Source: Spironucleus salmonicida
Taxonomy: Eukaryota; Fornicata; Diplomonadida; Hexamitidae
Direction of reading: 5' to 3'
Assembly (NCBI GenBank): GCA_000497125.2
Contig: CM035316.1
Coordinates: forward strand, 1,068,001-1,132,000
Length of the DNA: 64,000 nucleotides
Shown: positions 1 through 64,000 of the stretch, piece after piece
How positions within the stretch are numbered: position 1 is the first letter of the stretch
Layout: every line of letters begins with the position of its first letter
Position numbers and translations under genes: made by a program
Notes under the pieces: model-generated
What the model was told of the DNA's origin: nothing
Database searches by the model: none
The model's input: only the letters and a program-made list of their open reading frames with translations

Positions 1-863
1 ACGGAGTGAAATTTATTGGCTCAAATGGAAGAGAAATATATACTAATAGTATATAATAATCATATATAGTGGAATAAACATGGAATGGGTAAATGATAAA
101 TATTCGTAATTTGTGGGTTATGAGGACGGGGTTCAGGTTGTGTGACTAGTTTTCTGGGGTATATGCGGAATATATAGGTGTTGAGGAGAAATTGTGGTAA
201 GAGTTTGCGTTTTTGCTTTAGTGCGTTATATTTTAGAGGTTTATTTTCTTAGACGTAGACAGTTGTACTCAAGATCAGGAGTTTACATATTAATAAGGTA
301 TATATATTTTTTAGTATATAAAAATTAGGCCAACCTGTTGAAAAATCATCGTAAAAGAGGTTTTAGTTAGGTTATGATTTTAATAATTAGTTTTATTTGC
401 TTTGAGAGGGGGTTTCAACTGTATATATTATAAATAGATTTTACATATTGTGAGTGTGGTGTTAATAATTTTTGTTGTAATACTTAATTTTGTATTCAGC
501 TAATCTGTTAAAAACTAAAAGCACTTTATAAATTCAAGTAATTATGATCATATTCTTCTTAAAATTGTAAATATTATAGAAACAAGCCTAATTATAAGAT
601 AATATATCTACAATAAAGTAATAATAGTTTTCCTATAAGAAATCTCATTATTTTTGGGGCAATTTTAATATACTGAGTCATGAAATGCTAAAATAACTGG
701 AAGGTAAGAATATTCAATATATTATGTCTTACTTATCAAATATTCTTATGATCAATAATTTTATATATATAATCATTAAATTCTGAAATATATATAATAT
801 TATTATTATACATAATATATATTATGAACTAAGCAACCTTAAATAAAACTACGAACCCAGAGA
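1..863. other. AT-rich flank, no gene seen
   Basis: Very AT-rich sequence with short homopolymer and TA-rich runs. I see no frame with coding character, even when TAA and TAG are read as Gln. The left end of repeat arm A lies just inside the following small gene. Confidence 0.5.
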
Positions 864-989
864 ATGCCTGAAAACAAGCCTGAAACAGAAAAACCTCACA
901 AGGTTAAAGATATGTTTTAAAAAATGAAAGATAAAATGCATCATGAGCCCAAGACGAAAGAACCAACTCATCCAGAGCCTCAGGGATGA
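864..989 (+). CDS. Small Lys/Glu/Pro/His-rich protein (41 aa)
   Basis: Starts MPENKPETEKPH and ends with TGA; one TAA is read as Gln. The composition is highly charged (Lys, Glu, His, Pro) without hydrophobic segments, so a soluble, probably disordered peptide. The arm A/B homology begins inside this gene near base 884, so only arm A has the intact 5' end, while the arm B copy lacks a start codon. The family is not recognised. The call rests on the ATG, the TGA stop and codon-like composition in an otherwise AT-rich setting, so it is moderate at best. Confidence 0.45.
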
Positions 990-1165
990 ATGAGATTTAC
1001 ATTATTTATTTCATTTCTGACAAAAGCCCTACATCGCGGGATGCTATTGTAGAGTATGCTCTAATTTAAAGGAAAGTATAATGTATATTTATTTTAGTCA
1101 ACTATAGGGCAATAATGACGTCCTTACACAGGATAGAAGCAGGTGTAAAGGCAAATTAGAAAGGG

Positions 1166-1228
1166 TCACTTCATGCTCTGACTGTCACCAGAGCACTTGG
1201 TTCCGCCCTTGCAGCAGTTGGCCTACAT
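1166..1228 (-). CDS. 20-residue metallothionein-like peptide, arm A
   Basis: Arm A copy of the peptide described at 23994-24056: a TAG-encoded Gln at residue 2, three Cys and a TGA stop. Identical in reading to the arm B copy. Confidence 0.5.
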
Positions 1229-1660
1229 ATTTTATGGAATGACTAATAACTTTTTTTGTCGAATCAGACTAATTACAAAATAATATAACAATACTATAAG
1301 TTTACGTAAACGTATACTTTATTATCACTTTTATTAGTATTTAATATTTATATTAAGCTAGTTTCTCCTTTCCATTATCATATTCTTGACTTGACGTTGC
1401 AACATAAATACTATACCTAGGCTATAGGTATCGTTAAACTGAAGACAGAAACTCGTAATTCAAGGCTAAGCATAAATAATGCTTCCTGTACTTTATTCCG
1501 AACCAGTTGAGTCTGCACGAACCTCGGGCTATGCCTTTCGGTGCAGTCCGGCATGACGTGGGTGAATATATGCCTACGGTATCCTGGCGGGCTTGTGGTC
1601 GCTGCCATACGCCCTACTCCGTAGACCCTCGCAGTGCTACTTGGAGTGCCCTCCCACACC

Positions 1661-2077
1661 ATGGGAGCACAGTCCACGATCCTGACCGCCTCGCAGGTGC
1701 CCTCGCTACAGGACTACGAGTACCGCGTGTCCATGAGCGAGTTCCTCCACAAGCAGCAGAACGACGCGGCGGTCCTGCTGGTGTCCCTCGCAGCGTGCTA
1801 CTTCATCATGGCCTTCAACGGGCTCACTCTGCGCGACCAGGCCCTCGGGCTCACGGTCATCTTCTCCACCACCGCCCTGCTGGCCGCGTTCCTCGCGTAC
1901 CAGCTGCTGAACTTCTGGGTCAAGCGCCAGTTCGACGCCGCGCTCGCCGCGCTCCGGCTGCCGGGCTACCCCAACCCCGCGGGCGGCGCGGCAGCCACGG
2001 CGGGGCTCTGCTCCAACCTCGGGGTGCTCGCCGCCCTCGCCTTCCTCGCCCTGTCCAGCCTCGCAGTGTACCTCTGA
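1661..2077 (+). CDS. Three-TM small membrane protein (138 aa), arm A
   Basis: Arm A copy of the protein described at 23145-23561. The chosen ATG follows a C-rich leader (CCCTCCCACACC). An in-frame ATG 27 bases further upstream exists but lacks that leader. The protein sequence reads the same in both arms. Confidence 0.7.
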   Translation: MGAQSTILTASQVPSLQDYEYRVSMSEFLHKQQNDAAVLLVSLAACYFIMAFNGLTLRDQALGLTVIFSTTALLAAFLAYQLLNFWVKRQFDAALAALRLPGYPNPAGGAAATAGLCSNLGVLAALAFLALSSLAVYL

Positions 2078-2188
2078 GGGCGGGCCAGCACCCCATCCGC
2101 CCGCGACCGAAACACTGTAGATGCCCGGAACACAAATCGCCGCCGCGGCAGAAACAGCGGCCTCGGATTATCCACTCGCCCTCCCGAA

Positions 2189-2431
2189 ATGGGGACGTGC
2201 GCGCAGAGCAGCAGGCTGGAGGACTTCGAGAACGCCCTCAGCGGCAAGGTGGCGGTGCCGGCGATCGAGCTGGTCCTGGCGCAGCGCGTGGCGTAGCAGG
2301 GCGCCGCGGAGACCCCGGAGCTGTCGGAGCAGGCGCGGGGCGGGACGCGGACGCGGCAGTGCAGCAACCTCATGGACCTGGACCTCAGCGCCTTCCTGGA
2401 GGCGCTCGGCGAGGTGGAGCTGGGCCAGTGA
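2189..2431 (+). CDS. Unknown 80-residue protein, arm A
   Basis: Arm A copy of the protein described at 22791-23033. One in-frame TAG is read as Gln. It sits 111 bases downstream of the three-TM gene on the same strand. A few bases differ from arm B, without breaking the frame. Confidence 0.5.
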
Positions 2432-4900
2432 CGACCTTACTTGTATACCATTTTCACCGCCCTACTCGCGTAGAGCCCCGCACGAATGAAGCAGAACCCC
2501 GGCACCATATTACTAGCCGCAACTCTCCCAGACCGTGTTCGCCGCTGGGAAGGCAGAGTAGTAGTGCTATCCGAGCCAGTCTACAGCATATATAGCCTAT
2601 ATCCATCCTAGACGTATGTCGACAGCAAACACTACCACGCAGCGGTCTGCGAAGAAGGGCACTACGCAAGGCCGCCTAGTCATGCTACCACTGGGATTCG
2701 AAACATCCCTTACGCCCACCTTGGTCCTGAGCTCCGTCCTCTGCAGGATGGGCATAAAATTTATGCAATCATAGTGCGCATGGTGCTGTGGAGCTAGCAC
2801 TAAATACTAGCTGATGCCTCCGAGTCGCAACCGCAGAGCACGCTCTGGCGCAGCTGCTCAGTGCTGTTTCCACCCTGTGAGATGGAGTGTTTAGTACGTC
2901 TTAGCGCGTAAACTAGACCCCCTTTCGTCAACGTTTAGCTGGCGAAGTGCTAGAAAGCTTGCCAAAATTGCACTAAAAACTGATACCTGGATAGAATATT
3001 AGTCTTCGCGAGTCATTTCCATCGAGCAAGTGTCTTACCAAATGCAGCTATACTTACTAACTATGTGAAACCCTACTCTCAGAAAATATTTTGGTCGCAA
3101 GCAAGCCTCCAAATAGCGAGTTAGACATTTTGGTCTGTCCACGCGGAATTTCACTCCGAGATACGGCCAATATATTTAATAGCTAGTTTGGGTTTCTTGG
3201 GCCTGGTAGAGGGTCTCCGTACGCGTAGTAGCATGAAATTCCAATTAGGACATTTTGCAAATATCCCCACATAGGGCATATTAGTATACATTGTGTTGCC
3301 TTAGATTTTGGACGTCGGCGACGTTTGGATGAGTGGGGGCTTTCTGTGCGTTAGAGGGAGAGCCTGCAGCTAGTAACGATCCATATGGCCGAAGGTAGTT
3401 TTTCAGGGTTGCTAAAAGCTATTGTATCCGCGTACTCATAGTCATAACGCTCAGTAATGACTGACCTGGGTAGTCAGGTAGTTTGAGGAAGCAGGATGGC
3501 TAGTTTACGAAGGTAACGGAGCGCTGGGAATGTTGTTGGGCTTTGGGGCTAGCCTAATGGACAAATTCGCGTGATTTTAAGATTAAGCTTAGGCCTACGT
3601 GCCTCCTGCTGCTGGTGGCATGGCGGCCCTCATTTGCGCATCGACGCACAGGTCAGAAGAGTCGTACGGCTTAGTATTCTTGCCACTCTGCCGCAACATG
3701 TTCAGCTGCAAAGCTGGCGCCTGTCCTCCAGGGGCGTCTACTGCTCATTCGTACTGGAAGCTCGCGCGTGCTAGATCTGAACCACGAAGGGCAGCGGAGA
3801 CACCACACCGTATGCGGTTAAAGCCTTGGACGGCGTCCCGCAACGTGGCACTGCTTCAAGGGTGCAGCCAAGGTATTTGATCTTAGCCCTTCAGAATCTA
3901 CGCCGAGGGACCCAAGGCGAGCTTATTTGGGAGGCAGTGCAATATTACCTTCAGAGCACCGACCGTGGATCCAAACATGAACACGGCTTGCAAAATACCT
4001 CAAGCGCCTGGTAGTTTCTCCGCGCATCGTGTCCCGAGAGTTTTGTCGCAGTAAATTCCTAGGTCCAGGGATCACCAAGCGGATGGCATACGCTATCTGT
4101 TGTAAGTACTAGATGCCAGCGCAGCGAGGTCCTGTACACTTTGCTGACCACCGGGAATGAGTCTGAAACGTTATGCTTTCTTCACGAGGGCACTCTACGT
4201 TTAAAATACTTATATAAATATAATTTCCAAAAGCGCAACGCAGTAAAATGTGGTTCTGGTGTGGTAGTTAACCAGCCGTAGTACCTTATTCGGGATAGCC
4301 GTGTAGCTCCTCGCACATATGAATTCTTATTCCAATTTGAACACCCTTCGATAGCCTAGCCGCCAAGAAGGCGACGTTCGCCTCTTCCACTGCGGCGTAG
4401 AGGATAAGCTAGTAACAATGCTGAAAGCCTTTTGTGGAAGATTGACCTCCTTATGCTGACATATAAGCTGGGTGCTAGGTGCCACAGCTCAGACCTACCA
4501 TGCAGGCGATGATATGCTGCTCCTTTGGATGCTTTGGGGAATTTGGTGCAAATGCAGTGATAGGGAGATTCTGAGTTTCCCGTAGTCGCGGGAATTGGGC
4601 TCTGCAGGCCCATGTCCGGCCCACGACTTTACCCCACCTAGCACGGGACCCATTCGTCGAATTTCACTCTCTGGTAGGGGAGGCTGCGACGGACGAGGGC
4701 ACACCGAGCCCGCGCGTCCTGTGGGACCGAATGGACTCGTGGGCGGCGGGCGTACGAGCCCAGCCAGGTACACAGCCCGGCCTAGAATAAGCGGCGGCGC
4801 TGGCGTGGGTAGTGGCAGTCCTGCATGTTGCTACGAAAAAGTAGTGGGCATTCTACGGGACAACAATTACCACCACCATATAATAACCCGCGTGCCAGAC
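2432..4900. other. 2.4 kb stretch without a convincing gene, arm A
   Basis: Base composition is intermediate between the GC-rich genes and the AT-rich genome. Short open frames occur on both strands, but none looks like a protein and none continues well when TAR is read as Gln. No tRNA cloverleaf or rRNA segment was recognised. From about 4664 onward the sequence is also in copy C and forms the upstream region of the 181-residue gene, including an ATATAATAA box about 17 bases before its ATG. Arm B carries the same stretch with very few changes. Confidence 0.5.
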
Positions 4901-5446
4901 ATGGGCGAGACGGTCAGCAGGCTGAGCGACCGCGTCCGGACCGACCTGTAGAAGGTGGAGCAGGCGCAGGCCATCTTGGGGCACAAGCAGCCCCCGGAGG
5001 CGTCGGCGGTGATGGCGATGGCGAACCCCGTGCTCGTCGCGCAGCGCGCATCCCCGTCCCAGCCTGGGGTGCTGATGAAGAAGAACCAGAACGGTCGCGG
5101 GTGCCAGCCGGTCTCGGGCCTGTTCGCCCGGGACGAGGTTCTGCCGCCGCTGCTGGAGGACCAGCAGGCGCCCCTGCAGACGGCGCGGCCCAACCCGACC
5201 ATGGGAATGTCCGAGTTCGCGGTCAAGAAGATCGACACCGCGAAGCTGAAGCGGCAGGAGCATCCGGCGCACCTGGCCACCTCGCGCATATCGTCGCGGC
5301 CGTCCCAGATATTCGCGGCGCCGAGCAAAACGAAGCGGGGCGGGTCCATCATGGAGAAGATCGGAAGCAACCAGGTGGCGATCCGGCTGCCCAGCAGTGG
5401 GAGGACGATCCGGCTCACCATCGAGGGCGACGAGGAGATGGTCTGA
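4901..5446 (+). CDS. Unknown 181-residue basic protein, arm A
   Basis: Arm A copy of the protein described at 19776-20321. Two substitutions are private to this copy: Glu in place of Asp in the MGMSxFAV stretch, and Glu in place of Asp in KRQxHPAH. The single in-frame TAG (Gln17) is kept. Confidence 0.6.
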
Positions 5447-5576
5447 GTGAGGTGCTTTCGCGGCACCCTTCCATTCTCGCGGGCGGGTATATTATGTGCT
5501 AATTGGCGCGCAGGCCAGAGCCGCGTCCGCATTCGGAGTGTATACTCGGCCCTCGCGGCGGGCCATCCCTCCGCAA

Positions 5577-5774
5577 ATGCACCTGCCGCTGCTCCTCGCG
5601 CACACGGGCACCCCGTCCCCGGCCCGGCGCTCCCCCGGCCTCGCGACGCTGCCCTACCTGCAGCAGTGCGGCCTGCGGAACCAGCGCCTGCGCTCCTCCC
5701 TGGACGAGAAGTGGGGCCAGTTCGAGGCCATCAAGGCCCGGATCCGCCGCACGGCCAGCGGGCTGCGCCAGTGA
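5577..5774 (+). CDS. Unknown 65-residue basic protein, arm A
   Basis: Arm A copy of the protein described at 19448-19645, ending CAG TGA. Only 11 bases separate its stop from that of the convergent 119-residue gene. Confidence 0.5.
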   Translation: MHLPLLLAHTGTPSPARRSPGLATLPYLQQCGLRNQRLRSSLDEKWGQFEAIKARIRRTASGLRQ

Positions 5775-5785
5775 GCCTCGTTTTC

Positions 5786-6145
5786 TCACTCGCACGGCCG
5801 CTCCGGGTCTGGCGCGCGGCCCTTCAGACTGCAGCCCGGCGGCCGGGGGACCCGCCGCACCCGCGTCGGCCGGTGGGAGGGAGCCTCGTGCTGGCCCAGG
5901 AAGGCGCTGATCTCGTCCGCGCGCACGGCCTCGGTCCTCTGGCGCACCTGCTGCGCCTTGATGCGCGCGATGTCCTGGCGCAAGACGACTGCGGCTGGCT
6001 TGGCCTGCTCGGGCGGGTTGGTGAAGTGCAGCGAGGGCAGCTGCCGCACGGGGTCGTACCTGCCGACCTGCAGGAGCCGGGTCTGGAGGTTGACGGCGGC
6101 GCGGTTCTGCGCGTACTGCTTCTTGAGGTGCTTCGCGGCCATCAT
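5786..6145 (-). CDS. Unknown 119-residue protein, arm A
   Basis: Arm A copy of the protein described at 19077-19436, identical in reading to arm B. Confidence 0.6.
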   Translation of the reverse strand: MMAAKHLKKQYAQNRAAVNLQTRLLQVGRYDPVRQLPSLHFTNPPEQAKPAAVVLRQDIARIKAQQVRQRTEAVRADEISAFLGQHEAPSHRPTRVRRVPRPPGCSLKGRAPDPERPCE

Positions 6146-6261
6146 GGGGCAGGTGGCAGGGGGCGTATAATAACTAATATCGGTGTTCGGCGAAAGACCG
6201 CATACTGGCTAATACACGCACTCCACATGGGACGGCGCGGGCCAAAAGATAAACCAAGAGA

Positions 6262-7989
6262 TCACTGCGCGTAGTCGAACTGCATCTTGAAGTGGTGCAG
6301 GCTGAGCTGCCTGAGGCCGGCACGGTCCACCACGCCACGGATGTCCGCCCTGCAGTCGAAGAGGAACTTGATCCAGAGCGCGGCTGCGTCCAGGTCCGAG
6401 TCGCTGTAGAGCTGCCTGGGGATCGCGAGGCGCACGAAGTTCCCGCTGACGGCCTCCACGCTCTTGTAGGGCGCGTTGCCGTGGGGCGAGTAGAACGCGG
6501 AGACGCCGAGCTCGCAGCCGCGGATGCCCTTCGCGAGCATGAGGCCGACGAGGGCGTTGCCGAGGAACTGGGCGCGCTTGTCCCTGCCGAAGAACCTGTC
6601 CACGTCGATGTACACCGCGGAGGTGCCGCAGGGGTCGAGCACGGGGATGCCGAGCGCCTTGAGCTGGGCCGCGAACCGCTGGACCTGGTCGATCCTGCCC
6701 TTGAGGTAGTTGAACTCCACGACCTGCTGGAGGCCCGCGCACGCCGCCTTGATGTCGCGGCCGGTAAGGGCGCCGTAGGTGAAGTGGCCCACCTTGAGGA
6801 TGACGCCGTCCATGATCTGCTGGAGGATGCAGCCGGTCTCCTACCCCACGAACTGCCCGAAGTTAACCGACTCGGGGGCGAAGCATACCGCGCCGCCGCA
6901 GTTGGCGATGCCGTCCTTCTTGAGCGAGATGGTGAAGCCGTCCACGAGCGCGAAGGTCTTGTGCACGATCTCCCGGACGGACAGGGGCGAGTCCTCGATG
7001 GTCTTGATGAGGTAGGCGTTCTCGGCGAAGCGGCAGGCGTCCATGATGTAGGGGATACCGTGCTTCTTACAGAGGGCCGACACCGCCTCGATGTGCTGCA
7101 GCGACACGGGCTGGGAGCCGCCGGAGTTGTTGGTGATCGTGGTGAATACGATCGCGGTCTTCCCGGGGGCGGCCTCCACGTTGCGGCTGAGCAGCTCGAA
7201 GTCCCCGTCGCCGAGGTACTTGTCAGATGCGCAGTAGGTGCCATCGCGCACCTTGGGGTTGGGGTGGTTCATGAGGTTGAAGGTGACGCGGACGGTCTTG
7301 CCGTCGGGCGCGCGGAACGGCTTGTCCGTGATGTCCAGAATGTGGCCCGAGGTGGTGTCGAAGAAGTTGTTCGTGCAGATGACGTTGTAGTCGACTGCGC
7401 CCTCGATGGTCCGGTAGTCGCGGTTGACGAGGGCCTGTGCGAGTGCGGGGAACAGCTGGTTCTCGGCGCCGCGGCCCTGGTTGACGATGTAGTTGAAGTT
7501 CTTGCGGAGCTTGTACTGCTCGTTGAGGGCCTGGTTGCGGTGCTTGCCCAGGAACACCGAGGCGTAGCGCTCACCGAAGATGTCGGCCATGGTGTCGTTG
7601 AACTGGTACCAGCCCTCGTTGGAGCCGTAGGACTCGTCTCCCTGCATCATCTGGCCCCACTGCGCGGTGGTCATGGCGGAGGAGCCGGAGTCCGAGAGGA
7701 AGTCCACCTCGAGGTGGTCGGCGGGCATGTAGAAGGAGTTGAGCCCGACCTCGATGACCTTGGCGGCGCGGATCTGGAACTCTTCCCGGGGGTCCGCGGC
7801 CAGCTGGTTCTTGGGCTTGACCACGTGATTGATGAAGGGCCGGAAGGCGGAGTTGAGCGCCTGGGCCATCACGAGGAGCTCCGGGGGGATCTGGCTGACC
7901 CTGTCGGCCTGGGTAGTCTTCCAGGCCTCGAAGCGGTCGTAGAAGGACGTGAGGTAGGCGAGCTGCTGGGCGGGTTCCATGGCCTGCAT
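6262..7989 (-). CDS. tnaA: Tryptophanase, arm A
   Basis: Arm A copy of the enzyme described at 17233-18960. The in-frame TAG (Gln383) is preserved, as are the Lys-Lys-Asp cofactor motif and all other landmarks. One conservative-looking difference is visible: a glycine-to-alanine type change just after LLSRN/CSA in a shadow frame is silent here, so the protein is essentially unchanged. Confidence 0.93.
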
Positions 7990-8225
7990 TTTATGGGGGA
8001 AGGATTGAAAACGGGAGCGAAAAATTAGTCATGCTTTCGGGGCGGCAGGCGATTCCGAGGAAACTTAAGAATACTTCGAAATGAACTGTACAACGGCGGG
8101 AGAATATCGGTATGAAGGGGAAAAGTTGGTCACCAATTATAAGTAGTTGTGCGAGTGGATACAATTTGGGCCCGCAAGGAGTGCACCACTCCGATCTGAT
8201 TTGTGATTTGGTGAGAAAGCAAGGG

Positions 8226-8579
8226 TCACTTGGCGAGCATGGCGACGATGTCCTCCTCGATGGTCGCCTTGGGGCTCTCGACGATCCTGCCGACCTCCTG
8301 CGCGCCCTTGAAGACGACGAGGGTGGGGATGTTGGTGACCCCGAGGCGCTTGGCGATGCCCTGGGGGTCGTTCTTCTGCCTGTCGACCACGACGTCGACG
8401 ATCTTGACGGCGGGGAGCGCGGCCACGATCTTCTTCAGCAGGGGCAGCGTGTAGGTGCAGTCGCCGCACCAGTCGGCGTGCACGACGGTGATGCTAAGGT
8501 CCTTGTGGGCCTGGAGGGCGGCCACGGCGGCGGCGACGGGCTCGTACCAGTCTGAGGTTTCGTACTGCGCGTAGTTCAT
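8226..8579 (-). CDS. Thioredoxin-family protein, arm A
   Basis: Arm A copy of the protein described at 16643-16996. The WCGDC active site is intact, and the one base difference visible against B and C (near 8497) is silent. Confidence 0.88.
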   Translation of the reverse strand: MNYAQYETSDWYEPVAAAVAALQAHKDLSITVVHADWCGDCTYTLPLLKKIVAALPAVKIVDVVVDRQKNDPQGIAKRLGVTNIPTLVVFKGAQEVGRIVESPKATIEEDIVAMLAK

Positions 8580-8632
8580 GCGGGTGGAGCGGTGATTTAA
8601 AACCGATCGGGCCGCAAGCGTATAATACAGTG

Positions 8633-9436
8633 TCACATTCCCATCACCACGCGCTTCACCCACATCGCGCCCGCCTCCCTCTTGAGCACCAGCACCAGCC
8701 GGCGCTCGCCCACGAACACGCTCGGGTTCCAGCCCACGCCCAGCAGCGCCCCCAGCTGCCCGTGCTGCCGCAGCGCCTCCTGCACCGCCCGGAAGCCGAA
8801 GTGGCCCGCGACCCCCGCGCCCTCGCCGGCCTGCGCGTAGCTGGCGGACACCTGGCTCATCTGCGTCCCGAGCTGCAGCGTCTTCACGCCCTCCGCGTGC
8901 AGCACCGCCACCTCCACGGTCTCGTCGCCCTCCACCAGCAGGCCGAAGAGCTGCGGCGCCCGCGCGAACAGCTGGAACTCCTGGCTGGGCGCGCCGTCGC
9001 CGAGCCCGTCCTCGACCATCTGCAGCTCCTGGACGACCGCGTTCAGGCTCTGGTTGCGCAGAAACCCGATCGGCACCTGCAGCTTCGCCTCGATCGCGTG
9101 CTCCGCGAAGTCGCTGCCCTCCTGGAAGAAGCGGGCGTCCAGGAAGGGCTTGTCGCCGGCCTCCTGGGTGAGAACGAAGCTTGCGTCGAAGTCCTGGAGG
9201 TTCTCGAGTTGGAAGATGCGGGAGAAGCGCACGCCCACCGGGTGCGAGCCGGCGAGGTCCAGGGCGCTGAAGAGGAAGGAGCTGGCGAGGCTGTAGACGC
9301 CGCCGGCCTGGGGGTCGAAGACCTGCACGGTGGCGGAGGTGGGCCGGAAGATGAAGACCGCGGTGTCCGAGAGCAGCGCCAGCAGCTGGGTGAACTGCTG
9401 GAGGTGCCGCGCCGTGAGGTAGAGCCGCAGGTGCAT
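8633..9436 (-). CDS. Putative sliding-clamp (Hus1/PCNA-like) protein, arm A
   Basis: Arm A copy of the protein described at 15786-16589. It starts 18 bases beyond the TGA of VPS36, after the same CCACTCC element. Confidence 0.45.
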   Translation of the reverse strand: MHLRLYLTARHLQQFTQLLALLSDTAVFIFRPTSATVQVFDPQAGGVYSLASSFLFSALDLAGSHPVGVRFSRIFQLENLQDFDASFVLTQEAGDKPFLDARFFQEGSDFAEHAIEAKLQVPIGFLRNQSLNAVVQELQMVEDGLGDGAPSQEFQLFARAPQLFGLLVEGDETVEVAVLHAEGVKTLQLGTQMSQVSASYAQAGEGAGVAGHFGFRAVQEALRQHGQLGALLGVGWNPSVFVGERRLVLVLKREAGAMWVKRVVMGM

Positions 9437-9454
9437 TGTGGAGTGGGACTACGC

Positions 9455-10429
9455 TCACTGCACCGCGTTGAAGAAGTACTGCCGCTGCTCCGCGCCGTCG
9501 TAGCAGACGAACTTGCCGCGCTGGCACATCTCCTCCAGCCAGTCCACCTCGAAGCCCGTGAAGTCGCCCTGGCGCAGGAAGCGGAAGCCGTGCAGCTCGC
9601 ACGTCCGGCCGCGGATGCGCTCGTTGATGTCCGCCGCGAAGCTCCGGTCCAGGAGGTACTTCCGCCCGTTCAGCACCTTCACCGCCCAGCCGTCCAGCCC
9701 CTCGCACACCCGGACCATCGCGTCGGGCGCGATCAGGTTCCCGCTGCGCGCCTTGTTCCAGCGCCCGTACACGCGGTCCAGCGGCATGATGCCGCGCGCC
9801 TGCATCCGGCCCAGCACCCCGCCCAGCTCGTCCCGGAGGCGGGGCAGGTCGCGCGCGGGGCTCTGGATCTGCAGGTCCAGCTCCTGGTCGATCAGCGCCA
9901 CCTCGCCCTTGAGCGCGTCGTCCTGGAACCGGTTCTGGGCGATCACGCGGCGGATCTTGGCGATCAGCTCCAGCAGCGACGCCGCGTTCTGCTGCAGCTG
10001 CGCGAAGGTGTTCGAGGAGGTCGATATCGCGAACTAAAGTGCGTTGGTGAGCGCCTGCTCGCGCTGCTGCACTGGGAGGGCGGAGATAAATTTCCGGGCG
10101 GACACCTGCTGCATGGTCGCGTTGAAAAACTCGGCCAGAGCCGCAGGAGTCGCAAAGCCATGCAGGGCGTACCGCTTCGGGCCAAAGTACAGGGTGATGC
10201 CGGCGGGGGTCCTCTGCACGTTGGTCACGTCGTGGAGGTTAAAGCAGAAGAACGCGCCCTCCACCTGTAAGTGGAGGCTGGTCTGCGTCAGGAAAGCGCG
10301 CGCCTAGCACTCCTCGAAGCTCAGGGCCGCGTCCTGGAAGACTCTTTCGTCCGAGAGTAGATACGGGGCGTGGCGGTCGGACTCGGCGTGGGTGGAGAAA
10401 TTTAGAGGGCGGAACCGCTTGATGTCCAT
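9455..10429 (-). CDS. VPS36: VPS36-like ESCRT-II subunit, arm A
   Basis: Arm A copy of the protein described at 14793-15767. It shares Ala with copy C at the position where arm B has Val (LHGFxTPAA). Both TAG codons are kept. Confidence 0.72.
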
Positions 10430-10788
10430 TCTGGCATTGGGGCGATTGGTATATAATATATTTGGCCACTGGGGAAAATGCATCGCTCACGGTCCTAGCG
10501 TCGCCAGGCCTTGGGCGTACGCCCTCTCGGCGGAATTGGGGTCCCAATGCCGCAAGCAGCTGCCTAGCCAGCCCTGCTGCGAAGTATCCGGCCCGGGAAC
10601 AGGCTGCGGCCAGCACCTTGCCCACTTAGCAAGCGGCATCGTACCGGACCGGGCGTGGCCAGCTGGGCAGCTCTGCGATACGCTCCCCTGCCATCCTGGT
10701 GTGGGGTATGGGACCTACGTAACGATGCCCGAGATTCCGGGGAGAGCGCATTTGCAGCAGAGAGGCATGGGCATGAAATTAGAAAAGG
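10430..10788. other. Intergenic GC-rich segment, arm A
   Basis: Upstream region of VPS36 and 3' region of the metallothionein gene. Both strands hold open frames of about 100 codons, as expected for GC-rich DNA under a one-stop code. None is convincing. The VPS36 TATTATA-type box lies near its right-hand start. Confidence 0.4.
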
Positions 10789-10920
10789 TCACTTCTTGCA
10801 CTGGCCCTCGGTGCAGCACTTCTTCTCTTCGTTGCACTTCTTAACGGTGCAATTCTTGTCGGTGCACTCCTTCTTCTCCTGGCAGCATTCTTTCTTGTCC
10901 TAGCAGCACTTACCCTCCAT
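10789..10920 (-). CDS. Metallothionein-like peptide (43 aa), arm A
   Basis: Arm A copy of the peptide described at 14302-14433. It carries a private Asp-to-Val change between two Cys positions; all ten Cys are kept. Confidence 0.72.
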
Positions 10921-11660
10921 TGATCGAGGAAGGGGTCACCAAATCTGGAAGGAATATGCGAGTATATTCGGATAATACGCCCATGCCCGCGATATACGAT
11001 TTCGTATTGTAGGCCACCCCGTTGACGTATACTGCTAAGGGAAGTAGTGTTAGGAAACTAAATCTATTTATAGTACACGGGATACACATGTAAATTAATA
11101 TCCTATCTATTGTAGATATTTTCGTATAGTAAATATAGGTAATATTGCTGCCTTCTATATGTTGTATATTTGGCAGCAGTATACGTAAATGCGGTCCTAG
11201 CTTCGCTGCCGTTCACTTTAACGCGTGCTAGTTTTATAGTTTCAGCGGCGAATGATTATTCATGTAACCTGCTAGAAGCATGGGCATTGCCGCGCGGGGA
11301 TACCCAATACCTTGCTTTGCGGGGAGCTAGCAATCGCGCCGGAGCAGAGGGCGTAGAAGATAAGCCTCTGCACGAGGTGAATCTCAGCGTCATGTGTTCT
11401 GCACTCGCGTTCAATGTTTCACTCCACCGCTGCTCTTTCCCACAGAGCCAGAGCAGCCGTCCCACGCCATCCGGTGCCTGCCATCCCTTGCCGCCATGTG
11501 TCCAAGCACTCCGAACAACTCTACTCGGCAAAACAGCACTTCCTCAAATTGACCTACAATAGGCCAATTAATATTCTACGCATATCTTTAAATCTATTTA
11601 TTATATAATTATAGCAGATATTTTCACTCCAGTCCCAAAATAGGTACTACTTATTATTAT
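10921..11660. other. Terminal non-coding part of arm A
   Basis: About 740 bases from the metallothionein start to the inner arm end. A GC-richer patch (about 11170-11560) is open on both strands, but neither strand gives a protein-like product with a credible ATG. Nothing recognised. Confidence 0.4.
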
Positions 11661-11703
11661 GCAATAATATATCGTTTTTATAACGCGCCTTTCTTTCTTC
11701 ATA

Positions 11704-12099
11704 ATGGACGAAGGTACAAAACATATTTTAGAGACTCAAATCGCTTCGCTAACATCACAGCTCGAAAACTAAATGCTCCTTACGAAAATTGAACGCTAAA
11801 ACCGTATTAAAATCGAGAAAACACTGGAGTAAACTCGAATTTAATTTGAAATGGAAATTTCTCTTCTTTCGGATGAAATTTAGCGCTCCTAAAACGCACA
11901 GAAAATGCTGGCCTATCAACTTTCTCAGTCAGTTTGCTCAAAGCAGCGCCTGGAACGCCTTATTGACATGCAGTTCGAGAGCTACAAAGTGGACACACAG
12001 GGCGTGATCTTTGGAGACTAGGAGATGGTTCTCAGTTCATAAATGTAGCGAGAACTAGTTCTCAGTTGCAATGAGAACGATACTTAGCTTTTTGAATGA
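11704..12099 (+). CDS. Coiled-coil protein in palindrome spacer (131 aa)
   Basis: Starts MDEGTKHILETQIASL and ends LFE-TGA; ten TAR codons are read as Gln. The first ~90 residues show a heptad-like alternation of Leu/Ile with Glu, Lys, Gln and Arg, typical of a coiled coil. The rest is more polar. No hydrophobic segment. It lies in the unique 1.9 kb spacer between the inverted arms and begins 43 bases after arm A ends, so it is single-copy here. Its AT-rich codon use matches the genomic background rather than the GC-rich island. Family not recognised; a cytoskeletal role is only a guess. Confidence 0.6.
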
Positions 12100-12880
12100 T
12101 CTATTTTAATATATAATAATAGTAATACGAAAAATCGAATTAACCTTTTTTCTAGGAGTAGCTAGATATTATAGAGGTTTTTGATGTTGTATTATATGTT
12201 ACAGTTGTTATTGAGTGTCAGAAATTATTAGAATGATAGGTTTTTAAAATTCTACTCTTTTTCTTAGCCAGAAAATTAAGAACATACTAATGTGAAATAA
12301 ATTAATTCTATATAAAAATCACTATATTTAGTCTATCAAGGCCTTGTTATTCTCATCTATTATATCTAAATTCTAAGGAATCATGTTTATACAATATTTT
12401 AAGAACTAAACTCTTTCTGTTTCCTCCTTCAATAGCCGTAGTGAACTACGGATACAGGATATGAGGATAATTTTGCGGTTTGAGCTGCGGAACTCTTCTA
12501 TGGGATGAATAGGAGATTTGCATGCGGTAGCGTTGATAGTCATTTTTCCCAATATTCGGGTAAATATATGTAGACCTTACATAGTCTGACAGAAATAAGT
12601 AAGAAACTTAGTATAATGTGAATAGTACATATTATGTTTAGTAAATTGGGCTGATTTGGTAATTCTTTGCTTTATCTGTACAATAATGTTTAAATATACT
12701 ATTTTATAGCAAAACTAATGCCGGACAATAAGCAAAATAAAATTGATTGTAAGCATAAATACATATAGTAATTATGTTTATTTTTCCCAGTTGAATACAT
12801 TAAGGATTTATATATTTATATGGAATTTTTATATTTTTCTAAATATGCTACCTTTTATCAGATAATTCTTAATATTGTTA
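12100..12880. other. AT-rich intergenic spacer, no gene seen
   Basis: Strongly AT-rich, with frequent TGA or no sustained frame on either strand. Separates the spacer's two genes. Confidence 0.5.
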
Positions 12881-13535
12881 TCAGAAACGTAACTAAAATA
12901 ACAACTCTACTTATTTTGCAAAATTTTCTACCATTTTAAAAAAATCACTTTGCTACTATTTTATAGAATAATATATTTATTTATTCTAAATCAACTTTTA
13001 ACAATATGATATAATACTTACTAATTTGTCAATTTTTATTCTACTGCTACTTTTTTATTATGATTATTATATCCTTATATTAATATATTTTAAATGGACC
13101 AATTCACATTTTAAACGAGCAGTACCGTAATGCTCCCAAAACACCTCATAGAACCGCGAATGGTCTAAAATTTGCTCTGCATCAGCGAGAATGTGTCTCC
13201 AAAAGTCATCCACTGCAACGTACACGAAATTGCCGAAATGAAGAAGATCTACCCCGCCGTAGGGTAGTATTCGCTCAAACGTATTGACCGCAAAATCGGG
13301 ATTCAAATCAAGGAAAAATACTCCCCGAAACTGCCAAAATAAATAATTTATGCGAAGGAAATCTAGGATGCAGAGCCGCCAAAGCAGCCAAAAGGTATTA
13401 GGATAAATGGGGTCGATCGGCTAGGATTCGCATACGTGCACAGAGAGCTCAAAGCGAGGAGCCCGAATCGCAGCAAATTCACTGACCTGGTTTGGTGATA
13501 TTAATGGGTGTTGTGATATTTTAGTTTTATTACAT
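12881..13535 (-). pseudogene. Frameshifted (or intron-containing) unknown gene
   Basis: An ATG at 13535 lies directly behind a CCACTCC element, the context seen at many genuine starts here. That frame hits TGA after 17 codons (MQQNQNITTP...). A one-base shift near the GGTCAGTG junction (about 13480) opens a frame of about 200 codons to the TGA at 12881, with segments such as RAPRFELSVHVCES, WLLWRLCILDF and DDFWRHILADAEQILDH. The total length is not a multiple of three. Either a recent frameshift has killed the gene, or a very short intron beginning at GTCAGT is removed. The product is aromatic-rich and unrecognised; the final ~60 codons are Gln/Lys-rich. Confidence 0.5.
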
Positions 13536-13561
13536 GGAGTGGTAAACTGCTATATAAATGT

Positions 13562-14301
13562 ATAATAATAAGTAGTACCTATTTTGGGACTGGAGTGAAA
13601 ATATCTGCTATAATTATATAATAAATAGATTTAAAGATATGCGTAGAATATTAATTGGCCTATTGTAGGTCAATTTGAGGAAGTGCTGTTTTGCCGAGTA
13701 GAGTTGTTCGGAGTGCTTGGACACATGGCGGCAAGGGATGGCAGGCACCGGATGGCGTGGGACGGCTGCTCTGGCTCTGTGGGAAAGAGCAGCGGTGGAG
13801 TGAAACATTGAACGCGAGTGCAGAACACATGACGCTGAGATTCACCTCGTGCAGAGGCTTATCTTCTACGCCCTCTGCTCCGGCGCGATTGCTAGCTCCC
13901 CGCAAAGCAAGGTATTGGGTATCCCCGCGCGGCAATGCCCATGCTTCTAGCAGGTTACATGAATAATCATTCGCCGCTGAAACTATAAAACTAGCACGCG
14001 TTAAAGTGAACGGCAGCGAAGCTAGGACCGCATTTACGTATACTGCTGCCAAATATACAACATATAGAAGGCAGCAATATTACCTATATTTACTATACGA
14101 AAATATCTACAATAGATAGGATATTAATTTACATGTGTATCCCGTGTACTATAAATAGATTTAGTTTCCTAACACTACTTCCCTTAGCAGTATACGTCAA
14201 CGGGGTGGCCTACAATACGAAATCGTATACCGCGGGCATGGGCGTATTATCCGAATATACTCGGATATTCCTTCCAGATTTGGTGACCCCTTCCTCGATC
14301 A
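13562..14301. other. Terminal non-coding part of arm B and MT promoter
   Basis: Mirror of 10921-11660. Contains no convincing gene, but includes the upstream region of the metallothionein-like gene with a TATTAT box and a short palindrome. Confidence 0.4.
14248..14274 (+). promoter_or_regulatory. Palindromic element upstream of metallothionein gene
   Basis: GTATTAT is followed by TCCGA-ATATAC-TCGGA, and the overlapping pair GAATAT/ATATTC, about 30-50 bases before the ATG. Copies B and C have it intact, while arm A carries a C-to-G change in one half. It could be a core promoter box plus a metal- or stress-responsive site; the role is inferred from position only. Confidence 0.3.
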
Positions 14302-14433
14302 ATGGAGGGTAAGTGCTGCTAGGACAAGAAAGAATGCTGCCAGGAGAAGAAGGAGTGCACCGACAAGAATTGCACCGATAAGAAGTGCAACGAAGAGAAG
14401 AAGTGCTGCACCGAGGGCCAGTGCAAGAAGTGA
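14302..14433 (+). CDS. Metallothionein-like Cys/Lys-rich peptide (43 aa)
   Basis: The protein starts MEGKCCQDKKECCQEKKEC and ends QCKK-TGA, with one TAG-encoded Gln. Ten of 43 residues are Cys, in CC doublets and single Cys spaced by charged KK/EK runs. There are no aromatic residues and no hydrophobic segment. This composition is that of small cytosolic metal-thiolate proteins; it matches no named metallothionein subfamily I can place. Likely role: binding of zinc, copper or cadmium, or thiol buffering. It lies divergently placed from nothing and upstream of VPS36 by 359 bases. Its 3' flank resembles that of the 20-residue Cys peptide near 24054, suggesting common origin. Present three times (A, B, C). 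Confidence 0.75.
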
Positions 14434-14763
14434 CCTTTTCTAATTTCATGCCCATGCCTCTCTGCTGCAAATGCGCTCTCCCCGGAATCTCGGGCATCGT
14501 TACGTAGGTCCCATACCCCACACCAGGATGGCAGGGGAGCGTATCGCAGAGCTGCCCAGCTGGCCACGCCCGGTCCGGTACGATGCCGCTTGCTAAGTGG
14601 GCAAGGTGCTGGCCGCAGCCTGTTCCCGGGCCGGATACTTCGCAGCAGGGCTGGCTAGGCAGCTGCTTGCGGCATTGGGACCCCAATTCCGCCGAGAGGG
14701 CGTACGCCCAAGGCCTGGCGACGCTAGGACCGTGAGCGATGCATTTTCCCCAGTGGCCAAATA

Positions 14764-14770
14764 TATTATA
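14764..14770 (+). promoter_or_regulatory. TATTATA box upstream of VPS36
   Basis: TATTATA ends 22 bases before the VPS36 ATG. The same box lies 20 bases before the 119-residue gene (19050-19056) and 41 bases before the thioredoxin gene (16595-16601), where it stands out in GC-rich surroundings. Likely a TATA-like core promoter element; inferred from recurrence. Confidence 0.4.
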
Positions 14771-14792
14771 TACCAATCGCCCCAATGCCAGA

Positions 14793-15767
14793 ATGGACAT
14801 CAAGCGGTTCCGCCCTCTAAATTTCTCCACCCACGCCGAGTCCGACCGCCACGCCCCGTATCTACTCTCGGACGAAAGAGTCTTCCAGGACGCGGCCCTG
14901 AGCTTCGAGGAGTGCTAGGCGCGCGCTTTCCTGACGCAGACCAGCCTCCACTTACAGGTGGAGGGCGCGTTCTTCTGCTTTAACCTCCACGACGTGACCA
15001 ACGTGCAGAGGACCCCCGCCGGCATCACCCTGTACTTTGGCCCGAAGCGGTACGCCCTGCATGGCTTTGTGACTCCTGCGGCTCTGGCCGAGTTTTTCAA
15101 CGCGACCATGCAGCAGGTGTCCGCCCGGAAATTTATCTCCGCCCTCCCGGTGCAGCAGCGCGAGCAGGCGCTCACCAACGCACTTTAGTTCGCGATATCG
15201 ACCTCCTCGAACACCTTCGCGCAGCTGCAGCAGAACGCGGCGTCGCTGCTGGAGCTGATCGCCAAGATCCGCCGCGTGATCGCCCAGAACCGGTTCCAGG
15301 ACGACGCGCTCAAGGGCGAGGTGGCGCTGATCGACCAGGAGCTGGACCTGCAGATCCAGAGCCCCGCGCGCGACCTGCCCCGCCTCCGGGACGAGCTGGG
15401 CGGGGTGCTGGGCCGGATGCAGGCGCGCGGCATCATGCCGCTGGACCGCGTGTACGGGCGCTGGAACAAGGCGCGCAGCGGGAACCTGATCGCGCCCGAC
15501 GCGATGGTCCGGGTGTGCGAGGGGCTGGACGGCTGGGCGGTGAAGGTGCTGAACGGGCGGAAGTACCTCCTGGACCGGAGCTTCGCGGCGGACATCAACG
15601 AGCGCATCCGCGGCCGGACGTGCGAGCTGCACGGCTTCCGCTTCCTGCGCCAGGGCGACTTCACGGGCTTCGAGGTGGACTGGCTGGAGGAGATGTGCCA
15701 GCGCGGCAAGTTCGTCTGCTACGACGGCGCGGAGCAGCGGCAGTACTTCTTCAACGCGGTGCAGTGA
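14793..15767 (+). CDS. VPS36: VPS36-like ESCRT-II subunit (324 aa)
   Basis: VPS36 binds ubiquitin and phosphoinositide through an N-terminal GLUE domain and joins VPS22 and VPS25 in ESCRT-II for endosomal sorting. The frame runs from MDIKRFRPLNF through two TAG codons (Gln42, Gln132) to a CAG-TGA end. Residues 1-110 resemble a GLUE/PH-type fold (VEGAFFCFNLHDVTNV, GITLYFG). Residues about 130-324 fit the EAP30 family: a helical stretch, then around residue 215 MPLDRVYGRWNKARSG, which parallels the 'DVYCLVNRARG' segment of animal VPS36, then two winged-helix-like blocks ending YFFNAVQ. The length is near that of short family members. It ends 18 bases before the clamp gene. Family assignment is by recall of motifs, so the GLUE part is the less certain half. 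Confidence 0.75.
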
Positions 15768-15775
15768 GCGTAGTC

Positions 15776-15782
15776 CCACTCC
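15776..15782 (+). promoter_or_regulatory. CCACTCC start-proximal element (clamp gene)
   Basis: CCACTCC lies three bases before the ATG of the clamp gene and wholly within the 18-base gap after the VPS36 stop. The same element precedes many starts across the window, which suggests an initiator-type promoter. Confidence 0.5.
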
Positions 15783-15785
15783 ACA

Positions 15786-16589
15786 ATGCACCTGCGGCTC
15801 TACCTCACGGCGCGGCACCTCCAGCAGTTCACCCAGCTGCTGGCGCTGCTCTCGGACACCGCGGTCTTCATCTTCCGGCCCACCTCCGCCACCGTGCAGG
15901 TCTTCGACCCCCAGGCCGGCGGCGTCTACAGCCTCGCCAGCTCCTTCCTCTTCAGCGCCCTGGACCTCGCCGGCTCGCACCCGGTGGGCGTGCGCTTCTC
16001 CCGCATCTTCCAACTCGAGAACCTCCAGGACTTCGACGCAAGCTTCGTTCTCACCCAGGAGGCCGGCGACAAGCCCTTCCTGGACGCCCGCTTCTTCCAG
16101 GAGGGCAGCGACTTCGCGGAGCACGCGATCGAGGCGAAGCTGCAGGTGCCGATCGGGTTTCTGCGCAACCAGAGCCTGAACGCGGTCGTCCAGGAGCTGC
16201 AGATGGTCGAGGACGGGCTCGGCGACGGCGCGCCCAGCCAGGAGTTCCAGCTGTTCGCGCGGGCGCCGCAGCTCTTCGGCCTGCTGGTGGAGGGCGACGA
16301 GACCGTGGAGGTGGCGGTGCTGCACGCGGAGGGCGTGAAGACGCTGCAGCTCGGGACGCAGATGAGCCAGGTGTCCGCCAGCTACGCGCAGGCCGGCGAG
16401 GGCGCGGGGGTCGCGGGCCACTTCGGCTTCCGGGCGGTGCAGGAGGCGCTGCGGCAGCACGGGCAGCTGGGGGCGCTGCTGGGCGTGGGCTGGAACCCGA
16501 GCGTGTTCGTGGGCGAGCGCCGGCTGGTGCTGGTGCTCAAGAGGGAGGCGGGCGCGATGTGGGTGAAGCGCGTGGTGATGGGAATGTGA
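15786..16589 (+). CDS. Putative sliding-clamp protein, Hus1/PCNA-like (267 aa)
   Basis: Open without any TAR codon from MHLRLYLTARHLQQF to VKRVVMGM-TGA. Length (267), N-terminal beta-alpha-beta pattern (helix HLQQFTQLLALLS, strands AVFIFRPTSATVQVF), a second half repeating this pattern, and a C-terminal strand (LVLVLKREAGAMWVKRVV) fit a DNA sliding clamp. The mid-region KLQVPIGFLRNQSLN resembles Hus1's inter-domain region more than PCNA's. If correct it would act in DNA repair or checkpoint signalling (9-1-1) at the nucleus. I see no PIP-binding loop motif that proves the call. With only 18 bases from the VPS36 stop, its promoter must overlap VPS36 coding sequence, or it is co-transcribed. 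Confidence 0.45.
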   Translation: MHLRLYLTARHLQQFTQLLALLSDTAVFIFRPTSATVQVFDPQAGGVYSLASSFLFSALDLAGSHPVGVRFSRIFQLENLQDFDASFVLTQEAGDKPFLDARFFQEGSDFAEHAIEAKLQVPIGFLRNQSLNAVVQELQMVEDGLGDGAPSQEFQLFARAPQLFGLLVEGDETVEVAVLHAEGVKTLQLGTQMSQVSASYAQAGEGAGVAGHFGFRAVQEALRQHGQLGALLGVGWNPSVFVGERRLVLVLKREAGAMWVKRVVMGM

Positions 16590-16642
16590 CACTGTATTAT
16601 ACGCTTGCGGCCCGATCGGTTTTAAATCACCGCTCCACCCGC

Positions 16643-16996
16643 ATGAACTACGCGCAGTACGAAACCTCAGACTGGTACGAGCCCGTCGCCGCCGCCGTGG
16701 CCGCCCTCCAGGCCCACAAGGACCTCAGCATCACCGTCGTGCACGCCGACTGGTGCGGCGACTGCACCTACACGCTGCCCCTGCTGAAGAAGATCGTGGC
16801 CGCGCTCCCCGCCGTCAAGATCGTCGACGTCGTGGTCGACAGGCAGAAGAACGACCCCCAGGGCATCGCCAAGCGCCTCGGGGTCACCAACATCCCCACC
16901 CTCGTCGTCTTCAAGGGCGCGCAGGAGGTCGGCAGGATCGTCGAGAGCCCCAAGGCGACCATCGAGGAGGACATCGTCGCCATGCTCGCCAAGTGA
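16643..16996 (+). CDS. Thioredoxin-family protein (117 aa)
   Basis: A single thioredoxin fold. The start MNYAQYETSDWY is followed by strand LSITVVHADWCGDC, whose WCGDC active site (about residues 37-41) replaces the usual WCGPC. The family cis-proline appears in NIPTLVVF (about residue 83), followed by the GAQEVGRIVE strand. No signal peptide or TM segment, so cytosolic. It likely reduces protein disulfides; the Asp in the CxxC loop would change redox potential and partner choice relative to classical thioredoxins. Ends AAG-TGA. Its TATTATA box and a TTTTAAAT run lie within the 53-base gap after the clamp gene. Three copies with unchanged protein. Confidence 0.9.
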   Translation: MNYAQYETSDWYEPVAAAVAALQAHKDLSITVVHADWCGDCTYTLPLLKKIVAALPAVKIVDVVVDRQKNDPQGIAKRLGVTNIPTLVVFKGAQEVGRIVESPKATIEEDIVAMLAK

Positions 16997-17232
16997 CCCT
17001 TGCTTTCTCACCAAATCACAAATCAGATCGGAGTGGTGCACTCCTTGCGGGCCCAAATTGTATCCACTCGCACAACTACTTATAATTGGTGACCAACTTT
17101 TCCCCTTCATACCGATATTCTCCCGCCGTTGTACAGTTAGCTTCGAAGTATTCTTAAGTTTCCTCGGAATCGCCTGCCGCCCCGAAAGCATGACTAATTT
17201 TTCGCTCCCGTTTTCAATCCTTCCCCCATAAA

Positions 17233-18960
17233 ATGCAAGCCATGGAACCCGCCCAGCAGCTCGCCTACCTCACGTCCTTCTACGACCGCTTCGAGGCCTG
17301 GAAGACTACCCAGGCCGACAGGGTCAGCCAGATCCCCCCGGAGCTCCTCGTGATGGCCCAGGCGCTCAACTCCGCCTTCCGGCCCTTCATCAATCACGTG
17401 GTCAAGCCCAAGAACCAGCTGGCCGCGGACCCCCGGGAAGAGTTCCAGATCCGCGCCGCCAAGGTCATCGAGGTCGGGCTCAACTCCTTCTACATGCCCG
17501 CCGACCACCTCGAGGTGGACTTCCTCTCGGACTCCGGCTCCTCCGCCATGACCACCGCGCAGTGGGGCCAGATGATGCAGGGAGACGAGTCCTACGGCTC
17601 CAACGAGGGCTGGTACCAGTTCAACGACACCATGGCCGACATCTTCGGTGAGCGCTACGCCTCGGTGTTCCTGGGCAAGCACCGCAACCAGGCCCTCAAC
17701 GAGCAGTACAAGCTCCGCAAGAACTTCAACTACATCGTCAACCAGGGCCGCGGCGCCGAGAACCAGCTGTTCCCCGCACTCGCACAGGCCCTCGTCAACC
17801 GCGACTACCGGACCATCGAGGGCGCAGTCGACTACAACGTCATCTGCACGAACAACTTCTTCGACACCACCTCGGGCCACATCCTGGACATCACGGACAA
17901 GCCGTTCCGCGCGCCCGACGGCAAGACCGTCCGCGTCACCTTCAACCTCATGAACCACCCCAACCCCAAGGTGCGCGATGGCACCTACTGCGCATCTGAC
18001 AAGTACCTCGGCGACGGGGACTTCGAGCTGCTCAGCCGGAACGTGGAGGCCGCCCCCGGGAAGACCGCGATCGTATTCACCACGATCACCAACAACTCCG
18101 GCGGCTCCCAGCCCGTGTCGCTGCAGCACATCGAGGCGGTGTCGGCCCTCTGTAAGAAGCACGGTATCCCCTACATCATGGACGCCTGCCGCTTCGCCGA
18201 GAACGCCTACCTCATCAAGACCATCGAGGACTCGCCCCTGTCCGTCCGGGAGATCGTGCACAAGACCTTCGCGCTCGTGGACGGCTTCACCATCTCGCTC
18301 AAGAAGGACGGCATCGCCAACTGCGGCGGCGCGGTATGCTTCGCCCCCGAGTCGGTTAACTTCGGGCAGTTCGTGGGGTAGGAGACCGGCTGCATCCTCC
18401 AGCAGATCATGGACGGCGTCATCCTCAAGGTGGGCCACTTCACCTACGGCGCCCTTACCGGCCGCGACATCAAGGCGGCGTGCGCGGGCCTCCAGCAGGT
18501 CGTGGAGTTCAACTACCTCAAGGGCAGGATCGACCAGGTCCAGCGGTTCGCGGCCCAGCTCAAGGCGCTCGGCATCCCCGTGCTCGACCCCTGCGGCACC
18601 TCCGCGGTGTACATCGACGTGGACAGGTTCTTCGGCAGGGACAAGCGCGCCCAGTTCCTCGGCAACGCCCTCGTCGGCCTCATGCTCGCGAAGGGCATCC
18701 GCGGCTGCGAGCTCGGCGTCTCCGCGTTCTACTCGCCCCACGGCAACGCGCCCTACAAGAGCGTGGAGGCCGTCAGCGGGAACTTCGTGCGCCTCGCGAT
18801 CCCCAGGCAGCTCTACAGCGACTCGGACCTGGACGCAGCCGCGCTCTGGATCAAGTTCCTCTTCGACTGCAGGGCGGACATCCGTGGCGTGGTGGACCGT
18901 GCCGGCCTCAGGCAGCTCAGCCTGCACCACTTCAAGATGCAGTTCGACTACGCGCAGTGA
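17233..18960 (+). CDS. tnaA: Tryptophanase, PLP-dependent (575 aa)
   Basis: Tryptophanase cleaves L-tryptophan to indole, pyruvate and ammonia. The frame begins MQAMEPAQQLAYL and continues through one in-frame TAG (bases 18379-18381, Gln383) to CAG-TGA. Landmarks in order: FLSDSGSSAM (about residue 98), NQGRGAEN, NNFFDTTSGH, ITNNSGGQ-type segment TITNNSGGSQPVS, MDACRFAENAY, then the cofactor lysine in SLKKDG (Lys357/358), GHFTYGALTGRD and a C-terminal LHHF close to the bacterial RHF end. About 100 residues longer than bacterial enzymes, mainly an N-terminal extension of ~50 residues plus small insertions. Cytosolic. The enzyme is patchily distributed in anaerobic protists, usually read as old lateral transfer; here it fully obeys the host code. 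Tyrosine phenol-lyase is the main alternative. Confidence 0.94.
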
Positions 18961-19049
18961 TCTCTTGGTTTATCTTTTGGCCCGCGCCGTCCCATGTGGA
19001 GTGCGTGTATTAGCCAGTATGCGGTCTTTCGCCGAACACCGATATTAGT

Positions 19050-19056
19050 TATTATA
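19050..19056 (+). promoter_or_regulatory. TATTATA box upstream of 119-residue gene
   Basis: TATTATA followed by a C-rich run, ending 20 bases before the ATG. Same arrangement as at VPS36. Confidence 0.4.
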
Positions 19057-19076
19057 CGCCCCCTGCCACCTGCCCC

Positions 19077-19436
19077 ATGATGGCCGCGAAGCACCTCAAG
19101 AAGCAGTACGCGCAGAACCGCGCCGCCGTCAACCTCCAGACCCGGCTCCTGCAGGTCGGCAGGTACGACCCCGTGCGGCAGCTGCCCTCGCTGCACTTCA
19201 CCAACCCGCCCGAGCAGGCCAAGCCAGCCGCAGTCGTCTTGCGCCAGGACATCGCGCGCATCAAGGCGCAGCAGGTGCGCCAGAGGACCGAGGCCGTGCG
19301 CGCGGACGAGATCAGCGCCTTCCTGGGCCAGCACGAGGCGCCCTCCCACCGGCCGACGCGGGTGCGGCGGGTCCCCCGGCCGCCGGGCTGCAGTCTGAAG
19401 GGCCGCGCGCCAGACCCGGAGCGGCCGTGCGAGTGA
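19077..19436 (+). CDS. Unknown basic 119-residue protein
   Basis: Starts MMAAKHLKKQYAQN and ends GAG-TGA. No TAR codon. The first ~90 residues are helix-friendly, rich in Gln, Arg, Lys and Ala (RIKAQQVRQRTEAV), with a central PSLHFTNPPEQAKP stretch. The C-terminal 30 residues are Pro/Arg-rich (RPTRVRRVPRPPG) and look disordered. No TM segment or signal peptide. Not recognised; a small cytoskeletal or nucleic-acid-binding protein is possible. It converges on the 65-residue gene with 11 bases between stops. Three copies, with one Ala-to-Val change in copy C. Confidence 0.6.
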   Translation: MMAAKHLKKQYAQNRAAVNLQTRLLQVGRYDPVRQLPSLHFTNPPEQAKPAAVVLRQDIARIKAQQVRQRTEAVRADEISAFLGQHEAPSHRPTRVRRVPRPPGCSLKGRAPDPERPCE

Positions 19437-19447
19437 GAAAACGAGGC

Positions 19448-19645
19448 TCACTGGCGCAGCCCGCTGGCCGTGCGGCGGATCCGGGCCTTGATGGCCTCGA
19501 ACTGGCCCCACTTCTCGTCCAGGGAGGAGCGCAGGCGCTGGTTCCGCAGGCCGCACTGCTGCAGGTAGGGCAGCGTCGCGAGGCCGGGGGAGCGCCGGGC
19601 CGGGGACGGGGTGCCCGTGTGCGCGAGGAGCAGCGGCAGGTGCAT
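19448..19645 (-). CDS. Unknown basic 65-residue protein
   Basis: Starts MHLPLLLAHTGTPSP and ends LRQ-TGA. After a short Leu-rich N-terminus and a Pro/Ser/Arg linker comes a helical, amphipathic C-terminal half (LRSSLDEKWGQFEAIKARI). No TAR codon. The C-rich leader CCATCCCTCCGCAA precedes the ATG. Not recognised; may be a small coiled-coil partner protein. Identical in all three copies. Confidence 0.5.
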   Translation of the reverse strand: MHLPLLLAHTGTPSPARRSPGLATLPYLQQCGLRNQRLRSSLDEKWGQFEAIKARIRRTASGLRQ

Positions 19646-19775
19646 TTGCGGAGGGATGGCCCGCCGCGAGGGCCGAGTATACACTCCGAATGCGGACGCG
19701 GCTCTGGCCTGCGCGCCAATTAGCACATAATATACCCGCCCGCGAGAATGGAAGGGTGCCGCGAAAGCACCTCAC

Positions 19776-20321
19776 TCAGACCATCTCCTCGTCGCCCTCG
19801 ATGGTGAGCCGGATCGTCCTCCCACTGCTGGGCAGCCGGATCGCCACCTGGTTGCTTCCGATCTTCTCCATGATGGACCCGCCCCGCTTCGTTTTGCTCG
19901 GCGCCGCGAATATCTGGGACGGCCGCGACGATATGCGCGAGGTGGCCAGGTGCGCCGGATGGTCCTGCCGCTTCAGCTTCGCGGTGTCGATCTTCTTGAC
20001 CGCGAAGTCGGACATTCCCATGGTCGGGTTGGGCCGCGCCGTCTGCAGGGGCGCCTGCTGGTCCTCCAGCAGCGGCGGCAGAACCTCGTCCCGGGCGAAC
20101 AGGCCCGAGACCGGCTGGCACCCGCGACCGTTCTGGTTCTTCTTCATCAGCACCCCAGGCTGGGACGGGGATGCGCGCTGCGCGACGAGCACGGGGTTCG
20201 CCATCGCCATCACCGCCGACGCCTCCGGGGGCTGCTTGTGCCCCAAGATGGCCTGCGCCTGCTCCACCTTCTACAGGTCGGTCCGGACGCGGTCGCTCAG
20301 CCTGCTGACCGTCTCGCCCAT
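19776..20321 (-). CDS. Unknown basic 181-residue protein
   Basis: The protein starts MGETVSRLSDRVRTDL and a TAG (Gln17) leads on into KVEQAQAILGHKQ. The N-terminal ~30 residues are helical. The middle is low-complexity (Pro, Gln, Ala, Asn, Arg). The C-terminal ~50 residues (SRPSQIFAAPSKTKRG, then a beta-like SNQVAIRLPSSGRTIRLTI) end acidic (EGDEEMV). The helix, linker and small C-terminal beta module resemble in layout chromosomal-passenger (Borealin-type) proteins, but no diagnostic residue supports this. The frame stays open upstream without ATG, so the start rests on the ATG behind an ATATAATAA box. Three copies with private Glu/Asp, Pro/Arg and Val/Met changes. Confidence 0.6.
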
Positions 20322-22790
20322 GTCTGGCACGCGGGTTATTATATGGTGGTGGTAATTGTTGTCCCGTAGAATGCCCACTACTTTTTCGTAGCAACATGCA
20401 GGACTGCCACTACCCACGCCAGCGCCGCCGCTTATTCTAGGCCGGGCTGTGTACCTGGCTGGGCTCGTACGCCCGCCGCCCACGAGTCCATTCGGTCCCA
20501 CAGGACGCGCGGGCTCGGTGTGCCCTCGTCCGTCGCAGCCGCCCCTACCAGAGAGTGAAATTCGACGAATGGGTCCCGTGCTAGGTGGGGTAAAGTCGTG
20601 GGCCGGACATGGGCCTGCAGAGCCCAATTCCCGCGACTACGGGAAACTCCGAATCTCCCTATCACTGCATCTGCACCAAATTCCCCAAAGCATCCAAAGG
20701 AGCAGCATATCATCGCCTGCATGGTAGGTCTGAGCTGTGGCACCTAGCACCCAGCTTATATGTCACCATAAGGAGGTCAATCTTCCACAAAAGGCTTTCA
20801 GCATTGTTACTAGCTTATCCTCTACGCCGCAGTGGAAGAGGCGAACGTCGCCTTCTTGGCGGCTAGGCTATCGAAGGGTGTTCAAATTGGAATAAGAATT
20901 CATATGTGCGAGGAGCTACACGGCTATCCCGAATAAGGTACTACGGCTGGTTAACTACCACACCAGAACCACATTTTACTGCGTTGCGCTTTTGGAAATT
21001 ATATTTATATAAGTATTTTAAACGTAGAGTGCCCTCGTGAAGAAAGCATAACGTTTCAGACTCATTCCCGGTGGTCAGCAAAGTGTACAGGACCTCGCTG
21101 CGCTGGCATCTAGTACTTACAACAGATAGCGTATGCCATCCGGTTGGTGATCCCTGGACCTAGGAATTTACTGCGACAAAACTCTCGGGACACGATGCGC
21201 GGAGAAACTACCAGGCGCTTGAGGTATTTTGCAAGCCGTGTTCATGTTTGGATCCACGGTCGGTGCTCTGAAGGTAATATTGCACTGCCTCCCAAATAAG
21301 CTCGCCTTGGGTCCCTCGGCGTAGATTCTGAAGGGCTAAGATCAAATACCTTGGCTGCACCCTTGAAGCAGTGCCACGTTGCGGGACGCCGTCCAAGGCT
21401 TTAACCGCATACGGTGTGGTGTCTCCGCTGCCCTTCGTGGTTCAGATCTAGCACGCGCGAGCTTCCAGTACGAATGAGCAGTAGACGCCCCTGGAGGACA
21501 GGCGCCCGCTTTGCAGCTGAACATGTTGCGGCAGAGTGGCAAGAATACTAAGCCGTACGACTCTTCTGACCTGTGCGTCGATGCGCAAATGAGGGCCGCC
21601 ATGCCACCAGCAGCAGGAGGCACGTAGGCCTAAGCTTAATCTTAAAATCACGCGAATTTGTCCATTAGGCTAGCCCCAAAGCCCAACAACATTCCCAGCG
21701 CTCCGTTACCTTCGTAAACTAGCCATCCTGCTTCCTCAAACTACCTGACTACCCAGGTCAGTCGTTACTGAGCGTTATGACTATGAGTACGCGGATACAA
21801 TAGCTTTTAGCAACCCTGAAAAACTACCTTCGGCCATATGGATCGTTACTAGCTGCAGGCTCTCCCTCTAACGCACAGAAAGCCCCCACTCATCCAAACG
21901 TCGCCGACGTCCAAAATCTAAGGCAACACAATGTATACTAATATGCCCTATGTGGGGATATTTGCAAAATGTCCTAATTGGAATTTCATGCTACTACGCG
22001 TACGGAGACCCTCTACCAGGCCCAAGAAACCCAAACTAGCTATTAAATATATTGGCCGTATCTCGGAGTGAAATTCCGCGTGGACAGACCAAAATGTCTA
22101 ACTCGCTATTTGGAGGCTTGCTTGCGACCAAAATATTTTCTGAGAGTAGGGTTTCACATAGTTAGTAAGTATAGCTGCATTTGGTAAGACACTTGCTCGA
22201 TGGAAATGACTCGCGAAGACTAATATTCTATCCAGGTATCAGTTTTTAGTGCAATTTTGGCAAGCTTTCTAGCACTTCGCCAGCTAAACGTTGACGAAAG
22301 GGGGTCTAGTTTACGCGCTAAGACGTACTAAACACTCCATCTCACAGGGTGGAAACAGCACTGAGCAGCTGCGCCAGAGCGTGCTCTGCGGTTGCGACTC
22401 GGAGGCATCAGCTAGTATTTAGTGCTAGCTCCACAGCACCATGCGCACTATGATTGCATAAATTTTATGCCCATCCTGCAGAGGACGGAGCTCAGGACCA
22501 AGGTGGGCGTAAGGGATGTTTCGAATCCCAGTGGTAGCATGACTAGGCGGCCTTGCGTAGTGCCCTTCTTCGCAGACCGCTGCGTGGTAGTGTTTGCTGT
22601 CGATATACGTCTAGGATGGATATAGGCTATATATGCTGTAGACTGGCTCGGATAGCACTACTACTCTGCCTTCCCCGCGGCGAACACGGTCTGGGAGAGT
22701 TGCGGCTAGTAATATGGTGCCGGGGTTCTGCTTCATTCGTGCGGGGCTCTACGCGAGTAGGGCGGTGAAAATGGTATACAAGTAAGGTCG
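20322..22790. other. 2.4 kb stretch without a convincing gene, arm B
   Basis: Reverse complement of 2432-4900 with only a few substitutions. Near-perfect conservation here reflects recent duplication or homogenisation, not selection by itself. A GGGAT-loop-ATCCC hairpin near 22515 superficially recalls a tRNA T-arm but no tRNA can be folded around it. Confidence 0.5.
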
Positions 22791-23033
22791 TCACTGGCCC
22801 AGCTCCACCTCGCCGAGCGCCTCCAGGAAGGCGCTGAGGTCCAGGTCCATGAGGTTGCTGCACTGCCGCGTCCGCGCCCCGCCCCGCGCCTGCTCCGACA
22901 GCTCCGGGGTCTCCGCGGCGCCCTGCTACGCCACGCGCTGCACCAGGACCAGCTCGATCGCCGGCACCGCCACCTTGCCGCTGAGGGCGTTCTCGAAGTC
23001 CTCCAGCCTGCTGCTCTGCGCGCACGTCCCCAT
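22791..23033 (-). CDS. Unknown 80-residue protein
   Basis: Starts MGTCAQSSRLEDFENAL, passes one TAG read as Gln in the middle (LAQRVAQQGAAE; arm B has HQRVA at this point) and ends LGQ-TGA. Two helix-like segments (LEDFENALSGKVAVPAIEL and MDLDLSAFLEALGEVEL) flank a Gly/Thr/Arg linker. Acidic overall, no TM segment. Not recognised; two amphipathic helices suggest a small protein-protein interaction module. The upstream leader TCCACTCGCCCTCCCGAA is a C-rich start context. Present in arms A and B only. Confidence 0.5.
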
Positions 23034-23144
23034 TTCGGGAGGGCGAGTGGATAATCCGAGGCCGCTGTTTCTGCCGCGGCGGCGATTTGTGTTCCGGGCA
23101 TCTACAGTGTTTCGGTCGCGGGCGGATGGGGTGCTGGCCCGCCC

Positions 23145-23561
23145 TCAGAGGTACACTGCGAGGCTGGAGAGGGCGAGGAAGGCGAGGGCGGCGAGCACCC
23201 CGAGGTTGGAGCAGAGCCCCGCCGTGGCTGCCGCGCCGCCCGCGGGGTTGGGGTAGCCCGGCAGCCGGAGCGCGGCGAGCGCGGCGTCGAACTGGCGCTT
23301 GACCCAGAAGTTCAGCAGCTGGTACGCGAGGAACGCGGCCAGCAGGGCGGTGGTGGAGAAGATGACCGTGAGCCCGAGGGCCTGGTCGCGCAGAGTGAGC
23401 CCGTTGAAGGCCATGATGAAGTAGCACGCTGCGAGGGACACCAGCAGGACCGCCGCGTCGTTCTGCTGCTTGTGGAGGAACTCGCTCATGGACACGCGGT
23501 ACTCGTAGTCCTGCAGCGAGGGCACCTGCGAGGCGGTCAGGATCGTGGACTGTGCTCCCAT
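23145..23561 (-). CDS. Three-TM small membrane protein (138 aa)
   Basis: Starts MGAQSTILTASQVPSL and ends VYL-TGA. A polar N-terminal ~40 residues (DYEYRVSMSEFLHKQQND) is followed by three hydrophobic segments at about residues 42-60, 67-88 and 118-138, with a short polar loop containing WVKRQFD. No signal peptide before the first TM, so probably co-translationally inserted with a cytosolic N-terminus. No TAR codon. Not recognised; size and layout recall small ER or Golgi membrane proteins. In arms A and B, not in copy C. Confidence 0.7.
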   Translation of the reverse strand: MGAQSTILTASQVPSLQDYEYRVSMSEFLHKQQNDAAVLLVSLAACYFIMAFNGLTLRDQALGLTVIFSTTALLAAFLAYQLLNFWVKRQFDAALAALRLPGYPNPAGGAAATAGLCSNLGVLAALAFLALSSLAVYL

Positions 23562-23993
23562 GGTGTGGGAGGGCACTCCAAGTAGCACTGCGAGGGTCTA
23601 CGGAGTAGGGCGTATGGCAGCGACCACAAGCCCGCCAGGATACCGTAGGCATATATTCACCCACGTCATGCCGGACTGCACCGAAAGGCATAGCCCGAGG
23701 TTCGTGCAGACTCAACTGGTTCGGAATAAAGTACAGGAAGCATTATTTATGCTTAGCCTTGAATTACGAGTTTCTGTCTTCAGTTTAACGATACCTATAG
23801 CCTAGGTATAGTATTTATGTTGCAACGTCAAGTCAAGAATATGATAATGGAAAGGAGAAACTAGCTTAATATAAATATTAAATACTAATAAAAGTGATAA
23901 TAAAGTATACGTTTACGTAAACTTATAGTATTGTTATATTATTTTGTAATTAGTCTGATTCGGCAAAAAAAGTTATTAGTCATTCCATAAAAT

Positions 23994-24056
23994 ATGTAGG
24001 CCAACTGCTGCAAGGGCGGAACCAAGTGCTCTGGTGACAGTCAGAGCATGAAGTGA
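23994..24056 (+). CDS. 20-residue metallothionein-like Cys peptide
   Basis: MQANCCKGGTKCSGDSQSMK with TAG-encoded Gln2 and a TGA stop. A CC doublet plus a third Cys in a small, polar, Lys/Gly/Ser peptide, resembling the 43-residue metallothionein-like peptide. The strongest support is the 3' flank: bases from the last Lys codon onward (AAGTGACCCTTTCTAATTT) match the flank of the 43-residue gene at 18 of 19 positions. It may be a very short relative or the surviving 3' end of one. Copies in both inverted arms are unchanged. Confidence 0.5.
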
Positions 24057-24232
24057 CCCTTTCTAATTTGCCTTTACACCTGCTTCTATCCTGTGTAAGG
24101 ACGTCATTATTGCCCTATAGTTGACTAAAATAAATATACATTATACTTTCCTTTAAATTAGAGCATACTCTACAATAGCATCCCGCGATGTAGGGCTTTT
24201 GTCAGAAATGAAATAAATAATGTAAATCTCAT

Positions 24233-24344
24233 TCATCCCTGAGGCTCTGGATGAGTTGGTTCTTTCGTCTTGGGCTCATGATGCATTTTATCTTTCACTT
24301 TTTAAAACATATCTTTAACCTTGTGAGGTTTTTCTGTGTCAGGC
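24233..24344 (-). pseudogene. 5'-truncated copy of 41-residue gene
   Basis: Arm B end carries the 3' two thirds of the gene at 864-989, down to its TGA, but the sequence upstream of AAGCCTGAC is unrelated and offers no in-frame ATG. A Met codon has also become GTG. The arm boundary thus cuts this gene. Confidence 0.6.
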
Positions 24345-24739
24345 TTTCTATTTTAATTTCGAGGAGAAAATCTATAAGGTATATTAATAGAAAATATTAT
24401 AATATTCTACGAGAAATTGACATTTTATGCTAGAAATCCATATTTCTGGTCTTGAGAGTAATATCAGACTTACAGAATGCAGAATCATACTGAAGTGATA
24501 TCTCACTCTCTGGTAGGGGCGGCTGCGACGGACGAGGGCACACCGAGCCCGCGCGTCCTGTGGGACCGAATGGACTCGTGGGCGGCGGGCGTACGAGCCC
24601 AGCCAGGTACACAGCCCGGCCTAGAATAAGCGGCGGCGCTGGCGTGGGTAGTGGCAGTCCTGCATGTTGCTACGAAAAAGTAGTGGGCATTCTACGGGAC
24701 AACAATTACCACCACCATATAATAACCCGCGTGCCAGAC

Positions 24740-25285
24740 ATGGGCGAGACGGTCAGCAGGCTGAGCGACCGCGTCCGGACCGACCTGTAGAAGGTGGAGC
24801 AGGCGCAGGCCATCTTGGGGCACAAGCAGCGCCCGGAGGCGTCGGCGGTGATGGCGATGGCGAACCCCGTGCTCGTCGCGCAGCGCGCATCCCCGTCCCA
24901 GCCTGGGATGCTGATGAAGAAGAACCAGAACGGTCGCGGGTGCCAGCCGGTCTCGGGCCTGTTCGCCCGGGACGAGGTTCTGCCGCCGCTGCTGGAGGAC
25001 CAGCAGGCGCCCCTGCAGACGGCGCGGCCCAACCCGACCATGGGAATGTCCGACTTCGCGGTCAAGAAGATCGACACCGCGAAGCTGAAGCGGCAGGACC
25101 ATCCGGCGCACCTGGCCACCTCGCGCATATCGTCGCGGCCGTCCCAGATATTCGCGGCGCCGAGCAAAACGAAGCGGGGCGGGTCCATCATGGAGAAGAT
25201 CGGAAGCAACCAGGTGGCGATCCGGCTGCCCAGCAGTGGGAGGACGATCCGGCTCACCATCGAGGGCGACGAGGAGATGGTCTGA
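24740..25285 (+). CDS. Unknown 181-residue basic protein, copy C
   Basis: Copy of the protein described at 19776-20321, with private Pro-to-Arg (KQRPEA) and Val-to-Met (PGMLMK) changes. Confidence 0.6.
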
Positions 25286-25415
25286 GTGAGGTGCTTTCGC
25301 GGCACCCTTCCATTCTCGCGGGCGGGTATATTATGTGCTAATTGGCGCGCAGGCCAGAGCCGCGTCCGCATTCGGAGTATATACTCGGCCCTCGCGGCGG
25401 GCCATCCCTCCGCAA

Positions 25416-25613
25416 ATGCACCTGCCGCTGCTCCTCGCGCACACGGGCACCCCGTCCCCGGCCCGGCGCTCCCCCGGCCTCGCGACGCTGCCCTACCTGC
25501 AGCAGTGCGGCCTGCGGAACCAGCGCCTGCGCTCCTCCCTGGACGAGAAGTGGGGCCAGTTCGAGGCCATCAAGGCCCGGATCCGCCGCACGGCCAGCGG
25601 GCTGCGCCAGTGA
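25416..25613 (+). CDS. Unknown 65-residue basic protein, copy C
   Basis: Copy of the protein described at 19448-19645, unchanged. Confidence 0.5.
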   Translation: MHLPLLLAHTGTPSPARRSPGLATLPYLQQCGLRNQRLRSSLDEKWGQFEAIKARIRRTASGLRQ

Positions 25614-25624
25614 GCCTCGTTTTC

Positions 25625-25984
25625 TCACTCGCACGGCCGCTCCGGGTCTGGCGCGCGGCCCTTCAGACTGCAGCCCGGCGGCCGGGGGACCCGCCGCACC
25701 CGCGTCGGCCGGTGGGAGGGCGCCTCGTGCTGGCCCAGGAAGGCGCTGATCTCGTCCGCGCGCACGACCTCGGTCCTCTGGCGCACCTGCTGCGCCTTGA
25801 TGCGCGCGATGTCCTGGCGCAAGACGACTGCGGCTGGCTTGGCCTGCTCGGGCGGGTTGGTGAAGTGCAGCGAGGGCAGCTGCCGCACGGGGTCGTACCT
25901 GCCGACCTGCAGGAGCCGGGTCTGGAGGTTGACGGCGGCGCGGTTCTGCGCGTACTGCTTCTTGAGGTGCTTCGCGGCCATCAT
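25625..25984 (-). CDS. Unknown 119-residue protein, copy C
   Basis: Copy of the protein described at 19077-19436; one private Ala-to-Val change (RTEVVRAD). Confidence 0.6.
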   Translation of the reverse strand: MMAAKHLKKQYAQNRAAVNLQTRLLQVGRYDPVRQLPSLHFTNPPEQAKPAAVVLRQDIARIKAQQVRQRTEVVRADEISAFLGQHEAPSHRPTRVRRVPRPPGCSLKGRAPDPERPCE

Positions 25985-26100
25985 GGGGCAGGTGGCAGGG
26001 GGCGTATAATAACTAATATCGGTGTTCGGCGAAAGACCGCATACTGGCTAATACACGCACTCCACATGGGACGGCGCGGGCCAAAAGATAAACCAAGAGA

Positions 26101-27828
26101 TCACTGCGCGTAGTCGAACTGCATCTTGAAGTGGTGCAGGCTGAGCTGCCTGAGGCCGGCACGGTCCACCACGCCACGGATGTCCGCCCTGCAGTCGAAG
26201 AGGAACTTGATCCAGAGCGCGGCTGCGTCCAGGTCCGAGTCGCTGTAGAGCTGCCTGGGGATCGCGAGGCGCACGAAGTTCCCGCTGACGGCCTCCACGC
26301 TCTTGTAGGGCGCGTTGCCGTGGGGCGAGTAGAACGCGGAGACGCCGAGCTCGCAGCCGCGGATGCCCTTCGCGAGCATGAGGCCGACGAGGGCGTTGCC
26401 GAGGAACTGGGCGCGCTTGTCCCTGCCGAAGAACCTGTCCACGTCGATGTACACCGCGGAGGTGCCGCAGGGGTCGAGCACGGGGATGCCGAGCGCCTTG
26501 AGCTGGGCCGCGAACCGCTGGACCTGGTCGATCCTGCCCTTGAGGTAGTTGAACTCCACGACCTGCTGGAGGCCCGCGCACGCCGCCTTGATGTCGCGGC
26601 CGGTAAGGGCGCCGTAGGTGAAGTGGCCCACCTTGAGGATGACGCCGTCCATGATCTGCTGGAGGATGCAGCCGGTCTCCTACCCCACGAACTGCCCGAA
26701 GTTAACCGACTCGGGGGCGAAGCATACCGCGCCGCCGCAGTTGGCGATGCCGTCCTTCTTGAGCGAGATGGTGAAGCCGTCCACGAGCGCGAAGGTCTTG
26801 TGCACGATCTCCCGGACGGACAGGGGCGAGTCCTCGATGGTCTTGATGAGGTAGGCGTTCTCGGCGAAGCGGCAGGCGTCCATGATGTAGGGGATACCGT
26901 GCTTCTTACAGAGGGCCGACACCGCCTCGATGTGCTGCAGCGACACGGGCTGGGAGCCGCCGGAGTTGTTGGTGATCGTGGTGAATACGATCGCGGTCTT
27001 CCCGGGGGCGGCCTCCACGTTCCGGCTGAGCAGCTCGAAGTCCCCGTCGCCGAGGTACTTGTCAGATGCGCAGTAGGTGCCATCGCGCACCTTGGGGTTG
27101 GGGTGGTTCATGAGGTTGAAGGTGACGCGGACGGTCTTGCCGTCGGGCGCGCGGAACGGCTTGTCCGTGATGTCCAGGATGTGGCCCGAGGTGGTGTCGA
27201 AGAAGTTGTTCGTGCAGATGACGTTGTAGTCGACTGCGCCCTCGATGGTCCGGTAGTCGCGGTTGACGAGGGCCTGTGCGAGTGCGGGGAACAGCTGGTT
27301 CTCGGCGCCGCGGCCCTGGTTGACGATGTAGTTGAAGTTCTTGCGGAGCTTGTACTGCTCGTTGAGGGCCTGGTTGCGGTGCTTGCCCAGGAACACCGAG
27401 GCGTAGCGCTCACCGAAGATGTCGGCCATGGTGTCGTTGAACTGGTACCAGCCCTCGTTGGAGCCGTAGGACTCGTCTCCCTGCATCATCTGGCCCCACT
27501 GCGCGGTGGTCATGGCGGAGGAGCCGGAGTCCGAGAGGAAGTCCACCTCGAGGTGGTCGGCGGGCATGTAGAAGGAGTTGAGCCCGACCTCGATGACCTT
27601 GGCGGCGCGGATCTGGAACTCTTCCCGGGGGTCCGCGGCCAGCTGGTTCTTGGGCTTGACCACGTGATTGATGAAGGGCCGGAAGGCGGAGTTGAGCGCC
27701 TGGGCCATCACGAGGAGCTCCGGGGGGATCTGGCTGACCCTGTCGGCCTGGGTAGTCTTCCAGGCCTCGAAGCGGTCGTAGAAGGACGTGAGGTAGGCGA
27801 GCTGCTGGGCGGGTTCCATGGCTTGCAT
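26101..27828 (-). CDS. tnaA: Tryptophanase, copy C
   Basis: Copy of the enzyme described at 17233-18960; the TAG at Gln383 and all motifs are kept. Confidence 0.93.
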
Positions 27829-28064
27829 TTTATGGGGGAAGGATTGAAAACGGGAGCGAAAAATTAGTCATGCTTTCGGGGCGGCAGGCGATTCCGAGGA
27901 AACTTAAGAATACTTCGAAGCTAACTGTACAACGGCGGGAGAATATCGGTATGAAGGGGAAAAGTTGGTCACCAATTATAAGTAGTTGTGCGAGTGGATA
28001 CAATTTGGGCCCGCAAGGAGTGCACCACTCCGATCTGATTTGTGATTTGGTGAGAAAGCAAGGG

Positions 28065-28418
28065 TCACTTGGCGAGCATGGCGACGATGTCCTCCTCGAT
28101 GGTCGCCTTGGGGCTCTCGACGATCCTGCCGACCTCCTGCGCGCCCTTGAAGACGACGAGGGTGGGGATGTTGGTGACCCCGAGGCGCTTGGCGATGCCC
28201 TGGGGGTCGTTCTTCTGCCTGTCGACCACGACGTCGACGATCTTGACGGCGGGGAGCGCGGCCACGATCTTCTTCAGCAGGGGCAGCGTGTAGGTGCAGT
28301 CGCCGCACCAGTCGGCGTGCACGACGGTGATGCTGAGGTCCTTGTGGGCCTGGAGGGCGGCCACGGCGGCGGCGACGGGCTCGTACCAGTCTGAGGTTTC
28401 GTACTGCGCGTAGTTCAT
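28065..28418 (-). CDS. Thioredoxin-family protein, copy C
   Basis: Copy of the protein described at 16643-16996; WCGDC intact. Confidence 0.88.
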   Translation of the reverse strand: MNYAQYETSDWYEPVAAAVAALQAHKDLSITVVHADWCGDCTYTLPLLKKIVAALPAVKIVDVVVDRQKNDPQGIAKRLGVTNIPTLVVFKGAQEVGRIVESPKATIEEDIVAMLAK

Positions 28419-28471
28419 GCGGGTGGAGCGGTGATTTAAAACCGATCGGGCCGCAAGCGTATAATACAGTG

Positions 28472-29275
28472 TCACATTCCCATCACCACGCGCTTCACCC
28501 ACATCGCGCCCGCCTCCCTCTTGAGCACCAGCACCAGCCGGCGCTCGCCCACGAACACGCTCGGGTTCCAGCCCACGCCCAGCAGCGCCCCCAGCTGCCC
28601 GTGCTGCCGCAGCGCCTCCTGCACCGCCCGGAAGCCGAAGTGGCCCGCGACCCCCGCGCCCTCGCCGGCCTGCGCGTAGCTGGCGGACACCTGGCTCATC
28701 TGCGTCCCGAGCTGCAGCGTCTTCACGCCCTCCGCGTGCAGCACCGCCACCTCCACGGTCTCGTCGCCCTCCACCAGCAGGCCGAAGAGCTGCGGCGCCC
28801 GCGCGAACAGCTGGAACTCCTGGCTGGGCGCGCCGTCGCCGAGCCCGTCCTCGACCATCTGCAGCTCCTGGACGACCGCGTTCAGGCTCTGGTTGCGCAG
28901 AAACCCGATCGGCACCTGCAGCTTCGCCTCGATCGCGTGCTCCGCGAAGTCGCTGCCCTCCTGGAAGAAGCGGGCGTCCAGGAAGGGCTTGTCGCCGGCC
29001 TCCTGGGTGAGAACGAAGCTTGCGTCGAAGTCCTGGAGGTTCTCGAGTTGGAAGATGCGGGAGAAGCGCACGCCCACCGGGTGCGAGCCGGCGAGGTCCA
29101 GGGCGCTGAAGAGGAAGGAGCTGGCGAGGCTGTAGACGCCGCCGGCCTGGGGGTCGAAGACCTGCACGGTGGCGGAGGTGGGCCGGAAGATGAAGACCGC
29201 GGTGTCCGAGAGCAGCGCCAGCAGCTGGGTGAACTGCTGGAGGTGCCGCGCCGTGAGGTAGAGCCGCAGGTGCAT
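28472..29275 (-). CDS. Putative sliding-clamp (Hus1/PCNA-like) protein, copy C
   Basis: Copy of the protein described at 15786-16589, unchanged in reading. Confidence 0.45.
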   Translation of the reverse strand: MHLRLYLTARHLQQFTQLLALLSDTAVFIFRPTSATVQVFDPQAGGVYSLASSFLFSALDLAGSHPVGVRFSRIFQLENLQDFDASFVLTQEAGDKPFLDARFFQEGSDFAEHAIEAKLQVPIGFLRNQSLNAVVQELQMVEDGLGDGAPSQEFQLFARAPQLFGLLVEGDETVEVAVLHAEGVKTLQLGTQMSQVSASYAQAGEGAGVAGHFGFRAVQEALRQHGQLGALLGVGWNPSVFVGERRLVLVLKREAGAMWVKRVVMGM

Positions 29276-29293
29276 TGTGGAGTGGGACTACGC

Positions 29294-30268
29294 TCACTGC
29301 ACCGCGTTGAAGAAGTACTGCCGCTGCTCCGCGCCGTCGTAGCAGAGGAACTTGCCGCGCTGGCACATCTCCTCCAGCCAGTCCACCTCGAAGCCCGTGA
29401 AGTCGCCCTGGCGCAGGAAGCGGAAGCCGTGCAGCTCGCACGTCCGGCCGCGGATGCGCTCGTTGATGTCCGCCGCGAAGCTCCGGTCCAGGAGGTACTT
29501 CCGCCCGTTCAGCACCTTCACCGCCCAGCCGTCCAGCCCCTCGCACACCCGGACCATCGCGTCGGGCGCGATCAGGTTCCCGCTGCGCGCCTTGTTCCAG
29601 CGCCCGTACACGCGGTCCAGCGGCATGATGCCGCGCGCCTGCATCCGGCCCAGCACCCCGTCCAGCTCGTCCCGGAGGCGGGGCAGGTCGCGCGCGGGGC
29701 TCTGGATCTGCAGGTCCAGCTCCTGGTCGATCAGCGCCACCTCGCCCTTGAGCGCGTCGTCCTGGAACCGGTTCTGGGCGATCACGCGGCGGATCTTGGC
29801 GATCAGCTCCAGCAGCGACGCCGCGTTCTGCTGCAGCTGCGCGAAGGTGTTCGAGGAGGTCGATATCGCGAACTAAAGTGCGTTGGTGAGCGCCTGCTCG
29901 CGCTGCTGCACTGGGAGGGCGGAGATAAATTTCCGGGCGGACACCTGCTGCATGGTCGCGTTGAAAAACTCGGCCAGAGCCGCAGGAGTCGCAAAGCCAT
30001 GCAGGGCGTACCGCTTCGGGCCAAAGTACAGGGTGATGCCGGCGGGGGTCCTCTGCACGTTGGTCACGTCGTGGAGGTTAAAGCAGAAGAACGCGCCCTC
30101 CACCTGTAAGTGGAGGCTGGTCTGCGTCAGGAAAGCGCGCGCCTAGCACTCCTCGAAGCTCAGGGCCGCGTCCTGGAAGACTCTTTCGTCCGAGAGTAGA
30201 TACGGGGCGTGGCGGTCGGACTCGGCGTGGGTGGAGAAATTTAGAGGGCGGAACCGCTTGATGTCCAT
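29294..30268 (-). CDS. VPS36: VPS36-like ESCRT-II subunit, copy C
   Basis: Copy of the protein described at 14793-15767, with private Gly-to-Asp (RDELDGVL) and Val-to-Leu (RGKFLCYD) changes. Both TAG codons are kept. Confidence 0.72.
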
Positions 30269-30627
30269 TCTGGCATTGGGGCGATTGGTATATAATATAT
30301 TTGGCCACTGGGGAAAATGCATCGCTCACGGTCCTAGCGTCGCCAGGCCTTGGGCGTACGCCCTCTCGGCGGAATTGGGGTCCCAATGCCGCAAGCAGCT
30401 GCCTAGCCAGCCCTGCTGCGAAGTATCCGGCCCGGGAACAGGCTGCGGCCAGCACCTTGCCCACTTAGCAAGCGGCATCGTACCGGACCGGGCGTGGCCA
30501 GCTGGGCAGCTCTGCGATACGCTCCCCTGCCATCCTGGTGTGGGGTATGGGACCTACGTAACGATGCCCGAGATTCCGGGGAGAGCGCATTTGCAGCAGA
30601 GAGGCATGGGCATGAAATTAGAAAAGG
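30269..30627. other. Intergenic GC-rich segment, copy C
   Basis: Equivalent of 10430-10788; nothing beyond the VPS36 promoter region. Confidence 0.4.
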
Positions 30628-30759
30628 TCACTTCTTGCACTGGCCCTCGGTGCAGCACTTCTTCTCTTCGTTGCACTTCTTATCGGTGCAATTCTTGTCG
30701 GTGCACTCCTTCTTCTCCTGGCAGCATTCTTTCTTGTCCTAGCAGCACTTACCCTCCAT
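30628..30759 (-). CDS. Metallothionein-like peptide (43 aa), copy C
   Basis: Copy of the peptide described at 14302-14433, identical to arm B. The repeat ends about 93 bases upstream of its start, so the copy keeps the promoter palindrome. Confidence 0.72.
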
Positions 30760-30852
30760 TGATCGAGGAAGGGGTCACCAAATCTGGAAGGAATATCCGA
30801 GTATATTCGGATAATACGCCCATGCCCGCGGTATACGATTTCGTATTGTAGG

Positions 30853-31959
30853 ACCGCCTGCGTCTGGAGATGTATACTTTCTACTACCGTAACTGAGCGA
30901 TCTATTTTTGAAAATTGTCCTGCAAAGCGACTTTAGAAGTGAAATTTGAACTCGTTATGCATCAGAAATTCATTAAAACATCCCCACATGTAGCAGCTTC
31001 AGTTTCAAAATACCAAGTACGAAAATTTTCTCTAGATTTATTGGAGCTTAGTAGGTCAGACTTGATTGATATTAGGTAGTAGTCACTTCTCTAATAGATT
31101 ATTATTCGACAGTATACTAATGGATTAAAATGTAAATAGTTCACCTCTAAGCATACATAAGATAAACTAAGCTGGTCGGTAACCTACCCAAATATACCTG
31201 GACGTGTCTAGACTTCACGTTACTAGTCGCTTACGAATTCATAGTCTATCGGGCAATCTAGATTAACTTGTTACCTACTGATTATTTGAACCTACGCTAA
31301 TCCTAGGCAAAAGGCGTCCATCAATAAATAGTGCTTTCGTTGAGTATCTTTCCAATACCAAAAATTGAAATCTAGCATGATGCTGTGTAAGTAATGCTAG
31401 TATTATGTTCATCAGTAGGGCGTACTACTAACCCTGCTGATAGTTCGTGGGGTTCGCATGACAGTGATTCATTACATTCATTTGGGCTTCCTAGCAAGCA
31501 GAAGATCTTAGGCTGATACAACATATAACTCTATACTTATACAGTTCGATTGCAAAAATGACAACGGAGACTTTAAATCTATCTAGTTTTGATGATATGC
31601 ATTGCTTGTTGTGAGTACGCAGAGGATGACATCACTCATGAATATACGGGCAGTTCTCTCCGAGTTTGCAAACTCCTTCTTTAAAATGTCTGCAAACAGT
31701 TTGTATCTTCGTGGTCTTTACTGTTAGGACTGGATTTAATATTTCTAGGATCTCCTAGTCTGAAAGCTTTTTGTTGATAGGAGCCTAAAAGTTTTTCTTA
31801 AAAGTGGTTTTTTAATATTTATAATCATAAGTCTCATCGTTACTAGAAAATTATATCGTTGCTTCTTCATTAAATGGTAAGTCAATAAGCTCTTACATGT
31901 TTGAAGTGGTAAAGTTATCAAGATTAAATAAAAATTATATAATATTTATTCATAAATTA
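30853..31959. other. 1.1 kb intergenic stretch, no gene seen
   Basis: Moderately AT-rich single-copy sequence between copy C and uL22. TGA codons interrupt every frame within a few dozen codons. No RNA gene recognised. Confidence 0.5.
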
Positions 31960-32457
31960 TCACTCGAGGGCTTTTTCAGCAGCGACACCTTGCTTCTTAG
32001 GAGAAACAATAATCTGACAATGGCAAGGCTGAGAATTGAAAGCAGTAACACGACCATGAGCTCTATATAATCTTCTACGGTGACCAACTGCCTGACCGCA
32101 GAAAGTGTCTAAAACAATAAGATCAGCGTCTTCAACGTTGTGTTGGGCGCGAGCGTGGGCGGCAGCCTGCTTAAGGAGGTCCATAACAATAGCGACAGAC
32201 TTTTCAGGGAAACGACCATGGTTTATTCCCCAGGCCTTTGCTTCAGCATGACGAGAGCATCCACCGTGGAATTTGTAAAAAGGTACAATTTCAGAGTGAT
32301 CAAGAACGTTAGAAAGATATTTCATTGCGCGAGGGATTGACATACCACGGATGGCGAAAAGGGTGTTGTGAGTATTTTTGTAAGAAACTTTACAGGAATC
32401 AACTTTAGCCTTGCCAACCTTATCAGAGCCGGAAACATATGCGTACTTGACGACCAT
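31960..32457 (-). CDS. RPL17: Ribosomal protein uL22 (L17 in eukaryotes), 165 aa
   Basis: Large-subunit protein lining the peptide exit tunnel. MVVKYAYVSGSDKVGKAKVD leads into KVSYKNTHNTLFAIRGMSI, whose conserved AxxIRGM core defines the family start. Next comes the internal CSRHAEAKAWGINHGRFPEKS segment (around residue 68) and the C-terminal tunnel-loop region GRRRLYRAHGRV-like HRRRLYRAHGR, then CHCQIIVSPK. Length is typical of eukaryotic L17. No in-frame TAR; ends GAG-TGA. A CCACTCC element lies 9 bases before the ATG. Confidence 0.95.
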   Translation of the reverse strand: MVVKYAYVSGSDKVGKAKVDSCKVSYKNTHNTLFAIRGMSIPRAMKYLSNVLDHSEIVPFYKFHGGCSRHAEAKAWGINHGRFPEKSVAIVMDLLKQAAAHARAQHNVEDADLIVLDTFCGQAVGHRRRLYRAHGRVTAFNSQPCHCQIIVSPKKQGVAAEKALE

Positions 32458-32466
32458 TTCACGATT

Positions 32467-32473
32467 GGAGTGG
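32467..32473 (-). promoter_or_regulatory. CCACTCC element, uL22 gene
   Basis: CCACTCC on the minus strand, nine bases before the uL22 start; one of the clearest instances of the recurring start-proximal motif at a housekeeping gene. Confidence 0.5.
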
Positions 32474-33058
32474 AAATAGGAATTAAAAATGAAGCAAATA
32501 ATTTATATAATATATATAATTACTTTATATTTTAAAATTAAAATATGTATTAACAAAAGAAATTATTATCAAGTAGTGATTCTAATAATATTTGCTATTT
32601 ACAAGATGAAATTATAGTAACAATGATGTTATACTATTATATAAAAGATTAGTGGATATTACAATAAGAGAAATTTATAGTTAATAAAATAATTACAGTA
32701 TAGTAAATAATAAAAATTAACATTAATAATATTAAAAATATTAATATAGATTAATATTTAATCTATTTCATGCTTTATAACCTATTTAATACGTATTTAG
32801 AAATAGTATTATTTGAAAATTAACCTTAGTATTATAAAAGTATTAATACGTTTGCTACAGAGAATTATTTAGTAAAATATGTATAGAAATGACGGTTTCA
32901 TATATTCTTATTGATAGAATAATTTTTAATTATACTGCATCTGATATTATTTGACTAAAATTTATAGTAACAAGATATTATAAAATTAACTCATATCAAA
33001 ATAATTATTACACAGATTGTACGCTTTGATTATAAGAGAAAGTTAATTTCCTTAACTT
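32474..33058. other. AT-rich intergenic region
   Basis: Divergent promoter region between uL22 and the 569-residue gene. Very AT-rich with TATA-like runs; no gene seen. Confidence 0.5.
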
Positions 33059-34768
33059 ATGGCAAATTCTATAATAGTAGCTACAAATGAAGCTTATTTA
33101 AAAGAATATGTCAATTAGTCATATACGTATGGCAATGTTGGCTAACTGAATAGTATTCTTTTAAATGAAGGTTTTACTATAGGACAATTAGAAGACGGTT
33201 TATCAGGTTATAGTAGCAGTAATATAAGTTTTCTTATCCTGCCACTTATTGATTGCTCGTTTAACAACCAGAATGTTCACGAGTATTTATAAATTATACC
33301 AGATTTTAAGTAGTTTTCCAACCAAAATCTTGATACAGATTAGATTTTAGCATTTTCTACCTTAGTTTAGAATAATTTCAACCTGAGAAGTGCATATAAT
33401 GAAACTTTGCTGGGTTCGTTATGTTACTCCTAAACAAAATTACTTAATCCTGATTTTTAAATTATATCCACTGTATTTAATCAGCTAGGCTAGCTTTTTG
33501 TTGAAAATATCCCGATATCATCAGTTTAGTTGAGTGGTTAGAAATTCAGTGGTTCTGAAGGTTTTGTTTCCTTGGCTATAGGATCTGGTACATAGCCTTA
33601 TCTTGGTGAAGCTGATATCATGCAGTCGGCAATGGGATATTACTTTATTACAGCGGCAATTCAGTCTGTCTTCAAGAATATCTCCATTATAGTGGGTTAG
33701 TAAATTTTATAGGAAATTAGCTTTTACACCCCAAAAATATTCAAGGATGGCCAAGCCCTAAATACCATCACATTCACGAACTTACTGAAAATTATGGAGT
33801 TCAGCCCAGAAAAAACTTTTCCAAATCCAAACTCAGATTTCCTAGTAGTTATGGGAATTAAAAATATGAGTAATCTCACCCCTAGTTCAACATAATTTGC
33901 AAATAGATTCCCAGGAATGTAATTCGCCAGCTAGCAGTTGGTCATAGTGTTTCGGTGCTTCGATTGCAACGATACGGTGGAACCAACGTTAGAAGAAGTT
34001 GGGGCAACGCTAGTGTCATAGGCTTAAATGAAACAACTAGATGGCTATACTATTTTTGTTAGTTTTACCAATGGATAAAGAGAAGAAAGTTTTTACGTTG
34101 CAACTATTGGAAGTGGGAAAAATGAAATTTACAAGACTATGTATCGAACCATGGCAAATTTCAATATGATGACACCCTCAGAAATTCAGATTACTGTTTG
34201 CAAATAGCTTTCTATAGGGAGAGTAATGATAGGATAGTGCCATGCGCCACCTCCATAGGACTTTCGGATAGCAGTTTATAATATGGGATTTATAAATGAT
34301 ATTTATGTTAGAATGTTATCTGATACACTGATTTCTGTGAATGAAAAGATATACTTTGAAGTAATACCCTCTAGTACAGGAAACTTTAGCATCAGCATAT
34401 CTTGCACTTATTTATACTAGAACAATTTTATACTTTTGGGCTTCTCATCACTTGTTAAACATAAGCTACGTTTAAAGTTTTTGTAGAATCAGGGAAGTCT
34501 AGGAATATGCAAAATAATAGTCTGCCCAACGGAATATCTAGTTAACGACATCTTAGTTCCTATCCCGACAGATAAAATTAATAAATCCGGAGTATATTCT
34601 AGTTTATGTGGAACTACCGACAGCTTTTCTGTAGAGAAATAAATAGTTGGTATGACATTTTTCTTTTGCTTTAGCGTTTATGGAGTTTTCTTAGTTTCGT
34701 ATTTTGCTATACTTTAGATCGTACACAAGAGGCAAGAAGTGCTAACAAGCAAAATTAATTAATACTGA
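33059..34768 (+). CDS. Large TM-anchored protein of unknown family (569 aa)
   Basis: A 570-codon frame with about 30 in-frame TAA/TAG codons and no TGA until the end, one of the best demonstrations of the code in the window. Starts MANSIIVATNEAYLKEY. The long N-terminal part is Ser/Asn/Gln/Phe/Ile-rich with beta-like segments and repeated Phe-Asn-Gln patterns. A single strongly hydrophobic segment near the C-terminus (about residues 530-552, MTFFFCFSVYGVFLVSYFAIL) is followed by a basic tail HKRQEVLTSKINQY. This gives a large outer or lumenal domain and a short cytosolic tail. No clear N-terminal signal peptide. Several Cys appear in the distal half. Family not recognised. It precedes the polytopic gene at 34812 by 43 bases on the same strand. 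Confidence 0.8.
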
Positions 34769-34811
34769 TTTTATGGTATTATAATAGTGATAGAAATAGT
34801 TACCACTTCAA

Positions 34812-35540
34812 ATGAATCTCTCTCTTAGTATATTGGTTGATTTGTGGACGAAAACGTTGGGGTACCAAATCGCAATTCCTTTGCTAGCAGTCTGCTACAT
34901 TGCATTTTATACTCTTAAAATGTACCAGACACCCCCAGGTTCTCTGTCATTGCGATCTTCTCGCAGCACTTCGATCTTTGCATCCCTGCTATAATTTGGT
35001 GGATTATTTGTGGCTCTCGGGCTACTAATTCAACTTCCATCCTTCTATGTTATGTTTGTAGCGTACTTTATTCAATTCTTGGTTTATATATTTGGGTCTG
35101 TCATGTTTCTTGGCACAAAGACTCCTCGGTTTTGCTGCTCAAAGAATATTACAAATAGCAGAATACTGCGCATTCTGATTGTCATACAGCATATCTTGCT
35201 TGGGGTTTTGAGCACGGCTGCTGTTCTGTTAGCTGGAGCCGATGTAAGCCCAGAGACTATACATCAGTATTAAAATAGCAAAAGTTTTGAAAATTGCTAC
35301 AAATGCCTCGTTGGTGGTACATTTTATATTGTCATGATTCATTTCATTGGGGGCATTGAAGAAGCTATTTGGTACCTTGTGTGGATAAAGCGCGATGAGA
35401 GTATTGGATAGCGCAGGAAGGTGATTGTTTGGGAAGACTCAAATGGGATCATTACGGAGTATAGTTACGACTAGAGCAGTGAAAACATTGCTTGGCTCTC
35501 ACTTAACAAAACTTTACATCATCTTTTTTATATTCATTGA
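34812..35540 (+). CDS. Polytopic membrane protein, unknown family (242 aa)
   Basis: Starts MNLSLSILVDLWTKTLGY and reads through several TAR codons to CAT-TGA. Hydrophobic segments lie near residues 18-33, 62-80, 83-99, 118-140 and 158-176, suggesting four or five TM helices. The C-terminal ~55 residues are soluble (WIKRDESIGQRRKVIVWEDSNG). A CCSKNITNS loop sits between TM3 and TM4. Family not recognised; the arrangement could suit a small receptor-like or transporter-like protein. Its last 42 bases overlap the 3' end of the convergent transporter gene. Confidence 0.7.
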
Positions 35541-36746
35541 CGCCCCTACACCGCATATTACCACGCTAACGCCGATACATAGTCCTATGGCAATCTTACG
35601 AGTTACGCGAATACTTTCTACGGTGGTACCCTCCTGTACCTAAACTGGAGCCTCATTGCTGATATGCGAGCCTCTGTCATTTGTATTGAGCTCTTCTAGC
35701 GCCTATTGAGCCTCAAGCATAACATTCTGATTACTCGGTCCACTACTCATGTGATAAGTGCATCCCTGATCCGAAGTCGCAACTACAATTGATCGCGTCC
35801 TAAATATACTGGGAGTTCTAGGGTGGACCTCGCCGAAGCTCTTCCTATCATGGCCAAACATCCGAATGGTTAGAGCCCTTGCGCGCTCTACCGGCATGAT
35901 ATGAGCTAAAATAGGTACCATTAGAGGATCTACTACATGCATTGCGTCATTTTCTGCATCAGCATGCTAGTTCTAGCTCCTCAGCTGTGGAAGTTTTAGG
36001 GAAAATATGAACGGAAGATAGAAGACGTACACAAAGCCGCTCAGCGAAGCAAATATTGCAAAAATAACGACAATATTTTCGTAAACTGCCGCCAGGGCAA
36101 AACTAAACACGACAAAAAGACTGCTAATGAGCAATGCCCATAATTAGCCCTTTTTATCATTTATAGACATGCCATATTACGCGAGAAGAGTCTCTTTTAT
36201 AGGAAAAATAACTAGTGGGAACGAGATTGTAACGACTAGGCCATAGAGGAGACCAAGAATGTTAAAATATATAAAATTACACTCCCCAATGTTCACGAAT
36301 ATATTGTTAGAAATTTTAGTACCGAACATAATTGCTCCCATGTACCCTACACAAAGATAAAAAATCGTTCCAAACGTTGCTGCTATCCAAGCTGAAATTT
36401 TGACAGTCTGTTTCTTGAAGATCGCTGGGCCTTATACAGAGTTTAGCAAAGAAGGAATAGCATTATACGAACCAAAATTCGATTAAATTGACGGGATATA
36501 CATCAAAAAAAGTAACACAGCTTGACCTGGGGATTGTTCTGGTAAAATATTAATATGATAACTCCCGTTCTCACAGATACTTTATTTAGAAAATCTAATG
36601 AAAAAGATAGTGGCTATCGAAATAACAGTAACAAAAATTATTAGGGTCGATATTGAGCTTACTTTAGCCAAAATATACATCTTGGAAATAAGAGTAAGTT
36701 GAAAGACAATGAAGAACGAAATAACAATTTTTACCCAGATTATGTT
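35499..36746 (-). pseudogene. 5'-incomplete AAAP amino-acid transporter
   Basis: On the minus strand with TAR read as Gln, this frame gives the C-terminal two thirds of an amino acid/auxin permease-type transporter. It includes NFGSYNAIPSLLNSVQGP, the family's central 'F-x-x-N' helix, then FYLCVGYMGAIMFGTKISN and six further hydrophobic helices. A 100-residue soluble loop follows (HDRKSFGEVHPRTPS), then a last TM (ICGVGA region) and AAG-TGA. Helices 1-4 with the usual GxGIL motif are missing. The frame stays open upstream but has no ATG before 36680. Either the 5' exon is elsewhere, the gene is truncated, or translation starts internally. Compare the intact relative at 46878-48329. Confidence 0.65.
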
Positions 36747-37267
36747 GAGTTATAATATGATATTTATTGAAAGATTAATAATATTAGATTAAAATTATAC
36801 CTGTTAAAATAGAAAGCAGTGTTTAATTAGATGAGTCTAGTTACTTGAAATATTATTAATTTGTTATTATTATATAATATAATAGTATAATGGATTATAT
36901 ATAACTCGCATGTATCAAAAATTATTTTCATGATAATTTTTATAGCTTAATCAGCAATCAAATTCCATATTTTCTAAACCTTATAAAGTATGCTTAAATT
37001 TAAGTCTATACTATTACTAGATCTATGTGTGTATAGCCCATTATTATGTTACTCAGAGAGCTGGGGTGTATCTATAACGTCCATTACACAATGGTTTATT
37101 CTGTTACATGCCATAAGAACTTCAAATTCACCAATAGTAATTTTATCACGCATAGCATTATATAAGTCTTCTAGCTTACTGCTATACATACAAGTGCCAA
37201 TAATAAAAGAAAGGGACTTAGTACTATTTATATTATTTTCGTAAGGATTATTTTAATGCTTTCTCAT
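36503..37267 (-). other. Coding-like open frame upstream of AAAP remnant
   Basis: From an ATG at 37267 the frame reads MRKHQNNPYENNIN, then segments that look like genuine protein (SKLEDLYNAMRDKITIGEF, VMDVIDTPQLSEQ), with several TAR codons. After about 110 codons it becomes Ile/Tyr/Asn-rich and overlaps the transporter remnant in another frame before TGA at 36503. The first third may be a real small gene or an exon; the distal part is probably not translated. Unrecognised. Confidence 0.3.
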
Positions 37268-37426
37268 AAAGTTAAATATCCTAAAAATGATGAAATATCA
37301 AAATCTTTTATCATATCTATAGTTGTTTCTTTGCAATCGTTTTATACTCTGATTTTTAAGAGTAATTATGTTTATGAGTAATTACGTAAAAATTTGAATC
37401 ATAATATATTCTTTTTAGTACATCAT

Positions 37427-37699
37427 TCATACTATACTGCTCTAAAAGAGATATTACAAAGTGAGTTCGGATTATTGATATGAGAACTAATATTAAGCTT
37501 ACCTATTAAAATAAAAGATAAAGTAGTTGTGCGATTTTTATTCATAAATGCATGTCTAGTAATTATTTTAGTTTGGTTGCAGTTTACGCTTTATGTGTAT
37601 ATCCTGATGAGGCACAGGAACTCTGGTTCCAATACTGTAAGGAGGATTTATAACATTCACAAAAAGTAATTTTGGTTTATGGTTTGTAAATATTTCCAT
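37427..37699 (-). CDS. Unknown small protein (90 aa)
   Basis: MEIFTNHKPKLLFVNVINPP, then YSIGTRVPVPHQDIHIKRKL and a Gln/Tyr/Ser-rich C-terminal half with many TAR codons, ending GTA-TGA. The first half looks like a well-ordered beta-rich peptide; the second half is low-complexity. Frame open upstream for ~20 codons without ATG. Not recognised. A GTAAGC within the second half could be a splice donor, in which case the protein would continue differently. Confidence 0.4.
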
Positions 37700-37841
37700 A
37701 ATTTTGTTATACTTCCTAGGAAAAAGTGCTTATTAAGAGTTACAGTGATAAACTTTCAGTCATATTTTTTTTAAAATTAAATTCAAACTTTTAATGCGAT
37801 TCCGAGATCGACTACTTTCGATTTATTAGTACCCTTCCAAA

Positions 37842-38708
37842 ATGAATGAATTTATTTTATCAACTGGATAAGAAAGTTTTGAATCTTTCAAACGAAGTGA
37901 GTACAAATTCTCGACTTCAGACCATAGTACCTCAACTTTCACTTTTACATCACTCGAATCTCTTTCCGTGGCCATTGACCTTGGAGGTATGACTATTCCG
38001 GCTCAGAAAAATATGTTTAAAACGAAATTAGACGAAGATTAAGTGGAGATACAACTGATGAATACCTCAGCTTCTTTTATCACTCATTTTAATGGAAAAT
38101 TCACATATATATTTTCAAATTAAATAGCTGAGATCAAGCAAGCCCTCACCTAATGTAGCGGCACAAAACCAGAAAACAAAGATAAACATTAACGTAATGT
38201 TAAGAAAAATAATAATGAAGTAGTTCACAATGAAGTCTCTCTCAATGATAGGGAAGATAATTTGATTATCCAGAAGAGGGAATCAAGTGCTAATAGAAAG
38301 TAGCAGTAAGATACACATATTACGCATGAATTAAAAACTACATTATAAAAAAAATAATACAGTCAAGACAAAACTCCTGTGATAGAATCTCCAGTATAGG
38401 TAGCAATCATCAGCATAGACGCACCTAAATATAAAGAACGAAAACCTAAAAAATAATTAATTAAAGAATAGCCAAAGTAGATAGACCCCATAGAAAAATT
38501 CTAATTACCAGCTGAATTTGTTCTTACCGTGTCTGAAGTAGAGTTTCTAGAAATATAGAGACTTTTAGACAACTGTAGCAACTTGGCTGGTGCATCCAAC
38601 TTCTTCAAAATCCCGGTTACGAAGCTTAAACAATATGAAGTCTTAAGTTAGATGACCTTAAATGATCGCCTGGAGAAGTTCGGATTTGAGAAGGAGTTGG
38701 CATAGTGA
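37842..38708 (+). CDS. Unknown hydrophilic protein (288 aa)
   Basis: A 289-codon frame with about 17 TAR codons read as Gln, ending TAG-TGA. N-terminal ~115 residues form an ordered-looking Ser/Thr/Phe-rich domain (SVAIDLGGMTIPAQKNMFK, ASFITHFNGKFTYIF). The middle 110 residues are charged and low-complexity (KKNNNEVVHNEVS, ERKPKKQLIKEQPK). The C-terminal 65 residues look folded again (VLTVSEVEFLEIQRLLDN, KLKQYEVLSQMTLND). Two ordered ends joined by a disordered linker; no TM or signal. Family not recognised. Confidence 0.7.
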
Positions 38709-39384
38709 ATGTTATTTTTCTCTCGCTAGTCCGTATAATTTATGCATGATGGCTTGTGTGTGCATTCATGTATAGAAAACACCCTAGAGTATCCAGAAAC
38801 CAATATCAGATGAGTACTCCAGATCTGTGAGATTCCATTAATGTGTCGTTCCTGCTAGAGTAAAAGGCCCAGCTGGATATAATATCTCTGCAAATAAACA
38901 TTATCAGCTTCTGATTTTTACTCCCCTCCAACGTCAGACTCATAGCCTAAGGTAGGCTCATTATGCTGTAATTCCATTTAGCTCTCCGTTTTTGTAGGCC
39001 ATCCAGGTTCATTCGTATGTATGGGATGCCAATAGGATGCAGCAGGCGGCACTACTGAGTGGATTCACTACAATACTTTCTCAAGAGAATGTGGATGCCC
39101 ATGATATAGCTGCGCGTAACATCAATTTCCTCATTGTACCTCCTAGAAATTTCCACTAGAACTGGTAGGGTAGAAGCGCAGCTTACGACCAGATTGCGAG
39201 TATAAAGAACGCGACTCCTCTTACTCCCATGGATGTATCAAGAAAACCCTGGCAACATCATTGGCAACTCTATTATTAACAATCTATTATTTCAGACTAT
39301 ATTACAATAGGCTCACCATGGATCGTTTACAGATCCTAGTACGATCAGGAACTACGCAACTAATCAACAGTATCTCCATAAACA
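38709..39384. other. Unassigned region with one long uncertain frame
   Basis: A plus-strand frame opens at ATG 38749 (MACVCIHVQKTPQ) and is free of TGA to 40008. Beyond 39385 it is antisense to the Cys-rich gene, where openness is expected. The unique part (about 210 codons) has a His/Gln/Ser composition with segments such as HSYVWDANRMQQAALLSGF and NFLIVPPRNF that could be genuine, but it is not recognised and has no convincing 3' end. Confidence 0.3.
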
Positions 39385-40896
39385 TCACTCAATCATAGAA
39401 GCAATACTGACTTCGCTGAACTAGCTGTAGTACTTGGAGTCCACCACTAGCTCCTCTTGTATATCCTAACCATTCCCTCTTGCAGCCCTCTTCTTCATTA
39501 CAACTACTATCAAAATTACCAAAGCCCCAACTAAACCAAGCACCCCCAGCACAATTCCAACGATAGCTCCAACCTGTAAACCCAGGACGCAGACACCATT
39601 AACCGCCCTGTATCCACTCAGGCACTCCGAGCAGCTCCCGTTCTTATCAATGGCAAAATCCCCTATACACCCCGCACACGCGTTTAATCCGCATTTAAAG
39701 CAGTTCTCGAGTCTCTCACCACAAAAGCATTACCCAACGGACCCGTCCTAACGTTGCTCGCAGAAGCTGAGTTCCTCACGCGCAGCGCAAAAGAACCCTA
39801 AAACGCGATCTGCACAACTAGGGACGCACGCAGCGCCCTCGAAGTGGAATCCATCCAGGCAGGCGGAGCATGATCCCTCCCTACACGTCAGGCAGTTCTA
39901 GGAACGCCCACAGCTGCACGGCTCTGCCTGCCCATCACCTCCGCATACCGCGCTGACGCCCGGCGCCGCGCAGTAGAAATTATCGGCCAAATGATCGCAA
40001 ATCGGTGAATTGCACCCACTATCGCCGCCCCGGAAGCCAGAAATACACCCCACGCACACTCCATTTCCGCACATCAGGCAGTTCTTCAGAGCACCGCACT
40101 CGCATGGAACGTCCTGAAAACGGCAATCCTGGCACACCCCGCCCTCCAAGAACTGCCCGTTCGCGCAGCTCAGACACGCCGTTATATCACATGTTTTGCA
40201 GCCCACGCAGAGCTCGCAGACGCCCCCAGCGCTGCAAAATTCGCCCTCTATACACTCTCCAGCGCCGTCGGAGCACTTCCTCAAGCACACCTTTCCCACC
40301 AAACTGCTCCCCTCCTGGCAGACCAAACAGCCCTCAGAGTTGCAATTCGCGCAGCGCTCGCCGCAGCGGCAGCCGACGGTATGCTTATCGCACGATTAGC
40401 ATATATTTTCCGCTTCTTTTTCGATTTTGCAGAATTGCCCGAAGGCGCAGGAAACGCTGTTCTGGCACTGGTCGATGACGCAGCGGCCGGCCTTCGGGGA
40501 CGCGAATTTGGCGCAGGAGGCGCATGCCGTTCCGCTACAGCTCTGGCAGTTCGCTTGCAGGGCGCCAGTGCAGTTGCAGGCGCAGTTCGGGGTCATGCGC
40601 ACGCAGGACTGGCACGCGTACGCGCTGCTCCCCTCGAGGTCGCAGAAAAAGCCCGGGAGGCACGCGGCAGAGGAGCCATTTTTGCAGTCGTTTTCGACGC
40701 ATTTCGTGCCGACGAGTTAGAAGCCGAAGAGGCACTCAGTGCACGTTTGGGCGTCGCTGCAGATCGTGCAATTTTCGAACAGAGACGGGGAATTCGGGTT
40801 CAGTGAGCAGTTGCAGGCTCCATTTAGCGTCATGCGCTCGCAGCTCTCGCAGACGTCTAGTTTTGCGTTATAAAACATCGCCAATGAGCAGTCCAT
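39385..40896 (-). CDS. Cysteine-rich single-TM surface-type protein (503 aa)
   Basis: Starts MDCSLAMFYNAKLDVCESC and then runs through ~430 residues of densely spaced Cys, many as CxxC (CQSC, CTIC, CASC, CKTC, CSAC). These form repeating EGF/furin-like units with Gly-rich ends (CVGCISGFRGGD, CSACLDGFHFEG). A hydrophobic segment (about residues 448-470, VGAIVGIVLGVLGLVGALV) precedes KKRAARG and a ~30-residue tail ending SMIE-TGA. This is the layout of diplomonad VSP/high-cysteine membrane proteins, but the CRGKA-type VSP tail is absent. No signal peptide follows the ATG behind the CCACTCC element, which is odd for a surface protein. More GC-rich than its neighbours. Likely function: surface coat or secretory-pathway protein. 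Confidence 0.85.
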
Positions 40897-41958
40897 TTTT
40901 GTGGAGTGGTTAAATTATCAATATTTATAAAATAAACATATAATAATAGTTTTTGTGGTTTTAGTTTGTGGTTTAAGAGTAGAGATGTGGGGCAGAAATA
41001 GTAAAAAATGCAAAACGTTTTTCTTGAAAATTGAGTTAAAAGTAGGTTAAATCATGAATAGGAGAGATGAGGTTTTTCTTGCAAAATGGATGATATTAGA
41101 TATAAATACAAATATATGGTTACCGGAAAATTAAAAATATAGGTAAATGTTAAAAATTTAATATTTAGAGTAATTTATGTATAATAATTAATTAATTGGA
41201 ACTTTTATTAGCAGGTGATAAAATCTGACAGTCGCCTTAGTGCTGATTTGAGAGTAAGGATAAATAAAGTTGAACACGATAGGAAACTTATGGACATGGG
41301 TAATATTACTGCTGAAAGAATGCAGATTAATTTTATTTGTATTCTTGTGTAGAGACACCGGATTTTTTAACATATTTATCGTGTGAGTGTTAAGGTACAA
41401 AAAAGAAGTAAAAATTTATAGGGTTTTATTTTATCAGATTTTATATTAAGTGTACAATTATATTTATAAATAATTTATTTCTACGTACGTATTTTTCGAT
41501 AAGTATTATTTTCAATTTTAGATAATCCTAATATTTTAAATTATTTTCTTGAACAATAATTTTTGTAACAATTTATTATTATATGTTATATTTAGTTATA
41601 AAGTATACGCTGATTTATTAATTTTCTTGAGTATATCGAATATATATGTGCTATGTTATTATTTCAAATATTTGTTTAACTGTAATTTTAATTAAACTTC
41701 ATTAAGATGTAAACTATGTTATCAACATATAATTTATTATAAAATAACAACCTGTCGTACAATTTACACTGCTCCGGTAATTTTCATTACTACTTAGGTA
41801 CATATAAAAGGATAAATAAACTGTACGACAATATTAAACGTATATATTTTTATTTTACTAAAATAAGCAGGGAGATGAATTAAACTTAATATACAATGTA
41901 ATATTTTATCTTATAATACTACTTAACTAAATTTAAAATAATTTCATTTCTTTATAAA
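40897..41958. other. AT-rich intergenic region, no convincing gene
   Basis: Contains the Cys-rich gene's promoter at its left end. A minus-strand frame is open from about 41400 to 40919, but its product is Ile/Phe/Asn/Tyr-rich with low-G composition, which produces chance openness under a TGA-only code. Confidence 0.4.
40903..40909 (-). promoter_or_regulatory. CCACTCC element, Cys-rich protein gene
   Basis: CCACTCC on the minus strand, six bases before the ATG; supports the chosen start although no signal peptide follows. Confidence 0.5.
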
Positions 41959-42945
41959 ATGTTCATTCTTTTTGCTTAAGTTCCTATTGTCATGATGCAT
42001 GGCGCAGGATTAGATGCTTCCAGCCTTAATGATATGAAGATGTGGATAGAATAGAAGATTCAAGGTGTTGCAATTGTTAATTGTGAAGTAGGTAATGGTG
42101 TTTAAGACTCGCTGAACATGAGTCTCACTGCCTAGACAAAGTTGCTAACTGATTGTATAATGGGAAATCCAGTTTTAGCTAATGGCTTCATTGGAGTTGG
42201 ACACTCATAAGGTACTCTTCTTTTGCGTGGATATCTTTCCGCTGGAAAAGGTCCTAAAATGATTAGATACATCTCGATAGCAGGCCCTCAGGGAGGATTT
42301 TACTGTTTTGGTAATTCTGGTGACTCTATATGCGATACGAGTAGCCCTGTTGGTTTAATACAAGCTAGCTTTACAAAAATGACCTAATATACTGAAGCAG
42401 TTTAGAACAAAAACGGTATTGCTAACTTTTGGAAGGATCCTACTGACCTATCAACGTATCGTACAGGATGTTAGTTTATGCCAGATATTAACTAGCAAAG
42501 AGCAGCAAAGAACCCATTAGTTAAAGCTGCATTTGAGAGTTTAGACCTTGTTGTACTCTTTGGATCATTCTTAGATGGTGCTGTCAAACCATTCTAATCT
42601 TTATTTTTCGGATTCTATGCTGATGGATCTACTACTGATATAGTTGATATGACAGAGTAAGATTACTATAAATAAGATTGGTTTGGCCTTAAAACTATGA
42701 ATGAGGCTGGAAAAGTACTTCGGCTTGAATCTGGTCTTCCACATGTTGGATATCTTAGCAGTGAGGGTTGGGTCAAGAACCAACTTGTACCGATGCTTAT
42801 CGTAGGAGATTCTAATAGTACTTTATAAACTTCTGTTGGTTCTATTGCAGCTATTGTAGTTCTTGCAGTTGTAGTAGCAGCTTTATTCATAACACTTCTT
42901 GTTATTATTATTAAATATAAGAGAGCTGCTAGCATTAATAAGTGA
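41959..42945 (+). CDS. PPT1: Palmitoyl-protein thioesterase with C-terminal TM (328 aa)
   Basis: Removes fatty acyl groups from cysteines of lipidated proteins in the lysosome or endosome. MFILFAQ is a very short hydrophobic N-terminus and VPIVMMHGAG starts the alpha/beta-hydrolase fold with the HGxG oxyanion motif. The nucleophile elbow GVGHSQGT has Ser83 followed by Gln encoded by TAA. FWKDPTDLSTYR, FMPDINQQRAAK and WFGFYADG (conserved WFGFY with the catalytic Asp nearby) match PPT1, with GLPHVGYL providing the His. A C-terminal hydrophobic helix (SIAAIVVLAVVVAALFITLLVIIIK) and KRAASINK tail are not in animal PPT1 and would anchor it in the membrane. Many TAR codons; ends AAG-TGA. Confidence 0.88.
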
Positions 42946-43126
42946 TGACATTATTTATTTAAAATATTTTCTATCTATTATTTTTCATGTTTTTTTCTTA
43001 TTTGCAATATTATGAAAATATTCAGCTATTATAGTTTATTGCAAAAATGAATTTAATTGTACTTAAAGTAGCAAAATACAATATCTCACTAACCATTGAT
43101 ACAATTAAAATACATGTGTTAATTAA

Positions 43127-43363
43127 TCAAATCGTTGCAACTTTGCTTATATAAATGTTTTGATCAATAAGCTCTTCTTCGTCATCTTCTTTTAACGTTT
43201 GTGTAATATAATCTGTTAGTTTTAGTCTGTTTTATGCTTTGTACTACACATGAATACTTTATGTAAGGCGGGCGGTAGAAGATTTGCTAAGCATACTAGT
43301 TGATTAACTTGATCGAAGTATTGGTAGATTTAGCGCGTCAGATCTTGGAGACTAACCAAACAT
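43127..43363 (-). CDS. Unknown small protein (78 aa)
   Basis: MFGQSPRSDALNLPILRSS leads to a Ser/Thr-rich middle and an acidic helical stretch (TLKEDDEEELIDQNIYISK), ending ATT-TGA. Five TAR codons are read as Gln. Mixed charge and lack of AT-bias in amino acids favour coding. Not recognised. Confidence 0.4.
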
Positions 43364-44444
43364 ACAATCAGCTTATTCAGCCTGGTATATTTCAACAGAT
43401 TTCTTTGATGTTTATATTCCCATTTCAAGTAAAAAATGGTTCTCATAAATATGATATATTTTTGATAATACGATAAATAAATTTGCATTAACAATAGTAA
43501 TACAATCAATGTAGAACTATTAATAAAACAAAAAACTAATAACATAGTATAATCTACCTTAATACTAATATTTGAAATTACGTTATCTTTATAAAAATGA
43601 TAAATAATATATATAAGTTATTCTTTTACGTTTCAGTAAGTTACGCTTAATTATTAATAGGATACAGAATAAGCTTTCAATAAACTTAAATTAAAAATAA
43701 TATATACTATTTTTAATATATATTAACTGACAATAGTTACTTCATGAAACTACTGAAAGTTACTTTCTATAACTAATTCACATATAGACTTAATAATTAT
43801 TTTATAAATCGTATACGTAATTAGCTCAAATAATACATTATATTATATATATCTAAAGTTTCACTTGATTTATGAAGTGATATAGATTTATATTTAATTT
43901 ACTTAGAGCGTATCTCAAATTTGTATCAATTAATAGAATAAAATAATTTATAGTGACTTTATTTTATTAAACATTATCATGCCAATAAATTCACATCGAG
44001 TTTATCACAACTTTCACCTCTATATATCCACGTTAAAGCCTTTACACCTATTATAAAAGATGTTGATATGTCATTATAATCGGAAATTTAACATTCATAT
44101 ACAGATAAATATACAAGAAACACCGAATCATGTCTAAAATCGCAATACAATCTAACAGTAGTTTATAAACTTAAGCAATCTCACATTTATAGCAATTTAG
44201 TGTTCAAATTACTCACAAACACTATTTCCCTAACCATTTCAACCTTGATAATGAACTAGCAATTTTCAAAGTCACTAACGAAATACCACTAGAAATTGCC
44301 TAAATCAACCAAATATGCCAATATATCACATTTAAAAGTTCTATTCCGCTATTCAACACCATCTTCACACCAATACAAACAATGTAACTTAACTTTCGCA
44401 ACGATCTCAACCCCATCCACATTGTTAACCCCCACTCACTCGCT
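43364..44444. other. AT-rich region with uncertain frames
   Basis: Two plus-strand frames are open: ATG 43979 to TGA 44246 (89 codons) and ATG 44130 to TGA 44979. The second starts MSKIAIQSNSS with plausible segments (NLDNELAIFKVTNEIPL) but runs on as the antisense of the helicase gene. The strand is poor in G, so TGA is rare by chance. Neither is recognised or supported. Confidence 0.3.
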
Positions 44445-45650
44445 TCACCTTAAATCGGCCTTTTCGCCGCTCTTCCGCCCCGCCACGCATTTATCTACGC
44501 CCCTCTCAGCGCCGCGCACCCGCTCGCGCCACTCCTCGATCAACTCGCGCGAGACGACCTTTTTCGTCATCCGGACGCCGACGTTCTTCTCGATTTCCTG
44601 GAAAACGGCGATTTCGGCCTGGCTCACGAAAGTTACGCAGACACCGCTGCGGCCGGCCCGCCCGGCGCGGCCAACGCGGTGGACGTACTCCTGCGCCTTC
44701 GGGGGGACCTCGAAGTTGACGACGAGCTGGACGTCAGAAACGTCAATTCCGCGCCCCGCGACGTCGGTAGCGACGAGGATTTGCGTGGAGTCCGCAGAGA
44801 AGGCCTGGAGCGACGCGGAGCGGAGCTTCTGCTGCATCTGGCCGTGCAGCTCGCATACGCCGAAATTGAGCGCCTTGAGGACCTGGAAAACCTTCGACAC
44901 GTCCGAAATTTTGTTGCAGAAAATGATCGTTTTCGCGTTAAATTCGAGCAAAAGCGGAATCAGCGTGTAAAATTTTTCTGACAAAGGAGTGGAAATCAGA
45001 AATTGAATTAGATTCTAATTTGTCTTTTATTCGTCCTGCGACGTGTTTATGACGAGCGCATTTTGCGAGGTCTGGGCCTGCAGATTTTTCACTTTCTTGC
45101 TGTAGGTGGCCGTGAAAAGCAGATTCTGACGCGTTTTTGACAGCTTGCGGCTGATGGCCAAAATGTCGCTTTCGAAGTCCATATCCAGCAGTTTGTCGCA
45201 CTCGTCGAGCACCAGAAACCTGAAATTCTTGAAGTTTATTCCGCGCGAATTCGCGAAATGGTCCAGGACGCGGCCTGGCGTGCCAACGACGACGTGCGGC
45301 CGCAGGCCCAGCCGGACCTGCTGCACGGACATGTCGACGCCGCCGATCAGAACGGCCGTTTTCAGGCCGATTTCGGCCCCGAACCGCTCGAAAACCTCGC
45401 CGATTTGCACCGCCAGCTCGCGCGTCGGGGCGATAACGAGCGCGAAAAACGACGCTTTTGAGGCGATCAGCGCGTTCAAAATCGGCAGCGCGAACGCGAG
45501 CGTTTTGCCCTGGCCCGTTTTCGCCACCGCGAGCACCGAGTGCTGCTGCAGCACCTTCGGGATCGTCTGGTCCTGGATTTCGGTTGGCGAGGCTATATGG
45601 TTCGTTTTCAGAGCGTTTTGCAGCGATTCGTGCAGCAGCGAAAATGTCAT
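44445..45650 (-). CDS. DDX47: DEAD-box RNA helicase, DDX47/Rrp3-like (401 aa)
   Basis: ATP-dependent RNA helicase of ribosome biogenesis. Order of motifs: Q motif ASPTEIQDQTIP, motif I AKTGQGKT, Ia PTRELA, GG, Ib TPGR, motif II DECD in place of DEAD, motif III TAT in place of SAT. A linker containing TAA and TAG (Gln) follows, then FCNK, TDVAGRGID (V) and HRVGRAGRAG (VI). KLLDMDFESDI and FTATYSKKVKNLQAQ match the DDX47 signature regions, so I prefer this over UAP56, which shares DECD. Two apparent half-genes under the standard code join into one. Slightly shorter than animal DDX47. GC-rich codon use. A CCACTCC element is six bases before the ATG. Confidence 0.92.
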
Positions 45651-45656
45651 TTTTTA

Positions 45657-45663
45657 GGAGTGG
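45657..45663 (-). promoter_or_regulatory. CCACTCC element, helicase gene
   Basis: CCACTCC on the minus strand, six bases before the helicase ATG, after a pyrimidine run. Confidence 0.5.
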
Positions 45664-45722
45664 AAAAAGGAAAGAAAATATATATTATTATATGATTATA
45701 TACATAATTAAAATTTTGAGCG

Positions 45723-45959
45723 TCATTCTATGCTATTGTCTACTAGTAAGCCTGTGACGTCAGTTTCTGGTATTAAGGACTGCTGTTTGACGTGAATATT
45801 AGGAGTAGCTTTTTGGTGGAATTTTATGGCTACAGCTAGAAAAGAAAGAACTAGTGAGTAGATTCCTGCAGAAAGCGTCAATTTAGCTGTTAAATCAAAC
45901 TCACAGTTAACACCGTCGCTGCACTATAAAAAGCAGCCTGTGCACATTTGTAGACTCAT
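45723..45959 (-). CDS. Small single-TM Cys-containing protein (78 aa)
   Basis: MSLQMCTGCFLQCSDGVNCEF gives four Cys within 20 residues, with a CxxC. A hydrophobic segment follows (about residues 27-45, LTLSAGIYSLVLSFLAVAIKF) and a polar tail (VKQQSLIPETDVTGLLVDN) ends GAA-TGA. One TAG read as Gln. The design, short Cys-rich ectodomain, TM and tail, resembles a miniature Cys-rich membrane protein. Located 63 bases upstream of the helicase start on the same strand. Not recognised. Confidence 0.55.
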
Positions 45960-46154
45960 TTTCTGAGTTATTTAGTTAATAGATATATAGTAATTAAAGA
46001 TATAGAAATAATTTTTAAATTTATAAAATAGGTGTTAAATCATATAATAAGTAAAGTAAAATATTGGTTTTCAGTCAATATTACATTATAGAATTTAGAT
46101 ACAGGATAACGTAGAGGCCATGTTAGGTAAATTTGCTACACGTAGATCTAGGAT

Positions 46155-46268
46155 GTCCGCGGCTACCCCACGCTCAAGTTCTTCAACAACGGCCAGTACG
46201 TCGAAAACTACAAGGGCGCCAGAGAGGCCGAGGCGATCAAGGACTGGCTGCACGAGAGAGTTCAGTGA
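46155..46268 (+). pseudogene. 3' fragment of single-domain PDI gene
   Basis: Carries the last 38 codons of the PDI at 58649-58981 (RGYPTLKFFNNGQYV through ERVQ-TGA) with no change of sense. The active-site half is absent and unrelated AT-rich DNA precedes it. Confidence 0.85.
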
Positions 46269-46534
46269 AACTTTTCCAACACTGCCTCTGCTCACAGGAC
46301 GGCGCTGTCTTCCGTCTGCGACAACATTTAGCACACGCTACGCGCCTCCATCCGGAGCAGCTGGAAGTTGCTGGCCAGGATCTGGGCGTTATCCTCCAAA
46401 ATAGTCACGAAGAGGAGCATTTTTTCTATCTTGCGCTGCTGCTTCTATCCAAGGTGGATTGAGCTCCTGATGCACGACGTCAGCACGATCTGCGGGTTCG
46501 AAAAGTTGAAATCTTCTTCTGTAAAGCTACAAGT
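46155..46534 (+). repeat. 380 bp duplicated block (copy 1)
   Basis: Aligns without gaps to 58868-59247 at an offset of 12713 bases. It spans the 3' third of a PDI gene, a 24-base gap, and most of the convergent 101-residue gene. Confidence 0.9.
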
Positions 46535-46597
46535 CGACGGCGCTTACATGTACCGCGGAGGTTCTAGAAGTTCTGTAATTAGTTTTGACAGGGTCAT
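46292..46597 (-). CDS. Unknown helical protein (101 aa), intact copy
   Basis: MTLSKLITELLEPPRYM, then a short loop with Cys, then a long helical region (IVLTSCIRSSIHLGQKQQRKIEKMLLF and ILEDNAQILASNFQLLRME, shown as separate pieces) ends SAVL-TGA. Four TAR codons (Gln). Amphipathic throughout, no TM. Not recognised; probably a helical-bundle or coiled-coil adaptor. A second copy at 59005 shares the last ~80 residues with few changes, which supports that the frame is translated and conserved. Convergent with the PDI fragment, 23 bases between stops. Confidence 0.6.
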
Positions 46598-46877
46598 TCT
46601 ATAGATTGAAAAGTTTGCTGTAGTATATGTAGTATATACCAATATAAACCATAGTAAATGAAACCCCTTTGAATATCGACTATTCAATGTTTCCTAATTC
46701 CATATGAACCTTATTTTTAATCAACTAGCACCCTTAAAGTTTATTTCCATGAGGCTACAAATACCCTGACAATACATATCCTAGTTGCGAAATCTAATAA
46801 ATATCTTACTTAAATACGTTAATTTTAATAAAATATCCATTTCAGAATGTCCAAAACCATATTACCCCGGAAAAATA

Positions 46878-48329
46878 TCACTTCAAGAACCCGTTAATCA
46901 GCCCGTAGACCGTGAAGGCGAAACCGACGGCAAAGATGGAGATGATACTGAAAATGACCCAATTCTGGTCCAAGAACCCACTGAAAGGCGTTTTAGGCGC
47001 CGCGAACTCCTCCCGGCACCGCTTTCTGGCTCTCAGCAGCAGCACAGCTGGTGACAGCAACACCACAAATGCGAAGAGACCGGAAACGTCGATAATGCTC
47101 CCCAAGCATCGGAAAAAACCTGCCAAAATTCCAGCCGGGATCACACTTGCGAGCTTGAACGCAACGTCGAATACCCTGCTGTTCTCCGTTTTCGGCGATA
47201 TCTGCTTCAGATTCGCTGACATCGAGAGCGCCACGATGGGCATCGAGCCTATAACGTAGATTGGCGGGAGAATGCGGACCAGGTAGGAGAGGAACTTGAA
47301 AAATACGGGCTGGTGCTGAGCACCCCAGCTTTTCCCATCCCACTGCAACAGATTCAGCGTGATCAGCTGCGCACCGTCAGTACCAAAATACATTGCCGAT
47401 GGGTAGGCTACTATTGCCATTAGGACGTAAATAACGCCGAAGGCGAGTGTCATGGCCCGATTAAGGTATTTCTAGTGTTGCTGTACCACAGGTCGCATCG
47501 TGGTGGGAATGGCACTGTGGAGGATAATAGCGTATATGGAGCTAGAAAATACACTTGAAAATGTCGAAATCTCAAACTTAAATACGGGAATGTTATTTTT
47601 GATGAAAGGGGCCGCGCTGGTCGTGTTACCATTGACGTCAAAAGGTGAGAGAAACATAGCAACAAAGGGGATTATTGCTATTATCAGGACTGCAGTGATC
47701 CGGATTGCCGTTAAAATTGTTTATAAAACGTTCTGTTTCGAAATATCAAAAAATATCATAATCGATGTGTAGACAATAGCAACAAATGTCCAGACAAAGT
47801 AAGCAATGTTGCACCTACTCGAGTAAACCTAGCAAGGATCACCGCACTCCCAGCTGGCCCCAAACGGGACGATTGAGGCTATAGATTAAGCTACAATAGC
47901 AGTATAACTCCACATAGCTCCAAACGTGAGGCAACAGACGGCTATCAAATAGATGATCTTTCCAGCCGTCCCGTAGTAAATTTAGCACATTTCAGAAAAC
48001 TCATAGGTAGCGTCATTCGGTAGTGAGAAGTCTGGAGATGTGATCTCATCAATAGGCTGTTCTTCAAGGGTTGTCTAGATTTCAATTTTCTAGTTTTCGG
48101 CTTCTTATAAATTTTAGACTTAGATGCATCTTTAAAGAGCAAATGTACGAGATACAATATCTATTGAGTATCTACCTAGGAGATATCCTAAAAATGTTAT
48201 TATAGTGATTAAAATCAAAGATACTACTATTGATGCTCTCGCTACAGTTTATGGGAGGTTAAGAATACCAACACCTATTGTGAAATTGATTAAAACAGCA
48301 GATGCCGTGAATGCCTTATAATTAGGCAT
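46878..48329 (-). CDS. AAAP-family amino-acid transporter (483 aa)
   Basis: Imports or exports neutral or cationic amino acids across the plasma or lysosomal membrane (SLC36/38-type). MPNYKAFTASAVLINFTIGVG, followed by ILNLPQ, is the classical helix-1 'GxGIL-LP' substrate motif. A Gln/Glu-rich soluble loop (residues about 60-105) precedes TM3 and onward; LHSAIPTTMRPV is the central helix-6 region; 10-11 hydrophobic helices in total; ends GFLK-TGA. About 15 TAR codons. The large cytosolic loop after TM2 is unusual. A full-length relative of the remnant at 35499-36746, the two belonging to the same broad family. Confidence 0.85.
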
Positions 48330-48562
48330 TTTGGTTTAATATAATTTACTATATATAAGTATACTCAATTGGTTAGTATTACATAATAGCTCCCTAAGCT
48401 AATGGTATAAAAAGTATATAAGCAATAATTTATAGTATATGTGGTTTAATTTGTAAAAATAATACTTCTTTGATTATTTATAATGTAATATTAATTGTGG
48501 TTTACAAAGTATAGTTAATGTAAATTATAGGTTATTATGGATGATATAAAAATAAAATTGGT

Positions 48563-49417
48563 TCATTATCTCCTATATACATTCAAATCCCCACCATCTC
48601 TTTTACCACCTAAACATACAGGCTTTTCTCCATCTCTTTTTTACTTAAAACCGTGAGCAATACTTAAATCAGTATCTAAATTTCTAGTAACTTTAACAGT
48701 TAAGTCAAAATTAGGAAGTTATGTACCATAACCAGTACTAAGAACATTTTTAGCTCTATCCCCCTTATCTATAATTACACCAGCTGCCGACATTTCTTAT
48801 TTGTCTAAGGGAATCTCTTCACTGAATGTTTTAATAAGATGTCTTTTAATTGTTTCAGGAACTATTTCACCACGATTTTTAATTACATATCCTTTGTCAA
48901 GATAGACCCCTGAAAGTTATTCTGATGCAGTATCGCCTGCTAGCTTTTTTGTACTAATACCACAAACTTTGGTGAGATCCGCATCATAATTACGTTTGAC
49001 AGACTCTCCAATATCAGCATACTCAGAATGAAGAGTATGCAATAAAGGGTGCTTGTGACAAGGGTCTGGTGCTGGATTCTTAAATAAAAGAGCAACCTCA
49101 CAAGGACGATATGGTGGCATATCGGGTGCACATTCAGGATGCTGAGTCAAATCATAGTATTCTGAATTTGGATTATCTGAAGTAGGATCGCGCTTATTCG
49201 CAATTTCTTTATACGTAAATTCACGCTCTGGGATCCATGGTGTATCTCTTTCTGGTTTAAGTCCATGACGGAACTATGGATCTTCTGGGTTGTGAGGTAG
49301 TGAGAATTTTGGCTTGGGGTTATTATAACTTGGATTGTTGGACCAGTCTTCAGCATCCTTAACTTTCTGCGAAGAACGGAACTTTAATGCTACAGCACGA
49401 CGTTCTGCAGCGTTCAT
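48563..49417 (-). CDS. Unknown hydrophilic protein (284 aa)
   Basis: Starts MNAAERRAVALKFRSSQK and ends RRQ-TGA, with six TAR codons. Pro-, Asp-, Asn- and Lys-rich, with segments such as FSLPHNPEDPQFRHGLKPE, CAPDMPPYRPCEVALLF and a charged C-terminal half (KLAGDTASE, FSEEIPLDKQEMSAA). No TM or signal peptide. The extended, Pro-rich, poorly globular composition recalls microtubule-associated or axonemal inner proteins, but there is no motif to prove it. Divergently placed from the 53-residue gene. Confidence 0.7.
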
Positions 49418-49538
49418 AATTTGCGGAAATGTATATAACTATATTAAATATATATTTATTAATAATATTAATAAATTAATATATAATTTATATGTTTTAT
49501 GTATAAAATCTAGTTTTAGGCGCACTCCATTATTAATA

Positions 49539-49700
49539 ATGCCTATCAAATTTGAAGATGTAGTTCATGTTGACCCTTTGAGCAGAACCCAGAGAAAGCA
49601 AATTACAGCAAAAACTGCTTGCTAAGAAGTTGAGAAAAAAGTACAGTAAACTAAACCTCATTTTTATGAAGACGAGAACGCATTCAAGAGAAAGGTCTGA
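49539..49700 (+). CDS. Unknown 53-residue protein
   Basis: MPIKFEDVVHVDPLSRTQRK leads to a Lys/Gln/Thr-rich middle with TAR-encoded Gln and ends KRKV-TGA. A GCACTCC element sits 10 bases before the ATG, supporting the start. Soluble and basic; not recognised. Confidence 0.55.
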
Positions 49701-49857
49701 TTTTATTATTTTTTTGTATCAAAAACCACGATATTGGTGTTAAAATGAACATCTATTATCAATATTTTACTAACTCACCTTAATTCCTATCCATAAATAA
49801 TTTCAATAATTAATTATAATTATTATATAATTTTATTAGTTTGTTCCACTTCAGATT

Positions 49858-50220
49858 ATGGAGGATTCATATCAAAAAGAACTGGACAGCTTGTCAATAG
49901 AAATGAAATAGTAGCTTATTAAACTAGAGGAACTAACATCTGAATATCTTAACCTTAAATCTTCCTCATTTAGATAATTCTTAAAGAACGAGATTGTTCG
50001 TTTATCTGAAAAGCACTTAATGTCAGCAAAGTATGCCGTCACAATCGAAAGATCTGCTGCTAATTTCTATGAGTTTTCGCATAAAAGGTCTAATCCAGTC
50101 ATCGATACTGCATATCAGAGGTTGCAGCAAAGCCACTTATTAAAAGCAATAGATGCTGAAAATTATAGAAGCAAAATCTAAATAGTAGTAGAGGGCAAAA
50201 TATTTGAAGCATGGGTGTGA
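49858..50220 (+). CDS. Coiled-coil protein (120 aa)
   Basis: MEDSYQKELDSLSIEMKQQL and the following Leu/Ile heptad pattern (KLEELTSEYLNLKSS) indicate a coiled coil over residues 1-60. The second half is helical with SHKRSNPVIDTAYQRL. Five TAR codons; ends WV-TGA. A TTCCACTTC variant of the start-proximal element precedes the ATG. Not recognised. Confidence 0.6.
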
Positions 50221-50557
50221 TGGTATCTTATTATAATATATAATACAAAGGACTTGAAAAATTCTACAATCATAAATTAAAACATAAATTTAATGTGCAA
50301 ATAATAATATTAATTACTAGTAATGCGTTAATTATCAACTACTAACATTGTCTTTTATTCATAATAGTTATAAAAGATGATAAATTAGGCGTTATTTGTT
50401 GAACAGGTAAAATGAATAATAACTTTTCAATATAAAATATTATATTTCTAAAAGAACTATACTAAGAATCAGATGATAAATATCGTTTTACAGCATTATA
50501 TAAACTTTGCAAGCAAAATTCTGATTTTTGCTAAGCGAAATACAATTTTAAACCCCA
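50221..50557. other. AT-rich intergenic region, no gene seen
   Basis: Low-complexity AT DNA between converging genes. Confidence 0.5.
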
Positions 50558-51160
50558 TCACTCATTTTTCTTAATATCAGTTCTCTCTTCTAATTAAACC
50601 TTATTAATGAAGCAATCTTTCAGGTCAACTTTAACACCCTAATTTTACATTTCGCGCTCTTATTTGAAGTATTCTTCATGCCTTCTTTAGCGATCTTCAA
50701 AAGTTTCTACATGCACGTCTTGCTTTTTAGTTCCAAAATATCTTGCATAGAAGTAGAAACATGGACCAAAAATTAAAGCTACAGTGCAGCCAATTCCTGC
50801 ACTTAACTAGACTTGATTATATTCAATAGACTTATCAGCAAATCGCTCAAAAAAGTTTTTGGGGCTAGCTAAATATATTTAAAGTGATCCCTCAAAAATT
50901 TTATCATTGAAGCTGAGTTCTGTTATATTTTTATGAACATATAAAAGAACTTTTGGAAATACTGAGATATTTTATCTGGCACAGAAAAGGTCATAGAAAG
51001 CGCAATTTATAGAGAGAAACGGGAGGGGAGATTTCTAATAAAATTGTTTTAAAATATGCTCTGAAAGATTTTCATTATGGTAAATTACTAATTTTGATGG
51101 ATATGCAGAAAAATCTTTTGGGTTAAATTCGATTAGCTATGATAACATTAATGTTAACAT
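50558..51160 (-). CDS. ER thioredoxin-fold membrane protein without CxxC (200 aa)
   Basis: MLTLMLSQ is a short hydrophobic N-terminus with TAG-encoded Gln8. Then a thioredoxin-like domain (PSKLVIYHNENLSEHIL; FLSINCAFYDLFCARQNI; cis-Pro in VFPKVLLYV) lacks the redox CxxC: the usual WCGHC position has no such motif. A single TM (about residues 119-140, AGIGCTVALIFGPCFYFYARYF) is followed by a ~60-residue charged cytosolic tail (FEDRQRRHEEYFKQERE). This is the architecture of PDI-related type I membrane proteins (TMX-like) that act as chaperones rather than oxidoreductases. Ends GAG-TGA; a CTACTCC element is 5 bases before the ATG. Confidence 0.6.
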
Positions 51161-51218
51161 TTTTAGGAGTAGAAATAATAATTAGTTTTATATAATTTTA
51201 TGTGCATCGTTTTAAAAA

Positions 51219-52361
51219 ATGCAAAATTCGATTTATATGGAGAACTTACCTTTAAATCATTAAATGGAAATTTAAAGAACGCTAACAATGCATGAAAGTA
51301 ATTTTAATACTCTTGTAAATTAACATGATAATCTTATTAAATTTAATAAAACGCAAAAAACATTTGATACAAATTTTGGAAAATAAAATTTTGTGCCAGG
51401 GCTATAATACACTGAATTTAAACCACAGAATGATATTTCTGATCACATAAAAATAAATTTGCCTTTTAATCCTCCACAATTGTAGCAATAATAGTTTAAT
51501 CCAGAAAAGTTAACTTAACAAATTATCGCACAGACATAATCTAAATAACAAATGAACCAATCAGATATAATTAATAACTATGTGATGAATCCAAATTTGG
51601 ATTAAAAAGTTGAACAGGTTATAACAAACTTTGAAGTAAAGTAAAATTAGATCAATGTCTAAGAATAATAGCTTATTTAATAAATTATGAAACAGTAACA
51701 TCCGGGATCATTACCATAGTTTTAGAGCCGAAAAGATATACTTACAATTGAACGATAGTATCCAAATAGTGACTCATAAAGACAAGATACTGTTCACTAT
51801 AACGATTTGATAGTTAATAAGTAACATTCAAATAATTTTAATGAGATTAATGTGAAAAGGAACATGAGGCCATAAAAATCAACAGATATTCATCTTTCAT
51901 AGCCTTAGCAGAAAAATGATGAATATGAGCATCTTTTATTAATTGAATAATAAAAAACCTAAATTGATCAACATATTTTATAAATTAATTAATTATCTGA
52001 AAAATTTTTAATGGTGACATAAGATAACAAGACGCTTTAAAAATAGCTTAAACAGATATTAAAATAATACTAAATTATTGAATCTACTGTAAAATAATCT
52101 ACTTAGGAAAAGATAAATCTAAATTTATAGATAGAGTCAAAAGAGCAAGCTATAAAATAACTTTAATTTGAGAATTAGGAGTTGACTAAAAAAATAAACA
52201 ATACACCATTACCAATATATAAAGTTAATGTAGATAAAGCCTTAGAACATTTATCATTTGATGATGATAAAGAAAATTTAGGAAGAGTGTTAGATAGCTT
52301 GTAGTAGGATAAAAGAAAACTCCTTGATAGTATTAGGTAAAGAGTAAAAATAGGTGATTGA
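51219..52361 (+). CDS. Gln-rich coiled-coil protein (380 aa)
   Basis: A 381-codon frame with more than 40 TAA/TAG codons read as Gln and no TGA before the end. Starts MQNSIYMENLPLNHQ. Residues 1-210 are Asn/Gln-rich and probably disordered (NPPQLQQQQFNPEKLTQQ). Residues about 215-320 form a long coiled coil (LLIEQQKTQIDQHILQINQL; LKQILKQYQIIESTVKQ). The C-terminus (KVNVDKALEHLSFDDDKEN; DSLQQDKRKLLDSIRQR) looks like a structured cap. No TM. Possibly a cytoskeletal scaffold; family not recognised. It illustrates how AT-rich genes use TAR heavily while GC-rich genes use CAG. Confidence 0.75.
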
Positions 52362-52666
52362 ATTTTATATTTTATATATTATCTGTTATTGTAGGAAATA
52401 GTAAATTTAATTTGTTACAAATTTAAACATTAGATAATTGTATGCTTTATATTCATTTAACTCAATAAACTGTTAAAAGATAGCCAATTTTAAATTAGTG
52501 TTAATTGGTAGGATTATGGATAAACCTTTAAATTAAAACTTTAAATTACTATTTTATTATTAGAAGTATGTAATATTTAGTATATTCATGATATTGAATT
52601 TTTAATAATCTAATTAAAATATATTTATTTATAATTTTGGATTATTGCTATTGTACTTTTCCTAAA
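52362..52666. other. AT-rich intergenic region, no gene seen
   Basis: Nothing recognised in about 300 AT-rich bases. Confidence 0.5.
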
Positions 52667-52918
52667 ATGAAAAACCAAAAATCTACGATTTCACTGAGAT
52701 ATGTTAGTAACCTTAGAGCTTAACATATTTAGGGTCATACCAATAAAGATGAAATAACTGAAATATATCATGATTTATAGTTTGTACGAAAATAATCACC
52801 CAAAAGAGAGTTATCTTTTATAAAAAGGGTTCCATCGATATTACAAAAGTCAAAAATGAATGAAGATGAACTATAGTTAATAACTAGAATGGAATTTCCA
52901 CCCAGTCTATTTGACTGA
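52667..52918 (+). CDS. Unknown basic 83-residue protein
   Basis: MKNQKSTISLRYVSNLRAQ, a Lys/Arg-rich middle (RELSFIKRVPSILQKSK) and an end FPPSLFD-TGA. Five TAR codons. Soluble, basic; not recognised. Confidence 0.5.
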
Positions 52919-52935
52919 TAATACTTATCCGCTAA

Positions 52936-53241
52936 ATGACCTATTACGAATTTTCACTAAATATGTTGAAATATCATAGATTTTATTTCTCAGTTTGTAT
53001 AGTATATATAAGAAAGTTATTTTCGGAGTCAGATTCCTACTCATCACCGTTGAATAAGGTTTTAATTCCAAAATTTGCTAAACTTTCATCTGATTCTACA
53101 AAAGAAAAATTATGGAATTGCATCATGGATATTTAGTTACAATGCTCTAATAGAGGCGAACTTTACTACTAAAGTTTTTTCTTAGATAAGCGATTAATAC
53201 CTTTTTTAATTGGTTTCATTTTAAAAAATAAGAAATAATGA
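52936..53241 (+). CDS. Unknown 101-residue protein
   Basis: MTYYEFSLNMLKYHRFYF begins 17 bases after the preceding stop. A Tyr/Phe/Ile-rich N-terminus (VCIVYIRKLF) is followed by a polar middle (SSDSTKEKLWNCIMDI) and a hydrophobic end (RLIPFLIGFILKNKKQ). Could be peripherally membrane-associated. Three TAR codons; stop TAA-TGA reads Gln-stop. Not recognised. Confidence 0.45.
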
Positions 53242-53586
53242 TATACTAAATTATTAGGTGTTCAGATATACTGAAAGACGAAACCTAATAATACTAATAT
53301 TATACATTTTAAATTTATTATAATATTTAATGATTGAATTATCTACTCAATAAAAATATTGAACGATTAATGTGAATGTCTAATTTAATTATTATTATAT
53401 TTTAAAATTACAATACATTTTGATTATAAGTTAACATAGGTCTAGAAAAATATACGCATTCTACTATTGTAAATACTTTGATTATTTTAAATAATAATAA
53501 TAATAATTGTATTGCAGATAATATAAAGTTTTTCTGTAAAATATTATTAAAAAAACTATAAAAAACTATCCATTAAATATAAATGA
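53242..53586. other. AT-rich intergenic region, no gene seen
   Basis: AT-rich repeats (AATAATAATAAT) between converging genes. Confidence 0.5.
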
Positions 53587-54210
53587 TCACGCACTCTTAA
53601 TACCCTATGATTTGAGAACAGCATTCTTATAACATTTGTTAACTATATACCAAGTAATGCCAATGGCATGGAGAACAAAAATTATGACTAGTATTGTCAC
53701 AGCTACTATTTCTGATTATTTTCTAGCTGCTTTTGTACCTTTTTCTTAAACACATTCAACACCAGTTAGTGCTACAACCTCAATAAAACCAGGGATACAT
53801 TTACAAACGTTCTATTTTACTATCATATTTCTATGACAAGTTTCACATTTATCTTCATCTGTTAAAAATCTATTAGTCAATAATCCAGATTCAGAGCATT
53901 TATTAATACAACTTTAATTATTTGATGTTGACAATTCATAATTTTCACATTATTTGCATTTTTCATTACCTGCAGATGGTTTAAACATATCCTTTTTACA
54001 TTTAGCACATTTTATAGGACTTTCCTATATCATCTCAGCTCCTGCAACACAAGCACAAATATTACCTATACGAGTATACTACAATAAAGGAAAAGTTGGA
54101 CACGCCACGCACTTCTACTTTTCTATATCATATATTTAGACAACTATTCCAGCACATTTGTGAACACATTTATTATTGCTATTCAGGTTCTCGTATGTTT
54201 CGCATGTCAT
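53587..54210 (-). CDS. Cysteine-rich single-TM protein (207 aa)
   Basis: Starts MTCETYENLNSNNKCVHKC; about 20 Cys in the first 150 residues, with CxxC/CxC pairs (CVACP, CAKCKK, CKQCEN, CETCH, CKC). Then a TM at about residues 165-190 (EIVAVTILVIIFVLHAIGIT) and a short tail KCYKNAVLKSQGIKSA-TGA. The layout matches diplomonad high-cysteine membrane proteins in miniature, but with AT-rich codons and about ten TAR codons. As with the 503-residue protein, no hydrophobic signal peptide follows the ATG. May sit on the cell surface or in the secretory pathway. Confidence 0.75.
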
Positions 54211-54415
54211 TTTTAACTAAATTATTTATCTTGATTTGCTAAATTATTATATTTTATATATTTTTGTTTTTTCGTACAAAATTACTTGAATCTGTATTGT
54301 TAAAATAATATTAATAATATAATAATCTATATTATTAGTTTTTATTACTTTCAGTTATTTACATTATTATTTCATAATAATGATCCAATATATAATTTTT
54401 CAAAATTGTTCCAAA

Positions 54416-54964
54416 ATGTCATTTTACGAAACCCACTTCGGGAACTCTGCAATCTTGCATCCAAACACACGAGGTGCGCAGACTCCAATGGGAGCATTTT
54501 AATCGTCTCTTTTAAGCGACCGTAGCTCTTCAATTTTCGTTCCAAATACTCATAAGGCTCCATTTTACGCTAGCTTTATCTAACACAGTGACTTTAAATT
54601 CCCTGTTAGGAACTAAGTTTTCGAGGCATAGTCTGAAGACTTACACTCATAGATTCTATGTCTTTCTAAAAAATTATATACGAACTAAGAAAGGTTACAT
54701 ACCGCAGAAGCTGAAATCGATGCTTTAAAGCGAGAGATTGGTACGAAAAATGATGTAATTGAGGAACTACGAATTACAATTAATGAGATTGAGCATATTT
54801 TCATCCTGATGAATTCGGAAAAAACGGATAAAATATGCTAAACACGGTCTATGCCTTAAAAAGAATAAGAATTGGATAGAATTTAATCTAAAGTAAGCTT
54901 TGAAATCCCACTAGATGCCAGCGATTCGGATAATTAAGATTATTTGAAAAATTCAGTTATGTGA
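54416..54964 (+). CDS. Coiled-coil protein (182 aa)
   Basis: MSFYETHFGNSAILHPNTRG begins a Ser/Asn/Pro/Phe-rich N-terminal half. From about residue 95 a coiled coil appears (RLHTAEAEIDALKREIGTK; VIEELRITINEIEHIF), then an acidic C-terminus (PLDASDSDNQDYL) before ATG-TGA. Nine TAR codons. A 63-codon minus-strand frame over the same DNA is a shadow. No TM. Not recognised; resembles small cytoskeletal adaptor proteins. Confidence 0.65.
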
Positions 54965-55022
54965 AAATTATTTATCACATATTATATTATAATATATACT
55001 AATTCCCTTTCACCTAAGTATA

Positions 55023-55685
55023 ATGTCAGATGACTATCTAGCCTATCTAGCAGATATTCAGCAGGGAATCAACGCAGTTTCAGCTTTTAAAACACAAATA
55101 GAGCGTGCAAAGCATTCAGAGTAGCGTAATGTGCTTATAGAATCAGCTGAAGCACAAATAGAGCAAACGAACGCTGATATTCAGCTCGCAGAAATCGAGG
55201 CGACGATGATTAGACAGGCAGAAATTCGAGTTGAGGCCAAGAGTACTCTCAAAAAGGCGCACGGAGACCTGAAAATCCTGAAATCGCAAATTGAGACCAT
55301 CCAGAGAAACGTCCAGGAAGCAGAACACCAAGATGAGGAGGAGACCCGGTAGACTACAGATTTGCAGAAGGTGTAGATTGCGTCAGTTTTGCTCGAGGAT
55401 GGAAACTTGAATATGGACACCGGGCTCAATAACCTAGACCAGGTCATCACGATTAATAACTAGATTACTGACACTCTTCAGCTAGATTTGTAGAAGTTAG
55501 ATCGGATCAGCGACGAAATTAACGGCATGTAAAGTGATATGATGATGGCCCGAAAACAGCTGAGAAAGCTTTTTAAACGTGTTACCAACAATAAATGCTA
55601 CATGGCGTTGCTTCTGCTTGTGGTTCTCGGGATCTTTATTTTGACAATTTGGGACCTGTCAAAGACGGTTAGCGGGAAAAAGTGA
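55023..55685 (+). CDS. VTI1: Qb-SNARE, Vti1-like (220 aa)
   Basis: Membrane-fusion SNARE of Golgi/endosome traffic. N-terminal ~110 residues are helical (Habc-like; NADIQLAEIEATMIRQAEI; LKKAHGDLKILKSQIETIQ). The SNARE motif spans about residues 128-190 (MDTGLNNLDQVITINNQI; DLQKLDRISDEINGMQS). It ends in RKQLRKLFKRVTNNK, which closely parallels the Vti1 juxtamembrane 'RKILRSMSRKVTTNK'. One TM (residues about 194-213, ALLLLVVLGIFILTIW) and a short tail KTVSGKK follow. The central-layer position is Gln157 encoded by TAG (55491-55493). Ends AAG-TGAAAAT, a good AGTRAAY-type signal. Other Qb families (GosR) are the alternative. Confidence 0.82.
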
Positions 55686-56690
55686 AAATATTTAATATTA
55701 TATGATATTGCGTAAGATATTAATCCAGAAAAGAATAAATTTTACACATGTTCTAGTTTCTAGAAATTTGGATAAAAAAATATAGATATGCTGATTACGA
55801 TGATTTCGGGATTTTTGTGTGATAAGTCTGGGAGCGTTTTAGTAGAAACGAAAATTCTAAAAGAGAGAAAATTAAGTCGGTAGAAATATTAAAATCATTT
55901 ATAACTATATAGAATCTTTATAGTAAATTGTAAAAACTATCTTATTTTCAATACATTTTACTGCTTATTTAGCATCTATTTATGATAATTTAAAGCTTTC
56001 CATAAATATTATCTATTATTAACCTTATTCTGCCTATGGTCAAACTACAAATTTAGTAAACATGTACTGTTTTATGTATTATATTTATAAGCATTAATGG
56101 TATGATTATATCAATTTACCAAATTTTGGTATTCTATAAACTAATAATTTTAGGCAAAAATTTGTAATACTAATTCCTATGTTTACAGTGATTTAAAGAT
56201 ATATCATCTAAATATAGAATTTAATAATAATAATAATAACATATATCAAAATTGGAGAATATGCAAACAAAACTCAAATTACTCAAATCAAATGTCGTAA
56301 AAATTAAAGTTCATGACAAAAATGGATTCAATATCAACTGATTCTGAGCATTCATAGTTTTCCATGTACTGGCATTCGCTTATAATGGAGTCTCGAATTT
56401 TAGGTAGGACACGGTACATTCGAAGGAGGTGAAATTGTATCATAAAAATTACTCACACTTTTACTATTAATACATACTTACTACAATATTAAAAATTTCG
56501 CGTAGCAAATTTGTAAGTTAGTCCTCAATACTAAATTTCACGTCATTTGAGAAAATATATGTTGACGTAAGAATTTAGTATATTCGATTTTAATTAAATA
56601 ATATAGTTATGTATATGTTATTAATTTACACAATGCTATATATAAATAGTACTAGCGTAGATAAAATAATAAATTAATATATTTATATAC
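55686..56690. other. AT-rich intergenic region
   Basis: Mostly AT-rich, without a sustained frame. Holds one possible mini-gene (56313-56432). Confidence 0.4.
56313..56432 (+). CDS. Possible 39-residue peptide
   Basis: MTKMDSISTDSEHSQFSMYW then a basic C-terminus (RILGRTRYIRRR) and TGA. Non-AT-biased residues (Trp, Arg, Gly) in an AT-rich setting favour coding, but size makes it weak. Not recognised. Confidence 0.3.
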
Positions 56691-57024
56691 TATTAATATA
56701 TAATTCTAAAAATTAATGGAATTGCTAAAATCATAATACACTCTTCCATCAAAAATATCGTAAATTGATAAGATACAAACAACTTAAATTAAAATATTTA
56801 ATATTAATAATATTGTTTTTTCAGCTAACTTCATAACTATTTCTCTTCTACTATAGTAAGCATACTTAGTTTCAGAAAAAACTGCGGACGCATTTGCAAT
56901 TGTTTTCAGTTATTAAGTTCTTACTTAAAATTTTATAAATTATATAGCTTATATTAATGTGGATCAGTATAAAATTTATTCTCTTTTAAAATGTTTCACT
57001 TTAATCGTTGTTGCTCAGTTATTG

Positions 57025-57909
57025 ATGTATATTTTATTTTTATCAAGTATCAATTGGATAATTACATCTGATAGCTTGTAATTATTCAGTTATTAAATTT
57101 ATGTTAATTTATTCTACGTTTTTCTGTATGGTATTTTCTTTAGCGGAATACGATTAATATCTGCGGTGGGTGTTAATATCCCTATATCAAGATTAGATAT
57201 TTATAGCAATCTCATATTTATTGTAATTGTTGGAAGTTTTAAAATTTCTTACTTATCATTTCAACTATTTTTTGCAGCATAAGCCATTGTTATGGGATTT
57301 GTGTTATTAGTGTTCATATTTTAAATTAAAACAATATTTTTAAAAGAAACTTAAAGTACTGTAGTATATAGACATAACAAATATTTACTTCTTTAACATT
57401 ATGTTAGAGGGGTAATTTGGAATATTTTAGAAGTGTATTACATTATTTTATATATGCTTTTTTCTATACCAGGAAATGATAGCATACATGTTCAGATTAT
57501 TGGTTATTCTGCTTTTTTTACTATTTTCTACTAGCGTTACAATAATATTTCAGCATTTATAGATTTTTTTCCATTCGCATTTCTTAATTCATGCCTATCA
57601 TCTTTATCAACCATTATTTCTAATGTGAATGTACCTGAAGCTGTATAGTTAAAAATATTTTATTTATCATTCTTAGTATAAATTTTATAATTTTTAAATT
57701 ACTACTTTAGATCTAAATTTTATCCTGTCGTTCAAATATATATTATAATCGCTGTTGTAATAGATAGGCTTGCCCATCCGTATGATAAGTTTTCAACAGA
57801 TACGCTTATGGTGTTATTAGCATGTGCTTTTTGCTCTAATTTTATTCTTTGGGCTGCATTATTAATAAAATAGAGAAAGGACTTGCGAAAGAACTAAATG
57901 CTCAAGTGA
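57025..57909 (+). CDS. Polytopic membrane protein (at least 294 aa)
   Basis: From the first ATG (MYILFLSSINWIITSD) the product has about eight hydrophobic segments, including GIFFSGIRLISAVGVNIPISRL, IYSNLIFIVIVGSFKISYL, AIVMGFVLLVFIF and MVLLACAFCSNFILWAALLI, and ends KQRKDLRKNQMLK-TGA. The frame remains open and protein-like upstream (AYLVSEKTADAFAIVFSYQ; LLKCFTLIVVAQLL) for about 100 codons without an ATG. The annotated start may therefore be internal and the 5' end missing or spliced. A MATE-type carrier is conceivable, but I see no decisive motif. Twenty-odd TAR codons; ends AGTGAAAT. Confidence 0.6.
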
Positions 57910-57918
57910 AATATTTTC

Positions 57919-58263
57919 TCACTCTGAATAATCACCTGCTTTATCTAAAATTTAAATCATTACCTAATCTAGATGAGATGATGACTATTAAAATTATCCT
58001 TTGCTTAGTCTATCGGTAATATGTAGACGAATCATATTTTCATCGTATTCATCTTCAATTTCGCTACGATCTGTACTTTAAGTTAACTGATAGATACATT
58101 AAGGAATTGACGATGCACTATTTATTAATTGTAAATTATTGACTAATTATTTAGTAGGCATAATAATTAACGATGATTGCTTCTACTTTGATTGACATTT
58201 ATGTTCTTGTGATTATAAGAATGAATCTGCCTGTAAAATAGCTTATGAAACTCTGATTCCCAT
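57919..58263 (-). CDS. Unknown Gln/Ser-rich protein (114 aa)
   Basis: MGIRVSQAILQADSFLQSQE; a Gln/Ser/Thr-rich first half; then an acidic, ordered part (RSEIEDEYDENMIRLHITDRL) and a C-terminal helix (HLDQVMIQILDKAGDY) ending GAG-TGA. Eleven TAR codons. Convergent with the membrane protein; nine bases between stops. Not recognised. Confidence 0.55.
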
Positions 58264-58648
58264 TTTTAATTTAATTTTACATAATAATAAATGATACTTA
58301 TATTTTTGATATAATAAAATATTATGAGTATGTGTAGGTTGAGTACAATGTTACTATAATAACTATATATGGTTTACTTAATTTTTTGATTAATATTTAA
58401 GTCTGTTATAGTATTTGTAAAAACACGTAAAAGTTACATAAGTTTTGTAAATTAGATCATTTAACTACATTTTTCTAGTTACTCATAGTCTTCAAATATT
58501 AATTTGCTTTTGTAAGTAAATCAGTTATCCTGAACTATCAACGATAGTTATAGTATATTTGTATTAGTAAATTTTTACTATGTAACATATTATTATATAA
58601 AGAAAAATAATATTAAAATCAAGTCCTCTACATTATACCTTCCACTCA
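58264..58648. other. AT-rich intergenic region with PDI promoter
   Basis: AT-rich; the right end holds CCACTCA immediately before the PDI start. Confidence 0.4.
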
Positions 58649-58981
58649 ATGTTGATACTCGCACTCTAAGCAGTTCAGGACCTCTCCACTACCTTTGACG
58701 AACATATCGCTACAGGCAAGCCCACCCTAGTTAAATTTTTCGCCCCATGGTGCGGACACTGCAAGAGCCTCGCCCCTAAGTTTGAGGAGCTCTCCACCAT
58801 TACCGACAAGGTTGTCATCGCAGAAGTTGACTGCACCCAGGCAACAGAAGTATGCCAAGCACAGGAGGTCCGCGGCTACCCCACACTCAAGTTCTTCAAC
58901 AACGGCCAGTACGTCGAAAACTACAAGGGCGCCAGAGAGGCCGAGGCGATCAAGGACTGGCTGCACGAGAGAGTTCAGTGA
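58649..58981 (+). CDS. Single-domain protein disulfide isomerase (110 aa)
   Basis: MLILALQAVQDL is a very short hydrophobic leader with Gln7 encoded by TAA. TLVKFFAPWCGHCKSLAP contains the WCGHC active site (residues about 38-42). It is followed by VVIAEVDCTQ, VRGYPTLKFF with the cis-Pro, and the terminal helix EAIKDWLHERVQ-TGA. One thioredoxin domain only, no KDEL-type tail, as in the small PDIs of Giardia. Forms or shuffles disulfides in the ER, which the Cys-rich membrane proteins of this window would need. Codons are GC-rich relative to flanks. CCACTCA abuts the ATG; the stop is in AGTGAAAC. Confidence 0.93.
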
Positions 58982-59247
58982 AACTTTTCCAACACTGCCT
59001 CTGCTCACAGGACGGCGCTGTCTTCTGTCTGCGACAACATTTAGCACACGCCACGCGCCTCCATCCGGAGCAGCTGGAAGTTGCTGGCCAGGATCTGGGC
59101 GTTATCCTCCAAAATAGTCACGAAGAGGAGCATTTTTTCTACCTTGCGCTGCTGCTTCCGTCCAAGGTGGATTGAGCTCCTGATGCACGACGTCAGCACG
59201 ACCTGCGGGTTCGAACAGCTAATATTGTCTTCTGTGAATCCACAAGT
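58868..59247 (+). repeat. 380 bp duplicated block (copy 2)
   Basis: Partner of 46155-46534. Here the PDI half is complete, and the convergent gene has lost its normal 5' end. Confidence 0.9.
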
Positions 59248-59346
59248 ACTGTAAACTACCAGAAAAGGAAGCTGTAATTCCCAAATAAATAATATCGGCC
59301 CAATGAAGGACAAACTACCTATTTATTACGCCAAATTTCTCAATAT
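59005..59346 (-). pseudogene. 5'-replaced copy of the 101-residue gene
   Basis: From TGA at 59005 back to about 59247 the frame matches the protein at 46292-46597 (SNPQVVLTSCIRSSIHLG; ILEDNAQILASNFQLLRME). Upstream it switches to unrelated residues (ILRNLAQQIGSLSFIGPIL) with no ATG before a TGA. Probably a non-functional 3' copy; 23 bases separate it from the PDI stop. Confidence 0.65.
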
Positions 59347-59911
59347 TCAACATTCTCACGCTTCCTGCACCCTTGAAAAAGATTCCTTCGAAATCGCATT
59401 TTACTGCTATAAATAACCAGTGAAATAGAGCGATTGACAAGAAATTTGCTCACTAAGAAGATACTGGAGATGAGTACCTCTATTTTGAACATCACGCTAC
59501 GTCCTCCTGAACTGCCAGCATCATGATATCCTGTCAGTGTCGCCCCGAGGCTTATATCAGCTACGCCAAACACTGCAGAATTCGATCTATTTCCGCTCCA
59601 TATTTTGATTAGCATATCCCTTGAAGTGATCCAACATCCCAACCCTCAAAATATAAATTTTAACGCCATAATTCGGTCAAAATCCTAGCAATTTGGCCTC
59701 TCGACGACACAGAATGGAACTCTCAGCTGGACGCGACTATTTTATCAAATGCTTTAAAAAAACACCTTTTTGGAATTAGATTCGAATTGAGGGAGTGGAA
59801 AATCAAAATCAAATTGGAATTTTTCCCAAAAATTTGGCGTTTTCTTGAGCGAAAAGAAATTTTGGAGCCGACGCGAAAATTCAAATTTGCATGAAATAGT
59901 AAAATTTTAGC
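59347..59911. other. Unassigned region
   Basis: A minus-strand frame (59642 to 59340, SGNRSNSAVFGVADISLGA) and a short plus-strand frame are open but weak. A CCACTCC on the minus strand near 59795 has no ATG close behind it, suggesting a decayed gene. Confidence 0.3.
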
Positions 59912-61018
59912 TCAAAATTTGCCAGGATATGTCTAGCGCCAAATAATAATTTTTGAGAGATTTTAGTCCAGGCAGGCAAGTTGCGTAACGTAAAACACCA
60001 TTTGAGCGTTAAAAATGAGATTATTTTAATGCGATTTCGTTTGTTGCTGGATATGATATAATAATGACATTGTTGAGAAAATTTTAGGGTGAAAAAATTT
60101 GGTCGAATAAAGCTTAATCCCGTTCTAGAATCGTAAGGTTCGTAATTGTGGTATATGTTATGGGATCTGAACTTCAAGATAAAGCTGCGAATCTTTAAAA
60201 TGAAAGTTAAGTAGTTGATCACTAATCTTTCGTATTTGTTGGGTAATTAGCTCGAAATTGCGTCTGGTTAGATGTTAAATTTGTTAACAACACTTCTTAC
60301 CGACTATGATATATTTCCAGAATTATTGCTAAGAGCATACTTTCTGCTTTAAAATGTCAAAATATAAAATATTGACACGTTTATTACCTTAGTTTTCATA
60401 TAGGCGAAACTAGAGGACGATTTATACGTTAATCTAAAACACTATATTTACATTATTAACATAGCAGAACTAGAAAAACTCGAAATTGAAATTTGTTAAT
60501 AGCTAGACTGGAAGGTCATTATTTTATAGGATCAATTTTGGGATTTATATAAAGTATTTAAATTAAAATGCACTGTCTAGTCTTGAGACTGTAATATATT
60601 AATTGAATTAAATTTTGGCTCTATTGACATCGGAAATAGTTATATTGACAGTTTTAAAAGCTTATAATTAACTATTAATAATAGTGTATGTGGTATTTCG
60701 ATAAAATGGCTAAAACTAGCTTAACAATGAATTAACACATATCAATTGTAATTTTGTCAATAATTTGACTTGCATTATTTAAATGAACATTGTTATTTAA
60801 TTATTATTCATTAAATAGGCTAATTTAGTCATTAGCACTGTACTAAATATATAACGCTCAGCCAAGTGATCTATATTTTACCCATTTTATAATAACTACA
60901 ATAAAAGCAAGTTACACTGCATTAAAATTCTTATAAACCACCAAAATGTATTGTACTCCCAATTGACAAATCTATGAATCCTGCTTGCCTCAATGCCAGC
61001 ATTCTCCAGAAAGCGCAT
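59912..61018 (-). CDS. Possible unknown protein (368 aa)
   Basis: From ATG 61018 (MRFLENAGIEASRIHRF) to TGA at 59912 the minus strand has 369 codons with some 40 TAR and no TGA. Parts look proteinaceous (VNWEYNTFWWFIRI; QQFWKYIIVGKKCCQQ; DSQLYLEVQIPQHIPQLR). The strand is poor in G, so chance openness is a real alternative, and a second frame is also open over the last third. It would be divergent from the LisH-like gene with 67 bases between starts. Not recognised. Confidence 0.35.
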
Positions 61019-61071
61019 CAGTTCGTTTTTCTGTATTCTAATATGCCTATTATATATGAATAACAGCAAAT

Positions 61072-61077
61072 CACTCC
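61072..61077 (+). promoter_or_regulatory. CACTCC element, LisH-like gene
   Basis: CACTCC eight bases before the ATG of the 373-residue gene; the motif decides for this ATG, which is the first in a long open frame. Confidence 0.45.
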
Positions 61078-61085
61078 ATTTAAGA

Positions 61086-62207
61086 ATGCTTTGCAAGTAG
61101 TAACCGTCCGACCTCGAACAAACACTTCTAGACGCTACACAGCAGATTCAAACCAATATTACACATTTCTAGACGATATCTAGTAGCCTTTTTGACATCC
61201 GCGTGGACATCATTTCGCAGCGCTACGAAAACGACGTCCTACGCTCGAAACACGCGGCGCGAGAGATACTGATTCAGACATTCCGGGATCGCGGTCTTTT
61301 CGACAAGCTGGACATCGCAAAATCAGCGTTGCGGCAGCAGTTACAGGCGAACCACCTCTATAAATCGCTCGCGCGGGAGCTAAGGGGCGCGACATCGAAG
61401 AAGTAGGTAGAGACAATACGTGCTGTTTTTGATGTTCACGCAGGTGCGGCGTTCGCGGTAAAGACAAAAATCTCCAAAAATACGCCAGAAATGGCGCTCG
61501 CGACGCTGCTTACGGCAGCCGATTTGGGCACCAAAATTGACCAAAACCGCCGTCTAGCGGAGATCTACAACCAGCATATTATTACATACCAGAACGAGCC
61601 CCAGGAGCGCCTGTTCGGGGCCGCAAAAAGCGCTCTCCGGGAAGCCGAAAACGCCGTACGGAACAGCGTGTTTTCGGATCCAAAAATCACCAGAAATTTA
61701 AGCAAGCACGTGGCCGTTTTGCGGGGTGAGCTGGTAGTTCTGAACGATGTATGGGCCGTCTTCCAGGCCGCGGAGGACGTTGACGGGGTCGAATTTGGGG
61801 TCCAGAGGGTGTACAACGACATTGTCGCCAACGACGTTTCAGAGCAGATTAAACGCGGCATGCAGCGGTTAAAAGGGCTCCAGACTGTAGGGAATATTGA
61901 CATTTTGACAGAAAATGACTCTCTCAAAAGTAAATTTTAGGTAATTTTGGACAGTTTGGATTTTGAAGGAGAAGGAACGGAAAATGAAAATATAATTGAA
62001 GTTCTAGATCATTATTACTAGGTGAGAAACGATGTAGTAAAGTTGACTGAGAACGTTGCTTTGCAAAAAAGGCGACTTGGTGTCGATAGCTAAAAGGATC
62101 TTATCTTTAAAAAACAAAGTATCAGAGTATAAAATTTGTAGAAATTGAGACATTAAGTCGAACAACTTTAAAAAATGAGTCTTAATGAGCTTAAGAACCA
62201 ACAGTGA
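61086..62207 (+). CDS. Helical protein with LisH/OFD1-FOP-like segment (373 aa)
   Basis: MLCKQQPSDLEQTLLDATQQ opens an all-helical protein. Around residues 65-95, LIQTFRDRGLFDKLDIAKS then ALRQQLQ closely recalls the 'TFKDRGILDTLKTQLRNQL' start of OFD1 and the FOP dimerisation region. The middle (residues about 130-290) is helical with GC-rich codons (ALATLLTAADLGTKIDQ; NLSKHVAVLRGELVVLND). The C-terminal 90 residues are coiled coil with AT-rich codons (KLTENVALQKRRLGVDSQ) and end CAG-TGA. Nine TAR codons. If the LisH link holds it is a basal-body or centriolar protein. The switch in codon bias within one gene is notable. Confidence 0.6.
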
Positions 62208-62377
62208 GCGAATGACATTGAATTATAGGCTAGTTTTTCACAATTAAGTGAAAAATAATTCTTATTGTATATAACATATACTATTTTCCTTATTTAAAAT
62301 TTATATAATTTATTAATAATCAAATTATAATTGATTGTTACTTTAGGTAATTAGTTATATTATACGGTAATAAGCAT

Positions 62378-63151
62378 ATGGTATCTACAAATTCCATTCA
62401 CTTCAAAAATTTAATGTCAATCGAACTATAAAATCTTGAATAACAAAACGAGTTCCTAGTTAAAGAGAATCAGAAGCTGAAAGAGCTTCATTAGACATAT
62501 TAAATAGAGTTTGCAAACTATGAAGAGCAGATTATATAGTACGAGGCCCTTCTCACTGAAAGAGAAGTATTCAGTAGCTAGCCTTGTTAGAGCTCAGTTA
62601 CAGTATCAGACCCATAACTTGAGAGATAATTTTAGGAGATAAAACTTAAATATGAAACGTGTTAAAAAGAGTTGTTTACTGAATAAGAAAAAGGTAAGTT
62701 AGCATTAAAACAACAACAAAAATATAAATCATAGATTGAAAAGTTAATCGATACTATTAAAGACTTGGAAAAAGAAAATTACGGTGTTAATTAATCCAAA
62801 AGGACAACATCTCAGGAAATGGAATAGCTCAGCAGGTAGGTTAAATAGCTTGAGGGTGACAAGAAAACTCTATCAGACCTTCTTTCTCAATCTCATGCAA
62901 AGTGCAGCAAAATGGAGTTTGAAGTAAGGAGATCTAACTGGAAAGAGTAAGAAACTACCCAAGATGAATGGAAGCTTGAGAAAGAAACTAAGTTCTTAAA
63001 AGCTGAAGTTGACCGTTTAAAGAACGAAAATACTTTCTTAAAAACTAAGAAAACTTAAAAAATGAACGATTTTGTGGCAGACGCACCAGTTGCAGATTTT
63101 GCTACTTAAATGAGAGCCAGCAGTAACAATATTAGAAGACTAATGCAGTGA
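62378..63151 (+). CDS. Long coiled-coil protein (257 aa)
   Basis: MVSTNSIHFKNLMSIELQNL begins a nearly continuous coiled coil up to residue ~235 (NEFLVKENQKLKELHQTY; SQIEKLIDTIKDLEKEN; KETKFLKAEVDRLKNENTF). The C-terminal cap MNDFVADAPVADFATQMRA is not coiled and ends CAG-TGA. About 25 TAR codons. No TM. Position between a LisH-like and an STPGR gene suggests a flagellar or cytoskeletal role, by context only. Confidence 0.7.
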
Positions 63152-63523
63152 ACTTTTTAATCACTTGGAACTTATTTCACCGTTTCGCATTCTCAAGTGT
63201 GCGGAACGCACAGGTGATAATGGTTTCAGATTTGGCAAAGACGGGATTGGATATATATCACTGATTGTGGGATCTTTAAAAACTGTGAGTGTAGCTTTAT
63301 GCTGTTTTTCAAGTGGGCGATAAAACTTCTACAGGTACTTTCTCGTATAATCCAATGTGCTCATTTTTGCTAAAGAAAGAAAACTAACAAGTTCTAAAAG
63401 CATCTAATATCAATTAAGTCAGTTTTAGTTTTTTATTTATTACTACAATTGTTATTATATAGTAATTAATATATATCATCTATCACACTTAGTCAATAGT
63501 AATATAATATTAACATCTTAAAA
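63152..63523. other. Intergenic region, no gene seen
   Basis: No sustained frame. No tRNA could be folded from the GC-richer patch near 63180-63300. Confidence 0.45.
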
Positions 63524-64000
63524 ATGCCAATTTCTCCAATTTCACTTACCCCTGTGGTTTCTCCTTCAATATCACCATAACTATATGAAGATGACGTTAA
63601 ACTCTTTAAAATTCCTTTACACCACCCAAAAATCCGTTAAAGCGCATGTATTGGTCCTGGTTCATACGACTCCATATAATACAAAAATACTCAGATTTCG
63701 ATTACAATAAACAAAAATGAAGCACGCCAGATTAAAGTTAGCAATAACCCAGCGCCAAACCAGTATAATATTAGTAGCAGAGTACGTTAAAGGCGTTCTA
63801 CAATTTTCACATCTGATCGATTTCAGGCCATACAAAGTTAAAAATCTCCAGCCCCAAATTAGTATAGAATAGCAAATCCAGAATTCAATAAAATAAACTT
63901 AAAACTGAATACTGTTGAGAGGTTTAAGGTTAAAAAAATTGATAAAGATAGATGTGGACCTGGAAGCCACGAAATTACTCATGAATTGTTTGCAAAACAT
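63524..64000 (+). CDS. STPGR (sperm-tail PG-rich) repeat protein, partial
   Basis: Starts MPISPISLTPVVSPSISPQ and runs off the window after 159 codons. Repeats of the Pro-Gly-Pro-x-x-Tyr type are clear: IGPGSYDS (about residue 46), NPAPNQYNI (about 80), SPAPNQYRI (about 113) and CGPGSHEI (about 147), spaced ~33 residues apart. STPGR/SHIPPO proteins bind along axonemal or cortical microtubules in flagellated cells. Seven TAR codons are read as Gln. The 3' end lies beyond the window. Confidence 0.8.

Follow-up and report, generated by a model that had tools for sequence, protein, structure and literature searches.

A long inverted triplication of a GC-rich, tryptophanase-bearing gene block in Spironucleus salmonicida

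What kind of structure places two almost identical blocks of genes head to head in the nuclear genome of Spironucleus salmonicida, and how could it have arisen? The question was raised by a preliminary description of a 64,000-nucleotide stretch of contig CM035316.1 (positions 1,068,001 to 1,132,000; here the window, whose first letter is position 1), which reported a palindrome with 10.8-kb arms and a 1.9-kb spacer. A raw inverted-repeat call gave arms of 10,803 bp at 876-11678 and 13544-24346, with 37 mismatches and a spacer of 1,865 bp. As the innermost 18 bp held 6 of these 37 mismatches, we trimmed the arms there, which left 10,785 bp per arm at 99.7% identity (31 mismatches, no indels) around a spacer of 1,901 bp. 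As assembled, the similarity of the inverted arms is far beyond chance. The palindrome thus stands as described over 884-24344, except that 884 is the first mismatch and the edge lies at 876. A third copy of the core follows, and the parts of the locus are these:

876 to 11660, forward strand: arm A, 10,785 bp, with its outer edge inside a small gene (864 to 989) that is intact in A
11661 to 13561: spacer, 1,901 bp, GC 0.32, with open reading frames (ORFs) at 11704-12099 and 13094-13498
13562 to 24346, reverse strand: arm B, the inverted copy of arm A, truncating the small gene
24347 to 24499: B/C linker, 153 bp
24500 to 30852, forward strand: copy C of the core, equivalent to A 4661-11013; differs from A at 21 sites and from B at 9

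Copy C was missed by the preliminary description, as was a direct repeat, 3,724 bp long, whose two copies flank the whole block on either side. C lies 153 bp past arm B, has the orientation of arm A and is 6,353 bp long; it lacks counterparts of 876-4660 (the outer 3.8 kb of A and B) and of 11014-11660. The layout can be written A> <B C>, three copies in alternating orientation with the middle one inverted. A genome search with the arm returned no further core copies, the counts being lower bounds; it also picked up two diverged pieces of the outer part, which lie 2.4-8.8 kb to the left of the window. On both sides of the locus the contig (1,922,500 bases) continues, so that the distal chromosome is retained in the assembly. 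On the assembled sequence, we are dealing with an inverted triplication that is itself nested among other duplications.

The edges of the copies bear on whether the arrangement is real. The small gene is a complete 41-aa ORF in arm A, and the arm B version lacks the first four codons, with no in-frame ATG to replace the lost start in the 60 nt upstream; the earlier remark that the outer end of arm B cuts a gene that is whole in A was therefore right. So was the remark that the arms adjoin unrelated DNA. A query with 11500-13500 matched only itself and the arm edge in the genome (14.47 Mb, 37 contigs), and no relative of the whole spacer was found in the 124 kb of local sequence compared; the spacer appears to be single-copy. 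For the linker, the genome search gave no other match and the 124 kb compared gave one weak 27-nt local match, and the right flank of C could be traced to nothing beyond short weak matches. An inverted copy can also be created in an assembly by chimeric long reads or a misjoin, and the 10.8-kb arms come fairly close to the read N50, 14.6 kb, reported for what is likely the assembly of the window (PMC9509377). Yet nothing closely related to the spacer, the linker or the near flanks was found, copy C has junctions of its own, and the arms differ at 31 sites (0.29%), more than the reported allelic variation of 0.09% (PMC9509377). Moreover, an earlier assembly from 454 and Illumina reads (PMC9509377) had already given three tryptophanase copies, as reported in 2014 in the portion of PMC3916229 drawn on here, which argues against a pure assembly artefact. 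We consider such an artefact improbable.

We then looked at what the block encodes. Its reading frames are open once TAA and TAG are read as Gln. With a codon model trained on three arm A ORFs, and the 32 best ORFs considered, ten arm A ORFs score as coding, in line with the ten shared genes counted before, an 80-aa and a 65-aa ORF among them being uncertain. Each of the eight ORFs called in the core stays open in every copy. Under the standard code, ORFs on the two strands overlap one another, the frame-shadow effect that GC-rich DNA is expected to produce. The main ORFs, with their arm A coordinates and the codon differences among copies, are as follows:

1661 to 2077, forward strand: 138-aa ORF, in A and B and absent from C; no Pfam match; diverged fragments left of the window
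4901 to 5446, forward strand: 181-aa ORF; no Pfam match; four of four differences nonsynonymous
5786 to 6145, reverse strand: 119-aa ORF; no Pfam match; one synonymous and one nonsynonymous difference
6262 to 7989, reverse strand: tryptophanase (PF01212), with counterparts in B and C; three differences, all synonymous
8226 to 8579, reverse strand: thioredoxin-family protein (PF14595/PF00085); one difference, synonymous
8633 to 9436, reverse strand: 267-aa protein, with a match to S. salmonicida V6LWB2_9EUKA; identical in A, B and C
9455 to 10429, reverse strand: Vps36-like protein (EAP30/Vps36, PF04157); one synonymous and three nonsynonymous differences
10789 to 10920, reverse strand: cysteine/lysine-rich 43-aa ORF; no synonymous and one nonsynonymous difference

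A protein search of the genome found tryptophanase in three places, all at this locus (a lower bound). The Vps36 assignment is modest, with a Pfam score of 28.0 bits against a cut-off of 26.8 and a weak PDB match to Vps36 (E = 0.09). The sole UniRef match of the 267-aa protein is the uncharacterized V6LWB2_9EUKA, with 248 of 257 aligned residues identical; the mismatches lie at a single substituted residue, in a short stretch and at the C-terminal end, and from the alignment they look like shifted frames. The protein has no Pfam or PDB match, and its single-sequence fold (mean pLDDT 38.5) was too poor for a structure search.

The sequence differences suggest constraint for part of the block only, and on small numbers. 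Tryptophanase, the thioredoxin-family gene and the 267-aa gene together show four synonymous and no amino acid differences, and the 65-aa core ORF shows no codon difference at all. The Vps36-like gene (3/4 nonsynonymous) and the 181-aa ORF (4/4) show no sign of constraint, and selection for dosage is therefore supported for part of the block only. The two ORFs found only in A and B differ at two synonymous and no nonsynonymous codons (138-aa ORF) and at no synonymous and two nonsynonymous codons (80-aa ORF).

Two candidate identities for the locus were discarded. Bacterial contamination was dropped because of the long ORFs with TAA and TAG as Gln and the matches to diplomonad proteins. An rDNA or other known RNA locus was ruled out, as no Rfam family at gathering score and, by ARAGORN, no tRNA was found in the window. 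A third idea, that a GC-rich piece of foreign DNA or a mobile element was inserted and then multiplied, draws on the GC content of 0.61 at 1500-11500 in a genome of 33.5% GC (PMC9509377), on abrupt shifts in base composition at the left edges of copy C and the upstream fragments, and on the description of the tryptophanase as bacterial-like in the part of PMC3916229 consulted. Against it, the block contains a Vps36-like eukaryotic gene, the nearest named relatives of the tryptophanase are those of the diplomonads Hexamita inflata (63%) and Giardia muris (60%), a Pfam scan of seven arm ORFs gave neither a transposase nor an integrase domain, and no more core copies were returned by the genome search. 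We regard a foreign or mobile origin as highly improbable.

The order of copying was read from the differences among the three copies. Over the 6,353-bp core, A and B differ at 16 sites, A and C at 21, and B and C at 9; the A-B differences are distributed as 15 in the outer 3,785 bp, 16 in the core and none in the inner 647 bp. Private core differences number 14 in A, 2 in B and 7 in C. Equal branches are disfavored (p = 0.009, or 0.028 when three adjacent changes at 8081-8083 are counted once), and under a clock the unequal private differences favor a history in which A and B split first and C came from B. As the small gene is whole in A and beheaded in B, A also seems to hold the older outer edge. 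The simplest history would be copying of A into B and then of part of B into C, inverted each time, an order read from few sites under a clock assumption with no outgroup. All 23 variable core sites are two-state, and three copies without an outgroup cannot put such sites in conflict. Gene conversion between the copies is possible by the geometry of the locus, and no conversion tract among them has been demonstrated.

The composition of the block is as unusual as its layout. GC content is 0.59 in the arms and 0.65 in copy C, against 0.34 in locally nonduplicated DNA of the same 134 kb; the intergenic mean of the genome is 25.4% according to the part of PMC3916229 used here. Eight arm ORFs have third-position GC (GC3) of 0.84-0.98 and 120-bp flanks of 0.47-0.71, while 12 other, hand-picked ORFs of the window have GC3 of 0.20-0.76 and flanks of 0.12-0.45, with no overlap between the two sets; the ribosomal protein L22 gene in the window has a GC3 of 0.38. 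DNA within the block (1500-11000) that was not called as coding still has 53% GC. Because noncoding DNA is GC-rich too, codon choice alone is an insufficient explanation. With a divergence of 0.3%, the high GC must predate the copying, unless the arms are old and have been homogenized.

Old arms kept alike by gene conversion, with GC-biased conversion raising the GC of coding and noncoding DNA alike, would fit several of these observations. The separation of arm ORFs from the 12 others speaks for it, as does the fact that, in the palindromes we measured, the arms are GC-richer than their flanks in 3/3 cases and than their spacer in 2/2. GC-rich 500-bp windows are enriched in local duplications (56/73 vs 38/195 of the others), and the enrichment persists without the triplicated locus (11/28 vs 27/180). 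Duplicated regions of the genome have 44.7% GC versus 30.7% elsewhere (PMC9509377), and primate X palindromes offer a precedent in the section of PMC8981503 cited. The changes themselves lean the other way: by majority rule among A, B and C, 12 run from GC to AT and 4 from AT to GC (p = 0.077, on small numbers), and the spacing of A/B mismatches shows no significant clustering (maximum-gap p = 0.22). The outer 625 bp of the arms have 34% GC though equally duplicated, a direct repeat close by with 99.1% identity has only 36% GC, and 17 of the 73 GC-rich windows are not locally duplicated. On balance, we think it unlikely that the arms are old and homogenized. Arm A holds the weak base at 18 of the 23 weak/strong differences from B (p = 0.011), for which the only account offered is the larger number of private changes in A.

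We investigated the surroundings by a self-comparison of C1:1008001-1142000, the 134 kb around the locus, with cutoffs of at least 500 bp and 90% identity. It returned 15 distinct pairs, 10 inverted and 5 direct, which are not mutually independent. They include the following (negative positions lie left of the window):

-51700 to -48860 and -38576 to -36004: inverted pair
-30852 to -27901: palindrome, 2.96 kb, 97.6% identity
-9035 to -8383 and -2822 to -2169: inverted pair
-7487 to -3764: left copy of the direct repeat, 3.8-7.5 kb left of the window
33025 to 36748, forward strand: right copy of the direct repeat, 3,724 bp, 99.1% identity, containing most of an amino acid transporter ORF (PF01490)

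A control stretch, C3:500001-560000, held two inverted copies of 2,350 bp, identical to each other and separated by a 2.7-kb spacer, together with a 1.6-kb direct pair (93.8%) and a short tandem array; it is a thin sample, one 60-kb stretch chosen without prior sight. Near-identical inverted pairs both nearby and in the control suggest that the architecture recurs in the genome. From these comparisons the locus seems to be a large case of a recurrent duplication habit rather than a new kind of element. Duplication as such is documented: 19.2% of the S. salmonicida assembly (42 scaffolds totalling 14.7 Mb, with gaps amounting to 284 kb) is in duplicated regions (PMC9509377). Like those regions, the block is multigene and GC-rich, above the genome mean, and it matches itself over at least 2,000 bp at 95% identity, the threshold used there. 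PMC9509377 describes a 64-kb tandem repeat and otherwise gives no orientation; the words inverted, inversion and palindrom- are absent from its main text. Among the top literature matches listed, we found no paper on inverted or palindromic structures in diplomonads.

The explanation we favor, and hold to be probable, is that a segment carrying a gene block was triplicated in alternating orientation by replication-based inverted duplication, A to B to C, with remodeled junctions. In a first step, a fold-back or template switch during replication would have produced B from A across the 1.9-kb spacer; in a second, part of B would have served as template for C, again with reversed orientation. 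Asymmetric formation of the B/C junction, or later asymmetric reshaping, may account for the 153-bp linker and for a copy C without the outer 3.8 kb. The lasting effect would most likely be three working doses of tryptophanase and its neighbors. A bolder version, in which inverted duplication is a leading and continuing mode of gene amplification here and ectopic GC-biased conversion builds GC-rich islands, strikes us as rather doubtful; if true, conversion between inverted copies would explain the GC-richness of duplicated DNA in S. salmonicida.

The closest known class is origin-dependent inverted-repeat amplification (ODIRA), or tandem inversion duplication, known as DUP-TRP/INV-DUP and seen in yeast, bacteria and human. 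As here, the copy number is odd, the central copy is inverted and the distal chromosome is retained, and amplified genes can be beneficial, according to the portion of PMC4689423 used. Unlike in that class, the third copy falls short of the other two in length, the B/C linker of 153 bp has no traced source and is not a loop of local sequence, and the copies have diverged by 0.1-0.3%, which sets them apart from a fresh laboratory inverted triplication. Strictly, members have equal extents and short interrupted inverted repeats at both junctions, and this locus does not. At the ancestral junctions we could point to no short inverted repeat, and judging the inner junction requires the ancestral locus. 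Because strict membership fails at the B/C junction, we say that the locus works like one of these structures and was later remodeled, not that it is one. Later remodeling would also yield unequal extents and a linker of no traceable source.

Two other systems show partial likeness. Mammalian sex-chromosome palindromes have arms more than 99% identical and GC-richer than their flanks, as given in the cited part of PMC8981503. This locus shares both traits, around a spacer that appears to be single-copy; unlike them, it has a third copy, and the few changes among its copies lean toward AT. Amplification in Leishmania likewise involves direct and inverted repeats around gene blocks in a protozoan, and such repeats can in principle give circular or linear amplicons (PMC4028189, in the section consulted), whereas the copies here are chromosomal and known from assembly sequence alone. 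By its geometry the locus might allow inversion of the spacer (A with B) and amplicon formation, with 19,839 bp excised if the direct copies A and C recombined and 40,512 bp if the outer direct repeats did. The sequence holds no sign that looping out, conversion or amplicon formation happens.

Taken at face value, the locus looks like a genuine long inverted triplication; it belongs to a known class, and the abundance of duplications in this genome was already on record. It reveals the arrangement of the three tryptophanase copies counted in 2014, and the presence of large inverted duplications in the nuclear genome assembly of a diplomonad. If confirmed by reads, it would offer a test locus for sequence exchange between inverted copies and for the cause of GC-rich duplications. 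In Giardia intestinalis, transporter loss could accompany tryptophanase loss, according to the part of PMC7762791 cited, and a link between tryptophanase and the amino acid transporters near the block was entertained here as a possibility.

The inverted triplication formed by arms A and B and by copy C, the third copy of their core, is bracketed by a 3,724-bp direct repeat with 99.1% identity (window positions 33025 to 36748 and, to the left of the window, -7487 to -3764), which overlaps an amino-acid transporter ORF and a 569-amino-acid ORF without a Pfam match. The window also contains a 385-bp direct repeat (46150 to 46534 and 58863 to 59247; 95.6% identity). Within the triplication, arm A differs from arm B and copy C at three adjacent bases (8081 to 8083), which are intergenic between the tryptophanase and thioredoxin-family genes and upstream of the tryptophanase start.

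A second palindrome, of 2.96 kb, lies outside the window, some 28 kb from its left edge (C1:1037148-1040099; window positions -30852 to -27901), with 97.6% identity between the palindrome's arms and an AT-rich centre. The control stretch on another contig contains an inverted repeat (C3:539162-546563) with identical 2,350-bp arms and a 2.7-kb spacer, the GC content being 0.40 in the arms versus 0.23 in the spacer.

A sequence of roughly 85 bases left of the window recurs on C7:1147715-1174265 with 96 to 98% identity, at five places among the matches listed and in both orientations. On C4:1117953-1129134, a 70-base match (77%) occurs seven times among the matches listed, and its regular spacing of 1,852 bases suggests a long tandem array.
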